From contig CANXME010000407.1 in assembly GCA_948144175.1 (NCBI GenBank), forward strand, positions 1 through 64,000: 64,000 nt of DNA. The letters are read 5' to 3'. Position numbers and translations under genes: made by a program. Of this stretch, positions 1 to 64,000 are shown piece after piece. Under the pieces are notes generated by a model. That model was not told where the DNA came from. It worked only from the letters and a program-made list of their open reading frames with translations, and made no database searches. Source of the stretch: Closterium sp. NIES-65 (taxonomy: Eukaryota; Streptophyta; Zygnematophyceae; Desmidiales; Closteriaceae). How positions within the stretch are numbered: the stretch's first letter is position 1; each line of letters opens with the position of its first letter.

Positions 1-1680
1 AAGGCTCAAAACCCTGGAAGATACGTACAATACAGTCATGTACACGATGAAGAGGATTAAGTAAAACAAGGCACACGCTGAACGTGACTCACACGTGGTA
101 TAAAAGTCGATGGTTTGACGTTGTCAGCTCGTATCCATCCTGTATGTGGAGGGCATCCATCATAGTCACCTTCGCTCGCTGGTCGTAATGGTTTTTAATC
201 TCACGGGAGGGGAAATGGTCACTCTTAACCGACCTAGGTAGCTTATCGGTCGCGCAGTCTGGAACTCTGACTCCCTTAGCGAACCTCGATATTATGTCGT
301 CTGGCTCGGGGAGCACTTGCACGCCTTCTAAATTAACGGGGACCTTGAATTCAGGGGACGGAGCCGGCTTATTAGCGCTCCGGTTTGTTCGTCTCCCCCG
401 CGCGACAGGTGCCTGGCTACTAGCAGGTGGGTGGCCCTTGGCGCGTGCGGCCAGCCTAGTTTGCGTCATGGTGCAGAGGCGGATTTAAGACCAACAATGG
501 AGATGAGTATGCTGTGCTACGCATCACCTCGAATGAAAAGTAAGAGGAACAATGGTGGCCGCTCAAAGCCGCCAATACTCTAGGCTCACGAGATGGTGGT
601 AATGTGCTCACGAGACGTTGACGGCGGAGAAGCCGAGGAGAAGTAATGACGAAGGAAGGACAGACTGTTGCATTGTGAATGCAACGGTGCTTAACCCGCC
701 CAGTGAAGTCCAAGGTGGCACGCTGTTATTGACTGGAACCCTGACATTGAGGGTTCTCGAACATCACGCGAGGCAAGTTCGTGCACGCGTCCTCTGCAAG
801 ATATTCCAAAACCAATTTCATCATTGCCACCGCTGCTTGCTCAGCTGAGGTGGACAGCGCATAGATAAAGACGAAGTTGTAATGATTTGTGCAACCTTAC
901 CAAAAAAAGTGAGCCTGACCACGACATCACTGAAAGTGTACTAAAGTCATTTTTAATGGGGAAAACTGACCGCGGGAATCGGGCGCGGTCGCGTGGGGGG
1001 GTAGTGGGAAAACCACTGCCCGTTGGAATTGGAGACGAGCAAGCACCGCGGTTCGTCATTTCCTCCCAAGACTCCTTCCTTTTATTCGGTGTCTGGCAAA
1101 GGGTGGCCTTTTCATCCCAACCCAATCCCAAAAATGCTCCCAAGCCGCCTAGCGGTCTGGCCCGACGACCGTAGAGCACACGTGGCGCGTACTCCCATCA
1201 GGCGGCGTTTCTATTCCCAGCGGCTCAATTCAATGCCTCCCGGTCGCGCGAAATCATGGAGCTGTTCTCGCAAGCGTGCTTCCGTGTTCGCCGTGCTCCC
1301 AGCAAACGCAGGTGGCGCTCGTGGTGGCCGCGCTGTTGAGTCATTCCGGAGCGTGGATTGCGGTCGCGAGGGGTCAGACCATCGCTCCATCTCAAGGCAC
1401 GTTCGCTTCGTCGCTCTCCGTGCTCCGCCGCGTTTCACGAATCCTGTCAGCGGATGACGCTTTAGTTACACGTTTTCGAGTTGACTTTGCGTCGACTCAA
1501 AGCCGTTTCGTCGCCCTCCGTGCTCCACCGTTTGGGAATTCTGTCAGTGAATGATGCTTTTGATTCCAGGCTTTCACAAAAATCGTCACCGAATGTTGTT
1601 TTCAAGTTCCTGCTTTCACAAATTTTGCTTGCCATAATCGAAAAGGTTTCCGGGGTCGTAAAAGAAAGCTCTTTCTCTAT
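1..1680. other. Unassigned region with no recognisable gene
   Basis: I see no recognisable domain on either strand. The largest reading frame, on the minus strand at 89-469 (126 codons), is basic and proline-rich at its start and matches nothing I know. A diverged direct duplication lies at about 1384-1449 and 1500-1560 (shared blocks TCGCTCTCCGTGCTCC and TCTGTCAGTGAATGATGC-like), so the stretch has been through local duplication. It could be upstream sequence of the LRR gene that follows, or a decayed mobile element. Confidence 0.4.
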
Positions 1681-1689
1681 TCCCCCTCG

Positions 1690-1920
1690 TTCCAATTCCC
1701 AATGCTTGACTGCCAGTGAACCACATTGAGCCACAATAGCGTCAATTTCCACTTCAAAGCCGTTCTCTTTTCCTCTTTCCAGTTCCCGGATTGCTGGCCT
1801 GTCAAGCCGCATGGTATGTTATATTCAGTCCGTGGCTTTCAATTGGCTCAGTTGTTGTTATCTCTTCCTCTTTCCAGTTCCTGGGTTGCTTGACTGTCAG
1901 GCCGCATGGGGAGTCACATT
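1690..1920 (+). repeat. Three copies of the N-cap exon acceptor region
   Basis: The start of the N-cap exon occurs three times in tandem, near 1690-1716, 1776-1811 and 1872-1907. Each copy has a pyrimidine-rich run, TTCCA(G/A)TTCC and a GACTG(T/C)CAG- or CTGTCA-like end. Only the last copy reads on into a cap exon with a usable donor (GTGCGT at 1999). Confidence 0.6.
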
Positions 1921-2838
1921 CAACCAATGGCAGGAGGGGGGCGACTGTAGCCAGGCGGATGGCCTCACATGTGACAGTAACGGAATGATCATGAGCATGT
2001 GCGTCTCGCCCCTTTTTCCTGCGTTCCAAGAGTCAGAGTAAGATATCACCCGCTTTTTGTTTGTTTGTTTTTTCTGGAATATACGGACATGAATTTACTT
2101 TGTTGTTCCACATGTGCTGGCACCGGAGGGGTAATGCAGTCGCCACCTAAATGCATCATGCAACCTTGGGGTGATGTGATGGATTTTCCTCATGCACCAT
2201 ACATGATGCGGTGTCAATGCAGGGCGCTGGATGAGATGGGGCTGTCAGGCTCGCTACCAACATCCCTCGGATCATTTATCAATCTCTCCTACCTGTACGA
2301 AATTTTCATCCTAACCTGCCAGCCTATACGATCATCTTTCCTGCTCTCCCTTGCTTCGGTACGTTTTCACAATCCCCTTGCAGAGTTCAGATACAGTGTT
2401 CTAAACAAATCAGGATGTGCATTTTGTCCTTTCTATTTTAGAGTTTGAAGCTGCCGTTTCTCCTGCTCTGCTTTGCATCTTCTTCCTGTGTATATGCGGC
2501 CTTGCCGTGCACCTTCCCTTTGGCCCATGCTGGCTTTTATTGGCATACAACACGCATGCATCCCCCATCATCCCCATCTTTGTATGTGCACGGCACATAA
2601 CCACCTGCCTGCATGCCACCCCACCCCACCCCACCGCACTGCACCACCCTGTAAGAGCAGTAGTCTGTGGAGCAACTCGCTTACGGGGGAACTGCCTTCC
2701 ACCATCAGTGCACTGACGGCTCTCAGTGACATGTGAGTTTGTGTGTGGGGGTGTGTGTGAATGGTGTGTGAGAGTGAATGTGAGTGTGAATGTCATTGCG
2801 AGTGCGTGTGTGTGTGTGAGTGTGTGTGTCTGTGAGTA

Positions 2839-2909
<71 letters not shown>

Positions 2910-5900
2910 AGTCGGTGCTCCGGCCCTGGTGCGGGAGATTGGCTGCTGGCACTACCCATCATACCCTCGCTTAGGATGGGGCCCTCCCAGCTCTCCTCCG
3001 CTGCTGCGTTCCGCCTAGGCCTCCCCCTACCGGTCCCCAGGCGCTGCGACTGCCGCTACCGCACCAAATTCCCTGATGACCGCCTTCCAAACCATCTCAT
3101 GCGTTGCGAGAAAGGGGGGGGAAGGATTGCGACTCACCATGCGCTCAGGGACGAGATCGTCTTGATTGCAGCAGAGGCGGGATTCACGGTGCACAAAGAA
3201 ACTTACGTTTACTCTCTCGTTGAAAACCTGAAGGCGGACGTTGCAATCCGCCATCCCCGGACGGGAGAGGTCTGGATGTGCGACGTGACAGTGACGGACC
3301 CCGTTTCTCACCAAGATGAGAACTGCAATAGAGCACCGGGGTGGGCGGCTAGGGCAGCTGCAGACAAGAAGGAGCAGAAATATGCGCGCCGGAATGCGTG
3401 GGTGGGCTTTCATGCCCTAGCGGTTGAGACATATGGGTACCCCTCGCCTGGGGTGTTGGCATTCTTGCGGCAGTGCGCGGAGCTGGCGGCCAAGCTGCGA
3501 TTCAACGCAGCCCCCAACTCCTACGAGGCCGCCAAGCTGCTGATGGAATACCGCCAGCGCTGGAGCGTGTGCCTCCAAAGAGCACAAGCCAACGCCCTCC
3601 GCTGCAAGACCAATGAGGCGATAGCAGCGGACGAGCTCGGCATGCGGGGCCCCTTTGCCCCCCTTAGTGAAGGCCAGCTCTACCAGCTAATAGAGCCCCC
3701 GTTCGACCTTTAGGGTCGGACAGAGGGGCCGGGGGGAGTAAGGGAAGGAGGTAGTTAGGCAGACCGAGTGTTATGTGTGGGTTTACATGTGTTTGCATCT
3801 ACCCATGTACCTCCCATCAATCAATACAAGGACCATTCGAGAGAGAGAGCGTGTGTGTGTGTGCGAGAGAGAGGGATTGCCTCGTGTGTACTCAACTGCC
3901 TTCCACCATCAGTGCACTGACGGCTGTCAGTGACATGACATGTGAGTGGCTCTCACTACTTTATCCATATCCCCCTCTCTCCCTCTTCCCCTCTCCCCCT
4001 CTCCCCCTCTCTCCGCTTCTTCCCACCACTTTGTTCTTGACTTCAATCAACTCACTGGGTCACTGCCTCTCTTGTACCGCGTTACTCTCTTATTTTCCCC
4101 CACTCTCCCTCCTCCACACCACAACGTTCTCGGCTTCAACCAGCTCACTGGGTCACTGCCTCACTCTAACCCCTTCACTCTGCCCCACTCCCCTCCTCCC
4201 CGTCTCCCCTTCTCCCCTTTTCCCCCTCCCCCTCTCTCGCCTCTCCTCCTTCTCCCCATCACAGTGTTCTCGGCTTCAACCAACTCACCGGGTCGCTACT
4301 GCAAGGCCTCTCCACACTTTCTCGTCTCTCCCGGCTGTAAGCATCTCATCATGCTACGTTACATCTAATGCTTTACTTTCTCTCTCTTCCGTCATTCGAG
4401 AAGTCCCGAAAGCCCTCTCCAGACTCTCTCGTTTCTCCCTGCTGTAAGCCGCTCTATCCTGCTAGGCTGCTATCCCACAGCTGTTGCTTTATTCGTACTC
4501 CTTTATCCTTCTTACTCCCACAGCTAGGCTTTATCCCACAGGGTACTTTCTGTGCTTTATTCTTACCCTAATCGTTCATTCATCCCATGGACCACTTGTA
4601 AGGCGTTTGGAAAGGAAAGTACTCTGAAATGTATTCTCACCACTCTCTCGTCTTTCCATGCTGCAAGCACCTCACTCCTGCTACGTTACAGATGCTGCGT
4701 TTCTCACACTCACTCCTGTGACACACCCTATTCGTTCATTCATTTTTGAGTCGACTCAAAAATAGGCTCCTGTGACACACCTCCCTCCCCTCCTGCTTTC
4801 CCGTTCCTTCCTTTCCGCAACGCCTCCTGCTTTCCCGTCCTTAACTTTCCGCAGCCCAATGGGCAAATACGTTTCGCCAGCCCAAAGGGCAAATACGTTT
4901 CGCCAGCCCAATGGGCAAATACGTTTCGCCAGCCCAATGGGCAAATATTTTTCGCCAGCTCTCTTTGTTGCTCTCTTGCAGCCTCTCCTCCTCACCACCT
5001 CCCACCCTCTCCACCACCTTCCCCTCTCCTCCCTCTCTTCTTCTGGCGTCTCCTTCTCTTCCTTTCTGCAGTGCACTCGGCAGTAACCGCTTCGCCGGTT
5101 CTCTCCCCGATTGGATTGGCGGCCTGTCCCTCATGGAAACACTGTGAGATGCCAGCCACTTTGGGTACCTTGGGGGCCATGGGAGACCACAGCGGGCATG
5201 ATTAACTGCCTTCAGATATCGCACCTATAAGAGCAATGAGCCTCAGGATCCAGCTGGCGCCCTTTGTGCAATGCATGATTCCTGAGGCTCCTTCAAAGCA
5301 GGCCTCGAGCAGCAGAACATGCCTCTCTGAGGGCTCACTATAGAAGTATCCCACCTTCTCCTTCTCCCCACCTTCTCTTTCATTAGATACTTTCGTGCTC
5401 TCCCTCTCCCACCTTTCCATGAACCCTTACAAACAGGGACATCGGCAATGATATCTTATCAGCGCTCATCCCTTCTCTTGTGGAATCACTCCCCTCTCCA
5501 CTCCCTTGTCCGTTTCCTTCCCCTATCTCCTTCCCATGCAATTCCACAGGGACGTCAGCAGGAATAACTTATCCGGCCTCATCCCTTCCTCGATCGGCAC
5601 TCTCCTCAACCTCACCTTCCTGTCAGTTGCTCCCCTCTCTTCTCTTTTTCTTTCATCTCATCCTTTCACTCTCTTCTTTTTAGGCTCCTCAAATGCAACC
5701 TTTATTCGCATTCTCCTCAGCCTTACCTTACTGCCTGCCAGTCCCTCTTCTCTTTTGAACTCTCTTCTGTGCAGAAAAAAGACCTCTATCCCATCCGTAG
5801 CCTTCTCCGCCCCATTCTTGCTCCTTCTCTCCATCTTGCCCCACTCTATCACGCCCATCACTGCTCTCCCATCTATCCCGCCCATCACTGCTCTCCCATC

Positions 5901-8127
5901 TATCCCGCCCATCACTGCTCTCCCATCTATCCCGCCCATCACTGCTCTCCCATCTGTCACGCCCATGCATGCAGGAGCCTCGAGTACAGCGCCTTCACAG
6001 GCCCTCTTCCCGCCTCCCACTTGCCCCCCCCTCGTTTCCTTACCCTTGTTTCCCCACTCCATCTCGCCGCTTTCAACCCCAAACATCACTGCTCCCAACC
6101 CAACTATCACGGCCATGCAGGAGCCTTGAGTACAACGCCTTCACAGGCCCTCTTCCTGCCACCCTCGGTTCCCTCACCACCCTCGCGTACCTGTGAGTTG
6201 CTTGCCAGCAATTTGTGAGTGCCTTGTAACTCAGTGGTGACAGAATTGCTTCAAGAGTCACACCTTCTGCCACCCTCGGTTCCCTCACCACCTTCGCATA
6301 CCTTTGAGTCGCCACCTGCACAAGAGAAACAACCTGTCGGTCTTTATTTGAGTTGACTCAAAAGCACCTGCACAAGAGAAACAACCTGTCAGTCTTTATT
6401 TGAGTCGACTCAAAAGCACCTGCACAAGAGAAACAACCTGTCAGTCTTTAGCGATTTGTGAGTGCCTTGTGCCTCACTGGTGACAGAATTGCTTCAAGAG
6501 TCGCACCTTCCCGCCACCCTCGGTTCCCTCACCACCCTCGCATACCTGTGAGCTGCACAGAGGAAACAAAAGCTGACCTGTGACTCTTCAGCGAGTTGCT
6601 TCTGAGAATTCTGTAAAGTGACACACACAAGCTCTGCCCTCGGCTCCCTCGGCTCACCCTTGTGTACCTGTGAATTGTCAAAACCTCGCTTCCATACCCT
6701 ATCCCTGAAATCCGCTTCTCTAGTCCTTGTTCCCTCCCTCGTCCCATGTGCAGTAACATAGACAGCACTCACTCATGTGCCGTGCTACCCCAGAAACTGT
6801 GAGGTGCCTCAGGACCCGCTTCTTGAAACGGCTTCCGTATCAGCCGCCCCACCTTCTTCTCGAAACCCCAGTCTCCTATCCTTCTTCCCTCCTGCACCCC
6901 ACGTGCAGTTACATAGACAACACATTGCTCCCCTCCGCAACCACCCTCGCCCTCCTGTGAGGTGCCTCAGGACCCGCTTTCCGTCTTCTGTGTCGACTGC
7001 CGCGTCTTCTTCTAAGAGACCCCACTCTCCCACCCTTTGTCACTCCCTCATCCCACGTGCAGTAACGTAGACAACACGTCGCTCGTCTGCCCCACTACCC
7101 CAGCCTCCTGTGAGGTGCCTCAGGACCCCCTATCCGTCTTCTGTGTCGACTGCGCCACCTTCTGCTCCCAGTGCTCTGCTGCGGGTAAGCCTCTCTGCTT
7201 CCTGCCGCAGCTCATGTCTCACTTACCTGTTTTGAAAAGTTTCAAGGACGCCATTCAACCTTCCTCCTTCGGCTCGTGACCATCTAGATCTATAGACGTG
7301 CAGTCAGATCCATGGCTCTCCCTTCAAATTGACTTTTGAGTCGTCTCAAAAGTCACTTCGTTTTGAGTCAACTCAAAATTCATCTGTAGACGTGCAGTCA
7401 GATCCATAGCTCTCTCTTAACATTGTAAATCCCCCACATGCCATGTCACCTGCTCTTCCACTTGTCAGCCTTTCCCCCTGCCCACCCAGAGTCCCTCCTA
7501 CTCCTTCTTCAACTTCTCCTGCTGCTACCAAACCCTTGTCCCTTGGCCGAATCCATTCACTCTTTTTACATTCCCTTGACAGACACCTAGCTCCACAGTC
7601 CCTTCGCTTCCGTATCTTTCCAAGTCAGTTGCATAATCCTGTCCCTAGATCCGTTGTTTATTTTATCATATGACTGATGTTTGTCATTCCTATTCCCTCT
7701 TTCCCCTGCCTGTTATGCCAACTCCGAAGCTCCACAAGCCCCGCCGATCCAGCCACCACCAGCACCACCACCAGCAGCACCATCACCATCAGCACCAGTA
7801 CCTTCGCCCGTCCCGCCTCCACCATCCCAACCACCAGCTGCAGCACCAGCATCACCACCCGCAGGGCCACCATCACCAGCGCCAACGCCACCATCAGCAC
7901 TATCTCCTTCCATCAGCCCACCCATCCCATCCTCACCATCCCCACCACCAACAACAACACCACCATCACCATCACCACCACCAGCACCACCAGCAGCAGC
8001 ACCACCAGCAGCAGCACCACCAGCAGCAGCACCAGCACCGAAACCTGCCTCGCCAGTGGCTGTGAGAGCCCTCCACGCCAATGCAATGACGGCTTTCGTG
8101 CTAGCCCTCCTGATTGCTGCCTTTTAA
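1878..8127 (+). CDS. LRR cell-surface protein with proline-rich stalk and GPI-like tail (copy 1)
   Basis: Multi-exon gene; the 5' end and signal peptide are not identified. An N-cap exon (1878-1998) encodes a plant LRR N-terminal cap, with a W..GGDCSQADGLTCDSNG stretch. Well-formed LRR exons are 2223-2294, 2661-2732, 5072-5143, 5550-5621 and 6121-6192. Each is exactly 72 bp, one 24-residue repeat, and is bounded by AG and GT with phase-2 joins; they carry LxGxLP motifs such as NSLTGELPSTISALTAL. A cysteine-containing C-cap exon (7063-7184) follows, then the stalk exon (7730-8127). The joins 1998/2223 and 7184/7730 keep frame. The protein should be secreted and lie at the cell wall or plasma membrane; there is no kinase domain. 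Between the good exons lie several decayed exon copies (4040-4290, 5437-5508, 5975-6046, 6265-6310, 6510-6550, 6640-6680). Function beyond LRR-mediated binding cannot be read. It may be partly pseudogenised. Confidence 0.6.
2735..2904. repeat. GT-rich then GA microsatellite
   Basis: An imperfect (GT)n tract is followed by a pure (AG)n run of about 45 bp directly after the donor of the LRR exon 2661-2732. A shorter GA/GT tract recurs at 3839-3876 on the other side of the LINE fragment. Translations through it are low-complexity and not coding. Confidence 0.9.
2909..3835 (+). mobile_element. 5'-truncated non-LTR retrotransposon (C-terminal ORF end)
   Basis: The open frame to the stop at 3711-3713 encodes only the C-terminal end of a non-LTR retrotransposon polyprotein. 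There is a zinc knuckle (CDC, then H-x3-C about 12 residues later), a histidine/arginine block (HHALRDEIVLIAAEAGF), and a restriction-endonuclease-like core with KADVAI, WMCDVTVTDP and a downstream KKEQKYA. These elements use that nuclease to nick the target. The reverse transcriptase is absent, as expected from 5' truncation. About 120 bp of 3' UTR follows and no poly(A) is visible. The fragment sits in an LRR-gene intron between two copies of an exon end. Assignment to a named clade is not possible from this piece. Confidence 0.65.
3895..3938 (+). pseudogene. Second copy of the LRR exon end 2691-2732
   Basis: About 40 bp repeat the 3' part of exon 2661-2732 (PSTISALTA, SDM) with one substitution and a duplicated ACATG before the donor-like GTGAGT. 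The two copies flank the LINE fragment. This is either a long target-site duplication or an earlier local exon duplication into which the LINE landed. Confidence 0.6.
4035..4300 (+). pseudogene. Three decayed LRR exon fragments
   Basis: Three pieces encoding FNQLTGSL occur at about 4041-4074, 4133-4167 and 4273-4300, each preceded by a pyrimidine-rich tract. None keeps a full 72-bp length or a good donor. They look like tandem duplicates of one LRR exon decaying inside an intron. Confidence 0.55.
4852..4955. repeat. 26-bp minisatellite, four units
   Basis: Four tandem 26-bp units built on GCCCAATGGGCAAATACG. The GCCCAATGGGC part is nearly self-complementary. The array lies in the intron before LRR exon 5072-5143. 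Confidence 0.9.
5851..5965. repeat. 27-bp minisatellite before an LRR exon acceptor
   Basis: About four 27-bp units with the core CCCATCACTGCTCTCCC end beside the acceptor-like CATGCAG of the decayed exon at 5975. The next exon's acceptor region (6085-6120) has related ACTGCTCCC and CCATGCAG, so the units resemble the intron 3' end itself. Confidence 0.8.
6312..6450. repeat. Three 35-bp copies joined by two palindromic linkers
   Basis: A segment starting CACCTGCACAAGAGAAAC and ending GTCTTTA occurs at 6312-6346, 6364-6398 and 6416-6450. The spaces between them are exactly 17 bp and are filled by TTTGAGTTGACTCAAAA (6347-6363) and TTTGAGTCGACTCAAAA (6399-6415). It lies in an intron of the LRR gene, just after a decayed exon end. 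Confidence 0.95.
6754..7184 (+). CDS. LRR C-cap exon (7063-7184) with two upstream partial copies
   Basis: The full exon 7063-7184 (122 bp) encodes the end of the LRR array, an NVDNTSL block, and a short C-cap rich in cysteine (CEVPQDP, then CVDC and CSQC) before the donor GTAAGC. Two shorter versions at 6754-6798 and 6909-6956 cover only its start and stop at GTGAGG. The same 122-bp exon exists at 29606-29727 in the second gene copy. Its four to five cysteines suggest a disulphide-closed cap in an extracellular protein. Confidence 0.65.
7293..7414. repeat. 28-bp direct repeat enclosing two palindromes
   Basis: A 28-bp repeat (27 of 28 identical; core GTGCAGTCAGATCCAT) lies at 7293-7320 and 7387-7414. 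Between the copies sit a 24-bp near-palindrome at 7331-7354 (centre GAGTCGTCTC, outer arms GACTTTT and AAAAGTC) and TTTTGAGTCAACTCAAAA at 7361-7378. Confidence 0.9.
7730..8127 (+). CDS. Proline-rich stalk and hydrophobic tail exon of LRR gene 1
   Basis: The acceptor CCGAAG at 7724-7729 joins in frame to the C-cap exon. The exon encodes about 110 residues dominated by PP, SP and AP runs (an arabinogalactan- or extensin-like stalk), then a short basic/spacer stretch (VRALHANA), and ends with a dozen hydrophobic residues (TAFVLALLIAAF) directly before TAA. A small-residue site followed by a hydrophobic C-terminus is the layout of a GPI-anchor signal, so I infer attachment to the outer plasma-membrane leaflet. 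The paralogous exon at 30499-30878 keeps the same design with different proline spacing. Confidence 0.65.
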
Positions 8128-8564
8128 TGCGAGTTGATGTCAATATCAACATGATTTTGTGGAGTATGACTGTATGATGAGTTATCTTTATTGTTGTCAG
8201 TTGATTAGCATAATTACTTAGTTCTCAGCTAGTAAACACAAAATTAAGGTGAACATATGAGGGGGGATCTGTGCATGGTGGTGTTTCTGCTAGAAGCTAC
8301 GCACACCTTGCACCTGCATTGTCTTTATTAGTTTGTATTGCCAGTTTATTTGAACCTCTACGTTCATCACGTCTGTCATAGAACAGTGTACTGTTGCACA
8401 TTGGGCGAGGTTGTATGTGCCACATCAGAATTTGCGAGGAAGCCGATGGTGCACCCACACCAGCGAAGTTCGTCCGAAAACGAGGTTGGATCAAGCGGGT
8501 CGCATGCGTGTGTGGGACTTCGCGATTCGATTCACGCCCGTGTATCCTCCCTTTCCGCTCCAGG

Positions 8565-8639
8565 GCCCTGTTCGACTGGCGCATCAGGGTTTAGGCCTTG
8601 TACCGGAGCCTAAACCCTGATGCGCCAGTCGAACAGGGC
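8565..8639. repeat. Perfect 32-bp inverted repeat with 11-nt loop
   Basis: Arms 8565-8596 and 8608-8639 are fully complementary over 32 bp (arm starts GCCCTGTTCGACTGGCGCAT). The loop is CTTGTACCGGA. It lies in the intergenic region between LRR gene 1 and the EXORDIUM-like gene, about 180 bp before the TATA box, and has no counterpart in the duplicated block near 31.2-31.9 kb. It is therefore a recent insertion or local inversion-duplication; as RNA it would form a very stable hairpin. Confidence 0.95.
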
Positions 8640-8813
8640 ACAGAAGTTTTCCACCACAAGCTCCCCCCACCACTTAGGCATGGAAACTTCCAACAACCTC
8701 CAATGTTCGTCGTGACGTGACAGCCACGGAAGTTGAGGCGCAGGTCAACGCAGGGTCAACGAGTTGAGTTGAGCTCTGCTTCCCCTACCGAGCTCTCGAG
8801 TTGCATATCGAGT

Positions 8814-8820
8814 TATAAAA
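8814..8820 (+). promoter_or_regulatory. TATA box of EXORDIUM-like copy 1
   Basis: TATAAAA lies about 290 bp upstream of the likely start at 9110. The paralogue has TATAAAG at 31837-31843, about 240 bp upstream of its ATG. In both, the box is preceded by GC(A/G)TATC and followed at short range by GTCTCC, so the core promoter was duplicated with the gene. Confidence 0.6.
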
Positions 8821-9697
8821 CAGTCGAGGCTGTCTCCATGCTGCCAACACAGACCAATCCGATATCGTATTACCCTCTCTCACGTCACTGACACAAATCG
8901 TACTTCATCGTTCAACGATCACTTAATCTTCGTGTCGAAAGCTCTATCTTGTGCCGCACAAGATCGTCAAACCCTAACTTGTGTCGGCGGCCGACACGTC
9001 TTGCGAATAGCCTCTTCAAAACCCCTGGGTCTGCCTTTCCGTCACTCACGTGGCCCACGCTCGCGTGATATTCACAGCCGTGACTCACTGAGTTAGCATG
9101 GGTCCAAAGATGGGTGCATTTCCCACAATAGTGGCACGTACCTTTCTCGTCACGCTCATAACAATGCTTCCGGCGGTTTCTGCCTCCGCCGCACGAAAAG
9201 CGTCGCCTGAAGGCGTGGCGACGAGCGGTAAGGCTGCGCAGGAATTTAGTATCCCTTGGCGGGCAATACGGCGTCCAATGCGGGGACCCAGCGACCAGAT
9301 CTCCGTCTCTCTTTCTGAAACGCCCGCATTGCAGCCGAACAGCGCTTCTGCAACTCCGGCGGGGGTTCCGCAACCCTCCGCTCTCCCTTCCGCCGCCCCT
9401 CCGGGAGCAAGGCTCATTCCCCTTCGTGGCGCGAGTTCTGCGCGATCCGCCGAGTCCCCATACGCAATAGTACGGAATTCCACTGCAACGACCCAAAGCG
9501 CGTCCGCGACGCGGTTCGTCCCTCTCAGGCTGCCTCTCGGGAAGCTTCAGCACCAGCAGCAGCGGCGCGAGGTGGAGGGCGCGACGGACACTGCGAACCA
9601 GGGCGGCCCGATACTGGCCTATTCGAAGGAGTACTTAATCTACTATGGGACCTCGACCGAGGGGTCCGGCCAGGATGTGACTGGAAATTTCGAGAAC

Positions 9698-9816
9698 TCG
9701 TTGGGCGGAGACACGGAGACAAGGGGATCCGGGGGATCCGGGGCGTCTTCAAGCAGAGCTGCGCATGCTCCCCAAGTCGACTCAAAAGTCAAATCGTTGG
9801 GCGGAGACACGGAGAC
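9698..9816 (+). repeat. In-frame 96-bp duplication with palindrome remnant in coding exon
   Basis: A 23-bp block (core TTGGGCGGAGACACGGAGAC) occurs at 9698-9720 and 9794-9816, 96 bp apart, so the frame (SLGGDTET twice) is kept. Directly before the second copy stands AAGTCGACTCAAAAGTCAAA (9774-9793), the right half of the window's recurrent palindrome. The paralogue in copy 2 has a single SLGGDT block and no insertion. Confidence 0.9.
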
Positions 9817-10470
9817 CCAGCGGGGGATCCAGGGCGACCCGACGGGGGAGAGCAGCGGGCGTATTTGGTGGGACATGTCGACCAACTCCTACCAGACTAA
9901 CGATGACGGCTCCCAGCCGTTCGTCAGTCCCGAGGTGGGTGTGTATGATAACGCCCTAAGCCCCGTGTCCCTTGTCCCGTGTCCCTAGTAGTAGTCGACG
10001 CGTACCGTGTCGCTTCATTTTTTGGTCGCCACCGACTGCCTCTCGCCTCACATCGTTTCGCTCCATTCAGTTCACTTCTCTTCTCGTTCTCAAGGTACTC
10101 CATTCAGTTCAATTCACTTCTCTTCTCTTCACTTCACTTCCCATTCTCTCTGCTCTCGCCCAACACACCCCTCACCCGAATTCGAGACAGGTCATGTTGG
10201 GCGGCCTGGTCACGGACGACAGTTTTAACGGCTGGGAATCCATCTACTGCACTTTCACGGACGACGGATCTGACGGCTGGGAATCTGACTTCGATTATAG
10301 TCCGAGTGAGTCATGCGCGTAATTTTACTGTTGGGAATGTGTATGTCACTGGAGATAATTATTAAAGTGGATCCAACGGCTGCAAAATCATCTAAACGGG
10401 GATGAGTGAGTCATGTGAGTGAGTGAGTGATTTTGCTGCTGGAACTAACAGCAAAACGGGACCGAACCGA

Positions 10471-10780
10471 GGTGACTTTTGAGGACGCGTTGAAAGTGCA
10501 AATATTGCAGGATCGTCTGCATATATCGATCCCCACAATCGAGTGGGCAGATCGTTTGGCGAAACGTGGCGACCGCGAAGCTGTAACGATCGCGGCTGAA
10601 AATTGACAGATTTCCTGCGAAAAGTGATCAGTCGCATTCTCACTGCACAAAAAAAATGGCCAGAAAGCTTACTGTAGCATGGTTGCAACGTAGTTAATAG
10701 GGTAACTGATCGGCACATCGGTCGCTGCTGACGATCGAACGTCTACTTTCACCGCGTCCGGAGTCGACTCAAAAGTCACC
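10471..10780. mobile_element. Possible 310-bp element bounded by palindrome half-arms
   Basis: GGTGACTTTTGAG (10471-10483) and its exact complement CTCAAAAGTCACC (10768-10780) form 13-bp terminal inverted repeats. They carry the same GACTTTTGAG arm as the palindromes elsewhere. The right end is preceded by GAGTCGA. No coding capacity is seen. A partial copy of the left flank (TTGCTGCTGGAACTAACAGC-like, 10433-10470) reappears right after the right end (10781-10817), so the element lies between duplicated flanks. Confidence 0.5.
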
Positions 10781-10854
10781 TTGCTGTTGGAACTTGCAGC
10801 GAAACAGGACCGAACCACGCTTGACTTCGACTCATGCTGGTCTCTCCTGCCGTG

Positions 10855-10998
10855 AATGCGTGCTGTGATTGCGTGCTGTGATTGCGTGCTGTGATTGCGT
10901 GCTGTGATTGCGTGCTGTGATTGCCTGCTGTGATTTCCTGGTATGATAGCCTGGTGTGATTTCCTGCTGTGATTTCCTGCTGTGATTGCCTGCTGAAC
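10855..10998. repeat. 13-bp minisatellite, about 11 units
   Basis: Tandem GTGCTGTGATTGC units, the first ones identical and the later ones drifting (GCCTGCTGTGATTTCCT). It lies in the intron before the broken third exon of the EXORDIUM-like copy 1. Confidence 0.9.
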
Positions 10999-11140
10999 TA
11001 ACGTCTGCCGTGATTGCCTGCTTCCTGCTGTCCCTCGCCCGCCATTGTTCTCCAGTCTACACGCAAGACACGTTTGGAATCTACCTCGTGCTCGTGATTG
11101 CTTGTTGGCTACTAATAGCCCTTAGTTCATTCTATGCGTA

Positions 11141-12195
11141 CTGTATTCTCCCGGACATAACACCCTAGGGTATAGCTAAAAATACAGGGAAAAAATGGGG
11201 GGGGTCTCCTCATTGGAAAAAAAACATAATACCCGGGTCTTTACATATGGCATATTTTAGTGTTAGTGTTTTTTTAATTAGTCAATGTGGGTGTTTTGCT
11301 GTCAGTTTCGGCCTCAAACTTCTTCGCCCTCACGAAAATGCCATGTGACACCTCTCTTGCCACTTGCAACGGAAGATTCACCTGCACGTGGCAACAGAGA
11401 AATAGTGGGAGGGGGCAAATCTCGGCAGATTGCCTTTGAATGTGTTGAGAATATGTTTGTATGCTTTTATTGTAAGTGCACTGTTCGAAGTGTGTTTACA
11501 GGGGCTCGCCATAGCGAGGGATTTGAAACTGGTGGCGAGTCAACAGGACGCAACCGAGCACAGCGGTTGCGACCCGCGTGGCAGCTCAAGAGTCGAATCG
11601 ACAGCAGGAGTCATCGTCTACAGTACGCGAAACTGACCTGTAGGGCGCGGCAGGATACCGCGCCCTTGCCGAAGCTGAAAAGTCTCGCCAGCACGACTGT
11701 AACAAGGCAACCCAAGCGACGCAGCGCAACTGTTATACAGTTGCGCCTTGGTAACTGTTTGCCCTATGCGTTTGCTATATAACAGAATGTAATGCCTTGC
11801 TCATATTACACAATTCTCAAGCTTGTGTCCGGCCTACCCTCGGCCGCTGCTTTGGCACCACGTTACAAGCCAGGAGAGCTAACTCTGAGTGACCAATAGC
11901 CCCGCCGTAGGGACGTCGTTAATTCCTAGAGCTTCCGCTGCGCTCTAGCGACTTCTTATTTCCAACAGAATGTACCGCGAAATTTCATTGAGGGAGAAAT
12001 TCACACGATATTCTTCCGTATTGCAGCTACCCGTTAACGACTATAATAATGAATCCGTAAGAATAGGGGGGTGTTATAGAAAATCAGCCAAAAAGGGGGG
12101 GTATAGTAGAAATGAGGTCTATCATAACACCCACCCCGCACAAGCTACCCGGGGGTCTACAATTATGGGGGGGTGTTTTGTCCGGGAGTATACGG
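11141..12195. mobile_element. Non-autonomous DNA transposon with TA target duplication
   Basis: Left end CTGTATTCTCCCGGACATAA (11141 on) and right end (12171-12195) are inverted repeats over 25 bp with three mismatches; both ends are flanked by TA (11139-11140 and 12196-12197). This fits a Tc1/mariner-like or other TA-targeting element. Both subterminal regions carry G-runs next to TAGGG/GGGTGTT. No transposase is recognisable, so it would have depended on a relative. Without the solo LTR nested inside it would be about 525 bp. Confidence 0.75.
11443..11967 (+). mobile_element. Solo LTR (525 bp) with 5-bp target duplication
   Basis: Begins TGTTGAGAATATG and ends TTTCCAACA, the usual TG...CA form with short inverted ends. 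The flanks are GAATG at 11438-11442 and 11968-11972, a perfect 5-bp target duplication. A TATA-like CTATATAACA near 11774 fits an LTR promoter. No internal retroelement sequence is present, so recombination between two LTRs has removed it. It is nested in the TA-flanked transposon. The LTR differs from those of the neighbouring copia elements. Confidence 0.85.
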
Positions 12196-12399
12196 TACAT
12201 GTGATGCTCACCTCCTGCACGCGAATTTGCCTTGCACCCGGTTGGTTTTGTTCCATGACGTTGCACCCCATTTACAAGCACCTCTAACAAGTTGCCACCT
12301 AAATCAGCCAATACTAACAACAGAAACCGAGGTTTGACTGAAAAGACTGAAGTCAAACAGTCAATGGTGGGCTACACTTGCTTTTTATAAGCCCTTTTT

Positions 12400-12834
12400 G
12401 CCTCGTGTGAATTGACGAAACATTTGTGAAATGCAAAAACCGCTTATAAGCCCAAAGCACAACGCAAAGTTGGGTGCGCCAAACGAGCATTAGTTGTACT
12501 GAGCCTTCGCCTCAGCAGGGGACGAAGCTGACTGGACGAGCAGAATGTGGACAACGCATCAGAAGAAGCCGGACCTCTTCCGTTCTGCTCCATCAACATT
12601 CCCATGGACGAAGATAACCCTCGCGAAAGTGTCAACGCCGAAACCTTCTACCACTTCGCCGACAGCGGTTACATAACACCTGCGACAGTCAACACCAACG
12701 AAGCAGAACGAGTAGGACCGAACTTCATACCTGATCCAGAAGCGGGAGATGAAGCAGCTTATCCCGATGACGTAAATCTTCCCCGCTACTCACAGAGTGG
12801 ACTGCAGATTCTTGGACTCGTCACCGCACTCCAC
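12400..12834 (+). pseudogene. 5' remnant of old copia element (copia 2), pol linker
   Basis: The open frame 12547-12834 encodes an acidic, unstructured stretch of the kind found between integrase and reverse transcriptase in Ty1/copia pol. If the younger copia is removed at its TCCAC duplication, this frame runs straight into HGTVTPKEPATVQHAL at 20170 on, the normal entry to the reverse transcriptase. Gag, protease, integrase and the 5' LTR of this element are not found to its left. Confidence 0.7.
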
Positions 12835-12966
12835 TGTCAAACATTATATATGTTATGCTTGTGTAGGCTACAGTGGGTTAGCCTATAGGGGGTACACAAT
12901 TCTAGGGTTTCCTACTTGTACTCATTTCACTGCTAGTTCATTCATTCCTGTTCGCTTATTCGCACA
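12835..12966 (+). repeat. 5' LTR of copia 1
   Basis: Starts TGTCAAACATTATATATG and ends TTATTCGCACA. It differs from the 3' LTR only at the G/T four bases before the final CACA. An LTR of 132 bp is very short for a 7.3-kb copia. Confidence 0.95.
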
Positions 12967-13014
12967 TGGTATAGAGCGGGTCCTTCTAAGGACCGTTTTT
13001 TTGGGCCCACCGAA

Positions 13015-13840
13015 GCGCGCCCCGAGGCGCGATTTTTTTTAGCGACCCCTCGGGTCGCCTTTTCCCCTGCGGCTCAGCCGCCTCCACTGACGCGGCCCCG
13101 CCGCCCTCCCTTACGCGGCCCCGTCGCAGGCTCTCACGCGGCCCCGCCGCCGACTCTGTCGCGGCCCCGCCCCGGCCTTTACGCGGCCCCGCTGCCTGCT
13201 CTCACGCGGCCCCGCCCCGGCTCCTACGCGGCCCCGCCCCGGCCTTCACGCGGCCCCGCCGACGGCTCTGTCGCGGCCCCGCCCAGGCTCTTACGCGGCC
13301 CCGCCGCCTACTCTCGCGCGGCCCCGCCCCGGCTCCTACGCGGCCCCACCGCCGGCTCTCCTACGGCCCCGCCGCCGACTCTCCCGCGGCCCCGCCCCGG
13401 CTTTCACGCGGCCCCGCTGACGGCTCTGTCGCGGCCCCGCCCTGGCTCTTCCGTGGCCCCGTCCCGGCTCTCTTGCCGCCCCGCCGCCGGCTCTGAAGCG
13501 GCCCCGCCCCGGCTCTCACGCGGCCCCCGCCGCCGGCCCTCACGCGTCCCCGCCCCGGCTCTCTCACGCGGCCCCGCCGCCACACCTGCAGCAGTCGGGC
13601 AGCAGTGCAGCCGAACCGCCCGGGAGCCGAGCCGCCCTGTCGCCGAGCCGCCCGGGACCCGAGCCGCCCTGCCGCCGAGCCGCCCGGGAGCCGAGCCGCC
13701 CTGCACCCGAGCCGCCCTGCCGCCGAGCCGCCCGGGAGCCGAGCCGCCCTGCGCCCGAGCCGCCTAGCCGCCGAGCCGCCCGGGAGCCGAGCCGCTGTGC
13801 ACCCGAGCCGCCCGGTCGCCGAGCCGCCTTTCTGCAGAGC
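13015..13840 (+). repeat. GC-rich minisatellite leader of copia 1
   Basis: The leader between primer-binding site and gag opens with a hairpin-forming GCGCCCCGAGGCGC (13017-13030). Irregular tandem units of CGCGGCCCCGCC with a variable tail (13090-13580) follow, then a second array of GAGCCGCCC/GGGAGCCGAGCC units (13615-13825). No gag frame covers it. Comparable GC arrays occupy the same place in the two short LTR elements further on. Confidence 0.85.
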
Positions 13841-13927
13841 TGCACGACCTGCCCTGCCTGGTGAGCACAGTCCCACTGTCACTGCGAGCTCTTTCCCTAC
13901 TACTTGCACTGCTTCGCTGTCGTCGCC

Positions 13928-16900
13928 ATGGCTACCCCTAGTGTCCTAGCTTTTGACGCTGAGGGTCGCGCCATTGATTTTGAGGTCTGGTTAGACGACC
14001 TCCAGCTGTTCTTACAGTGCGACAGGGCTGATGGCCTTTCTCTCTTTAACCTCACCTCTGGCGCCTCTCGTGCTCCTACAGCTGATGCTGATCCCACTGT
14101 CCGCTCTTAGTGGGCCACCCGCGATGCTGCTGCACGTCTTGCTGTGCGTCGCCACCTCCCTACCTCTGAGCGTGCGCACTTTAGTCAGTACAAGAGTGCT
14201 CAGACCTTGTACGACGCTGTCGTTGCGCGCTACTCCTCCCCTGCCACTGCTGCACTGAGCCGTCTCATGCTTCCCTACCTCTTTCCTGACCTCTCTGCCT
14301 TTCCCACTGTCGCTGACCTCATTACGCACCTCCGCACTAGTGACACTCGCTACCGCGCCGCCCTTCCTGCTGAGTTCTGCGCTAAGAACCCACCCCCCAT
14401 GTACATCGCTCTCTACTACGTAGTCGCGCGCCTCCCTGACTCCCTTCGCGTCGTCAGGGACCACTTTCTCGCAGTCTGTCCCACCACCCTCACCGTCGAC
14501 CTCCTCGAGAAGGCCCTCCTCGCAGCGGAGAAGAGCATAGTCGCTGTAGGTGCTTCTCGTGGTGACCCTCGCACCCCCATCTTTGAGGGGTGCTCTCCTT
14601 CCCCCTTGCTGCCCTCTGTTGCCTCTGCTGCTGCTGCCGACCTGCTTGGTCTTGAGTCGGTCGGCGCGGCGTCTGCCCCTAGTGGGAGACGTCGCTCCAG
14701 CAAGGGCAAGGGGGGCAAGGGCGCGGGTGGAGCTGGAGGGGGCGGTGGCGGTGGCGGCGGTGGCGGCGGAGGGAGTGGGGGTGGCGGCGGGACTAGTGGC
14801 GGGGGTGGTGGTGGTGGTGGCAGCAGCGGCGGAGACGGTGGTGGTGGTGCCAGCGGTGGTGGTGGAGGCAGCGGCGGAGGTGGAGGCGGCGGAGGTGGAG
14901 GCGGTGGAGGCGGCAGCGGAGGAGGCGGTGGTGGTGGAGGAGGTGGAGCTGGTCGGGGTGGTACCCAGCAGCGTAGCGGCGGTGGTGGTGGCCAGCGCTC
15001 GCAGCGGCAGCAGCAGCAGCGCTCGCGGGACATCCCTCCGCCTCAGCAGCTTCGTGAGTGGTACGCTGGGCGTCAGAGGGGTGGGGGTACTGGTCCCTGC
15101 ACCTACGTTCTTCGTTCCGGCGACCGCACGGGTGAGCAGTGTGGGGGTGCCCACGCCACCCAGCGCTGCTTTGGCCGCCTGACGGACGCTTGGCGTCAGC
15201 AGTTCCCTGGGGCTAGTGAGATCCCTCGCTGGGATGAGCTTCTTAGGGCTGGTGTAGCGATCTTTGATCTTGATTTTGATGCTATCCTTGCTGCTATGTA
15301 TGCTGTGACTTATAGTGAGGAGAATGAGGGTTACCGGTGTTTCCAGCCCGACCCGGGCATTGGTACTGCTGCGCTAGGTGCTTGTGAGGCTGCTGCTCTA
15401 GGTGCCAGTGCGTCTGCGCTCTCAGGTACTGGTGAGACTGCGCTCTCAGGTACTGCGTCGTCCTCGTCCTCCCTCACTTTCACACTTGACTCCGGGGCTT
15501 CTCGCTCCTTCTTTCGAGACCGCACTACCCTTACTCCGCTCGGCCGGCCGGTTGCAGTCTCCCTTGCTGACCCCTCTGGGGGTCCTGTCCTGTCTCACTT
15601 CTCCACTGTCCTCCCGTGTCCGGCTGCCCCTTCGGGCACCCTGTCTGGTCTGTACCTTCCCTCGTTCTCTACGAATCTGGTGAGTGGTGCAGCCCTACAG
15701 GATGCGGGGGTTCACCAGTTCACTCCTGCGAGTCAGCGGGTGACCCACTGCACGGACGCACGCACAGGCCGACACCTGGCCACGTTCTCGCGTCGGCCGG
15801 GGTCGAGTCTCTACACCCTGACCACTTCGTCTCCTCCTGTCCCTGCGTCCGGTCAGGTAGCTGCGTAAGGTCAGGTGCTTGCTGCTGCGTCCCGGTCAGG
15901 TCCTGAGTCTGCCCCCTGTTCTTGTCGCCTCCTGTCTCACAAGACTCTCCTGTGGCACCACCGTCTTGGCCACCCCTCCTTGCCCCGTCTTCGGAGCATG
16001 GCTTCCCGTGTCCTTGTCTCTGGTCTTCCCCAGTCTCTCCCTCCTCTCCCCTCCGGGCCAGGACCTTCCTGTGTCCCCTGTGTCGAGGGTCGCCTCCGGG
16101 CTACTCCTCACTCCTCCCACTTCCCCCCGACAGAGGCTCCCCTGCAGACGCTTCACATGGATGTGTGGGGCCCAGCCCCCGTCCGTGGGCAGGGTCACGA
16201 GCGCTACTTCCTGTTGGTGGTTGACGACTACTCGCGTTACACCACAGTCCTCCCCTTGCGCAGCAAGGGTGCGGTCACTGAGGTGCTGATCGACTGGATC
16301 CGCGAGGCTCGTCTCCAGCTCAGGAAGAGCTTCGGCTCGGACTTTCCTGTTCTGCGTCTGCACTCGGATAGAGGCGGAGAGTTCTCTTCTCGCCTTCTGC
16401 GAGACTACTGTCGTGCACGGGGGATCCGCCAGACCTTCACGCTTCCGGACTCACCACAGCAAAATGGGATTGCTGAGCGCCGCATTGGCATGGTCATGGA
16501 TGTCGCTCGTACGTCCATGATGCGTGCGGCTGCCCCCCATTTTCTGTGGCCGTTTGCGGTGAGGTACGCGGCGCATCAGCTCAACCTTCACCCCCGGGTC
16601 TCTCGGCCTGCGATGTCCCCAGCCTTGCTGTGGACGGGGAAGGTTGGCGATGCGTCTGTGTTCCGTGTCTGGGGATCTCGGGCGTTTGTCCGCGACTTGT
16701 CTGCGGACAAGCTGTCCCCTCGTGCTGCTCCCTGTGTCTTCCTTGGCTTCCCCACTGACGCCCCAGGGTGGCAGTTTTACCACCCCTCCTCTCGTCGTGT
16801 TCTGTCCTCCCAGGACGTCACGTTCGACGAGTCAGTCCCCTTCTACCGTCTCTTCCCCTACCGCACTCCTTCCCTCCCCCCTCCCCCGGACTTCCTTGTG

Positions 16901-19831
16901 CCGGTTCCCCCCCCGGTAGACCCCCTCCCCCCTCAGGTTCCTGCCCCCTCAGGTGTGTCCCAGGTAGACGCCGTTGACCCGGTCGAGGTTACTGGTGACT
17001 CTGGTGCTGCTGCGGGTGCTGAGCCTGGGGGTGCTGACTCTGGGGGTGCTGTGCGCGGGGGTGCTGAGCCTGGGGGTGCTACTGCTGGGGGTGCTGGGCC
17101 TGGGGGTGCTACTGCGGAGGGTGCGGAGCCTGGGGGTGCTGAGCTGGGGGGTGCTGTGCCTGGAGGTGCTGGGTCTGGGGGTGCTGGGTCGGGAGCTGCT
17201 GAGCCTGGGGGTGCTGAGCTGGGAGCTGCTGAGCCTGGGGGTGCTGCGTCTGGAGCTGCTGAGCCTGGGGTTTCTCCTGCTGCTGCGTCTCGCCGGGAGC
17301 CCCTCTCTCCACAGGAGCTGCGCGAGTGGTTCGCTCGCCGCTGGAGGCGTGCTGCTGAGTCTGGAGGTGCTGCTGGAGCTGGAGCTGGAGCTTCTTCGAC
17401 CGTCGAGGGTGCGGGTGCTGCCGGTCCCGGAGCTGCTGGACCTGCGGGTCCTCCTGGAGCTGGAGCTGCTGAGGGCGTTGGTGCTGAGCCTACTACTGTT
17501 GGTCCTGCCTCTTGAGGTGTGGGTGGCGCTGGTGCTGTCGCTGAGGGTGCTGGTGCTGTCCCTGCTGAGTCTGGAGCTGCCGCGCGGCCTCGGCCGTACT
17601 TCGTTCCGCTCCTGCAGCAGGTTCTTGGTCTTTCTCCTCCAGTAGAGGGTCCACCGCCTGTCCAGTCGCAGTCCCTGCTGGAGCCTTCCTCTCCACTGCC
17701 TGCTCCCTCTCCTTACTCTGGTCCTACTGGAGGTCTTGCTGAGCGTCGTGAGCCTGCGTCTCGTCCCGCGTCGCCTGTTCGTGCTGCTCGCGCTAGTGGT
17801 CGCAGTTCGCGTTAGCGTCCTCCTCCTGTCCCTGGCACGCACCGGATGTCTTTGCGTCCGTCCACTGCTCCTCTGCGTGCCCCTTTGCCTTCTCCTCCTG
17901 AGTCCTCTCTTCCTGCGCTTGCCAACCCTGAGTCGGACTCTCTTCGTGCTGCCAGTCCTACTGTCACGCGTCTGCTTGCTACTGTCGTCACTGACCCCTC
18001 TTTTGAGTCCACTGCTGCGTCTGCTCTAGTCGCTGAGCTCGTCGACTTTGCTGCTCGCTGTCGTCTCGACTACGCTGCTAGTCTTGTGGCTGAGTCTGCG
18101 TCTGTCTGTCCTCCGTCCGTCGGGGGTGAGTGTGCTCTTGGCACGGACGTCCTAGAGGACAGGCAGGAGGAGTTACAGTGTCTAGCGGCTGCTTCACCTC
18201 ATCTCGCGTCTGTACTGCTTTCCCCTGAGGGAGACCCGGATGCACTAGACATCCCGACTCCGCGTTCTTACGCAGAGGCCGTAGAGGGTCCCTACTCCTC
18301 TCAGTGGCAGGCAGCTATGGATGCAGAGATGGCTTCCTGGAAGTCCACAGGCACCTACGTTGACGCGGTTCCCCCTCCTGGGGCGAACATCGTCAGTGGC
18401 ATGTGGATCTTCAGGGTGAAGCGGCCGCCGGGCTCTCCACCTGTCTTCAAGGCACGGTACGTTGCTCGTGGCTTCAGTCAGCGGCAGGGAGTTGACTACT
18501 TTCAGACCTTCTCTCCCACCCCGAAGATGACTACTCTTCGGGTGCTGCTGCACATAGCCGCTCAGCGCGACTACGAGCTTCACTCTCTCGACTTCAGCAC
18601 TGCGTTTCTGCAGGGTAGCCTGCACGAGGAGATCTGGCTGCGCCGTCCGCCTGGCTTCACTGGGACTTTCCCTCCTGGCACCCAGTGGAGCCTCCGACGG
18701 CCAGTCTACGGTCTCCGCCAGGCACCGCGTGAGTGGCACGACACATTGAGGACTACGCTTGCGGCTCTTGGGTTTGCTCCTTCTACTGCTGACCCGTCGC
18801 TGTTTCTTCGCACCGACACTTCCCTGCCGCCGTTCTACATCCTCGTGTATGTCGACGACTTGGTCTTTGCCACAGCGGACACTGCTGGACTCGCCTACGT
18901 TAAGTCCGAGCTGCTGAAGAGACACACGTGCACAGACCTGGGTGAACTGCGCAGCTACCTTGGCTTGCAGATCACTCGGGACAGAGCACGCCGCACCATT
19001 ACCTTGACTCAGTCACACATGGTGCAGCAGGTCCTTCAGCGCTTCGACTTCACGTACTCCTCGCCTCAGGCCACTCCTCTGCCTACTCGCCACTCACTCT
19101 CAGCTCTGCCTTCGGATGAGTCCGTAGAGTCGAGTGGTCCGTATGCAGAGCTTGTTGGCTGCCTCATGTACCTGATGACCTGCACACGACCTGACCTTGC
19201 ATACCCTCTGAGCATTCTTGCACGCTATGTTGCTCCTGGGAGACACCGACCAGAGCACATGGCAGCAGCGAAGAGGGTATTGCGCTACCTGTGCAGTACG
19301 TCGAGCATGGGACTAGTGCTTGGAGGGCGGAGTCCAGTGGTCCTTACAGGCCACGCGGACGCTTCTTGGGCTGACGACCAGGCTACGCAGCGGTCGTCAC
19401 AGGGTTACACTTTCAGCCTTGGTTCCGGCTCTGTCTCGTGGCGGTCTACTCGCTCGTCTTCAGTTCTCGGCTCCAGTTGTGAGGCTGAGATCTACGCCGG
19501 GGCCATGGCTGCACAGGAGCTTCGCTGGCTCACCTACCTGCTGACTGACCTTGGAGAGCCGCCTCGTTCTCCTCCAGTGCTGTACGTAGACAACAAGGCC
19601 ATGCTGGCCTTGTGTCGAGAGCAGCGCTTGGAGCACAGAACGAAGCACATTGCTCTCCGCTACTTCCTTGCTCGTGAGCTGCAGCAGCGTGGTCAGTTGC
19701 GACTTGCGTACGTGGCCTCTGAGGCCGACACTGCTGATGTGTTCACCAAGGCACTCGCGCCTTGTGACCATCAGCGCTTTTGCACCCAGCTGGGTCTTGT
19801 GCCTGTCTTGCCTCACTTGCTCTCCTCTTGA
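13928..19831 (+). pseudogene. copia 1 gag-pol polyprotein, one frame with four stops
   Basis: From ATG 13928 (MATPSVLAFD) one frame runs to 19831 with no frameshift but with stops at 14108 (TAG), 15866 (TAA), 17513 (TGA) and 17813 (TAG). Gag fills about 13928-15300 and has a long glycine-rich tract (14720-14960) followed by a C..C-GGA-H-ATQR-C zinc-binding cluster. The protease motif DSGAS is at 15487. Pre-integrase HRLGHPS is at about 15962. The integrase catalytic D, D and E lie in DVWGP (16159), HSDRGGEF (16360) and NGIAERR (16465). Glycine/alanine-rich repeats (17000-17500) separate it from the reverse transcriptase, with YVDDL at 18848. RNase H has HADASWAD, CEAEIYAG and YVDNKA. Every catalytic motif is intact; only the stops break it. 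Confidence 0.9.
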
Positions 19832-20037
19832 CTTCACTTGTACTGTGACATATATATATACCTGCTCTTGCTTGTCTAGTTTTATATATATGTCTGTCCT
19901 CCTGCATGTGAACTGGCCTCTGGCCCTGCTCTTGTGCTCGGACTGTGTGGTGACTTTGTGATCCACCCTGAGCTTGCTTTGCTTTGCTTGACTGGTCTTG
20001 TGACCCCTTGTTCTCCCCCACTTTGCCTATGGGGGTG

Positions 20038-20169
20038 TGTCAAACATTATATATGTTATGCTTGTGTAGGCTACAGTGGGTTAGCCTATAGGGGGTACAC
20101 AATTCTAGGGTTTCCTACTTGTACTCATTTCACTGCTAGTTCATTCATTCCTGTTCGCTTATTCTCACA
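20038..20169 (+). repeat. 3' LTR of copia 1
   Basis: Identical to the 5' LTR except for one base near its end. The one-in-132 difference argues for recent insertion. Upstream, 19832-20037 is 3' UTR with AT-rich TATATATA stretches and the polypurine tract. Confidence 0.95.
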
Positions 20170-21771
20170 TCCACGGCACCGTCACTCCTAAAGAGCCTGC
20201 AACGGTTCAACATGCTCTAGGGGGGGGAGCATAAGGAAAAATGGCGCGAAGCCATGGACAAGGAGCTGAAGGCACTGGAGGAACGCAACACGTGAAAAGT
20301 GGTTCCTATCGGCGTGGCACGGAACAAGACAGTTCTCACCGAGAAGTGGGTCTGACGGCACCATCGACAAATTTAAGGCACGCTGGGTCGTACGCGGTTT
20401 CGACCAAGAGCACGGACGCGATTTCACCGAAACATTCGCTCCGGTCAGCCGACACACCTCGCTACGCATCCTTCTCGCGATCGCCGCCATGAAGAAGAAG
20501 AAGTTGCGGCAAATCGACGTCGCTAACGCATTCCTCTACGCACCTGTTGACGCAGAGATCTTCATCGAGCTACCACACCGCTCCAGCACGGACTCGAATC
20601 ACGTCTGTCAACTACTCAAGTCGCTCTACAACATCAAGCAAGCTCCGCGACTATGGCAACAATACCTACACGCTCGCCTCATTTGCATCGGCTTCAAGCA
20701 ATTGCCGCACGACCAGGGCATGTACCGGCTCATGAAGGGTACCGACTACATCCTGCTAATCGTCTATGTAGACGATCTGCTCTACATCGGCTCAACTGAC
20801 GGCAATACAACCTGGTTCAAAGGGGAGCTACAGCAAGACCTCACACTCACGGTCTCATCTACCGTCACACAGTACCTCGGCCTCAACATCCGCGAAGAGG
20901 AAGACGCTATCTACCTCAGCGCCGCAAAATACGCCGACACCATCGCCAAGCGTTTCGCACTCACACCGACTGTCATCTCCACACCGTACCGCTACACGAC
21001 AGTTAACAACAAGGAAGGCTCCGCTCTACTCAAGCCCGCCGGCATACGGGACTACCAGAGAAAGCTGGGCTGCCTTCTCTTCGCAGCTGTCACCTGCTGC
21101 CCAGATCTATCCGACTCTGCAAGCCAGCTCGCCACCCACCTCAAGAAGCCTGAAGCGGAACATCTGGCGGAGCTCGACCGCGCTCTTCACTACCTTGTCA
21201 GTACCCCGACGGTCGGCCTGACTTACCATAAGAACGCAACTACAGCGCCTAAGCTAATCGGTTACGTCGACGCAGATCAGGCGGGTGACTCCGACAACAG
21301 ACGATCGCGCACCGGCTACATCTACCGCTTCGAGCCTATCGGACCTATCTCCTGGCAATCGAGCAAGCAGGAATTAATTGCTCTCTCGTCAGCTGAAGCA
21401 GAATATATTGCACTCTGCTCAGCCACCAAGGAAGGACTCTACCTTCGCGAGCTACTAGAAGAAGCAAAGTTAGCCGAGTTACCCAACTTTACCCTGTTCT
21501 GCGACAACCAATCGGCAATTCGCATCGCCAACAAGAATGGATTCGCGAACAGGACGAAACACATCGCCTTGCGATCTTTCTTCGTGAAGGACGAGATCGA
21601 GAAGGGAAGGCTTGAGCTGTCATACTGTCCCACGTCCGAGATGGCAGCCGACTATCTGACCAAGAAGCTCGGAAAGCAGAAGTTCGAATACTGCATGCTG
21701 TTGACTGGACAGAGCCACGTCAGCGACACTCCAGAAGCGAAGGGGAGTGTTGGAAACAATCGGTCCTAAGC
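20170..21771 (+). pseudogene. copia 2 reverse transcriptase and RNase H
   Basis: Continues the linker at 12834 across the copia 1 insertion. The frame shifts at a run of G near 20220, meets a stop where tryptophan is expected in ERNTWK (about 20293), and shifts again near 20353. From 20489 to 21769 it is open. It contains IDVANAFLYAPVD, SLYNIKQAPRLW, the catalytic YVDDLLYIG (about 20767) and RNase H blocks YVDADQAG, SSAEAEYIAL and CDNQSAI, then HIALRSFFVKDE. It ends just inside the 3' LTR. It is a different copia lineage from copia 1 (different LTR, much less GC-rich) and older. Confidence 0.9.
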
Positions 21772-22387
21772 GCCTCTGTCATGTCGAAACACTAAGGCAC
21801 AAGCGAAGCAAAGCATATCGAGGCACCAGCGATTCAACCCTTGGAGGTTGAAGTAACCGCTGGAGGTTACGCGAAAGTCAAAGGTCAGCGACCTTTGGCC
21901 TGATTGTACTACTTAAAACCCGCGGGCCAAGAAGTTCAACGTAAGGGAAGGTTCTACCTCACGCAATGAGATCCCCACCTGACCGCCAGGGCCTACGTTA
22001 TCAGAAATTTCTTGTCTGTTTGTCTGGATTTCAGACACGTTTTTTATGGTTCATCTGGTGGCCTAGACATGTCGTTTAAACTCATCTGATTTTTAAGACA
22101 AAGTTTTTGTATTTATCTGAATTCTTAGACATCCTTATACAGTTCGTCTGAGAGTACAGATATCGAGTCTTTTCCCGTCTGAGGGCAAAACTTTAGAGAA
22201 CCAGAAGGATGATTGTGCCTGTCTCGCGGAGTCTGGCAGATCTCCACCTGACCGACCGCTTCCAAGGGTCCACAGTTTTATAAAGATCCTCCAAGTGAAT
22301 ACGCATTAGAGTAGTCCCACACTTAAATGCGCAGAGTTTTGTTGATCACTTGTCTCGTCGCAAGAAATACTATTCACGTCAATACTA
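21749..22387 (+). repeat. Start of copia 2 3' LTR; right boundary not found
   Basis: TGTTGGAAACAATCGG follows a purine tract (GAAGCGAAGGGGAG), as an LTR start should. A promoter-like TACTTAAAACC lies near 21910. I could not find the LTR end; no 5' LTR is left to compare with. The sequence may run up to, or past, the short LTR element inserted at 22393. Confidence 0.6.
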
Positions 22388-22392
22388 CGTTG

Positions 22393-23855
22393 TGTCAGAA
22401 TGTTATCTTTTGTTCTAGCCTGTAGTGGGGTGCTCTATAGCGAGTACAACCCTTCTAGGGTTTGCTATTTGTATCCCCATTTCTGCTAGTTCAATCCTCT
22501 TTCTTCCTTCTAATTTTGTCATGCTATCAGAGCAGGTCGATCCCCTTGGATCGATCCTGTGGGTGGGTTACCACCTCCACGCTTCCGCTACCACTTTTCC
22601 TTCCCGCCGTGCGCCCCGAGGCGCGCGGCGGTTTTCTGCCCGCCGTGCGCCCCGAGGCGCGCGGCGGTTCTCTGCCCGCTGTGCGCCCCGAGGCGCGCGG
22701 CGGGCTTATGCCCCGTCGTTCGCCGCGTACCCCTCTGGAGGCGTCGCGACGGGCGACGGGGACCCGTCACGGCCCCGCCGCCCCACTCCCGCGGCCCCGC
22801 CGCTTTCCTTCGCGGCCCCGCCACCTTCGGTCGCGGCCCCGCCACCGACCTGTCGCGGCCCCGCCGCCTCCGGTCGCGGCCGCGCCACCTTCTGTCGCGG
22901 CCCCGCCACCGACCTGTCGCGGCCCCGCCACCTCCGGTCGCGGCCGCGCCACCTTCTGTCGCGGCCTCGCCGCCCCATCGTCGCGGCCCTGCCGCTTGCC
23001 TTCGCGGCCCGTCGCCCTACCCGTCTCGGCCCCGGCCCCCCCCCCCCCCTCCCCCCCCCTTTTCCCGTCGCCTGTCGAGGCGACCTGAGGGGCGAGCTGT
23101 GGGGTGGCGGGTATGGGGGTGGCCGGTGTGCATTCCTCCCTTTGCTCCTCCTCCTCCTTCGTCTCCCACTGCTGCAGCTGTCGCTGAGGGGGGTGGTTGT
23201 GTGGGAGACTGGGGTTTAGGGTTTAAGGGGGGTGCGTGGGAGTGGAGCTAGCGGTGTAGCAGCGGGTGTGTGTCGGGGGGGTGGGACTGTTTGCGGAAGG
23301 TTGAGTGGAGGCGGCCAGCTTGTTGTCCGCAGCACCTGTAGTCCGGGGCATTGTTCCGGTAGCCCAGTGAGCTAGACTTCTACGCCAGCCGCCCGTGGGT
23401 CCGTTGCTCGTTTGCCGCTACTTTAGCCGCGGGGCCTGTTACTCTTGTAGTCCGGACGCTTAGTCCGGTAGCCGCTGTGCTAGTCTGCCTCCTGTTGCCC
23501 GTGTGTCTGCAGCTTCAGCCGTCGCCTCCTATCTCCTCTCCCCTCACTCTCTCTCCTCCTCCTCACTTGCCCGTTGTGACTACCACTAGCTTTGCTCATA
23601 ATTATGAACTCTAAACTATTGCTTCTTGAACTTGTGCTCAGAATGTGTGGTGACATTGTGATCCACCCTGAGCTTGTACTGCTTTGTTTGCTCTACTGAT
23701 TACACCCCACTTTGGCTATGGGGGTGTGTCAGAATGTTATCTTATGTTCTAGCCTGTAGTGGGGTGCTCTATAGCGAGTACAACCCTTCTAGGGTTTGCT
23801 ATTTATATCCCCATTTCTGCTAGTTCAATCCTCTTTCTTCCTTCTAATTTTGTCA
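22393..23855 (+). mobile_element. Short non-autonomous LTR retrotransposon A
   Basis: LTRs of 129 bp lie at 22393-22521 and 23727-23855 (two or three differences), with target duplication CGTTG at 22388-22392 and 23856-23860. The primer-binding site TGCTATCAGAGCAGG follows the 5' LTR and CTATGGGGGTG precedes the 3' LTR. The 1.2-kb interior has no gag or pol. It holds three units built on GCGCCCCGAGGCGCGCGGCG (22608-22705), a CGCGGCCCCGCC minisatellite (22765-23035), and a 3' region (about 23640-23726) closely matching copia 1 (GTGATCCACCCTGAGCTTG). It is a deletion derivative probably copied by copia 1-type proteins. Confidence 0.93.
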
Positions 23856-23860
23856 CGTTG

Positions 23861-23975
23861 ATGGAGGAACTTTATTCCATGAATTATGTTTTCATGAAAG
23901 TTGTTCACAAACAAAGACAAACAAATAGGTATGCCAACCCACCAAAAGCAAAAGCAAAGATTTATGAAGGTGCGG
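23861..23975. other. Short spacer between LTR element A and the hAT transposon
   Basis: A-rich sequence with no recognisable coding content; its last eight bases are the left target duplication of the hAT element. It could be the remainder of the copia 2 LTR or host DNA. Confidence 0.4.
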
Positions 23976-24230
23976 CAGGGCTCAAAATTGGTTTAGGCCT
24001 ACCCTTACGAATTAGGGTACCAGTCCCTCCTTAACCAGACCCCTAGGGTAAAAATTTTCATACCTTGTTTTAGGTAGGGTAAATCTACTACTAGCTTGAT
24101 TTGAGCAGGGTAGTTTTAGGCTAAGCCTGTTTTTGTATCTATATTGTGAATTAACTTATTTTTAATGACATTCACCAGTAGCACATTCAGAGTCCATGAA
24201 GTCTACACACGCAACACATGTACAAAACAC

Positions 24231-27200
24231 CTACTCAGTGCCACCCCCACTGCCTACATCTTCTTCTACAAACTGGGTCTGCGAAGCCCTGGTGGGGTCA
24301 AACTCCTTGGTGAATCGCCTCAGCTTCTCTCCACGAAAGATGGCGACCACCTCAAACCAGTCGACCTCGTACCGCAGCAGGGAGCAACGCATCAGATGCT
24401 CCAGGCTTGTGTCGCCTAGGCTGCCGCTGGGCTCTCTTGTAGTCAAACCCTTTGGTGGGGCGGGGTTGGGGTGAAAGCTTGGCCGATGCTCGCAAACACG
24501 GGTAGGAATGGGGGACATTAGTCCAACAAGCATCGGACAGGTTTGCGTGCACGGGTTATCCTCAATGCGTAATTTGTTGAGACATCTCACGTCAGATTTT
24601 TTGCTATCGCTGCACAAGGCTTACCTGGCAACTTGTTGTGGTACAACTTGTGCAGCTGGCCGAGCCACTTCTTGAAAGTTTCCACGCGCTTCGTGTCATC
24701 GGGCACGTACGAAGCTGTGCGAAACAGCTTCGTACCTTCCAGCAGCTGCAGGTCGCGCATCCGCCACTCCAGCTCTTTGTCAATGGCGCGCACGTACTTG
24801 ATCGACAGCTCGACGCACGCCGTGACATCGCCATCCATTTCATGTCATGGGAGCGGGCGCTCGTGCAGCGTGAATTTAAACGTGACGGGATTCCCGTCCC
24901 CGTCCACGCCCTCCGCCTTCATCTCGCGTTTATCCTTCGCCTGGTGCCGCTGAATGAACTCGGGAAGCTGCATTTTCTCCCCGCTGCCGAAATGGTGTGA
25001 AGGGTCGCGGAGGGAATACTGCGTCTTCAAACGCATCCTTGTCTGCTGCACGATGTGCGCAACAAGGGTAACGTCCACCTGTACCGGGGCATGAGAAGGA
25101 ATCAGGTAGTGCACAAGAAGGCTTGCAACAACATAAAAGGCAACGACAAAGGCGCTTACTTGTTGCTGCTGGAAGCGCTGGTTGAGGCCGTTTAGTTCCC
25201 ACAGCACATCCGCAAGAAAGCAGATGAGCCAGTGGAAATTGAACGAGGTAACCACCTCGTACAGTTTCGCCTTGTTATCCTTCAGCACCACTATGGCCGC
25301 AGGGAGCACGTCGAGCAGGTACTGGATCGCTTCACCACGGGCGAGCCAGCGGGTATCGCTAATCCCCTGCGCCTCTAGATTCGTTTGGCAGAATATCCGC
25401 TGCATCTCTTGAAACTTCTGGTAGTCCACGCTGTTGCGGCCGATGTGGTCAGCGAAGGCTCGCACGACATCGTCAATCATTAGCAGCTCAGGCACTTCTT
25501 CAGCAGCATCACTAGCAGCGAGTGCCTCCTTGTACATAACGGCACAGAGACAGAGGGTAAGTCTATGGAATCTCATGTAGTGACTGCAGCACGGAGCACA
25601 AAATGGTGACGCCTACCGGTGAGCGATACAATGTGTTGAGGCGAGATGCGGAATGCGCATTCGCAGCCGTGTCACGACTCCGCGGTTCTTGCCGACCATC
25701 ACGCTGGCACCATCAGAGGCGACGCTGGAGATCTTCTGGAGGTCGACACCGATACCTGTGAGGTACTGCATGACAGCCGATGTGAGTGAGGCACCGTCAC
25801 AACGGTCAACAGTACTGAGAGTTAAGAACTCTGCATCCACCGTGGTGCGCTGGAAGAACGTGGCGCAAAGAATGAGGTGCTTCCCATGCACCCGGTCCGT
25901 GCTCTCGTCGAGAGAGATCCCTATCCACGGGGATTCAAGCAGGTGCAGATGTTGTGTTTCTTGAAGGTATGTTGAGAGTGCGCGTAGGTTTTCCTTGAAT
26001 CCGTAACTGCTAGGGGGAAACACAGGTTGTCAAATCACAGAGTGCATAATACAGAGTACACCAGTTTCACCTACACTTGCCACCACTTACTCTGTGTAGT
26101 ACGTGCCGTAGCCGCCACCGGGAGGAAGGTCTGGTAACCCCTCCTTTGACAGAAACCAGCACAGCGGGACGAACATCGCTATGGGTGCGTCCGCCTTGCA
26201 GACGAAGAGCGCGATGTGGAGGAGCCGAATGATGTGACGGGTGGAAGCGTCCGTGGTCTGCCACCGAGTAAGTGTGGCCTGCTTCGCCTTCTCCGCCTCC
26301 GCCTTCTCCTGATTCTCCACCACGTTCTTGTGTGCACAGGTCGCGGAGTGAGTGCGGATGCTGCCAATCTGGAGATCCCGCCCACCCTCACCCTTCGCCC
26401 CATACGCGGTGTGCGCTAGTGGATCTCTGTGCTTCACAGAAATGGTGCACTTCAAAGACGGACAACTGCTAGACATGCGGAGTAAACGCAACCATTTGAA
26501 ACTACCTGCCCACTGGCCGTCAAACGTCTTCTTCACCGACTCGTACTCAGCATCTGCCAGAGCAGTGGGTGGCTTCGGATCGGCCGAAGGAGCATGGCGC
26601 TTGTTTGAAGTAGCGTCTCGAGGAGGAGGGGCGCCCCAGAGCGTGTGCTGCTTGTATGTAGTTCCTGGGCGCGGTCATTCGACGGGCGCGGTGCTGACCG
26701 TCGAAGGCGAAGCAGTAGGCGGCTTTGACGAGCCCTCGCCACCTTCGGGAACTAAATCTATGTCAGGATGTGGCTCCCACGCCATGGGTGAGTATGGCGG
26801 CTCGAACGGATAGACCGTTCCTACCACACATTCTGGTGACTGTCAGAATTATATTCTTATACCTGCATGTAGTTCTAGCTGTAGTGTAGATATTAACTTT
26901 ATAGGTGGTGCACCTCTTTGTTTGCTATATGTACTCTAGTGCTTTAGTAAACATCATTCCCCTCTCTCCTTGGCACAAATCTAGCTCGACTCCCTTGGCC
27001 TAGGCTACTAAGCCTAGGCCCACTTAAATCCAACTACCTATTTATGCCACTATTCTAACATGGTATTGGAGTCTGTTAAGTCCTGGCCTGCGGGCCAGCC
27101 TCACACTTCCGGTGCTGTTTTTCCAGTCGCGCGCCTCGCGCACGTGGCGATTATCATTCTGTCCCGCGCCCGGGTGGCGCGTGACGTTTTTTCTGCCCGT

Positions 27201-28651
27201 CGCGGACCCGCCCCTGGCGCCCGCGACGGTGCCCTGAGCAGCCGCGGACCCGCCCCTGGCGCCCGCGACGGTGCCCTGAACCGTCGCGGACCCGCCCCTG
27301 GCGCACGCGACGGTGCCCTGAGCCGCCGCGGACCCGCCCCTGGCTCCCGCGACGGTGCCCTGAGCCGCCGCGGACCCGCGCCTGGCGCCCGCGACGGTGC
27401 CTTGCGCCGCTGCGGACCCGCCCCTGGCACCCGCGACAGTGCCCTGAGCCGCTGCAGACCCGCCCTTGGCGCCCGCGACGGCGCCTCTATCTCACCCCGC
27501 GCCTGCACTCGCTGCAGCCGCCCCTGCCCTACCTGCGCCGACCCTCTGTAGCCGCTCTGCGGCTTTATCTCCCCCCCCCCCCCCCCCCCCTCCTCTTCCT
27601 TCGTCTCCCTGCAGCCGTGGGGGGGAGGGTATGGCGGTGGCGTGTGTGGGGGTGATGGGTGGTGTGCTTCCCTTTCCCTCCTCCTTTCGTTCCCACTGCT
27701 GCAGCTGCCGCTGGGGGGGAGAGTGTGAGGGTGTGGGGGAGCCAGGGGAGTGGCACTGGGGTGGCGGGTGTGAGACCAACCAGCCGCCCCTCCTGAAGTG
27801 GGGGGGGGGGGGGGGGGGAGGAGGAGAGTAAAGGGGTGGCAGGAGTGCCTGCCCCTTTGCTGCTATACCTGCTCTGTTGCCTTGCCTGCTGTTGTTGTTT
27901 TATCTGTCTGTGGTCTATCCCTGCAGGTTGTGTTCTGCACTTAGCTATTCCTGCATACAGTTATGAGGGGATGTCAGAATTATATTTTTATACCTGCATG
28001 TAGTTCTAGCTGTAGTGTAGATATTAACTCTATAGGTGATGCACCTATTTGTTTGCTATATGTACCTTAGTGCTATAGTGAACATCATTCCCTTCTCTCC
28101 TTGGCAGAAATCTAGCTCGACTCCCTTGGCCTAGGCTACTAAGCCTAGGCCCACTTAAATCCAACTACCTACTTATGCCACTATTCTAACAGTGACGGCT
28201 CACGAGGCGGCGGGTGTGCAATGGGAACGGCGTAGTTCTCGCTAAGGCGTGGTAAGACGCCCAGAACGGAGAGGCCGTTTCTCGCGCCATCAGGTGGATC
28301 GGGCCCTCCAGCGGGCATTGTGGAGTTGAACCGTGAGAAGGGTTGAGAATGAGGGCCAAGCGCAAGACCCCTTCGTAGAGAACGACCCTCTGGCAGCCTC
28401 GAAAGGGCCGTTTCTTCCACGGGGCGGGCTCTGTTATGGCCAGCAAGGCAGCACTGAGGCTGCAACTTGTTGTTAAGGACAGCTTGAAGCTGTCCTTGAC
28501 AGCCAATTCTGTTGTGATGGCGGTGGGCGTGGCAACAACTGACGTGGTTCAACAATGTGTTGGCAGTCCTGCGCCAGAAACAACCAATGAGGTTTCTTGG
28601 CGTGCTGCCGACAACGAAACAAGTTTCCATGCACGTGGTCACAAGCGACAA
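24231..28651 (-). pseudogene. hAT-family transposase gene, intron-containing, disrupted
   Basis: Read on the minus strand. The N-terminal frame is split by LTR element B: it runs in frame across the GTGAC duplication, from PIAHPPPREPS before the element to ECVVGTVYPFEPPYSP after it. Exon 26536-26091 ends with donor GTAAGT. The next exon, 26006-25618, carries SLDESTD and SVASDGASVMVG...CIAHR, the catalytic-domain core of ZNF862/KIAA1586-like hAT proteins. The next, about 25560-24625, carries SDTRWLARGEA. A terminal exon near 24560-24270 holds LEHLMRCSLL, a hAT C-terminal signature. A stop at 24845-24847 interrupts the third exon in frame, and another at about 26697 follows APVE. No transposase is expected from this copy. 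Confidence 0.8.
26841..28191 (+). mobile_element. Short non-autonomous LTR retrotransposon B
   Basis: LTRs of 220 bp at 26841-27060 and 27972-28191 differ at roughly ten positions. The target duplication is GTGAC at 26836-26840 and 28192-28196. The primer-binding site is TGGTATTGGAGTC and the 3' LTR is preceded by TTATGAGGGGA. The interior has no gag or pol. It contains seven or so 42-bp units (27186-27490; core CGCGGACCCGCCCCTGGCGC) encoding a proline/arginine-rich repeat of uncertain meaning, then C- and G-homopolymer runs. The LTRs end in a CCTAGGCTACTAAGCCTAGG hairpin region. Different family from element A, same design. Confidence 0.93.
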
Positions 28652-28947
28652 CGGGTGTTTGTGGGGGTGTTGTACGTTTTGTCACCACTAGAACTATGGT
28701 CTGATTCGCATTAAAAAATATTCGGTAACAGGGTAGTGTACACCAATCCCTGATTCCGTCAGGGTAACCTAAAAACCTATCAGGGTGAAATAAAACATGC
28801 TCTTTTAAGAGAAGGGTAACTATTGTGCAATCGTGATTTCGGCAGGGTAATCCTGAAAAAGCGGCCGGCCCCCAGGGTAATCAGGGCGTGATATTTTGGG
28901 CCCTGAGGTGCGAGTTGTTTTTTTTTTTCTAGTCGACTCTTCCCTTC

Positions 28948-30878
28948 ACCCTCGGTTCCCTCACCACACTCGCTTACCTGTGAGTAGCCACCTGCACAGT
29001 GCCAGTAGCTTCTGAGAATTCTCTGAGGTCAAATATACCTGCCACTCTCGGTTCCCTCACCACCCTTGCCTACCTCTGAGCTACCTTGCCACCTGCACAC
29101 GGAGAAAACAAATCTCGACTCGACCTGTGACTCTTCGGCTATTTGTGTGTGTGAGTTGCTTTTCCATACGCGTCTCTTCCCACCACCCTCGCCTACTTGT
29201 GAGTTGCCATGCCACCTGCACAAAGAGGAAACGAAGCTATGCCAGTGACCCCCCTCTTCAGCAATTTGAGAGACGCTTCTGATAAAGGAAGGGCTCTGAG
29301 ATGTCTCGAAACACTTCTCCACATTCTACACTTCGCGTGAACAAGTTATTATCATTTCACCCCCCCTCCCCCACCCCACAACATACTCTCGTCTTCGCTG
29401 CCATACGCTGTGCTTAAAACTCCCTCTTTGTATCCATCTTCATTCCCTCAACCCACCGTGCAGTAACGTAGACAACACATTGCTCACCTGCCCTACCACT
29501 CCAGCCTCCTGTGAGATGCCTCAGGCCCGATTTCTGGCTTCTGTGTTCTTCATTCACATAAATTCGTGATTCCTTATTTCCCGCTCTCATCCTCACACCG
29601 TGCAGTAACATAGACAACACGTCGCTCACTTGCCCCGCTACCCCAGCCTCCTGTGAGGTGCCTCAGGACCCCCTATCCGTCTTTTGTGTCGACTGCGCCA
29701 CCTGCTGCTCCCAATGTTCTGCTTCTGGTACGTCCCTTCTGCCTTCCTCCTGCCTTTCATCCTGGAGTCCCTTTTGAGAATCCTCAGGACCCCTATCCGT
29801 CTTCTGTGTCGACTGCGCCACCTTCTGCTCCCAGTGCTCTGCTGCTGGTAAGTCTCTCTGCTTCCTACCAAACATCATGTCTCACCCGCCTGTTTGAAAA
29901 GCTTCACAAGAGCCCTTAACATTTATCATTTCTGCTCCCAGGGCTCTGCTGTACAAGTAAGCACATGTCTTCCTCTTGCTGCTCATGAATCTCTTACACA
30001 TTTAGAAGCGAGGTAATTTTCCAGACTGACTCAAAAATATCGCTGCGGGTAAACCCATGCCCTCCCCTTGCCGCTCATGACTCACCTGCACTTTTCAAAA
30101 TGTTTCAAGAAGGCCATTCAAAGTTTTTAACCAATCTCATCTTCCTTCTCTTGCGCATGGTCATCCAAGTATCTTATTCTGCCATCTAAACCTGATTTTC
30201 TCTTCAAGCTGCAAAAATATTCCATTTGCCACTCCAGCTGCTCTTCTACTTGTGAGCCTAGCCTCCCGGCCCCCCTCCTCCTTCGCCTTTTCCTGCTGCT
30301 ATCAAACCATTGTCCCATGTCCCCTTTCATGCACCCTTCTTTCATTCGTTCCGTGTCACCTAGTTCCGCAATTTCTTCTCTTCTTATTTTTTCCCCGAAC
30401 GGTTGCATAGTCTTGCCCGTTGCTCAATGGCTTGCCGTATGATTGGAATCTGTCGTTCCTTTTTCCCCCATTCCCGGCCTGCTACACCAACCTCAAAGCT
30501 CCTCAAGCCCCTCCGATCCAGCCGCCAGCAGCAGCACCACCATCACTAGCAGCACCACCAGCAGCAGAACCATCAGTTGCAGCACCATCATCAGCAGCAC
30601 CAGTGCCTTCACCAATGCCACCTCCACCAACCCAACCACCATCTGCAGCACCAACAACACCCCCACCTGCAGCGCCACCATCACCAGGGCCATCATCACC
30701 ATCACCTTCCAGCAGCCCGTCCATCCCATCCCCACCATCCCCACTACCACCACCACCAACACCACCTTCACCATCGCCACCACCAACACCCAAACCTGCC
30801 TCGCCAGTGTTTGTGAGAGCCCTCTACATCAATGCAATGATAGTTTCCGTGCTAGCCCTCATTATTGTTGTCTTTTGA
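28948..30878 (+). pseudogene. LRR cell-surface gene copy 2, 3' end only
   Basis: Paralogue of the 3' third of LRR gene 1. It starts in mid-exon at CCCTCGGTTCCCTCACCAC (28948) with no upstream LRR exons or N-cap; the hAT right end is 43 bp away. Exon-end fragments lie at 28948-28979, 29044-29078 and 29176-29200. The C-cap exon is 29606-29727 (122 bp, donor GTACGT), with partial copies at about 29464-29510 and 29787-29848. The stalk exon 30499-30878 joins in frame and encodes a proline-rich region ending in VLALIIVVF and TGA. Without its front part it is unlikely to give the full protein, though the stalk frame is still open. Confidence 0.75.
29941..30095. repeat. Diverged direct repeat with palindrome half-site
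   Basis: Donor-region sequence of the C-cap exon is repeated at about 29943-29988 and 30038-30080 (shared TGCTCATGA, CCTCTTGC/CCCCTTGC blocks). Between them is GACTGACTCAAAAATA (30024-30039), a worn half of the recurrent palindrome. Confidence 0.6.
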
Positions 30879-32082
30879 TGTGAGTGATGGATTTCACAGT
30901 TGCTGTTTATATATGCAGGGTGAGTGTTTTGTGATGGGGCATAAGCTTTGCCGCTAGTCATCGGTAGCTATTTATCTACTTGGAGTTGCTGGTCAAATAA
31001 GAATGTGATTTTTAAATGAGGAGAAGGTAGCTGAGGTCGATGGTTGAAGTTGTTCACCCTTACACCTTGTAAAAGTTATGTGAACCCCGTGTAAAAGATC
31101 ATGCTTGTTGTGAACCTGTTACGATTCTCAATTATATCTCTTGACAGTGTGGTGTATATATCACGTCCGTACGAATTTCCTCCCCGTCGGTCAATGTTTG
31201 TGGTGTTGAAATTCGCGAGGAAACCCGGTTTCGCGATGCGGAACCCCGAAGGCTTGCTTCGCGAACGATTTTTCACCAAGCGAAGAATATCATTTACCAC
31301 CAGCACATCTCGGCGAATCTCGAACGAAACTGAGGTGGTACACCAAGTGAGTGGCATGTGTGCGCAAAACTCCCCGATTGGGACAGTCGTTGTGGTCAAC
31401 GAGGAATTACACTGAAATATTTCCCCCTCTCACACAGTCCTGGTCTTTCCTCAGGAGTTTCCGGCGGACACAGAACAGCCCCCTCTCGCACCGCTCAGCA
31501 AGGTTAAGTCTCAACAACACGGCAGCTTCTACCTCCAATAATTGTGACTAGGAATGGAGCAACCTCCAATAATCGTAACTAGAGATCGAGCCGCCGCCAA
31601 AACTGCATCGTCAGTCCGACGATAATCAAACAGCGAGCCCGTAGGGAAGATTCCTGTGTCGGAAAAGCGGTCCGAGAGTCGGGATTGCATCACAGACCAG
31701 TTAGTATCCGTGCAGTCCTGGTGACATCGCGAGCGCGCCTCGGCTATACGTTACGTCCGAGCCGAGACGAGCTATGGGCCGCGAAACAACCAATTCAAGC
31801 TCTGTATTCTCAGCGCTCTCCAGCTTGCGTATCAAGTATAAAGTAACAACGGTGTCTCCACATTATACGTTCGATAGCGCATCCGTCTCGCGCATTTGTC
31901 TGATTTTTAGTAAGCCACCGCTAATCGCGTTCCGTCGTCGGACACACTTTGTCGTCGCATCGACGAGCTATCTTGGTGCCATCCCGCTGCCGCCGGTCTT
32001 GCAAAGAGTCTCCCCAAAGCTTACCGTCTTGGTCCGTCTCTCCTGTTCGCTTGATTCACAGCATTGACTCATAGGACCAACG
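30879..32082. other. Intergenic region and promoter of EXORDIUM-like copy 2
   Basis: Corresponds to 8128-9109 in the first block: TTCGCGAGGAA-like sequence is shared (31213 and 8433), as is the TATA region (TATAAAG, 31837-31843). No gene is evident. The 32-bp hairpin of the first block is absent. Confidence 0.6.
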
Positions 32083-33955
32083 ATGGGTGCATTTTCCACA
32101 AGATCGACCCTTACCTTTCTGGTCGCACTCATAGCGATGCTAGCAGCGGTTTCCCACGCCCTCGGCAGCCGCGAATAAAGTGTAGGGACACCTACAATGG
32201 CTGGGCTGAAATTTGGTATTCCTCGGAGGGCAATGCGGCGTGTAATGCGGGGACCCAGCGACCAGATCTCCGTAGATCCCTCTGATACTCCCGCATTGCG
32301 GCCACACAGCGCCTCTGCACCTCCGGCGGGGGACCAGCAGCCCTCACCTCTCCGTTCAGCCACCGCTTCCGCCGCCCCTCCTGGGGCAAGGCTCATTCCC
32401 CTGCGTGGCGCGAGATCTGCGCGAACCGCCGTGTCGCCATACGCAATAGTGCCAAATTCCACTGTAACGGCCCAGAGCTCGTCCGCGACGCGGTTCGTCC
32501 CTCTCAGGCTGCGCCTCGGAAAGCTGCAGCATCAGCTGCAGCGGCGCGAGCTGGAGGGTGCGATGGACATCGCGAACCAGGGTGGCCCGATACTGGCCTA
32601 CCCGAAGGTGTACTTAATCTACTATGGGACCTGGCTCGAGGGGGCCGGGCAGGATGTGATTGAGAATTTCATAAACTCGCTGGGCGGGGATACGGGGAAC
32701 CAGGGGGACCAGACGGGGGAGAACAGTGTGCGACGGTGGTGGGACATCTCGACCAACTACTACCAGAATAACGACGACGGCTCTCAGACGTTCGTCAGTC
32801 CCGAGGTGAGTGTGTTGGTGCCCCGTGCCCCCGTGCCCCGTGCATTTCCATTTTTTGTGCACTTACAAACATGCGATGGTCGCCTGCTACTCCTCTCAAA
32901 TCGCATCATTTTCGCTTCATGTGCTTATACTATTCGGGCTCACTACTTTTACACCCGACACCCTCACCCGAATCCGAGTCAGATCGTGTTGGGCGGCACG
33001 GTGACAGACGAGGGATCTAACGGCTGGGAATCCATCGATTTGGGGATGATTGAGTCATGCGTGTGATTTTTCTGCTGGAACCGCGTTGCTCGCTTCGTTG
33101 TCATGCTATGCCATCATTCCCTGTTGCCTCTCGTATTTCAAACTTACTTCCTCAACCCCACCTTTTCACTCACCACAACCATCCGCTTCCACCCACCCAT
33201 CCACTCCCCCCCAGCCCTTTCCTTCCCCCGCACCCTTTCATCCCAAACCCCCCCCCCTTCCCCCGCCGCTCCGTCCATCCCCCCTTTTCTTCGCCAGTCG
33301 TCAGCACGCACGTCGGAACGGAGCTGCCCGTAGACACTGACGGAATCTACCTCGTTCTCACGAGTGCTGACGTCAAGGTTGACGGATTCTGTGACGAATT
33401 CTGCGGATTCCACACCTCTCATACTTTGGATTCGGGGGAAAATGTCGCTATTGATTTCATAGGGCACCACGACCTGTGCTGCAAATACGGCGAGTGAGTG
33501 TCGGCTCCGTGTTTTACGAGGGTGGGTGAGAGAATGTGAAGGAACATCATTTCCCTTTCCAATTCTCAACTACTATTCCACCAACTCGACTACTGCTTTC
33601 AGCACCACAGCCCAAATCCATCACTTACCAACCGTATTCCACATCCCCAAACCCATCCAGCGTCACGCCCAATGGCATGCCAGGAATTGACGGCATGATC
33701 TCCACGATTGCTCACGAAGTCACCGAGGCTGCTACCAACCCTGACGTCTCGTCCGGATGGATGGCCTCGGACGGCGAAGAGAATGCCGATATGTGCGCGT
33801 GGCAGTATGGAGATGTTTCACAGGACACTGATGGTGATGGTAATATGTATGACTACAACATGGTTGGGAACGATGGGATGCGGTTCATGGTTGAAGGTAA
33901 CTGGGACCTGATTACTAATTCATGCCAAATTCAAGCACAGGATGATGGGTACTAG
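32083..33955 (+). pseudogene. EXORDIUM-like secreted protein, copy 2, with early stop
   Basis: ATG 32083 begins a signal peptide (MGAFSTRS, then LTFLVALIAMLAAV) but TAA at 32176-32178 stops the frame after 31 codons. The same frame resumes and is open to the exon end at 32805, with GGPILAYPKVYLIYYGTW, FINSLGGDTG and WWDISTNYY. Exon 2 (from 32983) holds LGGTVTDEGSNGWESID. Exon 3 (from about 33298 to 33490) has DGIYLVLTSADV and FCDEFCGFH. Exon 4 (33603-33955) has MPGIDGMISTIAHEVTEAAT and YNMVGNDGMRFMVE. All family blocks are present in order, so the stop is the only clear lesion; a downstream start at 32197 would lack the signal peptide. The exact exon 3 donor is uncertain: the obvious GTGAGT at 33494 does not keep the exon 4 frame, whereas a GC donor at 33490 would. 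Confidence 0.8.
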
Positions 33956-34286
33956 AACTGAAATTCTTTTTGGCATGTCTTGTCCTGCTCCAACTCCTTG
34001 TTGGGAGGAGTACCTGCTATGGCTGCTAAGTCACATTCACATTCAGTCAAGAATAAAGGGGTTTATTTTGAGTTTTGGACCCTGAATTTTATATCTGCAT
34101 ATGTACTTCAAGTATTTGTGTTGTCCTTTTGCTAATTATAGTAGTAAGAAGATTCTTGGTTTGTGTGCCACTTTTGCACTCATCAAAATAGAGCGTTCAG
34201 TTTGGCACCATTATCTCTAAACAAACCTACCGTAAACTGTAACGACTCAGACAAAATCGATAAATCCGATCGCCAGGCTCCGTTAA
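33956..34286. other. 3' flank of EXORDIUM-like copy 2
   Basis: AT-rich sequence containing AATAAAG at about 34052, a plausible polyadenylation signal about 100 bp after the stop. Nothing else is recognised. Confidence 0.5.
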
Positions 34287-35392
34287 AACCCGTGTCCCAA
34301 ATCGCGGACCGCGAGGGTCAAGTTTTTAAAACTTGACGAAGTTGAGTGTCCAAGCTTTTGAAAGTCACGCACCTGCAATTTGGGACTTTCGAAGACAGAT
34401 TCAGAGCGTATTCCAAAGCACGAACACCATCCGAAGTGGCCCCACCCGAACTTCTTGGGGCTCAGGATGGTGTCTGTGTGGGGCAGGCCCCCACTCTTGA
34501 CTTTTGGGGTCGCAGGGTTGGCCAGAACGGTCGTCTGCGTCGTCTGACGCAGAGCTGGTTTGGTTTGCTTCGCGCCCAATAGAATCTGCCAGAACCCGTC
34601 GCAGTGTAGCCTCCCAAACGTCAAGTTCTGACTTCGCGGGCAATTGTGAAACTTGTGCCGCGAAATCGTTTTTCCCCCCGCTTTGAACATTAGATTTGGT
34701 TGACACTCGCGATCTGGCACTCCATCCCTTCCAACTCTATGCTTCTTGTTTCCCGTGCCTTGAAACCATACAAAACTTGCACTTGTCATAACACATTCGA
34801 CACCAACTACTAGCCAGCAAAGGTCCTCTCCCACCCATTCACAATGGCTCCTAGGAAAAAATGTGCTTTTCGGGCTCAGGCAGTGGAAGAACAGTCACCC
34901 CCTGTGCCATGCCCTGATCCTCCGTTTGTTGTCTGGATGAAGCAGCAGATGGACATGGGGATCAGTCGCCTTCGCCTCATTGGAGTCACGGACTCACAGG
35001 GCACTAGTTTTGTGACGTTAACTGGTCACGGTAACTCAGCCTGTCAGGTTCAATGTCCCAATCATACACCAACATGGCATGAAACCCCTTGTCGCATGAA
35101 GACGTGCAAGACGGTCGCATGTTACGTGGCCGTCAGCTCCAAAGTGTCTTGATGCCGAACCGCGTGGCGCAACATTGAAATTAGAATTTCCAACATTGCG
35201 GACCGCGTGGCCCAACTTCGGATGGTGTCCGTGCTTTGGAATACGCCCTCACTCACCAGGGGGAACCGAGGGTTGGCTGGGTCTCGCGAAAAAAACGAAC
35301 CTAGACGAAATTGCGAACTCTCGCCAAAGCCTACACCAGAAAAACTCCCTCTGGTCAACTTTTAAAAGCATGAACAATTTGGGCCGCCGGCT
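34287..35392. mobile_element. Possible TTAA-flanked non-autonomous DNA element
   Basis: Both ends adjoin TTAA (34283-34286 and 35393-35396). Imperfect terminal inverted repeats follow, with TTAAAACCC.G.G.CCCAAATCG on the left and its complement-like CAATTTGGGCCGCCGGCTTTAA on the right (about 15 of 20 match outside the TTAA). A much better internal inverted repeat pairs 34407-34437 with 35215-35245 (30 of 31; TTCCAAAGCACGAACACCAT). A TTAA target is typical of piggyBac-like elements. The frame 34844-35152 (102 codons) has several cysteines and histidines but no family I recognise. Boundaries are inferred. Confidence 0.45.
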
Positions 35393-35396
35393 TTAA

Positions 35397-35954
35397 GGCA
35401 TAGAGCAGTGATAATCGCCATTTGCCATTTCTGCGACAGCTTTCTGACACCGTCGTGTCCCGCGCAGCTGCGCCCCACACACAAGCCCCCCTGGAGTGCT
35501 CGCTCCAGACCGCGAGAGCTTTCTGATCCTCCGCCATTTCACCGAAGTACCTCTAAGCCCTACTAGTTCCTTCGCGTGGTTATGCTCGGAGCTGCTCTCG
35601 TCGTAGCTCGGATCTCGCGTTCACACGTTGGCCTGATAGCAGTCGGCAACCTTTCTTGGGGGCTCATATGATTGGGATTTGATACGCTGTTTTAAAAACA
35701 GGGAGCCTGAATATTGTAGCTATGGTCGCAATGGTGTATGTTTGAGATTGCGAGCCATCGGGGACATCCACGGTCGACCGCGAGTGACAGCGAAGGCGGT
35801 TTGTGTACGAAGCAAGGAGATAATCAGGCATGATCTAGGATCCAGATCAATTTGATTAGCTAAACAACGATCTAAATCAGTGGCACGAGCGTCAAGCGTC
35901 GTGACCGTTGTTCGTTGATCGTTGATCGTTGAGCGTCGACCGTCGATCGTCGCG
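35397..35954. other. Upstream region of the RabGGTase alpha gene with a copy of its start
   Basis: The bases at 35769-35798 repeat the first coding bases of exon 1 (ACGGTCGACCGCGAGTGAC) but with ATCC where the gene has ATGC, so the copy has no start codon. The 35900-35955 stretch is made of short GTTGATC/GTCGATC repeats leading into the true ATG. No TATA box is clear. Confidence 0.6.
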
Positions 35955-36091
35955 ATGCACGGTCGACCGCGAGTGACGGTGAAGGCTGAGGGCAGCGCGG
36001 CGGGACAGCAGAAGGCGGCGGAGTCGAACAAGAAGGCTCTTCGGCTGCGCGCCTTGCAGGAGAAGGTGCTGACGTGGCACCAGCAGAACGT
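35955..36091 (+). CDS. RGTA: RabGGTase alpha exon 1
   Basis: Begins MHGRPR, the near-invariant start of this subunit in plants and animals, which fixes the ATG. It continues through a lysine-rich helix to TWHQQN and ends in phase 2 at GTGAGT (36092). The palindrome TTTTGAGTCGACTCGAGAG follows in intron 1 at 36162-36180. Confidence 0.85.
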
Positions 36092-39000
36092 GTGAGTGGC
36101 TAAGGGGAACGCTAACATACCACTGGTAAGGCATTTTGCAGAGATCAAACTTGCACGGAGCTTTTGAGTCGACTCGAGAGTCATCAGGGATTGCAGGGTG
36201 CAGTGCTGTGCACCTCAGCTCCCCGCATCGCGTTTCCATGGATTTACCGCAAAGAAGCTCCCCCCCACACCCCTCCTCCTCCCTCCACCAGCCAGCGCTG
36301 CTCTGCTGGAGCAGAGCAGCGTGTACTTGTACGTGTACGAGTACGTGTACGAGTACGAGTACGTGTACGTGTACGTGTACGAGTACGTGTACGTGTATGA
36401 GTACGTGTACGTGTACGTGTACGTGTACGATTACGTGTAAGTTCACGTTTACGTGTACGTAGCATAGATCTACCACAAAAAGGCCTTCCGTCCCGCTCCC
36501 TCTTTCCCTCCCCACCCCCACTGCCCACCCTCTGCCAGTTCTATCCCCACCAGTTATTCGCCCGAGGCACTAGCCGCCAGCGCTGCTCTGCTGGAGCAGA
36601 GCCTCGACGTGTACGTGGCGTGGAACTATTCAAGAACGTGTACGCCTCCCCCTTTCCCTCCCCCGCCCCTTGTCCCTCTGCTAGAGCAGAGCCTCGACGT
36701 GTACGTGGCGTGGAACTATTCAAGAACTCTTGCACTCGAGGCGTGGAACTACCGCGAGGAGGCTTTCCATTCCACAAGAAGGCTTCCCTTCTTTGGCTGC
36801 CCTCCCTCCTGCCTTACCACTTCCCATCAGATTCTTGCTCGAGGCACTAGCCGCCATCTGCCCCTCATTCATTACTAGCCGCCATCTGCCCCTCATTCAT
36901 TACTAGCCGCCATCTGCCCCTAATTCATTACTAGCCGCCATCTGCCCCTCATTCATTACTAGCCGCCATCTGCCCCTCATTCATTACTAGCCGCCATCTG
37001 CCCCTCATTCATTACTAGCCGCCATCTGCCCCTCATTCATTACTAGCCGCCATCTGCCCCTCATTCATTACTAGCCGCCATCTGCCCCTCATTCATTACT
37101 AGCCGCCATCTGCCCCTCATTCATTACTAGCCGCCATCTGCCCCTCATTCATTACTAACCGCCATCTGCCCCTCATTCATTACTAGCCGCCATCTGCCCC
37201 TCATTCATTACTAGCCGCCATCTGCCCCTCATTCATTACTAGCCGCCATCTGCCCCTCATTCATTACTAGCCGCCATCTGCCCCTCATTCATTACTAGCC
37301 GCCATCTGCCCCTCATTCATTACTAGCCGAGCCGCCAGCGCTGCTCTGCAGGAACAGACACTCAATGTGTACTTGGCGTGGAACTGCCGCAAGAACGCTT
37401 CCCCCTTCCACCTCCCTCTCCTCCCTTTTTCCTCTGCAGGAGCAGAACCTCGATGTGCACGTGGCGTGGAACTACCTCTTTTTCCCCACTTAAAAGTGGC
37501 TTTCCCCCCTCCCCCCCCTCTTCCCTTTTTTTCCTGATTTCAGCTACTCGCCTGAGGCTCTAGCAGCCAGCGCAACTCTCCTAGAGCAGAACCCTGACGT
37601 GTATGTGGCGTGGAACTACCGCAAGAAGGCTCCCTTCTTCTCCTTCTCCCCTCCCTCTTTGCCTTTCAGTTACTCGCCAGAAGCACTAGCCGCCAGCGCT
37701 GCTCTCTTAGAACAAAACCCTGACGTGTATGTCACGTGGAACTACCGCAAGAAGGCGTTTGCCCACCGATGCGGTGCTCTGGAGGCAGGGGAGGGTGGGA
37801 GCAGGGAGGGGAAAGCGGTGCAGAGGGGTTTGGAGGTGAAAGAGGGGGAGAAGGAGGCGCAGGGGAAAGAGGGGCAGGGGGAGGGGGGGAAAGAGGCGCA
37901 AGGAGAGGGGGGATCAGGGGGGGGAGAGGTGGGGACGGATGGGGCAATGGGTGAGGCGGAGAGTGCAGGAGGGAGGGGTGACAAGAGGGGAGAGAGTGAA
38001 GTTGAGGGGAAGAATGATGGGAAGCAGGGAGAGGAGCAGGAGAGGGTGGAACGGGAGCGAGAGGAAAAGGCGAAGAAGGAAGAAGAGAAGAAGATAGAGG
38101 AAAGGAAGATAGAGGAACGGAAGATAGAGGAATGGAAGATAGAGGAACGGAAGATAGAGGAACGGAAGATCGAAGAAGCTAAGGGGAAGCTAGCAGACGA
38201 AGAGCTGAAGCTGGTGAGTGAGTAAACGGCGTGGCTGATGGTACCATTGGCATAACGTGCGAGTCTGACAATGGTACACTCACTGAGTCGCTCCTGAGAA
38301 TTCGAAAAAAACGGACGAAGATCTGTAACTGGTGAGTAGTTTTGAGTGACCAATAGTACGTTTGGCACAATAGCGAGTCTGCCAATACTACACTGGACTG
38401 GATGAGGAGGTTGGCTCAAACCAACCCCCCACCCCTCCTCTTAACTCATCCCCTCCCCCCTCCATTGCTACTCTCCCTCACACATGCAAAACAGATAGAA
38501 GCAGCGGTACGGCACCTGGCCTGGCACCACCGCAAGTGGCTTCTTGAGTCGCCTCAGAGATGTATCCTTTAACTCTCTCCGTTCCTCCTCTTCCCCCCAA
38601 ACACTCACATCAGATAGAAGCAGCGCTACGGTACGGACCAACCCCAAGTGCTACGGCGCCTGGCACGAGTCACCGCAAAGATCTATCCTTTAACTCTCTC
38701 CGTTCCTCCTCTTCCCCCCAAACACTCACATCAGATAGAAGCAGCGCTACGGTACGGACCAACCCCAAGTGCTACGGCGCCTGGCACGAGTCACCTCAAA
38801 TATCTATCCTTTAACTCTCTCCGTTCCTCCCCTCCCCTTAAACACACACAACAGATAGAAGCAGCACTATGGCGCCTGGCCTGGCACCACCGCAAGTGGC
38901 TTCTTGAGTCACCTCAGAAATGTATCCTTCAACTCTCCCTCTCCAACCCAACTTCTTCCAAACACTCGCAACAGATAGAAGCAGCCCTACGGACCAACCC

Positions 39001-42000
39001 CAAGTGCTACGGCGCCTGGCACCACCGCAAGTGGCTCTTCGCCCTCTCCTCCACCGAGCCTCTCCCAAGCCTCGGAGCCAACCTCGGGCCGAGCCTGCAG
39101 CAGGTTCGGATCAATCTGCGGACGGAGGCTCGGATCGCCCGGGAGCAGAAGCTGTTGGGGATGATGCTGAGTGCCGATGATCGGAACTTCCATGCCTGGG
39201 ACTACTGGAGGTGAGAGAGGGATTGAGAGCGGTATTGATGGGTATGGGTGGTGGTGATGCGGATGTTGCTGGGGATGATGCTGAGTGCCGATGATCGGAA
39301 CTTCCACGCCTGGGACTACTGGAGGTAACGGTGGTGAGGGGTGATGATGGGTGTGTATGGTGATATTGCAGGTTGATGCTGAGAGCAGATGATCGGAATT
39401 TCCATGCCTGGGAGTACTGGAGATGTTGTAGGGATTGAGAGCGGTGCTGATGGGTGGGTGGTGATGCAGATGCTGTGGGGTTACAACCTTGCTCGCCTGC
39501 CACCATTCAGTTCCACCCATCTCATCTTCTCAGTTCCACCCATCTCATCTTGTCAGTTCCACCCATCTCATCTTCTCAGTTCCACCCATCTCATCTTCTC
39601 AGTTCCACCCATCTCATCTTCTCAGTTCCACCCATCTCATCTTCTCAGTTCCACCCATCTCATCTTGTCAGTTCCACCCATCTCATCTTGTCAGTTCCAC
39701 CCATCTCATCTTGTCAGTTCCACCCATCTCATCTTGTCAGTTCCACCCATCTCATCTTGTCAGTTCCACCCATCTCATCTTGTCAGTTCCACCCATCTCA
39801 TCGTCTCAGTTCCACCCATCTCATCTTCTCAGTTCCACCCATCTCATCTTCTCAGTTCCACCCATCTCATCTTCTCAGTTCCACCCATCTCATCTTGTCA
39901 GTTCCACCCATCTCATCTTCTCAGTTCCACCCATCTCATCTTCTCAGTTCCACCCATCTCATCTTGTCAGTTCCACCCATCTCATCTTTTCAGTTCCACC
40001 CATCTCATCTTCTCAGTTCCACCCATCTCATCTTGTCAGTTCCACCCATCTCATCTTGTCAGTTCCACCCATCTCATCTTGTCAGTTCCACCCATCTCAT
40101 CTTGTCAGTTCCACCCATCTCATCTTGTCAGTTCCACCCATCTCATCTTCTCAGTTCCACCCATCTCATCTTCTCAGTTCCACCCATCTCATCTTGTCAG
40201 TTCCACCCATCTCATCTTGTCAGTTCCACCCATCTCATCTTGTCAGTTCCACCCATCTCATCTTCTCAGTTCCACCCATCTCATCATCTCAGTTCCACCC
40301 ATCTCATCTTGTCAGTTCCACCCATCTCATCTTGTCAGTTCCACCCATCTCATGTTCTCAGTTCCACCCATCTCATCTTATCAGTTCCACCCATCTCATC
40401 TTCTCAGTTCCACCCATCTCATCTTCTCAGTTCCACCCATCTCATCTTGTCAGTTCCACCCATCTCATCTTCTCAGTTCCACCCATCTCATCTTCTCAGT
40501 TCCACCCATCTCATCTTGTCAGTTCCACCCATCTCACCTTTTCAGTTCCACCCATCTCATCTTCTCAGTTCCACCCATCTCATCTTGTCAGTTCCACCCA
40601 TCTCATCTTGTCAGTTCCACCCATCTCATCTTGTCAGTTCCACCCATCTCATCTTGTCAGTTCCACCCATCTCATCTTGTCAGTTCCACCCATCTCATCT
40701 TCTCAGTTCCACCCATCTCATCTTCTCAGTTCCACCCATCTCATCTTGTCAGTTCCACCCATCTCATCTTGTCAGTTCCACCCATCTCATCTTGTCAGTT
40801 CCACCCATCTCATCTTCTCAGTTCCACCCATCTCATCTTGTCAGATCCACCCATCTCATCTTCTCAGTTCCACCCATCTCATCTTCTCAGTTCCGCCCAT
40901 CTCATCTTCTCAGTTCCACCCATCTCATCTTCTCAGATCCACCCATCTCATCTTCTCAGTTCCACCCATCTCATCTTCTCAGATCCACCCATCTCATCTT
41001 CTCAGTTCCACCCATCTCATCTTCTCAGTTCCACCCATCTCATCTTCTCAGATCCACCCATCTCATCTTCTCAGTTCCACCCATCTCATCTTCTCAGTTC
41101 CGCCCATCTCATCTTCTCAGTTCCACCCATCTCATCTTCTCAGTTCCACCCATCTCATCTTCTCAGTTCCACCCATCTCATCTTCTCAGTTCCACCCATC
41201 TCATCTTCTCAGTTCCACCCATCTCATCTTCTCAGTTCCACCCATCTCATCTTCTCAGTTCCACCCATCTCATCTTCTCAGTTCCACCCATCTGATCTTC
41301 TCAGTTCCACCCATCTCATCTTGTCAGTTCCACCCATCTCATCTTGTCAGTTCCACCCATCTCATCTTGTCAGTTCCACCCATCTCATCTTCTCAGTTCC
41401 ACCCATCTCATCTTGTCAGTTCCACCCATCTCATCTTGTCAGTTCCACCCATCTCATCTTCTCAGTTCCACCCATCTCATCATCTCAGTTCCACCCATCT
41501 CATCTTGTCAATTCCACCCATCTCATCTTGTCAGTTCCACCCATCTCATGTTCTCAGTTCCACCCATCTCATCTTATCAGTTCCACCCATCTCATCTTCT
41601 CAGTTCCACCCATCTCATCTTCTCAGTTCCACCCATCTCATCTTCTCAGTTCCACCCATCTCATCTTCTCAGTTCCACCCATCTCATCTTCTCAGTTCCA
41701 CCCATCTCATCTTCTCAGTTCCACCCATCTCATCTTGTCAGTTCCACCCATCTCATCTTCTCAGTTCCACCCATCTCATCTTGTCAGTTCCACCCATCTC
41801 ATCTTCTCAGTTCCACCCATCTCATCTTGTCAGTTCCACCCATCTCATCTTCTCAGTTCCACCCATCTCATCTTCTCAGTTCCACCCATCTCATCTTGTC
41901 AGTTCCACCCATCTCATCTTGTCAGTTCCACCCATCTCATCTTGTCAGTTCCACCCATCTCATCTTCTCAGTTCCACCCATCTAATCTTCTCAGTTCAAC

Positions 42001-45000
42001 CCATCTCATCTTCTCAGTTCCACCCATCTCATCTTCTCAGTTCCACCCATCTCATCTTGTCAGTTCCACCCATCTCATCTTGTCAGTTCCACCCATCTCA
42101 TCTTCTCAGTTCCACCCATCTCATCTTGTCAGTTCCACCCATCTCATCTTGTCAGTTCCACCCATCTCATCTTGTCAGTTCCACCCATCTCATCTTCTCA
42201 GTTCCACCCATCTCATCTTGTCAATTCCACCCATCTCATCTTGTCAGTTCCACCCATCTCATCTTCTCAGTTCCACCCATCTCATCTTGTCAGTTCCACC
42301 CATCTCATCTTGTCAGTTCCACCCATCTCATCTTGTCAGTTCCACCCATCCCATCTTGTCAGTTCCACCCATCTCATCTTGTCAGTTCCACCCATCTCAT
42401 CTTCTCAGTTCCACCCATCTCATCTTCTCAGTTCCACCCATCTCATCTTGTCAGGTCCACCCATCTCATCTTGTCAGTTCCACCCATCTCATCTTCTCAG
42501 TTCCACCCATCTCATCTTGTCAGTTCCACCCATCTCATCTTCTCAGTTCCACCCATCTCATCTTGTCAGTTCCACCCATCTCATGTTCTCAGTTCCACCC
42601 ATCTCATCTTATCAGTTCCACCCATCTCATCTTCTCAGTTCCACCCATCTCATCTTCTCAGATCCACCCATCTCATCTTCTCAGTTCCACCCATCTCATC
42701 TTGTCAGTTCCACCCATCTCATCTTCTCAGTTCCACCCATCTCATCTTGTCAGTTCCACCCATCTCATCTTCTCAGTTCCACCCATCTCATCTTGTCAGT
42801 TCCACCCATCTCATCTTCTCAGTTCCACCCATCTCATCTTGTCAGTTCCACCCATCTCATCTTCTCAGTTCCACCCATCTCATCTTCTCAGTTCCACCCA
42901 TCTCATCTTGTCAGTTCCACCCATCTCATCTTGTCAGTTCCACCCATCTCATCTTGTCAGTTCCACCCATCTCATCTTCTCAGTTCCACCCATCTCATCT
43001 TCTCAGTTCCACCCATCTCATCTTCTCAGTTCCACCCATCTCATCTTCTCAGTTCCACCCATCTAATCTTCTCAGTTCAACCCATCTCATCTTCTCAGTT
43101 CCACCCATCTCATCTTCTCAGTTCCACCCATCTCATCTTGTCAGTTCCACCCATCTCATCTTGTCAGTTCCACCCATCTCATCTTCTCAATTCCACCCAT
43201 CTCATCTTCTCAGTTCCACCCATCTCATCTTGTCAGTTCCACCCATCTCATCTTGTCAGTTCCACCCATCTCATCTTCTCAGTTCCACCCATCTCATCTT
43301 GTCAATTCCACCCATCTCATCTTGTCAGTTCCACCCATCTCATCTTCTCAGTTCCACCCATCTCATCTTGTCAGTTCCACCCATCTCATCTTGTCAGTTC
43401 CACCCATCTCATCTTGTCAGTTCCACCCATCCCATCTTGTCAGTTCCACCCATCTCATCTTGTCAGTTCCACCCATCTCATCTTCTCAGTTCCACCCATC
43501 TCATCTTCTCAGTTCCACCCATCTCATCTTGTCAGTTCCACCCATCTCATCTTGTCAGTTCCACCCATCTCATCTTGTCAGTTCCACCCATCTCATCTTG
43601 TCAGTTCCACCCATCTCATCTTGTCAGTTCCACCCATCTCATCTTCTCAGTTCCACCCATCTCATCTTGTCAGTTCCACCCATCTCATCTTCTCAGTTCC
43701 ACCCATCTCATCTTGTCAGTTCCACCCATCTCATCTTGTCAGTTCCACCCATCTCATCGTCTCAGTTCCACCCATCTCATGTTCTCAGTTCCACCCATCT
43801 CATCTTCTCAGTTCCACCCATCTCATCTTGTCAGTTCCACCCATCTCATCTTGTCAGTTCCACCTATCTCATCTTGTCAGTTCCACCCATCTCATCTTGT
43901 CAGTTCCACCCATCTCATCTTGTCAGTTCCACCCATCTCATCTTCTCAGTTCCACCCATCTCATCGTCTCAGTTCCACCCATCTCATCTTCTCAGTTCCA
44001 CCCATCTCATCTTCTCAGTTCCACCCATCTCATCTTCTCAGTTCCACCCATCTCATCCTGTCAGTTCCACCCATCTCATCTTGTCAGTTCCACCCATCTC
44101 ATCTTGTCAGTTCCACCCATCTTATCTTGTCAGTTCCACCCATCTCATCTTCTCAGTTCCACCCATCTCATCTTGTCAGTTCCACCCATCTCATCTTGTC
44201 AGTTCCACCCATCTCATCTTCTCAGTTCCACCCATCTCATCTTCTCAGTTCCACCCATCTCATCTTCTCAGTTCCACCCATCTAATCTTCTCAGTTCCAC
44301 CCATCTCATCTTCTCAGTTCCACCCATCTCATCTTCTCAGTTCCACCCATCTCATCTTCTCAGTTCCACCCATCTCATCTTCTCAGTTCCACCCATCTCA
44401 TCTTCTCAGTTCCACCCATCTCATCTTGTCAGTTCCACCCATCTCATCTTGTCAGTTCCACCCATCTCATCTTGTCAGTTCCACCCATCTCATCTTCTCA
44501 GTTCCACCCATCTCATCTTTTCAGTTCCACCCATCTCATCTTGTCAGTTCCACCCATCTCATCTTCTCAGTTCCACCCATCTCATCATCTCAGTTCCACC
44601 CATCTCATCTTGTCAGTTCCACCCATCTCATCTTGTCAGTTCCACCCATCTCATGTTCTCAGTTCCACCCATCTCATCTTATCAGTTCCACCCATCTCAT
44701 CTTCTCAGTTCCACCCATCTCATCTTCTCAGTTCCACCCATCTCATCTTCTCAGATCCACCCATCTCATCTTCTCAGTTCCACCCATCTCATCTTGTCAG
44801 TTCCACCCATCTCATCTTCTCAGTTCCACCCATCTCATCTTGTCAGTTCCACCCATCTCATCTTCTCAGTTCCACCCATCTCATCTTGTCAGTTCCACCC
44901 ATCTCATCTTCTCAGTTCCACCCATCTCATCTTGTCAGTTCCACCCATCTCATCTTCTCAGTTCCACCCATCTCATCTTCTCAGTTCCACCCATCTCATC

Positions 45001-48000
45001 TTGTCAGTTCCACCCATCTCATCTTGTCAGTTCCACCCATCTCATCTTGTCAGTTCCACCCATCTCATCTTCTCAGTTCCACCCATCTCATCTTCTCAGT
45101 TCCACCCATCTCATCTTGTCAGTTCCACCCATCTCATCTTGTCAGTTCCACCCATCTCATCTTCTCAGTTCCACCCATCTCATCTTGTCAGTTCCACCCA
45201 TCTCATCTTCTCAGTTCCACCCATCTCATCTTCTCAGTTCCACCCATCTCATCTTCTCAGTTCCACCCATCTCATCTTCTCAGTTCAACCCATCTCATCT
45301 TCTCAGTTCCACCCATCTCATCTTCTCAGTTCCACCCATCTCATCTTGTCAGTTCCACCCATCTCATCTTCTCAGTTCCACCCATCTCATCTTCTCAGTT
45401 CCACCCATCTCATCTTCTCAGTTCAACCCATCTCATCTTCTCAGTTCCACCCATCTCATCTTCTCAGTTCCACCCATCTCATCTTGTCAGTTCCACCCAT
45501 CTCATCTTCTCAGTTCCACCCATCTCATCTTCTCAGTTCCACCCATCTCATCTTCTCAGTTCCACCCATCTCATCTTCTCAGATCCACCCATCTCATCTT
45601 CTCAGTTCCACCCATCTCATCTTGTCAGTTCCACCCATCTCATCTTCTCAGTTCCACCCATCTCATCTTGTCAGTTCCACCCATCTCATCTTCTCAGTTC
45701 CACCCATCTCATCTTGTCAGTTCCACCCATCTCATCTTCTCAGTTCCACCCATCTCATCTTCTCAGTTCCACCCATCTCATCTTGTCAGTTCCACCCATC
45801 TCATCTTGTCAGTTCCACCCATCTCATCTTGTCAGTTCCACCCATCTCATCTTGTCAGTTCCACCCATCTCATCTTCTCAGTACCACCCATCTCATCTTG
45901 TCAGTTCCATCCATCTCATCTTGTCAGTTCCACCCATCTCATCTTCTCAGTTCCACCCATCTCATCTTCTCAGTTCCACCCATCTCATCTTCTCAGTTCC
46001 ACCCATCTCATCTTCTCAGTTCCACCCATCTCATCTTGTCAGTTCCACCCATCTCATCTTGTCAGTTCCACCCATCTCATCTTGTCAGTTCCACCCATCT
46101 CATCTTCTCAGTTCCACCCATCTCATCTTGTCAGTTCCACCCATCTCATCTTGTCAGTTCCACCCATCTCATCTTCTCAGTTCCACCCATCTCATCATCT
46201 CAGTTCCACCCATCTCATCTTGTCAGTTCCACCCATCTCATCTTGTCAGTTCCACCCATCTCATGTTCTCAGTTCCACCCATCTCATCTTATCAGTTCCA
46301 CCCATCTCATCTTCTCAGTTCCACCCATCTCATCTTCTCAGTTCCACCCATCTCATCTTCTCAGTTCCACCCATCTCATCTTCTCAGATCCACCCATCTC
46401 ATCTTCTCAATTCCACCCATCTCATCTTCTCAGTTCCACCCATCTCATTTTGTCAGTTCCACCCATCTCATCTTCTCAGTTCCACCCATCTCATCTTGTC
46501 AGTTCCACCCATCTCATCTTCTCAGTTCCACCCATCTCATCTTCTCAGTTCCACCCATCTCATCTTGTCAGTTCCACCCATCTCATCTTCTCAGTTCCAC
46601 CCATCTCATCTTGTCAGTTCCACCCATCTCATCTTCTCAGTTCCACCCATCTCATCTTCTCAGTTCCACCCATCTCATCTTGTCAGTTCCACCCATCTCA
46701 TCTTGTCAGTTCCACCCATCTCATCTTGTCAGTTCCACCCATCTCATCTTCTCAGTTCCACCCATCTCATCTTCTCAGTTCCACCCATCTCATCTTCTCA
46801 GTTCCACCCATCTCATCTTCTCAGTTCCACCCATCTCATCTTCTCAGTTCAACCCATCTCATCTTCTCAGTTCCACCCATCTCATCTTCTCTGTTCCACC
46901 CATCTCATCTTGTCAGTTCCACCCTTCTCATCTTGTCAGTTCCACCCATCTCATCTTCTCAGTTCCACCCGTCTCATCTTCTCAGTTCCACCCATCTCAT
47001 CTTCTCAGTTCCACCCATCCCATCTTGTCAGTTCCACCCATCTCATCTTCTCAGTTCCACCCATCTCATCTTGTCAGTTCCACCCATCTCATCTTCTCTG
47101 TTCCACCCATCTCATCTTGTCAGTTCCACCCATCTCATCGTCTCAGTTCCACCCATCTCATCTTCTCAGTTCCACCCATCTCATCTTCTCAGTTCCACCC
47201 ATCTCATCTTCTCAGTTCCACCCATCTCATCTTGTCAGTTCCACCCATCTCATCTTCTCAGTTCCACCCATCTCATCTTCTCAGTTCCACCCATCTCATC
47301 TTCTCAGTTCCACCCATCTCATCTTCTCAGTTCCACCCATCTCATCTTCTCAGTTCCACCCATCTCATCTTCTCAGTTCCACCCATCTCATCTTGTCAGT
47401 TCCACCCATCTCATCTTGTCAGTTCCACCCATCTCATCTTGTCAGTTCCACCCATCTCATCTTGTCAGTTCCACCCATCTCATCTTCTCAGTTCCACCCA
47501 TCTCATCTTGTCAGTTCCACCCATCTCATCTTGTCAGTTCCACCCATCTCATCTTCTCAGTTCCACCCATCTCATCTAGTCAGTTCCACCCATCTCATCT
47601 TCTCAGTTCCACCCATCTCATCTTCTCAGTTCCACCCATCTCATCTTGTCAGTTCCACCCATCTCATCTTGTCAGTTCCACCCATCTCATCTTGTCAGTT
47701 CCACCCATCTCATCTTCTCAGTTCCACCCATCTCATCTTCTCAGTTCCACCCATCTCATCTTGTCAGTTCCACCCATCTCATCTTGTCAGTTCCACCCAT
47801 CTCATCTTGTCAGTTCCACCCATCTCATCTTCTCAGTTCCACCCATCTCATCTTCTCAGTTCCACCCATCTCATCTTCTCAGTTCCACCCATCTCATCTT
47901 GTCAGTTCCACCCATCTCATCTTGTCAGTTCCACCCATCTCATCTTGTCAGTTCCACCCATCTCATCTTCTCAGTACCACCCATCTCATCTTGTCAGTTC

Positions 48001-51000
48001 CATCCATCTCATCTTGTCAGTTCCACCCATCTCATCTTCTCAGTTCCACCCATCTCATCTTCTCAGTTCCACCCATCTCATCTTCTCAGTTCCACCCGTC
48101 TCATCTTCTCAGTTCCACCCATCTCATCTTCTCAGTTCCACCCATCTCATCTTGTCAATTCCACCCATCTCATCTTCTCAGTTCCACCCATCTCATCTTG
48201 TCAGTTCCACCCATCTCATCTTCTCTGTTCCACCCATCTCATCTTGTCAGTTCCACCCATCTCATCGTCTCAGTTCCACCCATCTCATCTTCTCAGTTCC
48301 ACCCATCTCATCTTCTCAGTTCCACCCATCTCATCTTGTCAGTTCCACCCATCTCATCTTCTCAGTTCCACCCATCTCATCTTGTCAGTTCCACCCATCT
48401 CATCTTGTCAGTTCCACCCATCTCATCTTCTCAGTTCCACCCATCTCATCTTGTCAGTTCCACCCATCTCATCTTCTCAGTTCCACCCATCTCATCTTGT
48501 CAGTTCCACCCATCTCATCTTCTCAGTTGCACCCATCTCATCTTGTCAGTTCCACCCATCTCATCTTCTCAGTTCCACCCATCTCATCTTCTCAGTTCCA
48601 CCCATCTCATCTTCTCAGTTCCACCCATCTCATCTTCTCAGTTCCACCCATCTCATCTTTTCAGTTCCACCCATCTCATCTTCTCAGTTCCACCCATCTC
48701 ATCTTCTCAGTTCCACCCATCTCATCTTGTCAGTTCCACCCATCTCATCTTGTCAGTTCCACCCATCTCATCTTGTCAGTTCCACCCATCTCATCTTCTC
48801 AGTTCCACCCATCTCATCTTGTCAGTTCCACCCATCTCATCTTGTCAGTTCCACCCATCTCATCTTCTCAGTTCCACCCATCTCATCTTCTCAGTTCCAC
48901 CCATCTCATCTTCTCAGTTCCACCCATCTCATCTTCTCAGTTCCACCCATCTCATCTTGTCAGTTCCACCCATCTCATCTTCTCAGTTCCACCCATCTCA
49001 TCTTGTCAGTTCCACCCATCTCATCTTCTCAGTTCCACCCATCTCATCTTCTCAGTTCCACCCATCTCATCTTCTCAGTTCCACCCATCTCATCTTCTCA
49101 GTTCCACCCATCTCAATCTCTCAGTTCCACCCATCTCATCTTCTCAGTTCCACCCATCGCATCTTCTCAGTTCCACCCATCTCATCTTCTCAGTTCCACC
49201 CATCTCATCTTGTTAGTTCCACCCATCTCATCTTCTCAGTTCCACCCATCTCATCTTGTCAGTTCCACCCATCTCATCTTCTCAGTTCCACCCATCTCAT
49301 CTTGTCAGTTCCACCCATCTCATCTTCTCAGTTCCACCCATCTCATCTTGTCAGTTCCACCCATCTCATCTTCTCAGTTCCACCCATCTCATCTTGTCAG
49401 TTCCACCCATCTCATCTTCTCAGTTCCACCCATCTCATCTTGTCAGTTCCACCCATCTCATCTTGTCAGTTCCACCCATCTCATCTTCTCAGTTCCACCC
49501 ATCTCATCTTCTCAGTTCCACCCATCTCATCTTCTCAGTTCCACCCATCTCATCTTGTCAGTTCCACCCATCTCATCTTCTCAGATCCACCCATCTCATC
49601 TTGTCAGTTCCACCCATCTCATCTTGTCAGTTCCACCCATCTCATCTTCTCAGTTCCACCCATCTCATCTTCTCAGTTCCACCCATCTCATCTTCTCAGT
49701 TCCACCCATCTCATCTTGTCAGTTCCACCCATCTCATCTTCTCAGTTGCACCCATCTCATCTTGTCAGTTCCACCCATCTCATCTTCTCAGTTCCACCCA
49801 TCTCATCTTCTCAGTTCCACCCATCTCATCTTCTCAGTTCCACCCATCTCATCTTCTCAGTTCCACCCATCTCATCTTCTCAGTTCCACCCATCTCATCT
49901 TCTCGGTTCCACCCATCTCATCTTCTCAGTTCCACCCATCTCATCTTGTCAGTTCCACCCATCTCATCTTCTCAGTTCCACCCATCTCATTTTCTCAGTT
50001 CCACCCATCTCATCTTGTCAGTTCCACCCATCTCATCTTGTCAGTTCCACCCATCTCATCTTCTCAGTTCCACCCATCTCATCTTCTCAGTTCCACCCAT
50101 CTCATCTTGTCAGTTCCACCCATCTCATCTTGTCAGTTCCACCCATCTCATCTTCTTTGATCCACCCATCTCATCTTCTCAGTTCCACCCATCTCATCTT
50201 GTCAGTTCCACCCATCTCATCTTCTCAGTTCCACCCATCTCATCTTGTCAGTTCCACCCATCTCATCTTCTCAGTTCCACCCATCTCATCTTGTCAGTTC
50301 CACCCATCTCATCTTCTCAGTTCCACCCATCTCATCTTCTCAGTTCCACCCATCTCATCTTGTCAGTTCCACCCATCTCATCTTGTCAGTTCCACCCATC
50401 TCATCTTGTCAGTTCCACCCATCTCATCTTCTCAGTTCCACCCATCTCATCTTCTCAGTTCCACCCATCTCATCTTGTCAGTTCCACCCATCTCATCTTG
50501 TCAGTTCCACCCATCTCATCTTCTCAGTTCCACCCATCTCATCTTCTCAGTTCCACCCATCTCATCTTGTCAGTTCCACCCATCTCATCTTGTCAGTTCC
50601 ACCCATCTCATCTTCTCAGTTCCACCCATCTCATCTTGTCAGTTCCACCCATCTCATCTTGTCAGTTCCACCCATCTCATCTTCTCAGTTCCACCCATCT
50701 GATCTTCTCAGTTCCACCCATCTCATCTTCTCAGTTCCACCCATCTCATCTTCTCAGTTCCACCCATCTCATCTTCTCAGTTCCACCCATCTCATCTTCT
50801 CAGTTCCACCCATCTCATCTTGTCAGTTCCACCCATCTCATCTTGTCAGTTCCACCCATCTCATCTTGTCAGTTCCACCCATCTCATCTTGTCAGTTCCA
50901 CCCATCTCATCTTCTCAGTTCCACCCATCTCATCTTGTCAGTTCCACCCATCTCATCTTGTCAGTTCCACCCATCTCATCTTGTCAGTTCCACCCATCTC

Positions 51001-54000
51001 ATCTTGTCAGTTCCACCCATCTCATCTTGTCAGTTCCACCCATCTCATCTTGTCAGTTCCACCCATCTCATCTTGTCAGTTCCACCCATCTCATCTTCTC
51101 AGTTCCACCCATCTCATCTTGTCAGTTCCACCCATCTCATCTTGTCAGTTCCACCCATTTCATCTTGTCAGTTCCACCCATCTCATCTTCTCAGTTCCAC
51201 CCATCTCATCTTGTCAGTTCCACCCATCTCATCTTATCAGTTCCACCCATCTCATCTTCTCAGTTCCACCCATCTCATCTTGTCAGTTCCACCCATCTCA
51301 TCTTGTCAGTTCCACCCATCTCATCTTGTCAGTTCCACCCATCTCATCTTCTCAGTTCCACCCATCTCATCTTCTCAGTTCCACCCATCTCATCTTCTCA
51401 GTTCCACCCATTTCATCTTGTCAGTTCCACCCATCTCATCTTGTCAGTTCCACCCATCTCATCTTATCAGTTCCACCCATCTCATCTTGTCAGTTCCACC
51501 CATCTCATCTTGTCAGTTCCACCCATCGCATCTTGTCAGTTCCACCCATCTCATCTTGTCAGTTCCACCCATCTCATCTTCTCAGTTCCACCCATCTCAT
51601 CTTGTCAGTTCCACCCATCTCATCTTATCAGTTCCACCCATCTCATCTTCTCAGTTCCACCCATCTCATCTTGTCAGTTCCACCCATCTCATCTTCTCAG
51701 TTCCACCCATCTCATCTTCTCAGTTCCACCCATCTCATCTTCTCAGTTCCACCCATCTCATCTTGTCAGTTCCACCCATCTCATCTTCTCAGTTCCACCC
51801 ATCTCATCTTCTCAGTTCCACCCATCTCATCTTCTCAGTTCCACCCATCTCATCTTGTCAGTTCCACCCATCTCATCTTGTCAGTTCCACCCATCTCATC
51901 TTGTCAGTTCCACCCATCTCATCTTCTCAGTTCCACCCATCTCATCTTCTCGGTTCCACCCATCTCATCTTCTCAGTTCCACCCATCTCATCTTCTCAGT
52001 TCCACCCATCTCATCTTCTCAGTTCCACCCATCTCATCTTCTCAGTTCCACCCATCTCATCTTGTCAGTTCCACCCATCTCATCTTGTCAGTTCCACCCA
52101 TCTCATCTTATCACTTCCACCCATCTCATCTTGTCAGTTCCACCCATATCATCTTGTCAGTTCCACCCATCTCATCTTGTCAGTTCCACCCATCTCATCT
52201 TGTCAGTTCCACCCATCTCATCTTGTCAGTTCCACCCATCTCATCTTGTCAGTTCCACCCATCTCATCTTGTCTGTTCCACCCATCTCATCTTGTCAGTT
52301 CCACCCATCTCATCTTGTCAGTTCCACCCATCTCATCTTCTCAGTTCCACCCATCTCATCTTCTCAGTTCCACCCATCTCATCTTCTCAGTTCCACCCAT
52401 CTCATCTTCTCAGTTCCAGCCATCTCATCTTGTCAGTTCCACCCATCTCATCTTGTCAGTTCCACCCATCTCATCTTGTCAGTTCCACCCATCTCATCTT
52501 CTCAGTTCCACCCATCTCATCTTGTCAGTTCCACCCATCTCATCTTGTCAGTTCCACCCATCTCATCTTGACAGTTCCACCCATCTCCTCTTGTCAGTTC
52601 CACCCATCTCATCTTGTCAGTTCCACCCATCTCATCTTGTCAGTTCCACCCATCTCATCTTGTCAGTTCCACCCATCTCATCTTCTCAGTTCCACCCATC
52701 TCATCTTCTCAGTTCCACCCATCTCATCTTCTCAGTTCCACCCATCTCATCTTGTCAGTTCCACCCATCTCATCTTCTCAGTTCCACCCATCTCATCTTG
52801 TCAGTTCCACCCATCTCATCTTGTCAGTTCCACCCATCTCATCTTGTCAGTTCCACCCATCTCATCTTCTCAGTTCCACCCATCTCATCTTCTCAGTTCC
52901 ACCCATCTCATCTTGTCAGTTCCTTCCATCTCATCTTCTCAGTTCCACCCATCTCATCTTGTCAGTTCCACCCATCTCATCTTCTCAGTTCCACCCATCT
53001 CATCTTGTCAGTTCCACCCATCTCATCTTCTCAGTTCCACCCATCTCATCTTGTCAGTTCCACCCATCTCATCTTGTCAGTTCCACCCATCTCATCTTCT
53101 CAGTTCCACCCATCTCATCTTGTCAGTTCCACCCATCTCATCTTGTCAGTTCCACCCATCTCATCTTCTCAGTTCCACCCATCTCATCTTGTCAGTTCCA
53201 CCCATCTCATCTTGTCAGTTCCACCCATCTCATCTTCTCAGTTCCACCCATCTCATCTTGTCAGTTCCACCCATCTCATCTTCTCAGTTCCACCCATCTC
53301 ATCTTGTCAGTTCCACCCATCTCATCGTCTCAGTTCCACCCATCTCATCTTCTCAGTTCCACCCATCTCATCTTCTCAGTTCCACCCATCTCATCTTGTC
53401 AGTTCCACCCATCTCATCTTGTCAGTTCCACCCATCTCATCTTGTCAGTTCCACCCATCTCATCTTGTCAGTTCCACCCATCTCATCTTCTCAGTTCCAC
53501 CCATCTCATCTTGTCAGTTCCACCCATCTCATCTTGTCAGTTCCACCCATCTCATCTTGTCAGTTCCACCCATCTCATCTTCTCAGTTCCACCCATCTCA
53601 TCTTGTCAGTTCCACCCATCTCATCTTGTCAGTTCCACCCATCTCATCTTGTCAGTTCCACCCATCTCATCTTCTCAGTTCCACCCATCTCATCTTCTCA
53701 GTTCCACCCATCTCATCTTGTCAGTTCCACCCATTTCATCTTGTCAGTTCCACCCATCTCATCTTCTCAGTTCCACCCATCTCATCTTGTCAGTTCCACC
53801 CATCTCATCTTATCAGTTCCACCCATCTCATCTTCTCAGTTCCACCCATCTCATCCTGTCAGTTCCACCCATCTCATCTTGTCAGTTCCACCCATCTCAT
53901 CTTGTCAGTTCCACCCATCTCATCTTCTCAGTTCCACCCATCTCATCTTCTCAGTTCCACCCATCTCATCTTCTCAGTTCCACCCATCTCATCTTGTCAG

Positions 54001-57000
54001 TTCCACCCATCTCATCTTGTCAGTTCCACCCATCTCATCTTATCAGTTCCACCCATCTCATCTTGTCAGTTCCACCCATCTCATCTTGTCAGTTCCACCC
54101 ATCTCATCTTGTCAGTTCCACGCATCTCATCTTGTCAGTTCCACCCATCTCATCTTCTCAGTTCCACCCATCTCATCTTGTCAGTTCCACCCATCTCATC
54201 TTGTCAGTTCCACCCATCTCATCTTGTCAGTTCCACCCATCTCATCTTGTCAGTTCCACCCATCTCATCTTGTCAGTTCCACCCATCTCATCTTGTCAGT
54301 TCCACCCATCTCATCTTGTCAGTTCCACCCATCTCATCTTCTCAGTTCCACCCATCTCATCTTGTCAGTTCCACCCATCTCATCTTGTCAGTTCCACCCA
54401 TTTCATCTTGTCAGTTCCACCCATCTCATCTTCTCAGTTCCACCCATCTCATCTTGTCAGTTCCACCCATCTCATCTTATCAGTTCCACCCATCTCATCT
54501 TCTCAGTTCCACCCATCTCATCCTGTCAGTTCCACCCATCTCATCTTGTCAGTTCCACCCATCTCATCTTGTCAGTTCCACCCATCTCATCTTCTCAGTT
54601 CCACCCATCTCATCTTCTCAGTTCCACCCATCTCATCTTCTTAGTTCCACCCATCTCATCTTGTCAGTTCCACCCATCTCATCTTCTCAGTTCCACCCAT
54701 CTCATCTTCTCAGTTCCACCCATCTCATCTTGTCAGTTCCACCCATCTCATCTTCTCAGTTCCACCCATCTCATCTTGTCAGTTCCACCCATCTCATCTT
54801 GTCAGTTCCACCCATCTCATCTTGTCAGTTCCACCCATCTCATCTTATCAGTTCCACCCATCTCATCTTGTCAGTTCCACCCATCTCATCTTCTCAGTTC
54901 CACCCATCTCATCTTCTCAGTTCCACCCATCTCATCTTCTCAGTTCCACCCATCTCATCTTGTCAGTTCCACCCATCTCATCTTGTCAGTTCCACCCATC
55001 TCATCTTGTCAGTTCCACCCATCTCATCTTCTAAGTTCCACCCATCTCATCTTGTCAGTTCCACCCATCTCATCTTGTCAGTTCCACCCATCTCATCTTG
55101 TCAGTTCCACCCATCTCATCTTGTCAGTTCCACCCATCTCATCTTGTCAGTTCCACCCATCTCATCTTGTCAGTTCCACCCATCTCATCTTGTCAGTTCC
55201 ATCCATCTCATCTTCTCAGTTCCACCCATCTCATCTTCTCAGTTCCACCCATCTCATCTTCTCAGTTCCACCCATCTCATCTTCTCAGTTCCACCCATCT
55301 CATCTTCTCAGTTCCACCCATCTCATCTTGTCAGTTCCACCCATCTCATCTTCTCAGTTCCACCCATCTCATCTTGTCAGTTCCACCCATCTCATCTTGT
55401 CAGTTCCACCCATCTCATCTTCTCAGTTCCACCCATCTCATCTTCTCAGTTCCACCCATCTCATCTTGTCAGTTCCACCCATCTCATCTTGTCAGTTCCA
55501 CCCATCTCATCTTCTCAGTTCCACCCATCTCATCTTCTCAGTTCCACCCATCTCATCTTCTCAGTTCCACCCATCTCATCTTCTCAGTTCCACCCATCTC
55601 ATCTTGTCAGTTCCACCCATCTCATCTTCTTAGTTCCACCCATCTCATCTTGTCAGTTCCACCCATCTCATCTTCTCAGTTCCACCCATCTCATCTTGTC
55701 AGTTCCACCCATCTCATCTTCTCAGTTCCACCCATCTCATCTTGTCAGTTCCACCCATCTCATCTTCTCAGTTCCACCCATCTCATCTTGTCAGTTCCAC
55801 CCATCACATCTTGTCAGTTCCACCCATCTCATCTTCTCAGTTCCACCCATCTCATCTTGTCAGTTCCACCCATCTCATCTTGTCAGTTCCACCCATCTCA
55901 TCTTCTCAGTTCCACCCATCTCATCTTGTCAGTTCCACCCATCTCATCTTGTCAGTTCCACCCATCTCATCTTGTCAAATCCACCCATCTCATCTTGTCA
56001 GTTCCACCCATCTCATCTTGTCAGTTCCACCCATCTCATCTTGTCAGTTTCACCCATCTCATCTCATCAGTTCCACCCATCTCATCTTGTCAGTTCCACC
56101 CATCTCATCTTGTCAGTTCCACCCATCTCATCTTGTCAGTTCCACCCACCTCATCTTGTGAGTTCCACCCATCTTATCTTGTCAGTTCCACCCATCTCAT
56201 CTTGTCAGTTCCACCCATCTCATCTTCTCAGTTCCACCCATCTCATCTTGTCAGTTTCACCCATCTCATCTTGTCAGTTCCACCCATCTCATCTTGTCAG
56301 TTCCACCCATCTCATCTTCTCAGTTCCACCCATCTCATCTTGTCAGTTCCACCCATCTCATCTTCTCAGTTCCACCCATCTCATCTTGTCAGTTCCACCC
56401 ATCTCATCTTGTCAGTTCCACCCATCTCATCTTCTCAGTTCCACCCATCTCAGCTTGTCAGTTCCACCCATCTCATCTTTTCAGTTCCACCCATCTCATC
56501 TTGTCAGTTCCACCCATCTCATCTTGTCAGTTCCACCCATCTCATCTTGTCAGTTCCACCCATCTCATCTTGTCAGTTTCACCCATCTCATCTCATCAGT
56601 TCCACCCATCTCATCTTGTCAGTTCCACCCATCTCATCTTGTCAGTTCCACCCATCTCATCTTGTCAGTTCCACCCATCTCATCTTGTCAGTTCCACCCA
56701 TCTTATCTTGTCAGTTCCACCCATCTCATCTTGTCAGTTCCACCCATCTCATCTTCTCAGTTCCACCCATCTCAGCTTGTCAGTTTCACCCATCTCATCT
56801 TGTTAGTTCCACCCATCTCATCTTGTGAGTTCCACCCATCTCATCTTGTCAGTTCCACCCATCTTATCTTGTCAGTTTCACCCATCTCATCTTGTCAGTT
56901 CCACCCATCTCATCTTCTCAGTTCCACCCATCTCATCTTCTCAGTTCCACCCATCTCATCTTCTCAGTTCCACCCATCTCATCTTCTCAGTTCCACCCAT

Positions 57001-60000
57001 CTCATCTTGTCAGTTCCACCCATCTCATCTTGTCAGTTCCACCCATCTCATCTTGTCAGTTCCACCCATCTCATCTTGTCAGTTCCACCCATCTCATCTT
57101 CTCAGTTCCACCCATCTCATCTTGTCAGTTCCGCCCATCTCATCTTGTCAGTTCCACCCATCTCCTCTTGTCAGTTCCACCCATCTCATCTTGTCAGTTC
57201 CACCCATCTCATCTTCTCAGTTCCACCCATCTCATCTTCTCAGTTCCACCCATCTCATCTTGTCAGTTCCACCCATCTCATCTTCTCAGTTCCACCCATC
57301 TCATCTTGTCAGTTCCACCCATCTCATCTTGTCAGTTCCACCCATCTCATCTTCTCAGTTCCACCCATCTCATCTTGTCAGTTCCACCCATCTCATCTTC
57401 TCAGTTCCACCCATCTCATCTTCTCAGTTCCACCCATCTCATCTTCTCAGTTCCACCCATCTCATCTTCTCAGTTCCACCCATCTCATCTTCTCAGTTCC
57501 ACCCATCTCATCTTCTCAGTTCCACCCATCTCATCTTGTCAGTTCCACCCATCTCATCTTCTCAGTTCCACCCATCTCATCTTATCAGTTCCACCCATCT
57601 CATCTTGTCAGTTCCACCCATCTCATCTTCTCAGTTCCACCCATCTCATCTTCTCAGTTCCACCCATCTCATCTTGTCAGTTCCACCCATCTCATCTTGT
57701 CAGTTCCACCCATCTCATCTTCTCAGTTCCACCCATCTCATCTTCTCAGTTCCACCCATCTCATCTTCTCAGTTCCACCCATCTCATCTTCTCAGTTCCA
57801 CCCATCTCATCTTGTCAGTTCCACGCATCTCATCTTCTCAGTTCCACCCATCTCATCTTGTCAGTTCCACCCATCTCATCTTCTCAGTTCCACCCATCTC
57901 ATCTTGTCAGTTCCACCCATCTCATCTTCTCAGTTCCACCCATCTCATCTTGTCAGTTCCACCCATCTCATCTTCTCAGTTCCACCCATCTCATCTTGTC
58001 AGTTCCACCCATCTCATCTTGTCAGTTCCACCCATCTCATCTTCTCAGTTCCACCCATCTCATCTTGTCAGTTCCACCCATCTCATCTTCTCAGTTCCAC
58101 CCATCTCATCTTGTCAGTTCCACCCATCTCATCTTGTCAGTTCCACCCATCTCATCTTCTCAGTTCCACCCATCTCAGCTTGTCAGTTCCACCCATCTCA
58201 TCTTTTCAGTTCCACCCATCTCATCTTGTCAGTTCCACCCATCTCATCTTGTCAGTTCCACCCATCTCATCTTGTCAGTTCCACCCATCTCATCTTGTCA
58301 GTTTCACCCATCTCATCTCATCAGTTCCACCCATCTCATCTTGTCAGTTCCACCCATCTCATCTTGTCAGTTCCACCCATCTCATCTTGTCAGTTCCACC
58401 CATCTCATCTTGTCAGTTCCACCCATCTTATCTTGTCAGTTCCACCCATCTCATCTTGTCAGTTCCACCCATCTCATCTTCTCAGTTCCACCCATCTCAT
58501 CTTGTCAGTTTCACCCATCTCATCTTGTTAGTTCCACCCATCTCATCTTGTCAGTTCCACCCATCTCATCTTGTCAGTTCCACCCATCTCATCTTGTCAG
58601 TTTCACCCATCTCATCTTGTCAGTTCCACCCATCTCATCTTCTCAGTTCCACCCATCTCATCTTCTCAGTTCCACCCATCTCATCTTCTCAGTTCCACCC
58701 ATCTCATCTTCTCAGTTCCACCCATCTCATCTTCTCAGTTCCACCCATCTCATCTTCTCAGTTCCACCCATCTCATCTTGTCAGTTCCACCCATCTCATC
58801 TTGTCAGTTCCACCCATCTCATCTTGTCAGTTCCACCCATCTCATCTTCTCAGTTCCACCCATCTCATCTTGTCAGTTCCACCCATCTCATCTTCTCAGT
58901 TCCACCCATCTCATCTTCTCAGTTCCACCCATCTCATCTTGTCAGTTCCACCCATCTCATCTTGTCAGTTCCACCCATCTCATCTTGTCAGTTCCACCCA
59001 TCTCATCTTCTCAGTTCCACCCATCTCATCTTCTCAGTTCCACCCATCTCATCTTGTCAGTTCCACCCATCTCATCTTCTCAGTTCCACCCATCTCATCT
59101 TCTCAGTTCCACCCATCTCATCTTCTCAGTTCCACCCATCTCATCTTCTCAGTTCCACCCATCTCATCTTCTCAGTTCCACCCATCTCATCTTCTCAGTT
59201 CCACCCATCTCATCTTCTCAGTTCCACCCATCTCATCTTCTTAGTTCCACCCATCTCATCTTGTCAGTTCCACCCATCTCATCGTCTCAGTTCCACCCAT
59301 CTCATCTTGTCAGTTCCACCCATCTCATCTTGTCAGTTCCACCCATCTCATCTTGTCAGTTCCACCCATCTCATCTTGTCAGTTCCACCCATCTCATCTT
59401 GTCAGATCCACCCATCTCATCTTGTCAGTTCCACCCATCTCATCTTGTCAGTTCCACCCATCTCATCTTGTCAGTTCCACCCATCTCATCTTGTCAGTTC
59501 CACCCATCTCATCTTCTCAGTTCCACCCTTCTCATCTTGTCAGTTCCACCCATCTCATCTTGTCAGTTCCACCCATCTCATCTTCTCAGTTCCACCCATC
59601 TCATCTTCTCAGTTCCACCCATCTCATCTTGTCAGTTCCACCCATCTCATCGTCTCAGTTCCACCCATCTCATCTTGTCAGTTCCACCCATCTCATCTTG
59701 TCAGTTCCACCCATCTCATCTTGTCAGTTCCACCCATCTCATCTTGTCAGTTCCACCCATCTCATCTTGTGAGATCCACCCATCTCATCTTGTCAGTTCC
59801 ACCCATCTCATCTTGTCAGTTCCACCCATCTCATCTTGTCAGTTCCACCCATCTCATCTTGTCAGTTCCACCCATCTCATCTTGTCAGTTCCACCCATCT
59901 CATCTTGTCAGATCCACCCATCTCATCTTGTCAGTTCCACCCATCTCATCTTGTCAGATCCACCCATCTCATGGACCTCTCAGGAACCCTCTCCTTGTTT

Positions 60001-61783
60001 CCGTTCCATTCAGTACCGGTCCTTGCTTCGTCAGTCATGCTGTCCGTGCCCATCCCAATCCAACCATGCATGCAACCCAACCATGCATGCAACCCAACCA
60101 TGCATGCAACCCAACCATGCATGCAACCCAACCATGCATGCAACCCAACCATGCATGCAACCCAACCATGCATGCAACCCAACCATGCATGCAACCAGGT
60201 TCATGTCACATGTGGCCCGCATGTCACCATCCAAGGACTTGGGTTTCACTATGGAGCGAATCAACGCCAACTTCAGCAACTACAGCGCGTGGCACGGCCG
60301 CAGGTGAGTCGTTCAGCTAGGACACGCATGCTCAAAGGGTGCTAGGAGGTGTATCAGGACCTGACCAACTTCTTTCGTCTGTGCGCAACCAAGGACCTGG
60401 CCTTATGCTCTTCACCATGCATCAAATCGAATCAACGCCAACTTCAGCAACTACAGCGCGTGGCACAGCAGGACGTGAGACGAGGGAGGGGAGGAGGGAG
60501 GAGAGAAACAGCTGCGTCCAAGCCAGGGCTGTCCCAGGCAGCCCTGTGAGTTAAACCGTGTGAGCGATTTTTTAGAACTCTCTAATATTGCTTAGCCAGG
60601 ACTATCCCAGGCAGCCCTGTGAGTTGGTGCGGCAGGCCTTCTTCACCGAGCCTGACGACCAGAGCGGGTGGATGTATCAGCACTGGCTGCTGCAGCAGAT
60701 CCTGCTGCCCCTGCCGCCCCTGCCGCCCCTGCTGCCCCTGCCGCCCTAGTTTTCTTCCCCTCCGCTCTCAACCCCTTTGCGTTCCCTCTTCCCCCTTTCG
60801 CTCCGCCCAACAGCAAGCTGCTACCAATGCTCCACGCGTGCCCACCACCACCAACCACGCCCACTGCACCAGAGGCAAAGGGGTTGCCGCAGGCAGCATT
60901 GGAGGAGGAGTGTGAGTTGGTGCGCCAGGCCTTCTTTACGGAGCCAGATGATCAGAGTGGGTGGATGTACCAGCATTGGCTGCTGCAGCAGATCCTGCCG
61001 CCCCTGCCGCCCCGCCTCCTCTCCTCCTGGCCTTCGCCTGGAAGCACTGTCTGCTACTCCTCACCAGAAAATCCACCTGAGAAATCTTCTGGAGGCGATT
61101 CTGCAGCTGGGGAGGGCGTTTCCGAATCCTCTCCCAGAGCTCCGAGGCGGGTTCGGATGTCGGCGGTGCTGGTGTTCTCCGAACCTGTGGTGGGGGTGAC
61201 AAGAGAGAGTGTGACTCTAACGGGGGCTGGGATGGAGGTTGGCGAGTGGAGGGCTGTGGGGGGCGAAGAGGCGTGGCTTTCCGGGCGGCAGTCTGGCTGT
61301 GAGAGGGAAACGGGCGGCGATGTGGGGCCGAAGAGTGCGTCTGTATGGATGGCGCAAGTCGTTTTCTCCACATCTCATGAAGTCAGAGCAGCTGCTGCTT
61401 CCACTGCAGCTACTGATGCTGCTTTCACTGCAGCTACTGATGCTGCTTCTTCTGCTGCTTCTGCGGGTGGGAGGGAAACAGGTGCGGCTGCCTCATCACC
61501 CACCATCCTGGTCTCGTGGGTGTTCGCCCATCCATCTGCCATCCGCTCTGCTGCCACTTGCCAGTCCCTCCTGCTCCCCCACACGGACAGAACCTGCAGC
61601 AACGGTGGCAACGGCAGCAGCAGCTTCACGCTACAGCTGCAAGGAAGCTCGTTGATTCTGCCACAGATGGATGTTTCTGAGACCAATGGCACTCACTCGC
61701 AAGCGACTGTGCCGCCCGTGAACTTCCCCACTCATGACTGGTCCAACTTCCGCTGGCCCTCCTCCTCCCCTTCGCCTCCTCCC

Positions 61784-61833
<50 letters not shown>

Positions 61834-64000
61834 TGCTCCTGCTGCGCCTGCTGCTGCTGATGGTGATGTTGCTGCCAGTGGTGCTGCCGCTAGTGCTGGT
61901 GATGCTGCAGGAGGGAGCGAGCAGTGGCGAGTGGATGTGGTCCAACGGGAGATTGACATGTGTCGCGAGCTCATTGACCTGGAACCAGACAGGTGTGTGC
62001 GTGGTATTCAGTGCGATGTGTCGTGTGACTTGGACCATGCCGTGTCTGTGTGGTGTGGTCCCTCCAACACCAAGAAGAATAGCTCAACCCATTTCTCGTA
62101 TCCCGTCTCCTTTCCTCCTGCTTCCAGCTTCGGTTCCTCTCTCGCACTCTCAAACCCAAAACCCCGCTCCCCTTCCCTTCCTGCTCCCCCTTGCTTGCAG
62201 CAAGTTAGCTATCCCCTCCTTCGCCCACCTGTTCTCCACTTCTTGAGTCAACTAAAACAATCCCCCATTCCCCCCTCCCTGCTTCCGCCCCTTTCCAACC
62301 CTTCAACCATCGTCTTCCAGCAAGTGGGCTCTCCTCTCTCTCTCCCGCCTCCTCTCCACTCATTGAGTCAAATGTCCTCCTACTCTCCCCCCTCCCCCCT
62401 CCACCCCTTCCCCCCCCCCCCCCTCTCCTCGCTCTTCCAGCAAGTGGGCTCTCCTCTCTCTCGCCCGCCTCCTCTCCACACGCCGCCAGCTCCACCACCT
62501 CTTGCCGAACCTACCCGTGCAGGCTCGGCAAGATGCCGAGGCTTGTGAAGAGGTTCGGTCGTTGCTTCGACGGCTGGTGGGGATTGACCCATACCACAAG
62601 GAGTATTACCGAGACCTACTAGAAGCGCTGGAGGGGGATGAGGTGAGTAAGGGTGTGTGTCTAAGAGGAGCATGATGTCTGTGTCGACTCTGGTCAAAAG
62701 GTGGGGGTCGATCCATACTACAAGGAGTATTACCGGGACCTGCTAGAAGCGCTGGAGGGGGATGAGGTGAGTAAGGGTGTGTGTACGGAGAGTGTGTGTA
62801 AGGAGAGTGTGTGAAAAGGTGAGGGTGTGTGTGCAAGAATTGGGGTTGTGAATGAGGTGAGGAACAGCAACAGCATTGGCTGGTGGGGATTGGTCCATAT
62901 CACCAGGAGTATTACCGGGACCTGCTAGAAGCACTGGAGGGAGAGGAGGTGAGGAGGGTGTGTGAATGAGGTGAGGGTGTTTGGATGAGTGTCCCACGTG
63001 GGGTTGAGTGAGTGTCCAACGTGGGGGTGAGTGAGTGCCCCACGTGGGGGTGAGTGAGTGTCCCATGTGGGGGTGAATGAGTGCCCCACGTGGGGGTGAG
63101 TGAGTGTCCCATGTGGGGGTGAGTGAGTGCCCCACGTGGGAGTGAGTGAGTGCCCCACGTGGGGGTGAGTGAGTGCCCCACGTGGGAGTGAGTGAGTGCC
63201 CCACGTGGGGGTGAGTGAGTGCCCCACGTGGGAGTGAGTGAGTGCCCCACGTGGGAGTGAGTGAGTGCCCCACGTGGGGGTGAGTGAGTGCCCCACGTGG
63301 GGGGTGAGCGCTCACCTGGGGGTGAAAGCCCGTGTGTGTCTAACCGGACCTTAGGTTTTCAATCTTGTCCCCTCGTTTGTCTCACACATCTTTGCACCTC
63401 CTCCCATTGCCCCCATCTCCAATTCACCCCATCAGGACACACCCACCACAATAAACACAACCAACACCTCCAGCAGCAGCAGCAGCAGCAGCACCAGCAT
63501 CAGCACCACCACCACCACAGTGTGTCTGTCCCATCGGCACCTCTCCTGCCTGCCAGCGTCCCACCGCCTGCTGCCAGTCTCCACGCTGCTCCTCGACCAC
63601 AACCGCATCTCCACCCTCACAGGTGTGTCGCCCAAAAAGTAGTCACAAAAGAATCGCACACAACCGCACCACAACACCTGCAGCAGTCTGCTGCCAGTCT
63701 CCACGCTGCTCCTCGACCACAACCGCATCTCCACCCTCACAGGTGCGCCGCTCCTCTCGCCCACCTCCCCTCTCTGCATGCTCTGGTAACATCCCAACAC
63801 TTATCTGCGCAAGCTCCCTCCGCCCAACCCCCCCAGGATTCGAGGCGCTTCAGAATCTGCAAGTGCTGGACCTCTCCCACAACCACATCGCCTTCTCCTC
63901 AGCCATCGCTCCTCTCGCCCACCTGCCCGCCCTCCGCACTCTCTCCCTCGCCCACAACCTCCTCGGAGCCAAACCAGTCGACCGCCACCGCTACTGCCAC
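35955..64000 (+). CDS. RGTA: Rab geranylgeranyltransferase alpha subunit, plant type (3' end outside window)
   Basis: Alpha subunit of the enzyme that, with a beta subunit and Rab escort protein, attaches geranylgeranyl groups to Rab GTPases in the cytosol. Exons that join in frame are 35955-36091, 37670-38213, 38975-39210, 60199-60303, an exon set within 60611-61992, 62441-62642, 63436-63622 and 63837 onward. Prenyltransferase-alpha repeats are clear: NPDVYVTWNYRKKAF, NPKCYGAWHHRKWL, ADDRNFHAWDYWR, NANFSNYSAWHGRR and DDQSGWMYQHWLL. SKWALLSLARLL and DPYHKEYY then follow. The C-terminal LRR (DHNRISTLTGFEALQNLQVL, LSHNHI) is the plant/animal RabGGTA hallmark. The frame leaves the window at VDRHRY, the usual near-end motif. 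Most exons have decayed duplicates beside them, and intron 3 is about 21 kb. The full frame with canonical motifs suggests a working gene. The least certain part is the exon 5/6 start. Confidence 0.88.
36331..36460. repeat. GTACGT/GTACGA hexamer repeat
   Basis: About 20 units of TGTACG with variant AGTACG. It starts where an exon 2 copy would read GACGTGTACGTGGCG, so it appears to be an expansion of that exon's own GTGTACGTG. Confidence 0.85.
36847..37322. repeat. 28-bp minisatellite, exactly 17 units
   Basis: Units start CTAGCCGCCATCTGCCCCTC and are 28 bp long; 476 bp give 17 units with only one or two base changes. CTAGCCGCCA is the exon 2 sequence encoding LAAS. Exon-2-like sequence precedes the array (GCTCGAGGCA) and resumes after it (GCCGCCAGCGCTGCTCTGCA), so the array sits inside an exon copy. 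Confidence 0.95.
37670..38213 (+). CDS. RGTA: RabGGTase alpha exon 2 with charged insert
   Basis: Starts in frame after TTTCAG. It encodes the first prenyltransferase-alpha repeat (NPDVYVTWNYRKKAF), then some 150 residues not found in the usual subunit: a Gly/Glu/Lys-rich stretch followed by KIEERKIEERKIEEWKIEE-type six-residue repeats that should form a long charged helix. It ends at a codon boundary at GTGAGT. The canonical protein continues with only a short linker here, so the exon has grown. Confidence 0.8.
38495..39210 (+). CDS. RGTA: RabGGTase alpha exon 3 (38975-39210) with four upstream copies at 120-bp steps
   Basis: Acceptor plus ATAGAAGCAGC occurs at 38495, 38614, 38735, 38855 and 38975, that is at steps of 119, 121, 120 and 120 bp. 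Only the last is complete; it encodes IEAALRTNPKCYGAWHHRKW to ADDRNFHAWDYWR. The first and fourth copies end in TTCTTGAGTC(G/A)CCTCAGA(G/A)A, a worn version of the palindrome. Two further partial copies of the exon's end follow at about 39265-39327 and 39372-39421. Confidence 0.85.
39508..59972. repeat. 23-bp satellite-like array, about 890 units (20.5 kb)
   Basis: Head-to-tail units CAG TTC CACCCATCTCATCTT + (G or C) + T. The first unit starts at 39508 and the last full-phase CAG is at 59955; the distance is exactly 889 x 23, so there is no net indel. Most variation is a G/C choice at position 22; rarer variants (TTATC, CGTC, CATGTTC, GATCC, TTTCACC) act as landmarks. The unit has no stop codon in any forward frame, which creates overlapping frames of up to 2,999 codons with a 23-residue period. 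There are no spacers, and the unit is not telomere-like. Confidence 0.98.
60062..60197. repeat. 17-bp minisatellite forming an intron acceptor
   Basis: Eight units of AACCATGCATGCAACCC. The eighth ends AACCAG instead of AACCC and supplies the AG acceptor for exon 4 at 60199. ATGCAT makes each unit partly palindromic. Confidence 0.93.
60199..60303 (+). CDS. RGTA: RabGGTase alpha exon 4
   Basis: Encodes FMSHVARM...LGFTMERI and NANFSNYSAWHGRR, a textbook prenyltransferase-alpha repeat. Donor GTGAGT at 60304. A second partial copy (AATCAACGCCAACTTCAGCA to GCGTGGCACAGCAGG, 60427-60475) follows in the next intron. Confidence 0.85.
60611..61992 (+). CDS. RGTA: RabGGTase alpha exon 5/6 region: last PPT repeat and inserted domain
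   Basis: CELVRQAFFTEPDDQSGWMYQHWLLQ is encoded twice, at 60611-60748 (which then reads into LP repeats and a stop) and within 60887-61010, which stays open to 61992. A third fragment of the start is at 60532-60550. After the second copy comes SAVLVFSEPVVGV and a low-complexity Ser/Ala region with a 17-alanine-like (GCT)n run near 61790-61850. This matches the position of the extra beta-sandwich domain of RabGGTase alpha. The exon ends with CRELIDLEPD and phase-2 donor GTGTGT at 61993. Which copy is spliced in, and from where, I cannot settle: the acceptor at 60890 would break frame. Confidence 0.65.
62201..62642 (+). CDS. RGTA: RabGGTase alpha exon 7 (62441-62642) preceded by two copies 120 bp apart
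   Basis: Acceptor plus CAAGT(G/T)(G/A)GCT occurs at 62201, 62321 and 62441, exactly 120 bp apart. The preceding exon's AG plus C gives serine, so the join reads LEPD-S-KWALLSLARLLS, the canonical motif. Only the third copy continues through ARQDAEACEE and DPYHKEYYRDLLEAL to donor GTGAGT at 62643. Copies one and two end in TTGAGTCAACTAAAA (62243) and TTGAGTCAAATG (62363), remnants of the palindrome. Two copies of the exon's 3' end follow, at about 62701-62768 and 62881-62949. Confidence 0.85.
62985..63310. repeat. 24-bp minisatellite, about 13 units
   Basis: Units of GTGAGTGAGTGCCCCACGTG plus GGGG. Each begins with a GTGAGT donor-like sequence and contains CCCCACGTGGGG, a 12-bp palindrome with a CACGTG core. 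It directly follows a decayed copy of the exon 7 end and its donor (GTGAGG), from which GTGAG may derive. Confidence 0.93.
63436..64000 (+). CDS. RGTA: RabGGTase alpha C-terminal LRR exons (partial)
   Basis: Exon 63436-63622 joins in frame to exon 7. It starts with a threonine/serine tract from (AGC)n and (ACC)n repeats and ends LLLDHNRISTLT-G. Its second half is repeated exactly 120 bp downstream (63681-63742). Exon 63837 onward continues GFEALQNLQVLDLSHNHI and LAHLPALRTLSLAHN to VDRHRY at the window edge. In animals and plants these LRRs close the alpha subunit; about 20 to 30 residues remain beyond the window. Confidence 0.8.

Follow-up and report, generated by a model that had tools for sequence, protein, structure and literature searches.

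Cyanobacterial small dispersed repeats (SDR), of 21-27 nt, are mobile-like, and some of them form hairpins and are nested; yeast GC clusters are an example of the short palindromic mobile repeats of mitochondria. The known transposase families give fixed short target duplications, and LINE/SINE-type retroposons give target duplications of variable length. The palindromic insert of Closterium that we describe here has the latter property; it shares a size of tens of bases with the SDR, which are bacterial and for which we know of no description of long target duplications; and, like MITEs, it is short, non-coding, of inverted symmetry and present in many copies, but differs from them in measuring ~36 bp at most, in having no interior and in its long, variable duplications. 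To our knowledge, a gene-less insert of 20-36 bp with long, variable target duplications fits no known transposon class.

Mitochondrial palindromic repeats (PMC4478555, PMC7218506) are also very short and mobile, but they are organellar, whereas palindrome inserts in Closterium are found in genes that appear to be nuclear, in exons as well as introns, and carry long flank duplications. Mammalian interstitial telomeric insertions are, as here, short and of constant sequence, taken up where DNA is broken, with empty orthologous sites, and show an occasional target duplication that has been ascribed to staggered breaks (PMC2246262, PMC7215372). Duplication is given there for 6/130 rodent (4.6%) and 4/25 primate (16%) loci (PMC2246262), and for 3/66 horse loci (4.5%) plus 2 complex events (PMC7215372); thus telomeric repeats with duplication at 4.5-16% of loci stand against a palindrome with duplication at 27/33 loci in Closterium. 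Fill-in by Pol alpha-primase/CST at 3' overhangs makes small tandem duplications and offers a further likeness, in that protruding ends are filled and joined to give a direct duplication; the Closterium joint, however, holds a constant palindrome, and the abstract of that study describes no recurrent inserted sequence (PMC8355091). Ordinary repair of random breaks fits the Closterium joints poorly, because telomere-repeat insertions seldom show duplications.

Closterium sp. NIES-65 is a desmid (Zygnematophyceae), and the Closterium group is the one closest to land plants. The window, by which we mean the whole stretch of 64,000 nucleotides that was analysed, belongs to contig C407 of the NIES-65 assembly, in which 874,075,685 bases were counted (876 Mb for the published assembly; PMC10407611). 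Pfam domains in the window are those of Ty1/copia, Phi_1 (in the paralogue at 32.2 kb) and prenyltransferase-alpha.

The palindrome family and its unit

The sequence-only reading had reported a recurrent palindrome in this DNA, and the palindrome is real: with up to 3 mismatches, its 18-bp form occurs 8 times in the window (at 1485, 4744, 6346, 6398, 7334, 7361, 10757 and 36162), where 0.02 occurrences are expected from shuffles. With a 20-kb satellite removed, the window holds 11 sites at up to 4 mismatches (0.07 expected), 13 at up to 5 (1.07) and 24 at up to 6 (7.3); given these last two expectations, window forms with 5 or 6 mismatches are uncertain when taken singly. The genome-wide search that the same reading had proposed, again allowing 3 mismatches, returned 57,370 matches in the NIES-65 assembly and 180 for the reversed control, while the exact 18-mer gave 13,080 (control 0) and a 34-bp extension of the palindrome, with up to 3 mismatches, 2,774 (control 0). 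The same sequence thus recurs, with 30,327 exact TTTTGAG-NNNN-CTCAAAA sites (control 4), which distinguishes the insert from random filler. Palindromic micro-inserts form a dispersed family in Closterium, with tens of thousands of copies.

In a limited check, the exact 18-mer had no match in the literature searched, and the string 'palindrom' does not occur in the body of the paper on Closterium genome size. Comparison with copia repeat ends, Rfam, and viral and prokaryotic collections showed no relation or gave no match; a 24-mer of the palindrome had no match in bacterial and archaeal genome contigs.

Each unit is palindromic and measures at most ~36 bp, CGAGGTGACTTTTGAG-NNNN-CTCAAAAGTCACCTCG, with half-unit GAGGTGACTTTTGAG and with ends trimmed by varying amounts; it is a single uninterrupted palindrome, with no interior between terminal inverted repeats, and on folding gives a 16-bp stem closed by a tetraloop. 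Read outward from the core, the arms run GTCACCTCG, and agreement falls from 66/94 arms at the first base to 38/94 at the ninth, with little thereafter; we therefore place the full unit at ~36 bp, with variably trimmed ends. The centre NNNN is usually TCGA, ACGT, GCGC or AATT. Among the first 50 sites listed, TCGA occurs 22 times, ACGT 12, GCGC 10 and AATT 2, with 4 one step off, so that 46/50 listed copies have a self-complementary centre; the list runs in contig order with arrays included, and its entries are therefore not independent draws. The density of the TCGA motif (up to 3 mismatches) is uneven, since 17/20 random 10-kb stretches hold no copy. An AATT copy in L015 is a 32-bp perfect palindrome with a copy pair of ~44 bp around it. 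The outer A/A pair occurs 554 times genome-wide, a paired count alone from which we draw no reading. The plant-type telomere repeat is TTTAGGG, and the insert type, TTTTGAGNNNNCTCAAAA, is different from it.

The two arms of a copy resemble each other. In a sample of 25 single palindromes with at most 1 mismatch, the matching run between arms of one copy averaged 2.80, whereas re-paired arms gave 1.63 (P=0.0002), and the two arm lengths were correlated (rho 0.51, P=0.009). Arm symmetry and centre classes could reflect inherited subfamilies, rather than being remade at each event.

Flanking duplications and empty sites

Direct copies of the flanking sequence lie on both sides of most palindromes in the window. 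The exact palindrome at 4744-4761 (22-bp perfect, 4742-4763) sits between identical 15-bp copies (4713-4727 and 4767-4781); three 34-bp target copies alternate with palindromes 6346-6363 and 6398-6415 in an array of 52-bp period (6313-6450); a dimeric insert with palindromes 7334-7351 and 7361-7378 is bordered by 44-bp copies, 89% identical (7288-7331 and 7382-7425); and on the forward strand, at 9698-9816, a 73-bp insert (9721-9793) in a Phi_1-like exon has identical 23-bp copies on either side. At 10435-10819 a palindrome is split by a MITE into halves at ~10472-10483 and 10761-10779, around which copies first spotted by eye (10435-10473 and 10781-10819) are ~27% diverged. Another duplication joint (29735-29789) holds a worn AATT-centre variant at 29772-29789, TTTTGAGAATCCTCAGGA. 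Partial copies of a prenyltransferase-alpha exon are spaced by ~120 bp at 38495-39033 (forward strand), where 38542 and 38902 mark worn palindromes, and three partial exon copies ~120 bp apart occupy 62194-62480 (forward strand), with worn palindromes at 62241 and ~62361; the palindrome at 62241 is translated (FLSQLKQ) in gene models of NIES-64 and NIES-65.

Of the sites listed by the sequence-only reading, three fare less well: 28931-28939 lies off the joints; the palindrome at 36162-36179, with 2 mismatches, has no detectable flanking duplication; and the half palindrome at ~30024-30039 (region 29957-30095) is strongly worn, its loosely matching copies (29957-30003 and 30049-30095) appearing in loose alignment only, so that we treat it as weak alone and leave it outside the joint count. 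The list had also overlooked a worn palindrome at 1485-1502, between copies 1407-1477 and 1507-1575 that are ~76% identical (region 1407-1575).

Several other features of the window may be recorded here. Some of the partial exon copies near 62.2 kb are translated in the NIES-64 and NIES-65 gene models. The sequences TTCTGAGAATTCTGTAAA (6600-6617) and TCTGAGAATTCTCTGA (29011-29026) sit in both LRR paralogues, and are possibly worn AATT-centre copies that predate the gene duplication. An inverted repeat of 39 bp with an 11-nt loop (8558-8646) is unlike the palindrome family. A 20-kb array (39507-59972), in which a 23-bp unit recurs ~890 times and the GC skew is extreme, separates parts of a prenyltransferase-alpha (RGGTA-like) gene, and a 28-bp unit repeated 17 times with 99% matches (36846-37329) lies immediately ahead of a prenyltransferase-like exon. 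Repeats of 133 bp, 99% identical (12835-12967 and 20038-20170), flank the Ty1/copia integrase and reverse transcriptase frames and are possibly LTRs.

Within the window, 7/8 independent loci with up to 4 mismatches lie in joints at a gap of up to 350, as against 2.9 by local shifts (P = 0.0024), and 5/8 at a gap of up to 120, as against 1.7 (P = 0.011). The window is rich in small duplications, and local enrichment is therefore moderate and flank scores alone are weak proof: by raw flank-alignment score 11-22% of random positions in the window equal most good sites, and a tight-joint score of at least 14 is reached by 5/15 window sites and by 8.7% of 1500 random positions. That differing wear reflects repeated events, as had been suggested, is plausible, but palindrome wear and copy divergence are not significantly correlated (rho 0.28, P=0.46, n=9; rho 0.65, P=0.08 when one locus is removed), and we dropped wear as an independent clock against copy divergence. 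For 38902 this comparison relied on poor copy coordinates.

The flank comparison that the sequence-only reading had proposed was made on a sample of 40 loci (51 sites with up to 3 mismatches, mostly exact copies, on few contigs of one genome). Of these loci, 22 are from the 28 among the matches listed (C13:83548, C14:102145 and four arrays on C16 and C18 being left out), 6 from the window, 3 from 20 motif-blind 10-kb stretches and 9 more from within the DNA that was read. When the left flank's suffix was scored for a match to the right flank's prefix, 31/40 loci reached the score before filtering, compared with 30% of nearby (n=760) and 26% of random positions (n=2000), while flanks re-paired between different loci reached it in 0.19% of 1560 pairs. 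Plain local alignment, also unfiltered, gave 34/40 loci against 49.5% of nearby positions, and a requirement that both copies lie within 60 bp gave 27/40 against 29.2% of controls. These first controls looked unfavourable on account of the many tandem arrays in the genome. A tandem filter, applied alike to sites and controls, dropped 7/40 loci and 422/1267 nearby, 585/1985 random and 311/1557 window control positions; those remaining may include palindromes of the other centre types. With tandem-array flanks so removed, 27/33 loci lie between direct flank copies (score of at least 8), against 205/845 nearby positions (24%; P 5.5e-12), 42/1400 in the 10-kb stretches (3%) and 91/1246 in the window; at a score of at least 15 the figures are 22/33 loci, 177/845 nearby and 20/1400 random positions. 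Together with the genome-wide counts, this flank test settles the observation.

A looser, descriptive alignment, run without a control of its own, found copies at 36/40 loci, of which 31 have lengths of 13-86 bp and 5 are longer, at least one of them overestimated (6346, the three-copy array). Examples are duplications identical over 23/23 bp at C6:123337 and 21/21 at C9:51955, one of 59 bp at 97% (C6:85821), and one of 60/60 bp at C6:109299, a locus removed by the tandem filter. No convincing copies were seen at 4/40 loci: 10757 (split by the MITE) and 36162 in the window, C60:34385 and C9:25908. Among 28 starts and 26 ends, a small sample with boundaries uncertain by a few bases, there was no strong target consensus (top base 14/26).

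The Phi_1-like frame (9098-9985) provides the clearest comparison with empty sites. All five of its protein matches are from Closterium; the best, P0001 (NIES-65), is 100% identical as rounded over 74% of the query and carries the same exon insertion. The insert, which ends in the right half of the palindrome (9779-9791), adds 96 bp together with the duplication, and the reading frame stays open. Both are absent from the paralogue (32.6 kb), from P0002 and P0003 (Naga37s-1), from P0004 (NIES-53) and from P0005 (Yama58-4); the gap in the alignment is 108 bp (36 residues) rather than 96 because the flank differs too. Among deletions of the same length, removal of the insert with one copy gave the best fit to the paralogue both at 9.77 kb (rank 1/79) and at 6.3 kb (1/63), whereas with more diverged paralogues the ranks were indecisive: 7/73 (7.3 kb), 8/42 (10.8 kb) and 19/57 (30.0 kb). 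Taken together, the homologues and the deletion ranks show the joint absence cleanly for one exon and lend it support at a second locus.

How the inserts may arise

We regard it as almost certain that the palindrome is inserted with concurrent duplication of the flanking DNA. That a micro-element inserts while duplicating its surroundings was one of three processes put forward in the sequence-only reading, and it is the one that finds support, in the exon homologues that lack both features, in the genome-wide family and in the 27/33 loci. As the best explanation overall, to which we give a probability of roughly 60%, we propose that palindromic micro-inserts are joined at staggered cuts and that filling of the overhangs duplicates the target. 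Both strands would be cut with a wide and variable stagger and with no strong sequence preference; one half-unit would be copied onto both arms to produce a short hairpin or palindromic duplex, an idea prompted by centres that change yet stay self-complementary and by arms that agree with each other; this product would be joined between the cut ends; and the single-stranded overhangs would be filled, duplicating the interval. Target plus palindrome may then grow into short arrays through repeated copying or later unequal exchange. In the narrower form of this proposal, to which we give somewhat less than even chances, what is captured at the cut, whose stagger is wide, is a short hairpin. More tentatively still, Closterium might possess a dedicated system that makes a wide-stagger cut and joins the ends by way of a palindromic linker, derived from a hairpin or templated by RNA, whose 4-base centre is self-complementary, duplicating mostly 13-86 bp per event and seeding satellite arrays and exon fragments throughout the genome.

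An unlikely alternative is that a tiny hairpin RNA is retroposed, a LINE- or Penelope-like reverse transcriptase copying a ~36-nt hairpin transcript at a staggered nick. Such copying would give variable duplications, end truncation and, by template jumping, concatemers. Duplication length is indeed variable, the unit folds as such a hairpin would, and concatemeric inserts occur, with three units at C9:25031 and about two each at C9:22553, C9:134018, C14:82209 and window 7334/7361. Target-primed copying should, however, keep one fixed 3' end, and when this pattern was checked trimming was found at both ends and correlated between the arms (n=25); nor do the cut sites show a strong motif (n=28).

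We think it rather improbable that an RNA-templated, telomerase-like activity gives each 3' end of a staggered break an identical short tail, the tails pairing by their self-complementary last four bases and filling then leaving the palindrome and the duplication. The four main centres are self-complementary 4-mers, as tail pairing would need; outer ends vary, and serial units resemble repeat addition. Independently added tails should start at unrelated points, yet at any one locus the two arms match. Insertions made by telomerase at breaks have been described for mammals, but duplication is rare among the cases given in those reports (PMC2246262, PMC7215372), as against 27/33 loci here.

Inverted symmetry, high copy number and the several centre classes would also suit a conventional DNA transposon (MITE) of which only the joined inverted ends are left, mobilised by an unseen transposase. 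This we find doubtful, given the wide range of duplication lengths (31/36 within 13-86 bp) where a transposase would give fixed short ones, and given that the single long candidate is a MITE inside a palindrome. That candidate is a block of ~300 bp at 10.47-10.78 kb that looked like a transposon with palindrome halves as its ends, with a z of -5.45 on folding the region. Of 40 scored genomic matches to 10470-10782, 36 do not extend past query position 294 and so lack the right half of the palindrome, and the 4 full-length ones are the window itself and three copies of 96-100%. The palindrome as a deleted MITE is ruled out by these 36 matches; an origin as the joined ends of an excised transposon (another of the three suggested processes) finds no support, this block being the only long candidate seen. 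From these matches we read a MITE of ~278 bp (10482-10759) as having landed inside a palindrome, as a separate insertion; its edges carry an apparent 3-bp repeat, GAG, read by eye. The MITE-like family of 10482-10759 has GACGCG-type inverted ends and 40 scored matches (of 175 candidates) at 82-100%. Further copies of 10470-10782, at 100, 97 and 96%, lie on C2145 (two) and C2336, so that this region has itself been duplicated.

The remaining suggested process, in which the palindrome is there from the start and causes breaks, the flanks being duplicated when these are repaired by copying, we consider very improbable. It would accommodate the palindrome at 36162, with 2 mismatches and no duplication (1/6 window loci with up to 3 mismatches), and the existence of arrays, but it is disfavoured because palindrome and duplication are jointly absent in the clearest comparison, where five Phi_1-like homologues (one paralogue and four proteins) lack both, and it leaves the spread of 30,327 near-identical palindromes unexplained. 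A library or assembly artefact can be practically dismissed: a palindromic linker between filled-in ends looks like adaptor chemistry and one assembly was used, but worn copies exist, the exon insertion is shared by the window and P0001, between which there are substitutions, the 10.5-kb block including the palindrome halves recurs elsewhere in the assembly at 97 and 96%, and the assembly was built from PacBio data, with linked reads used for correction (PMC10407611).

Arrays and consequences for genes

Many of the exact palindrome copies stand in arrays, with fixed steps of 37, 63, 64 and 77 bp among the matches listed; a 71-bp step on C398 runs through at least 19 exact copies, and C117 has a 72-bp step. 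If the mechanism of joining at staggered cuts with overhang filling holds, it would tie together the spread of the smallest mobile sequences, the origin of small tandem duplications and the origin of satellites, this last because arrays are built of units of target plus palindrome (at steps of, for example, 37, 63, 64, 71 and 77 bp). Insertion of the palindrome can also extend a reading frame without shifting it, as in the Phi_1-like exon, in an alga whose group is the closest to land plants. Our findings point to an unfamiliar mode of DNA insertion and of founding new repeats.
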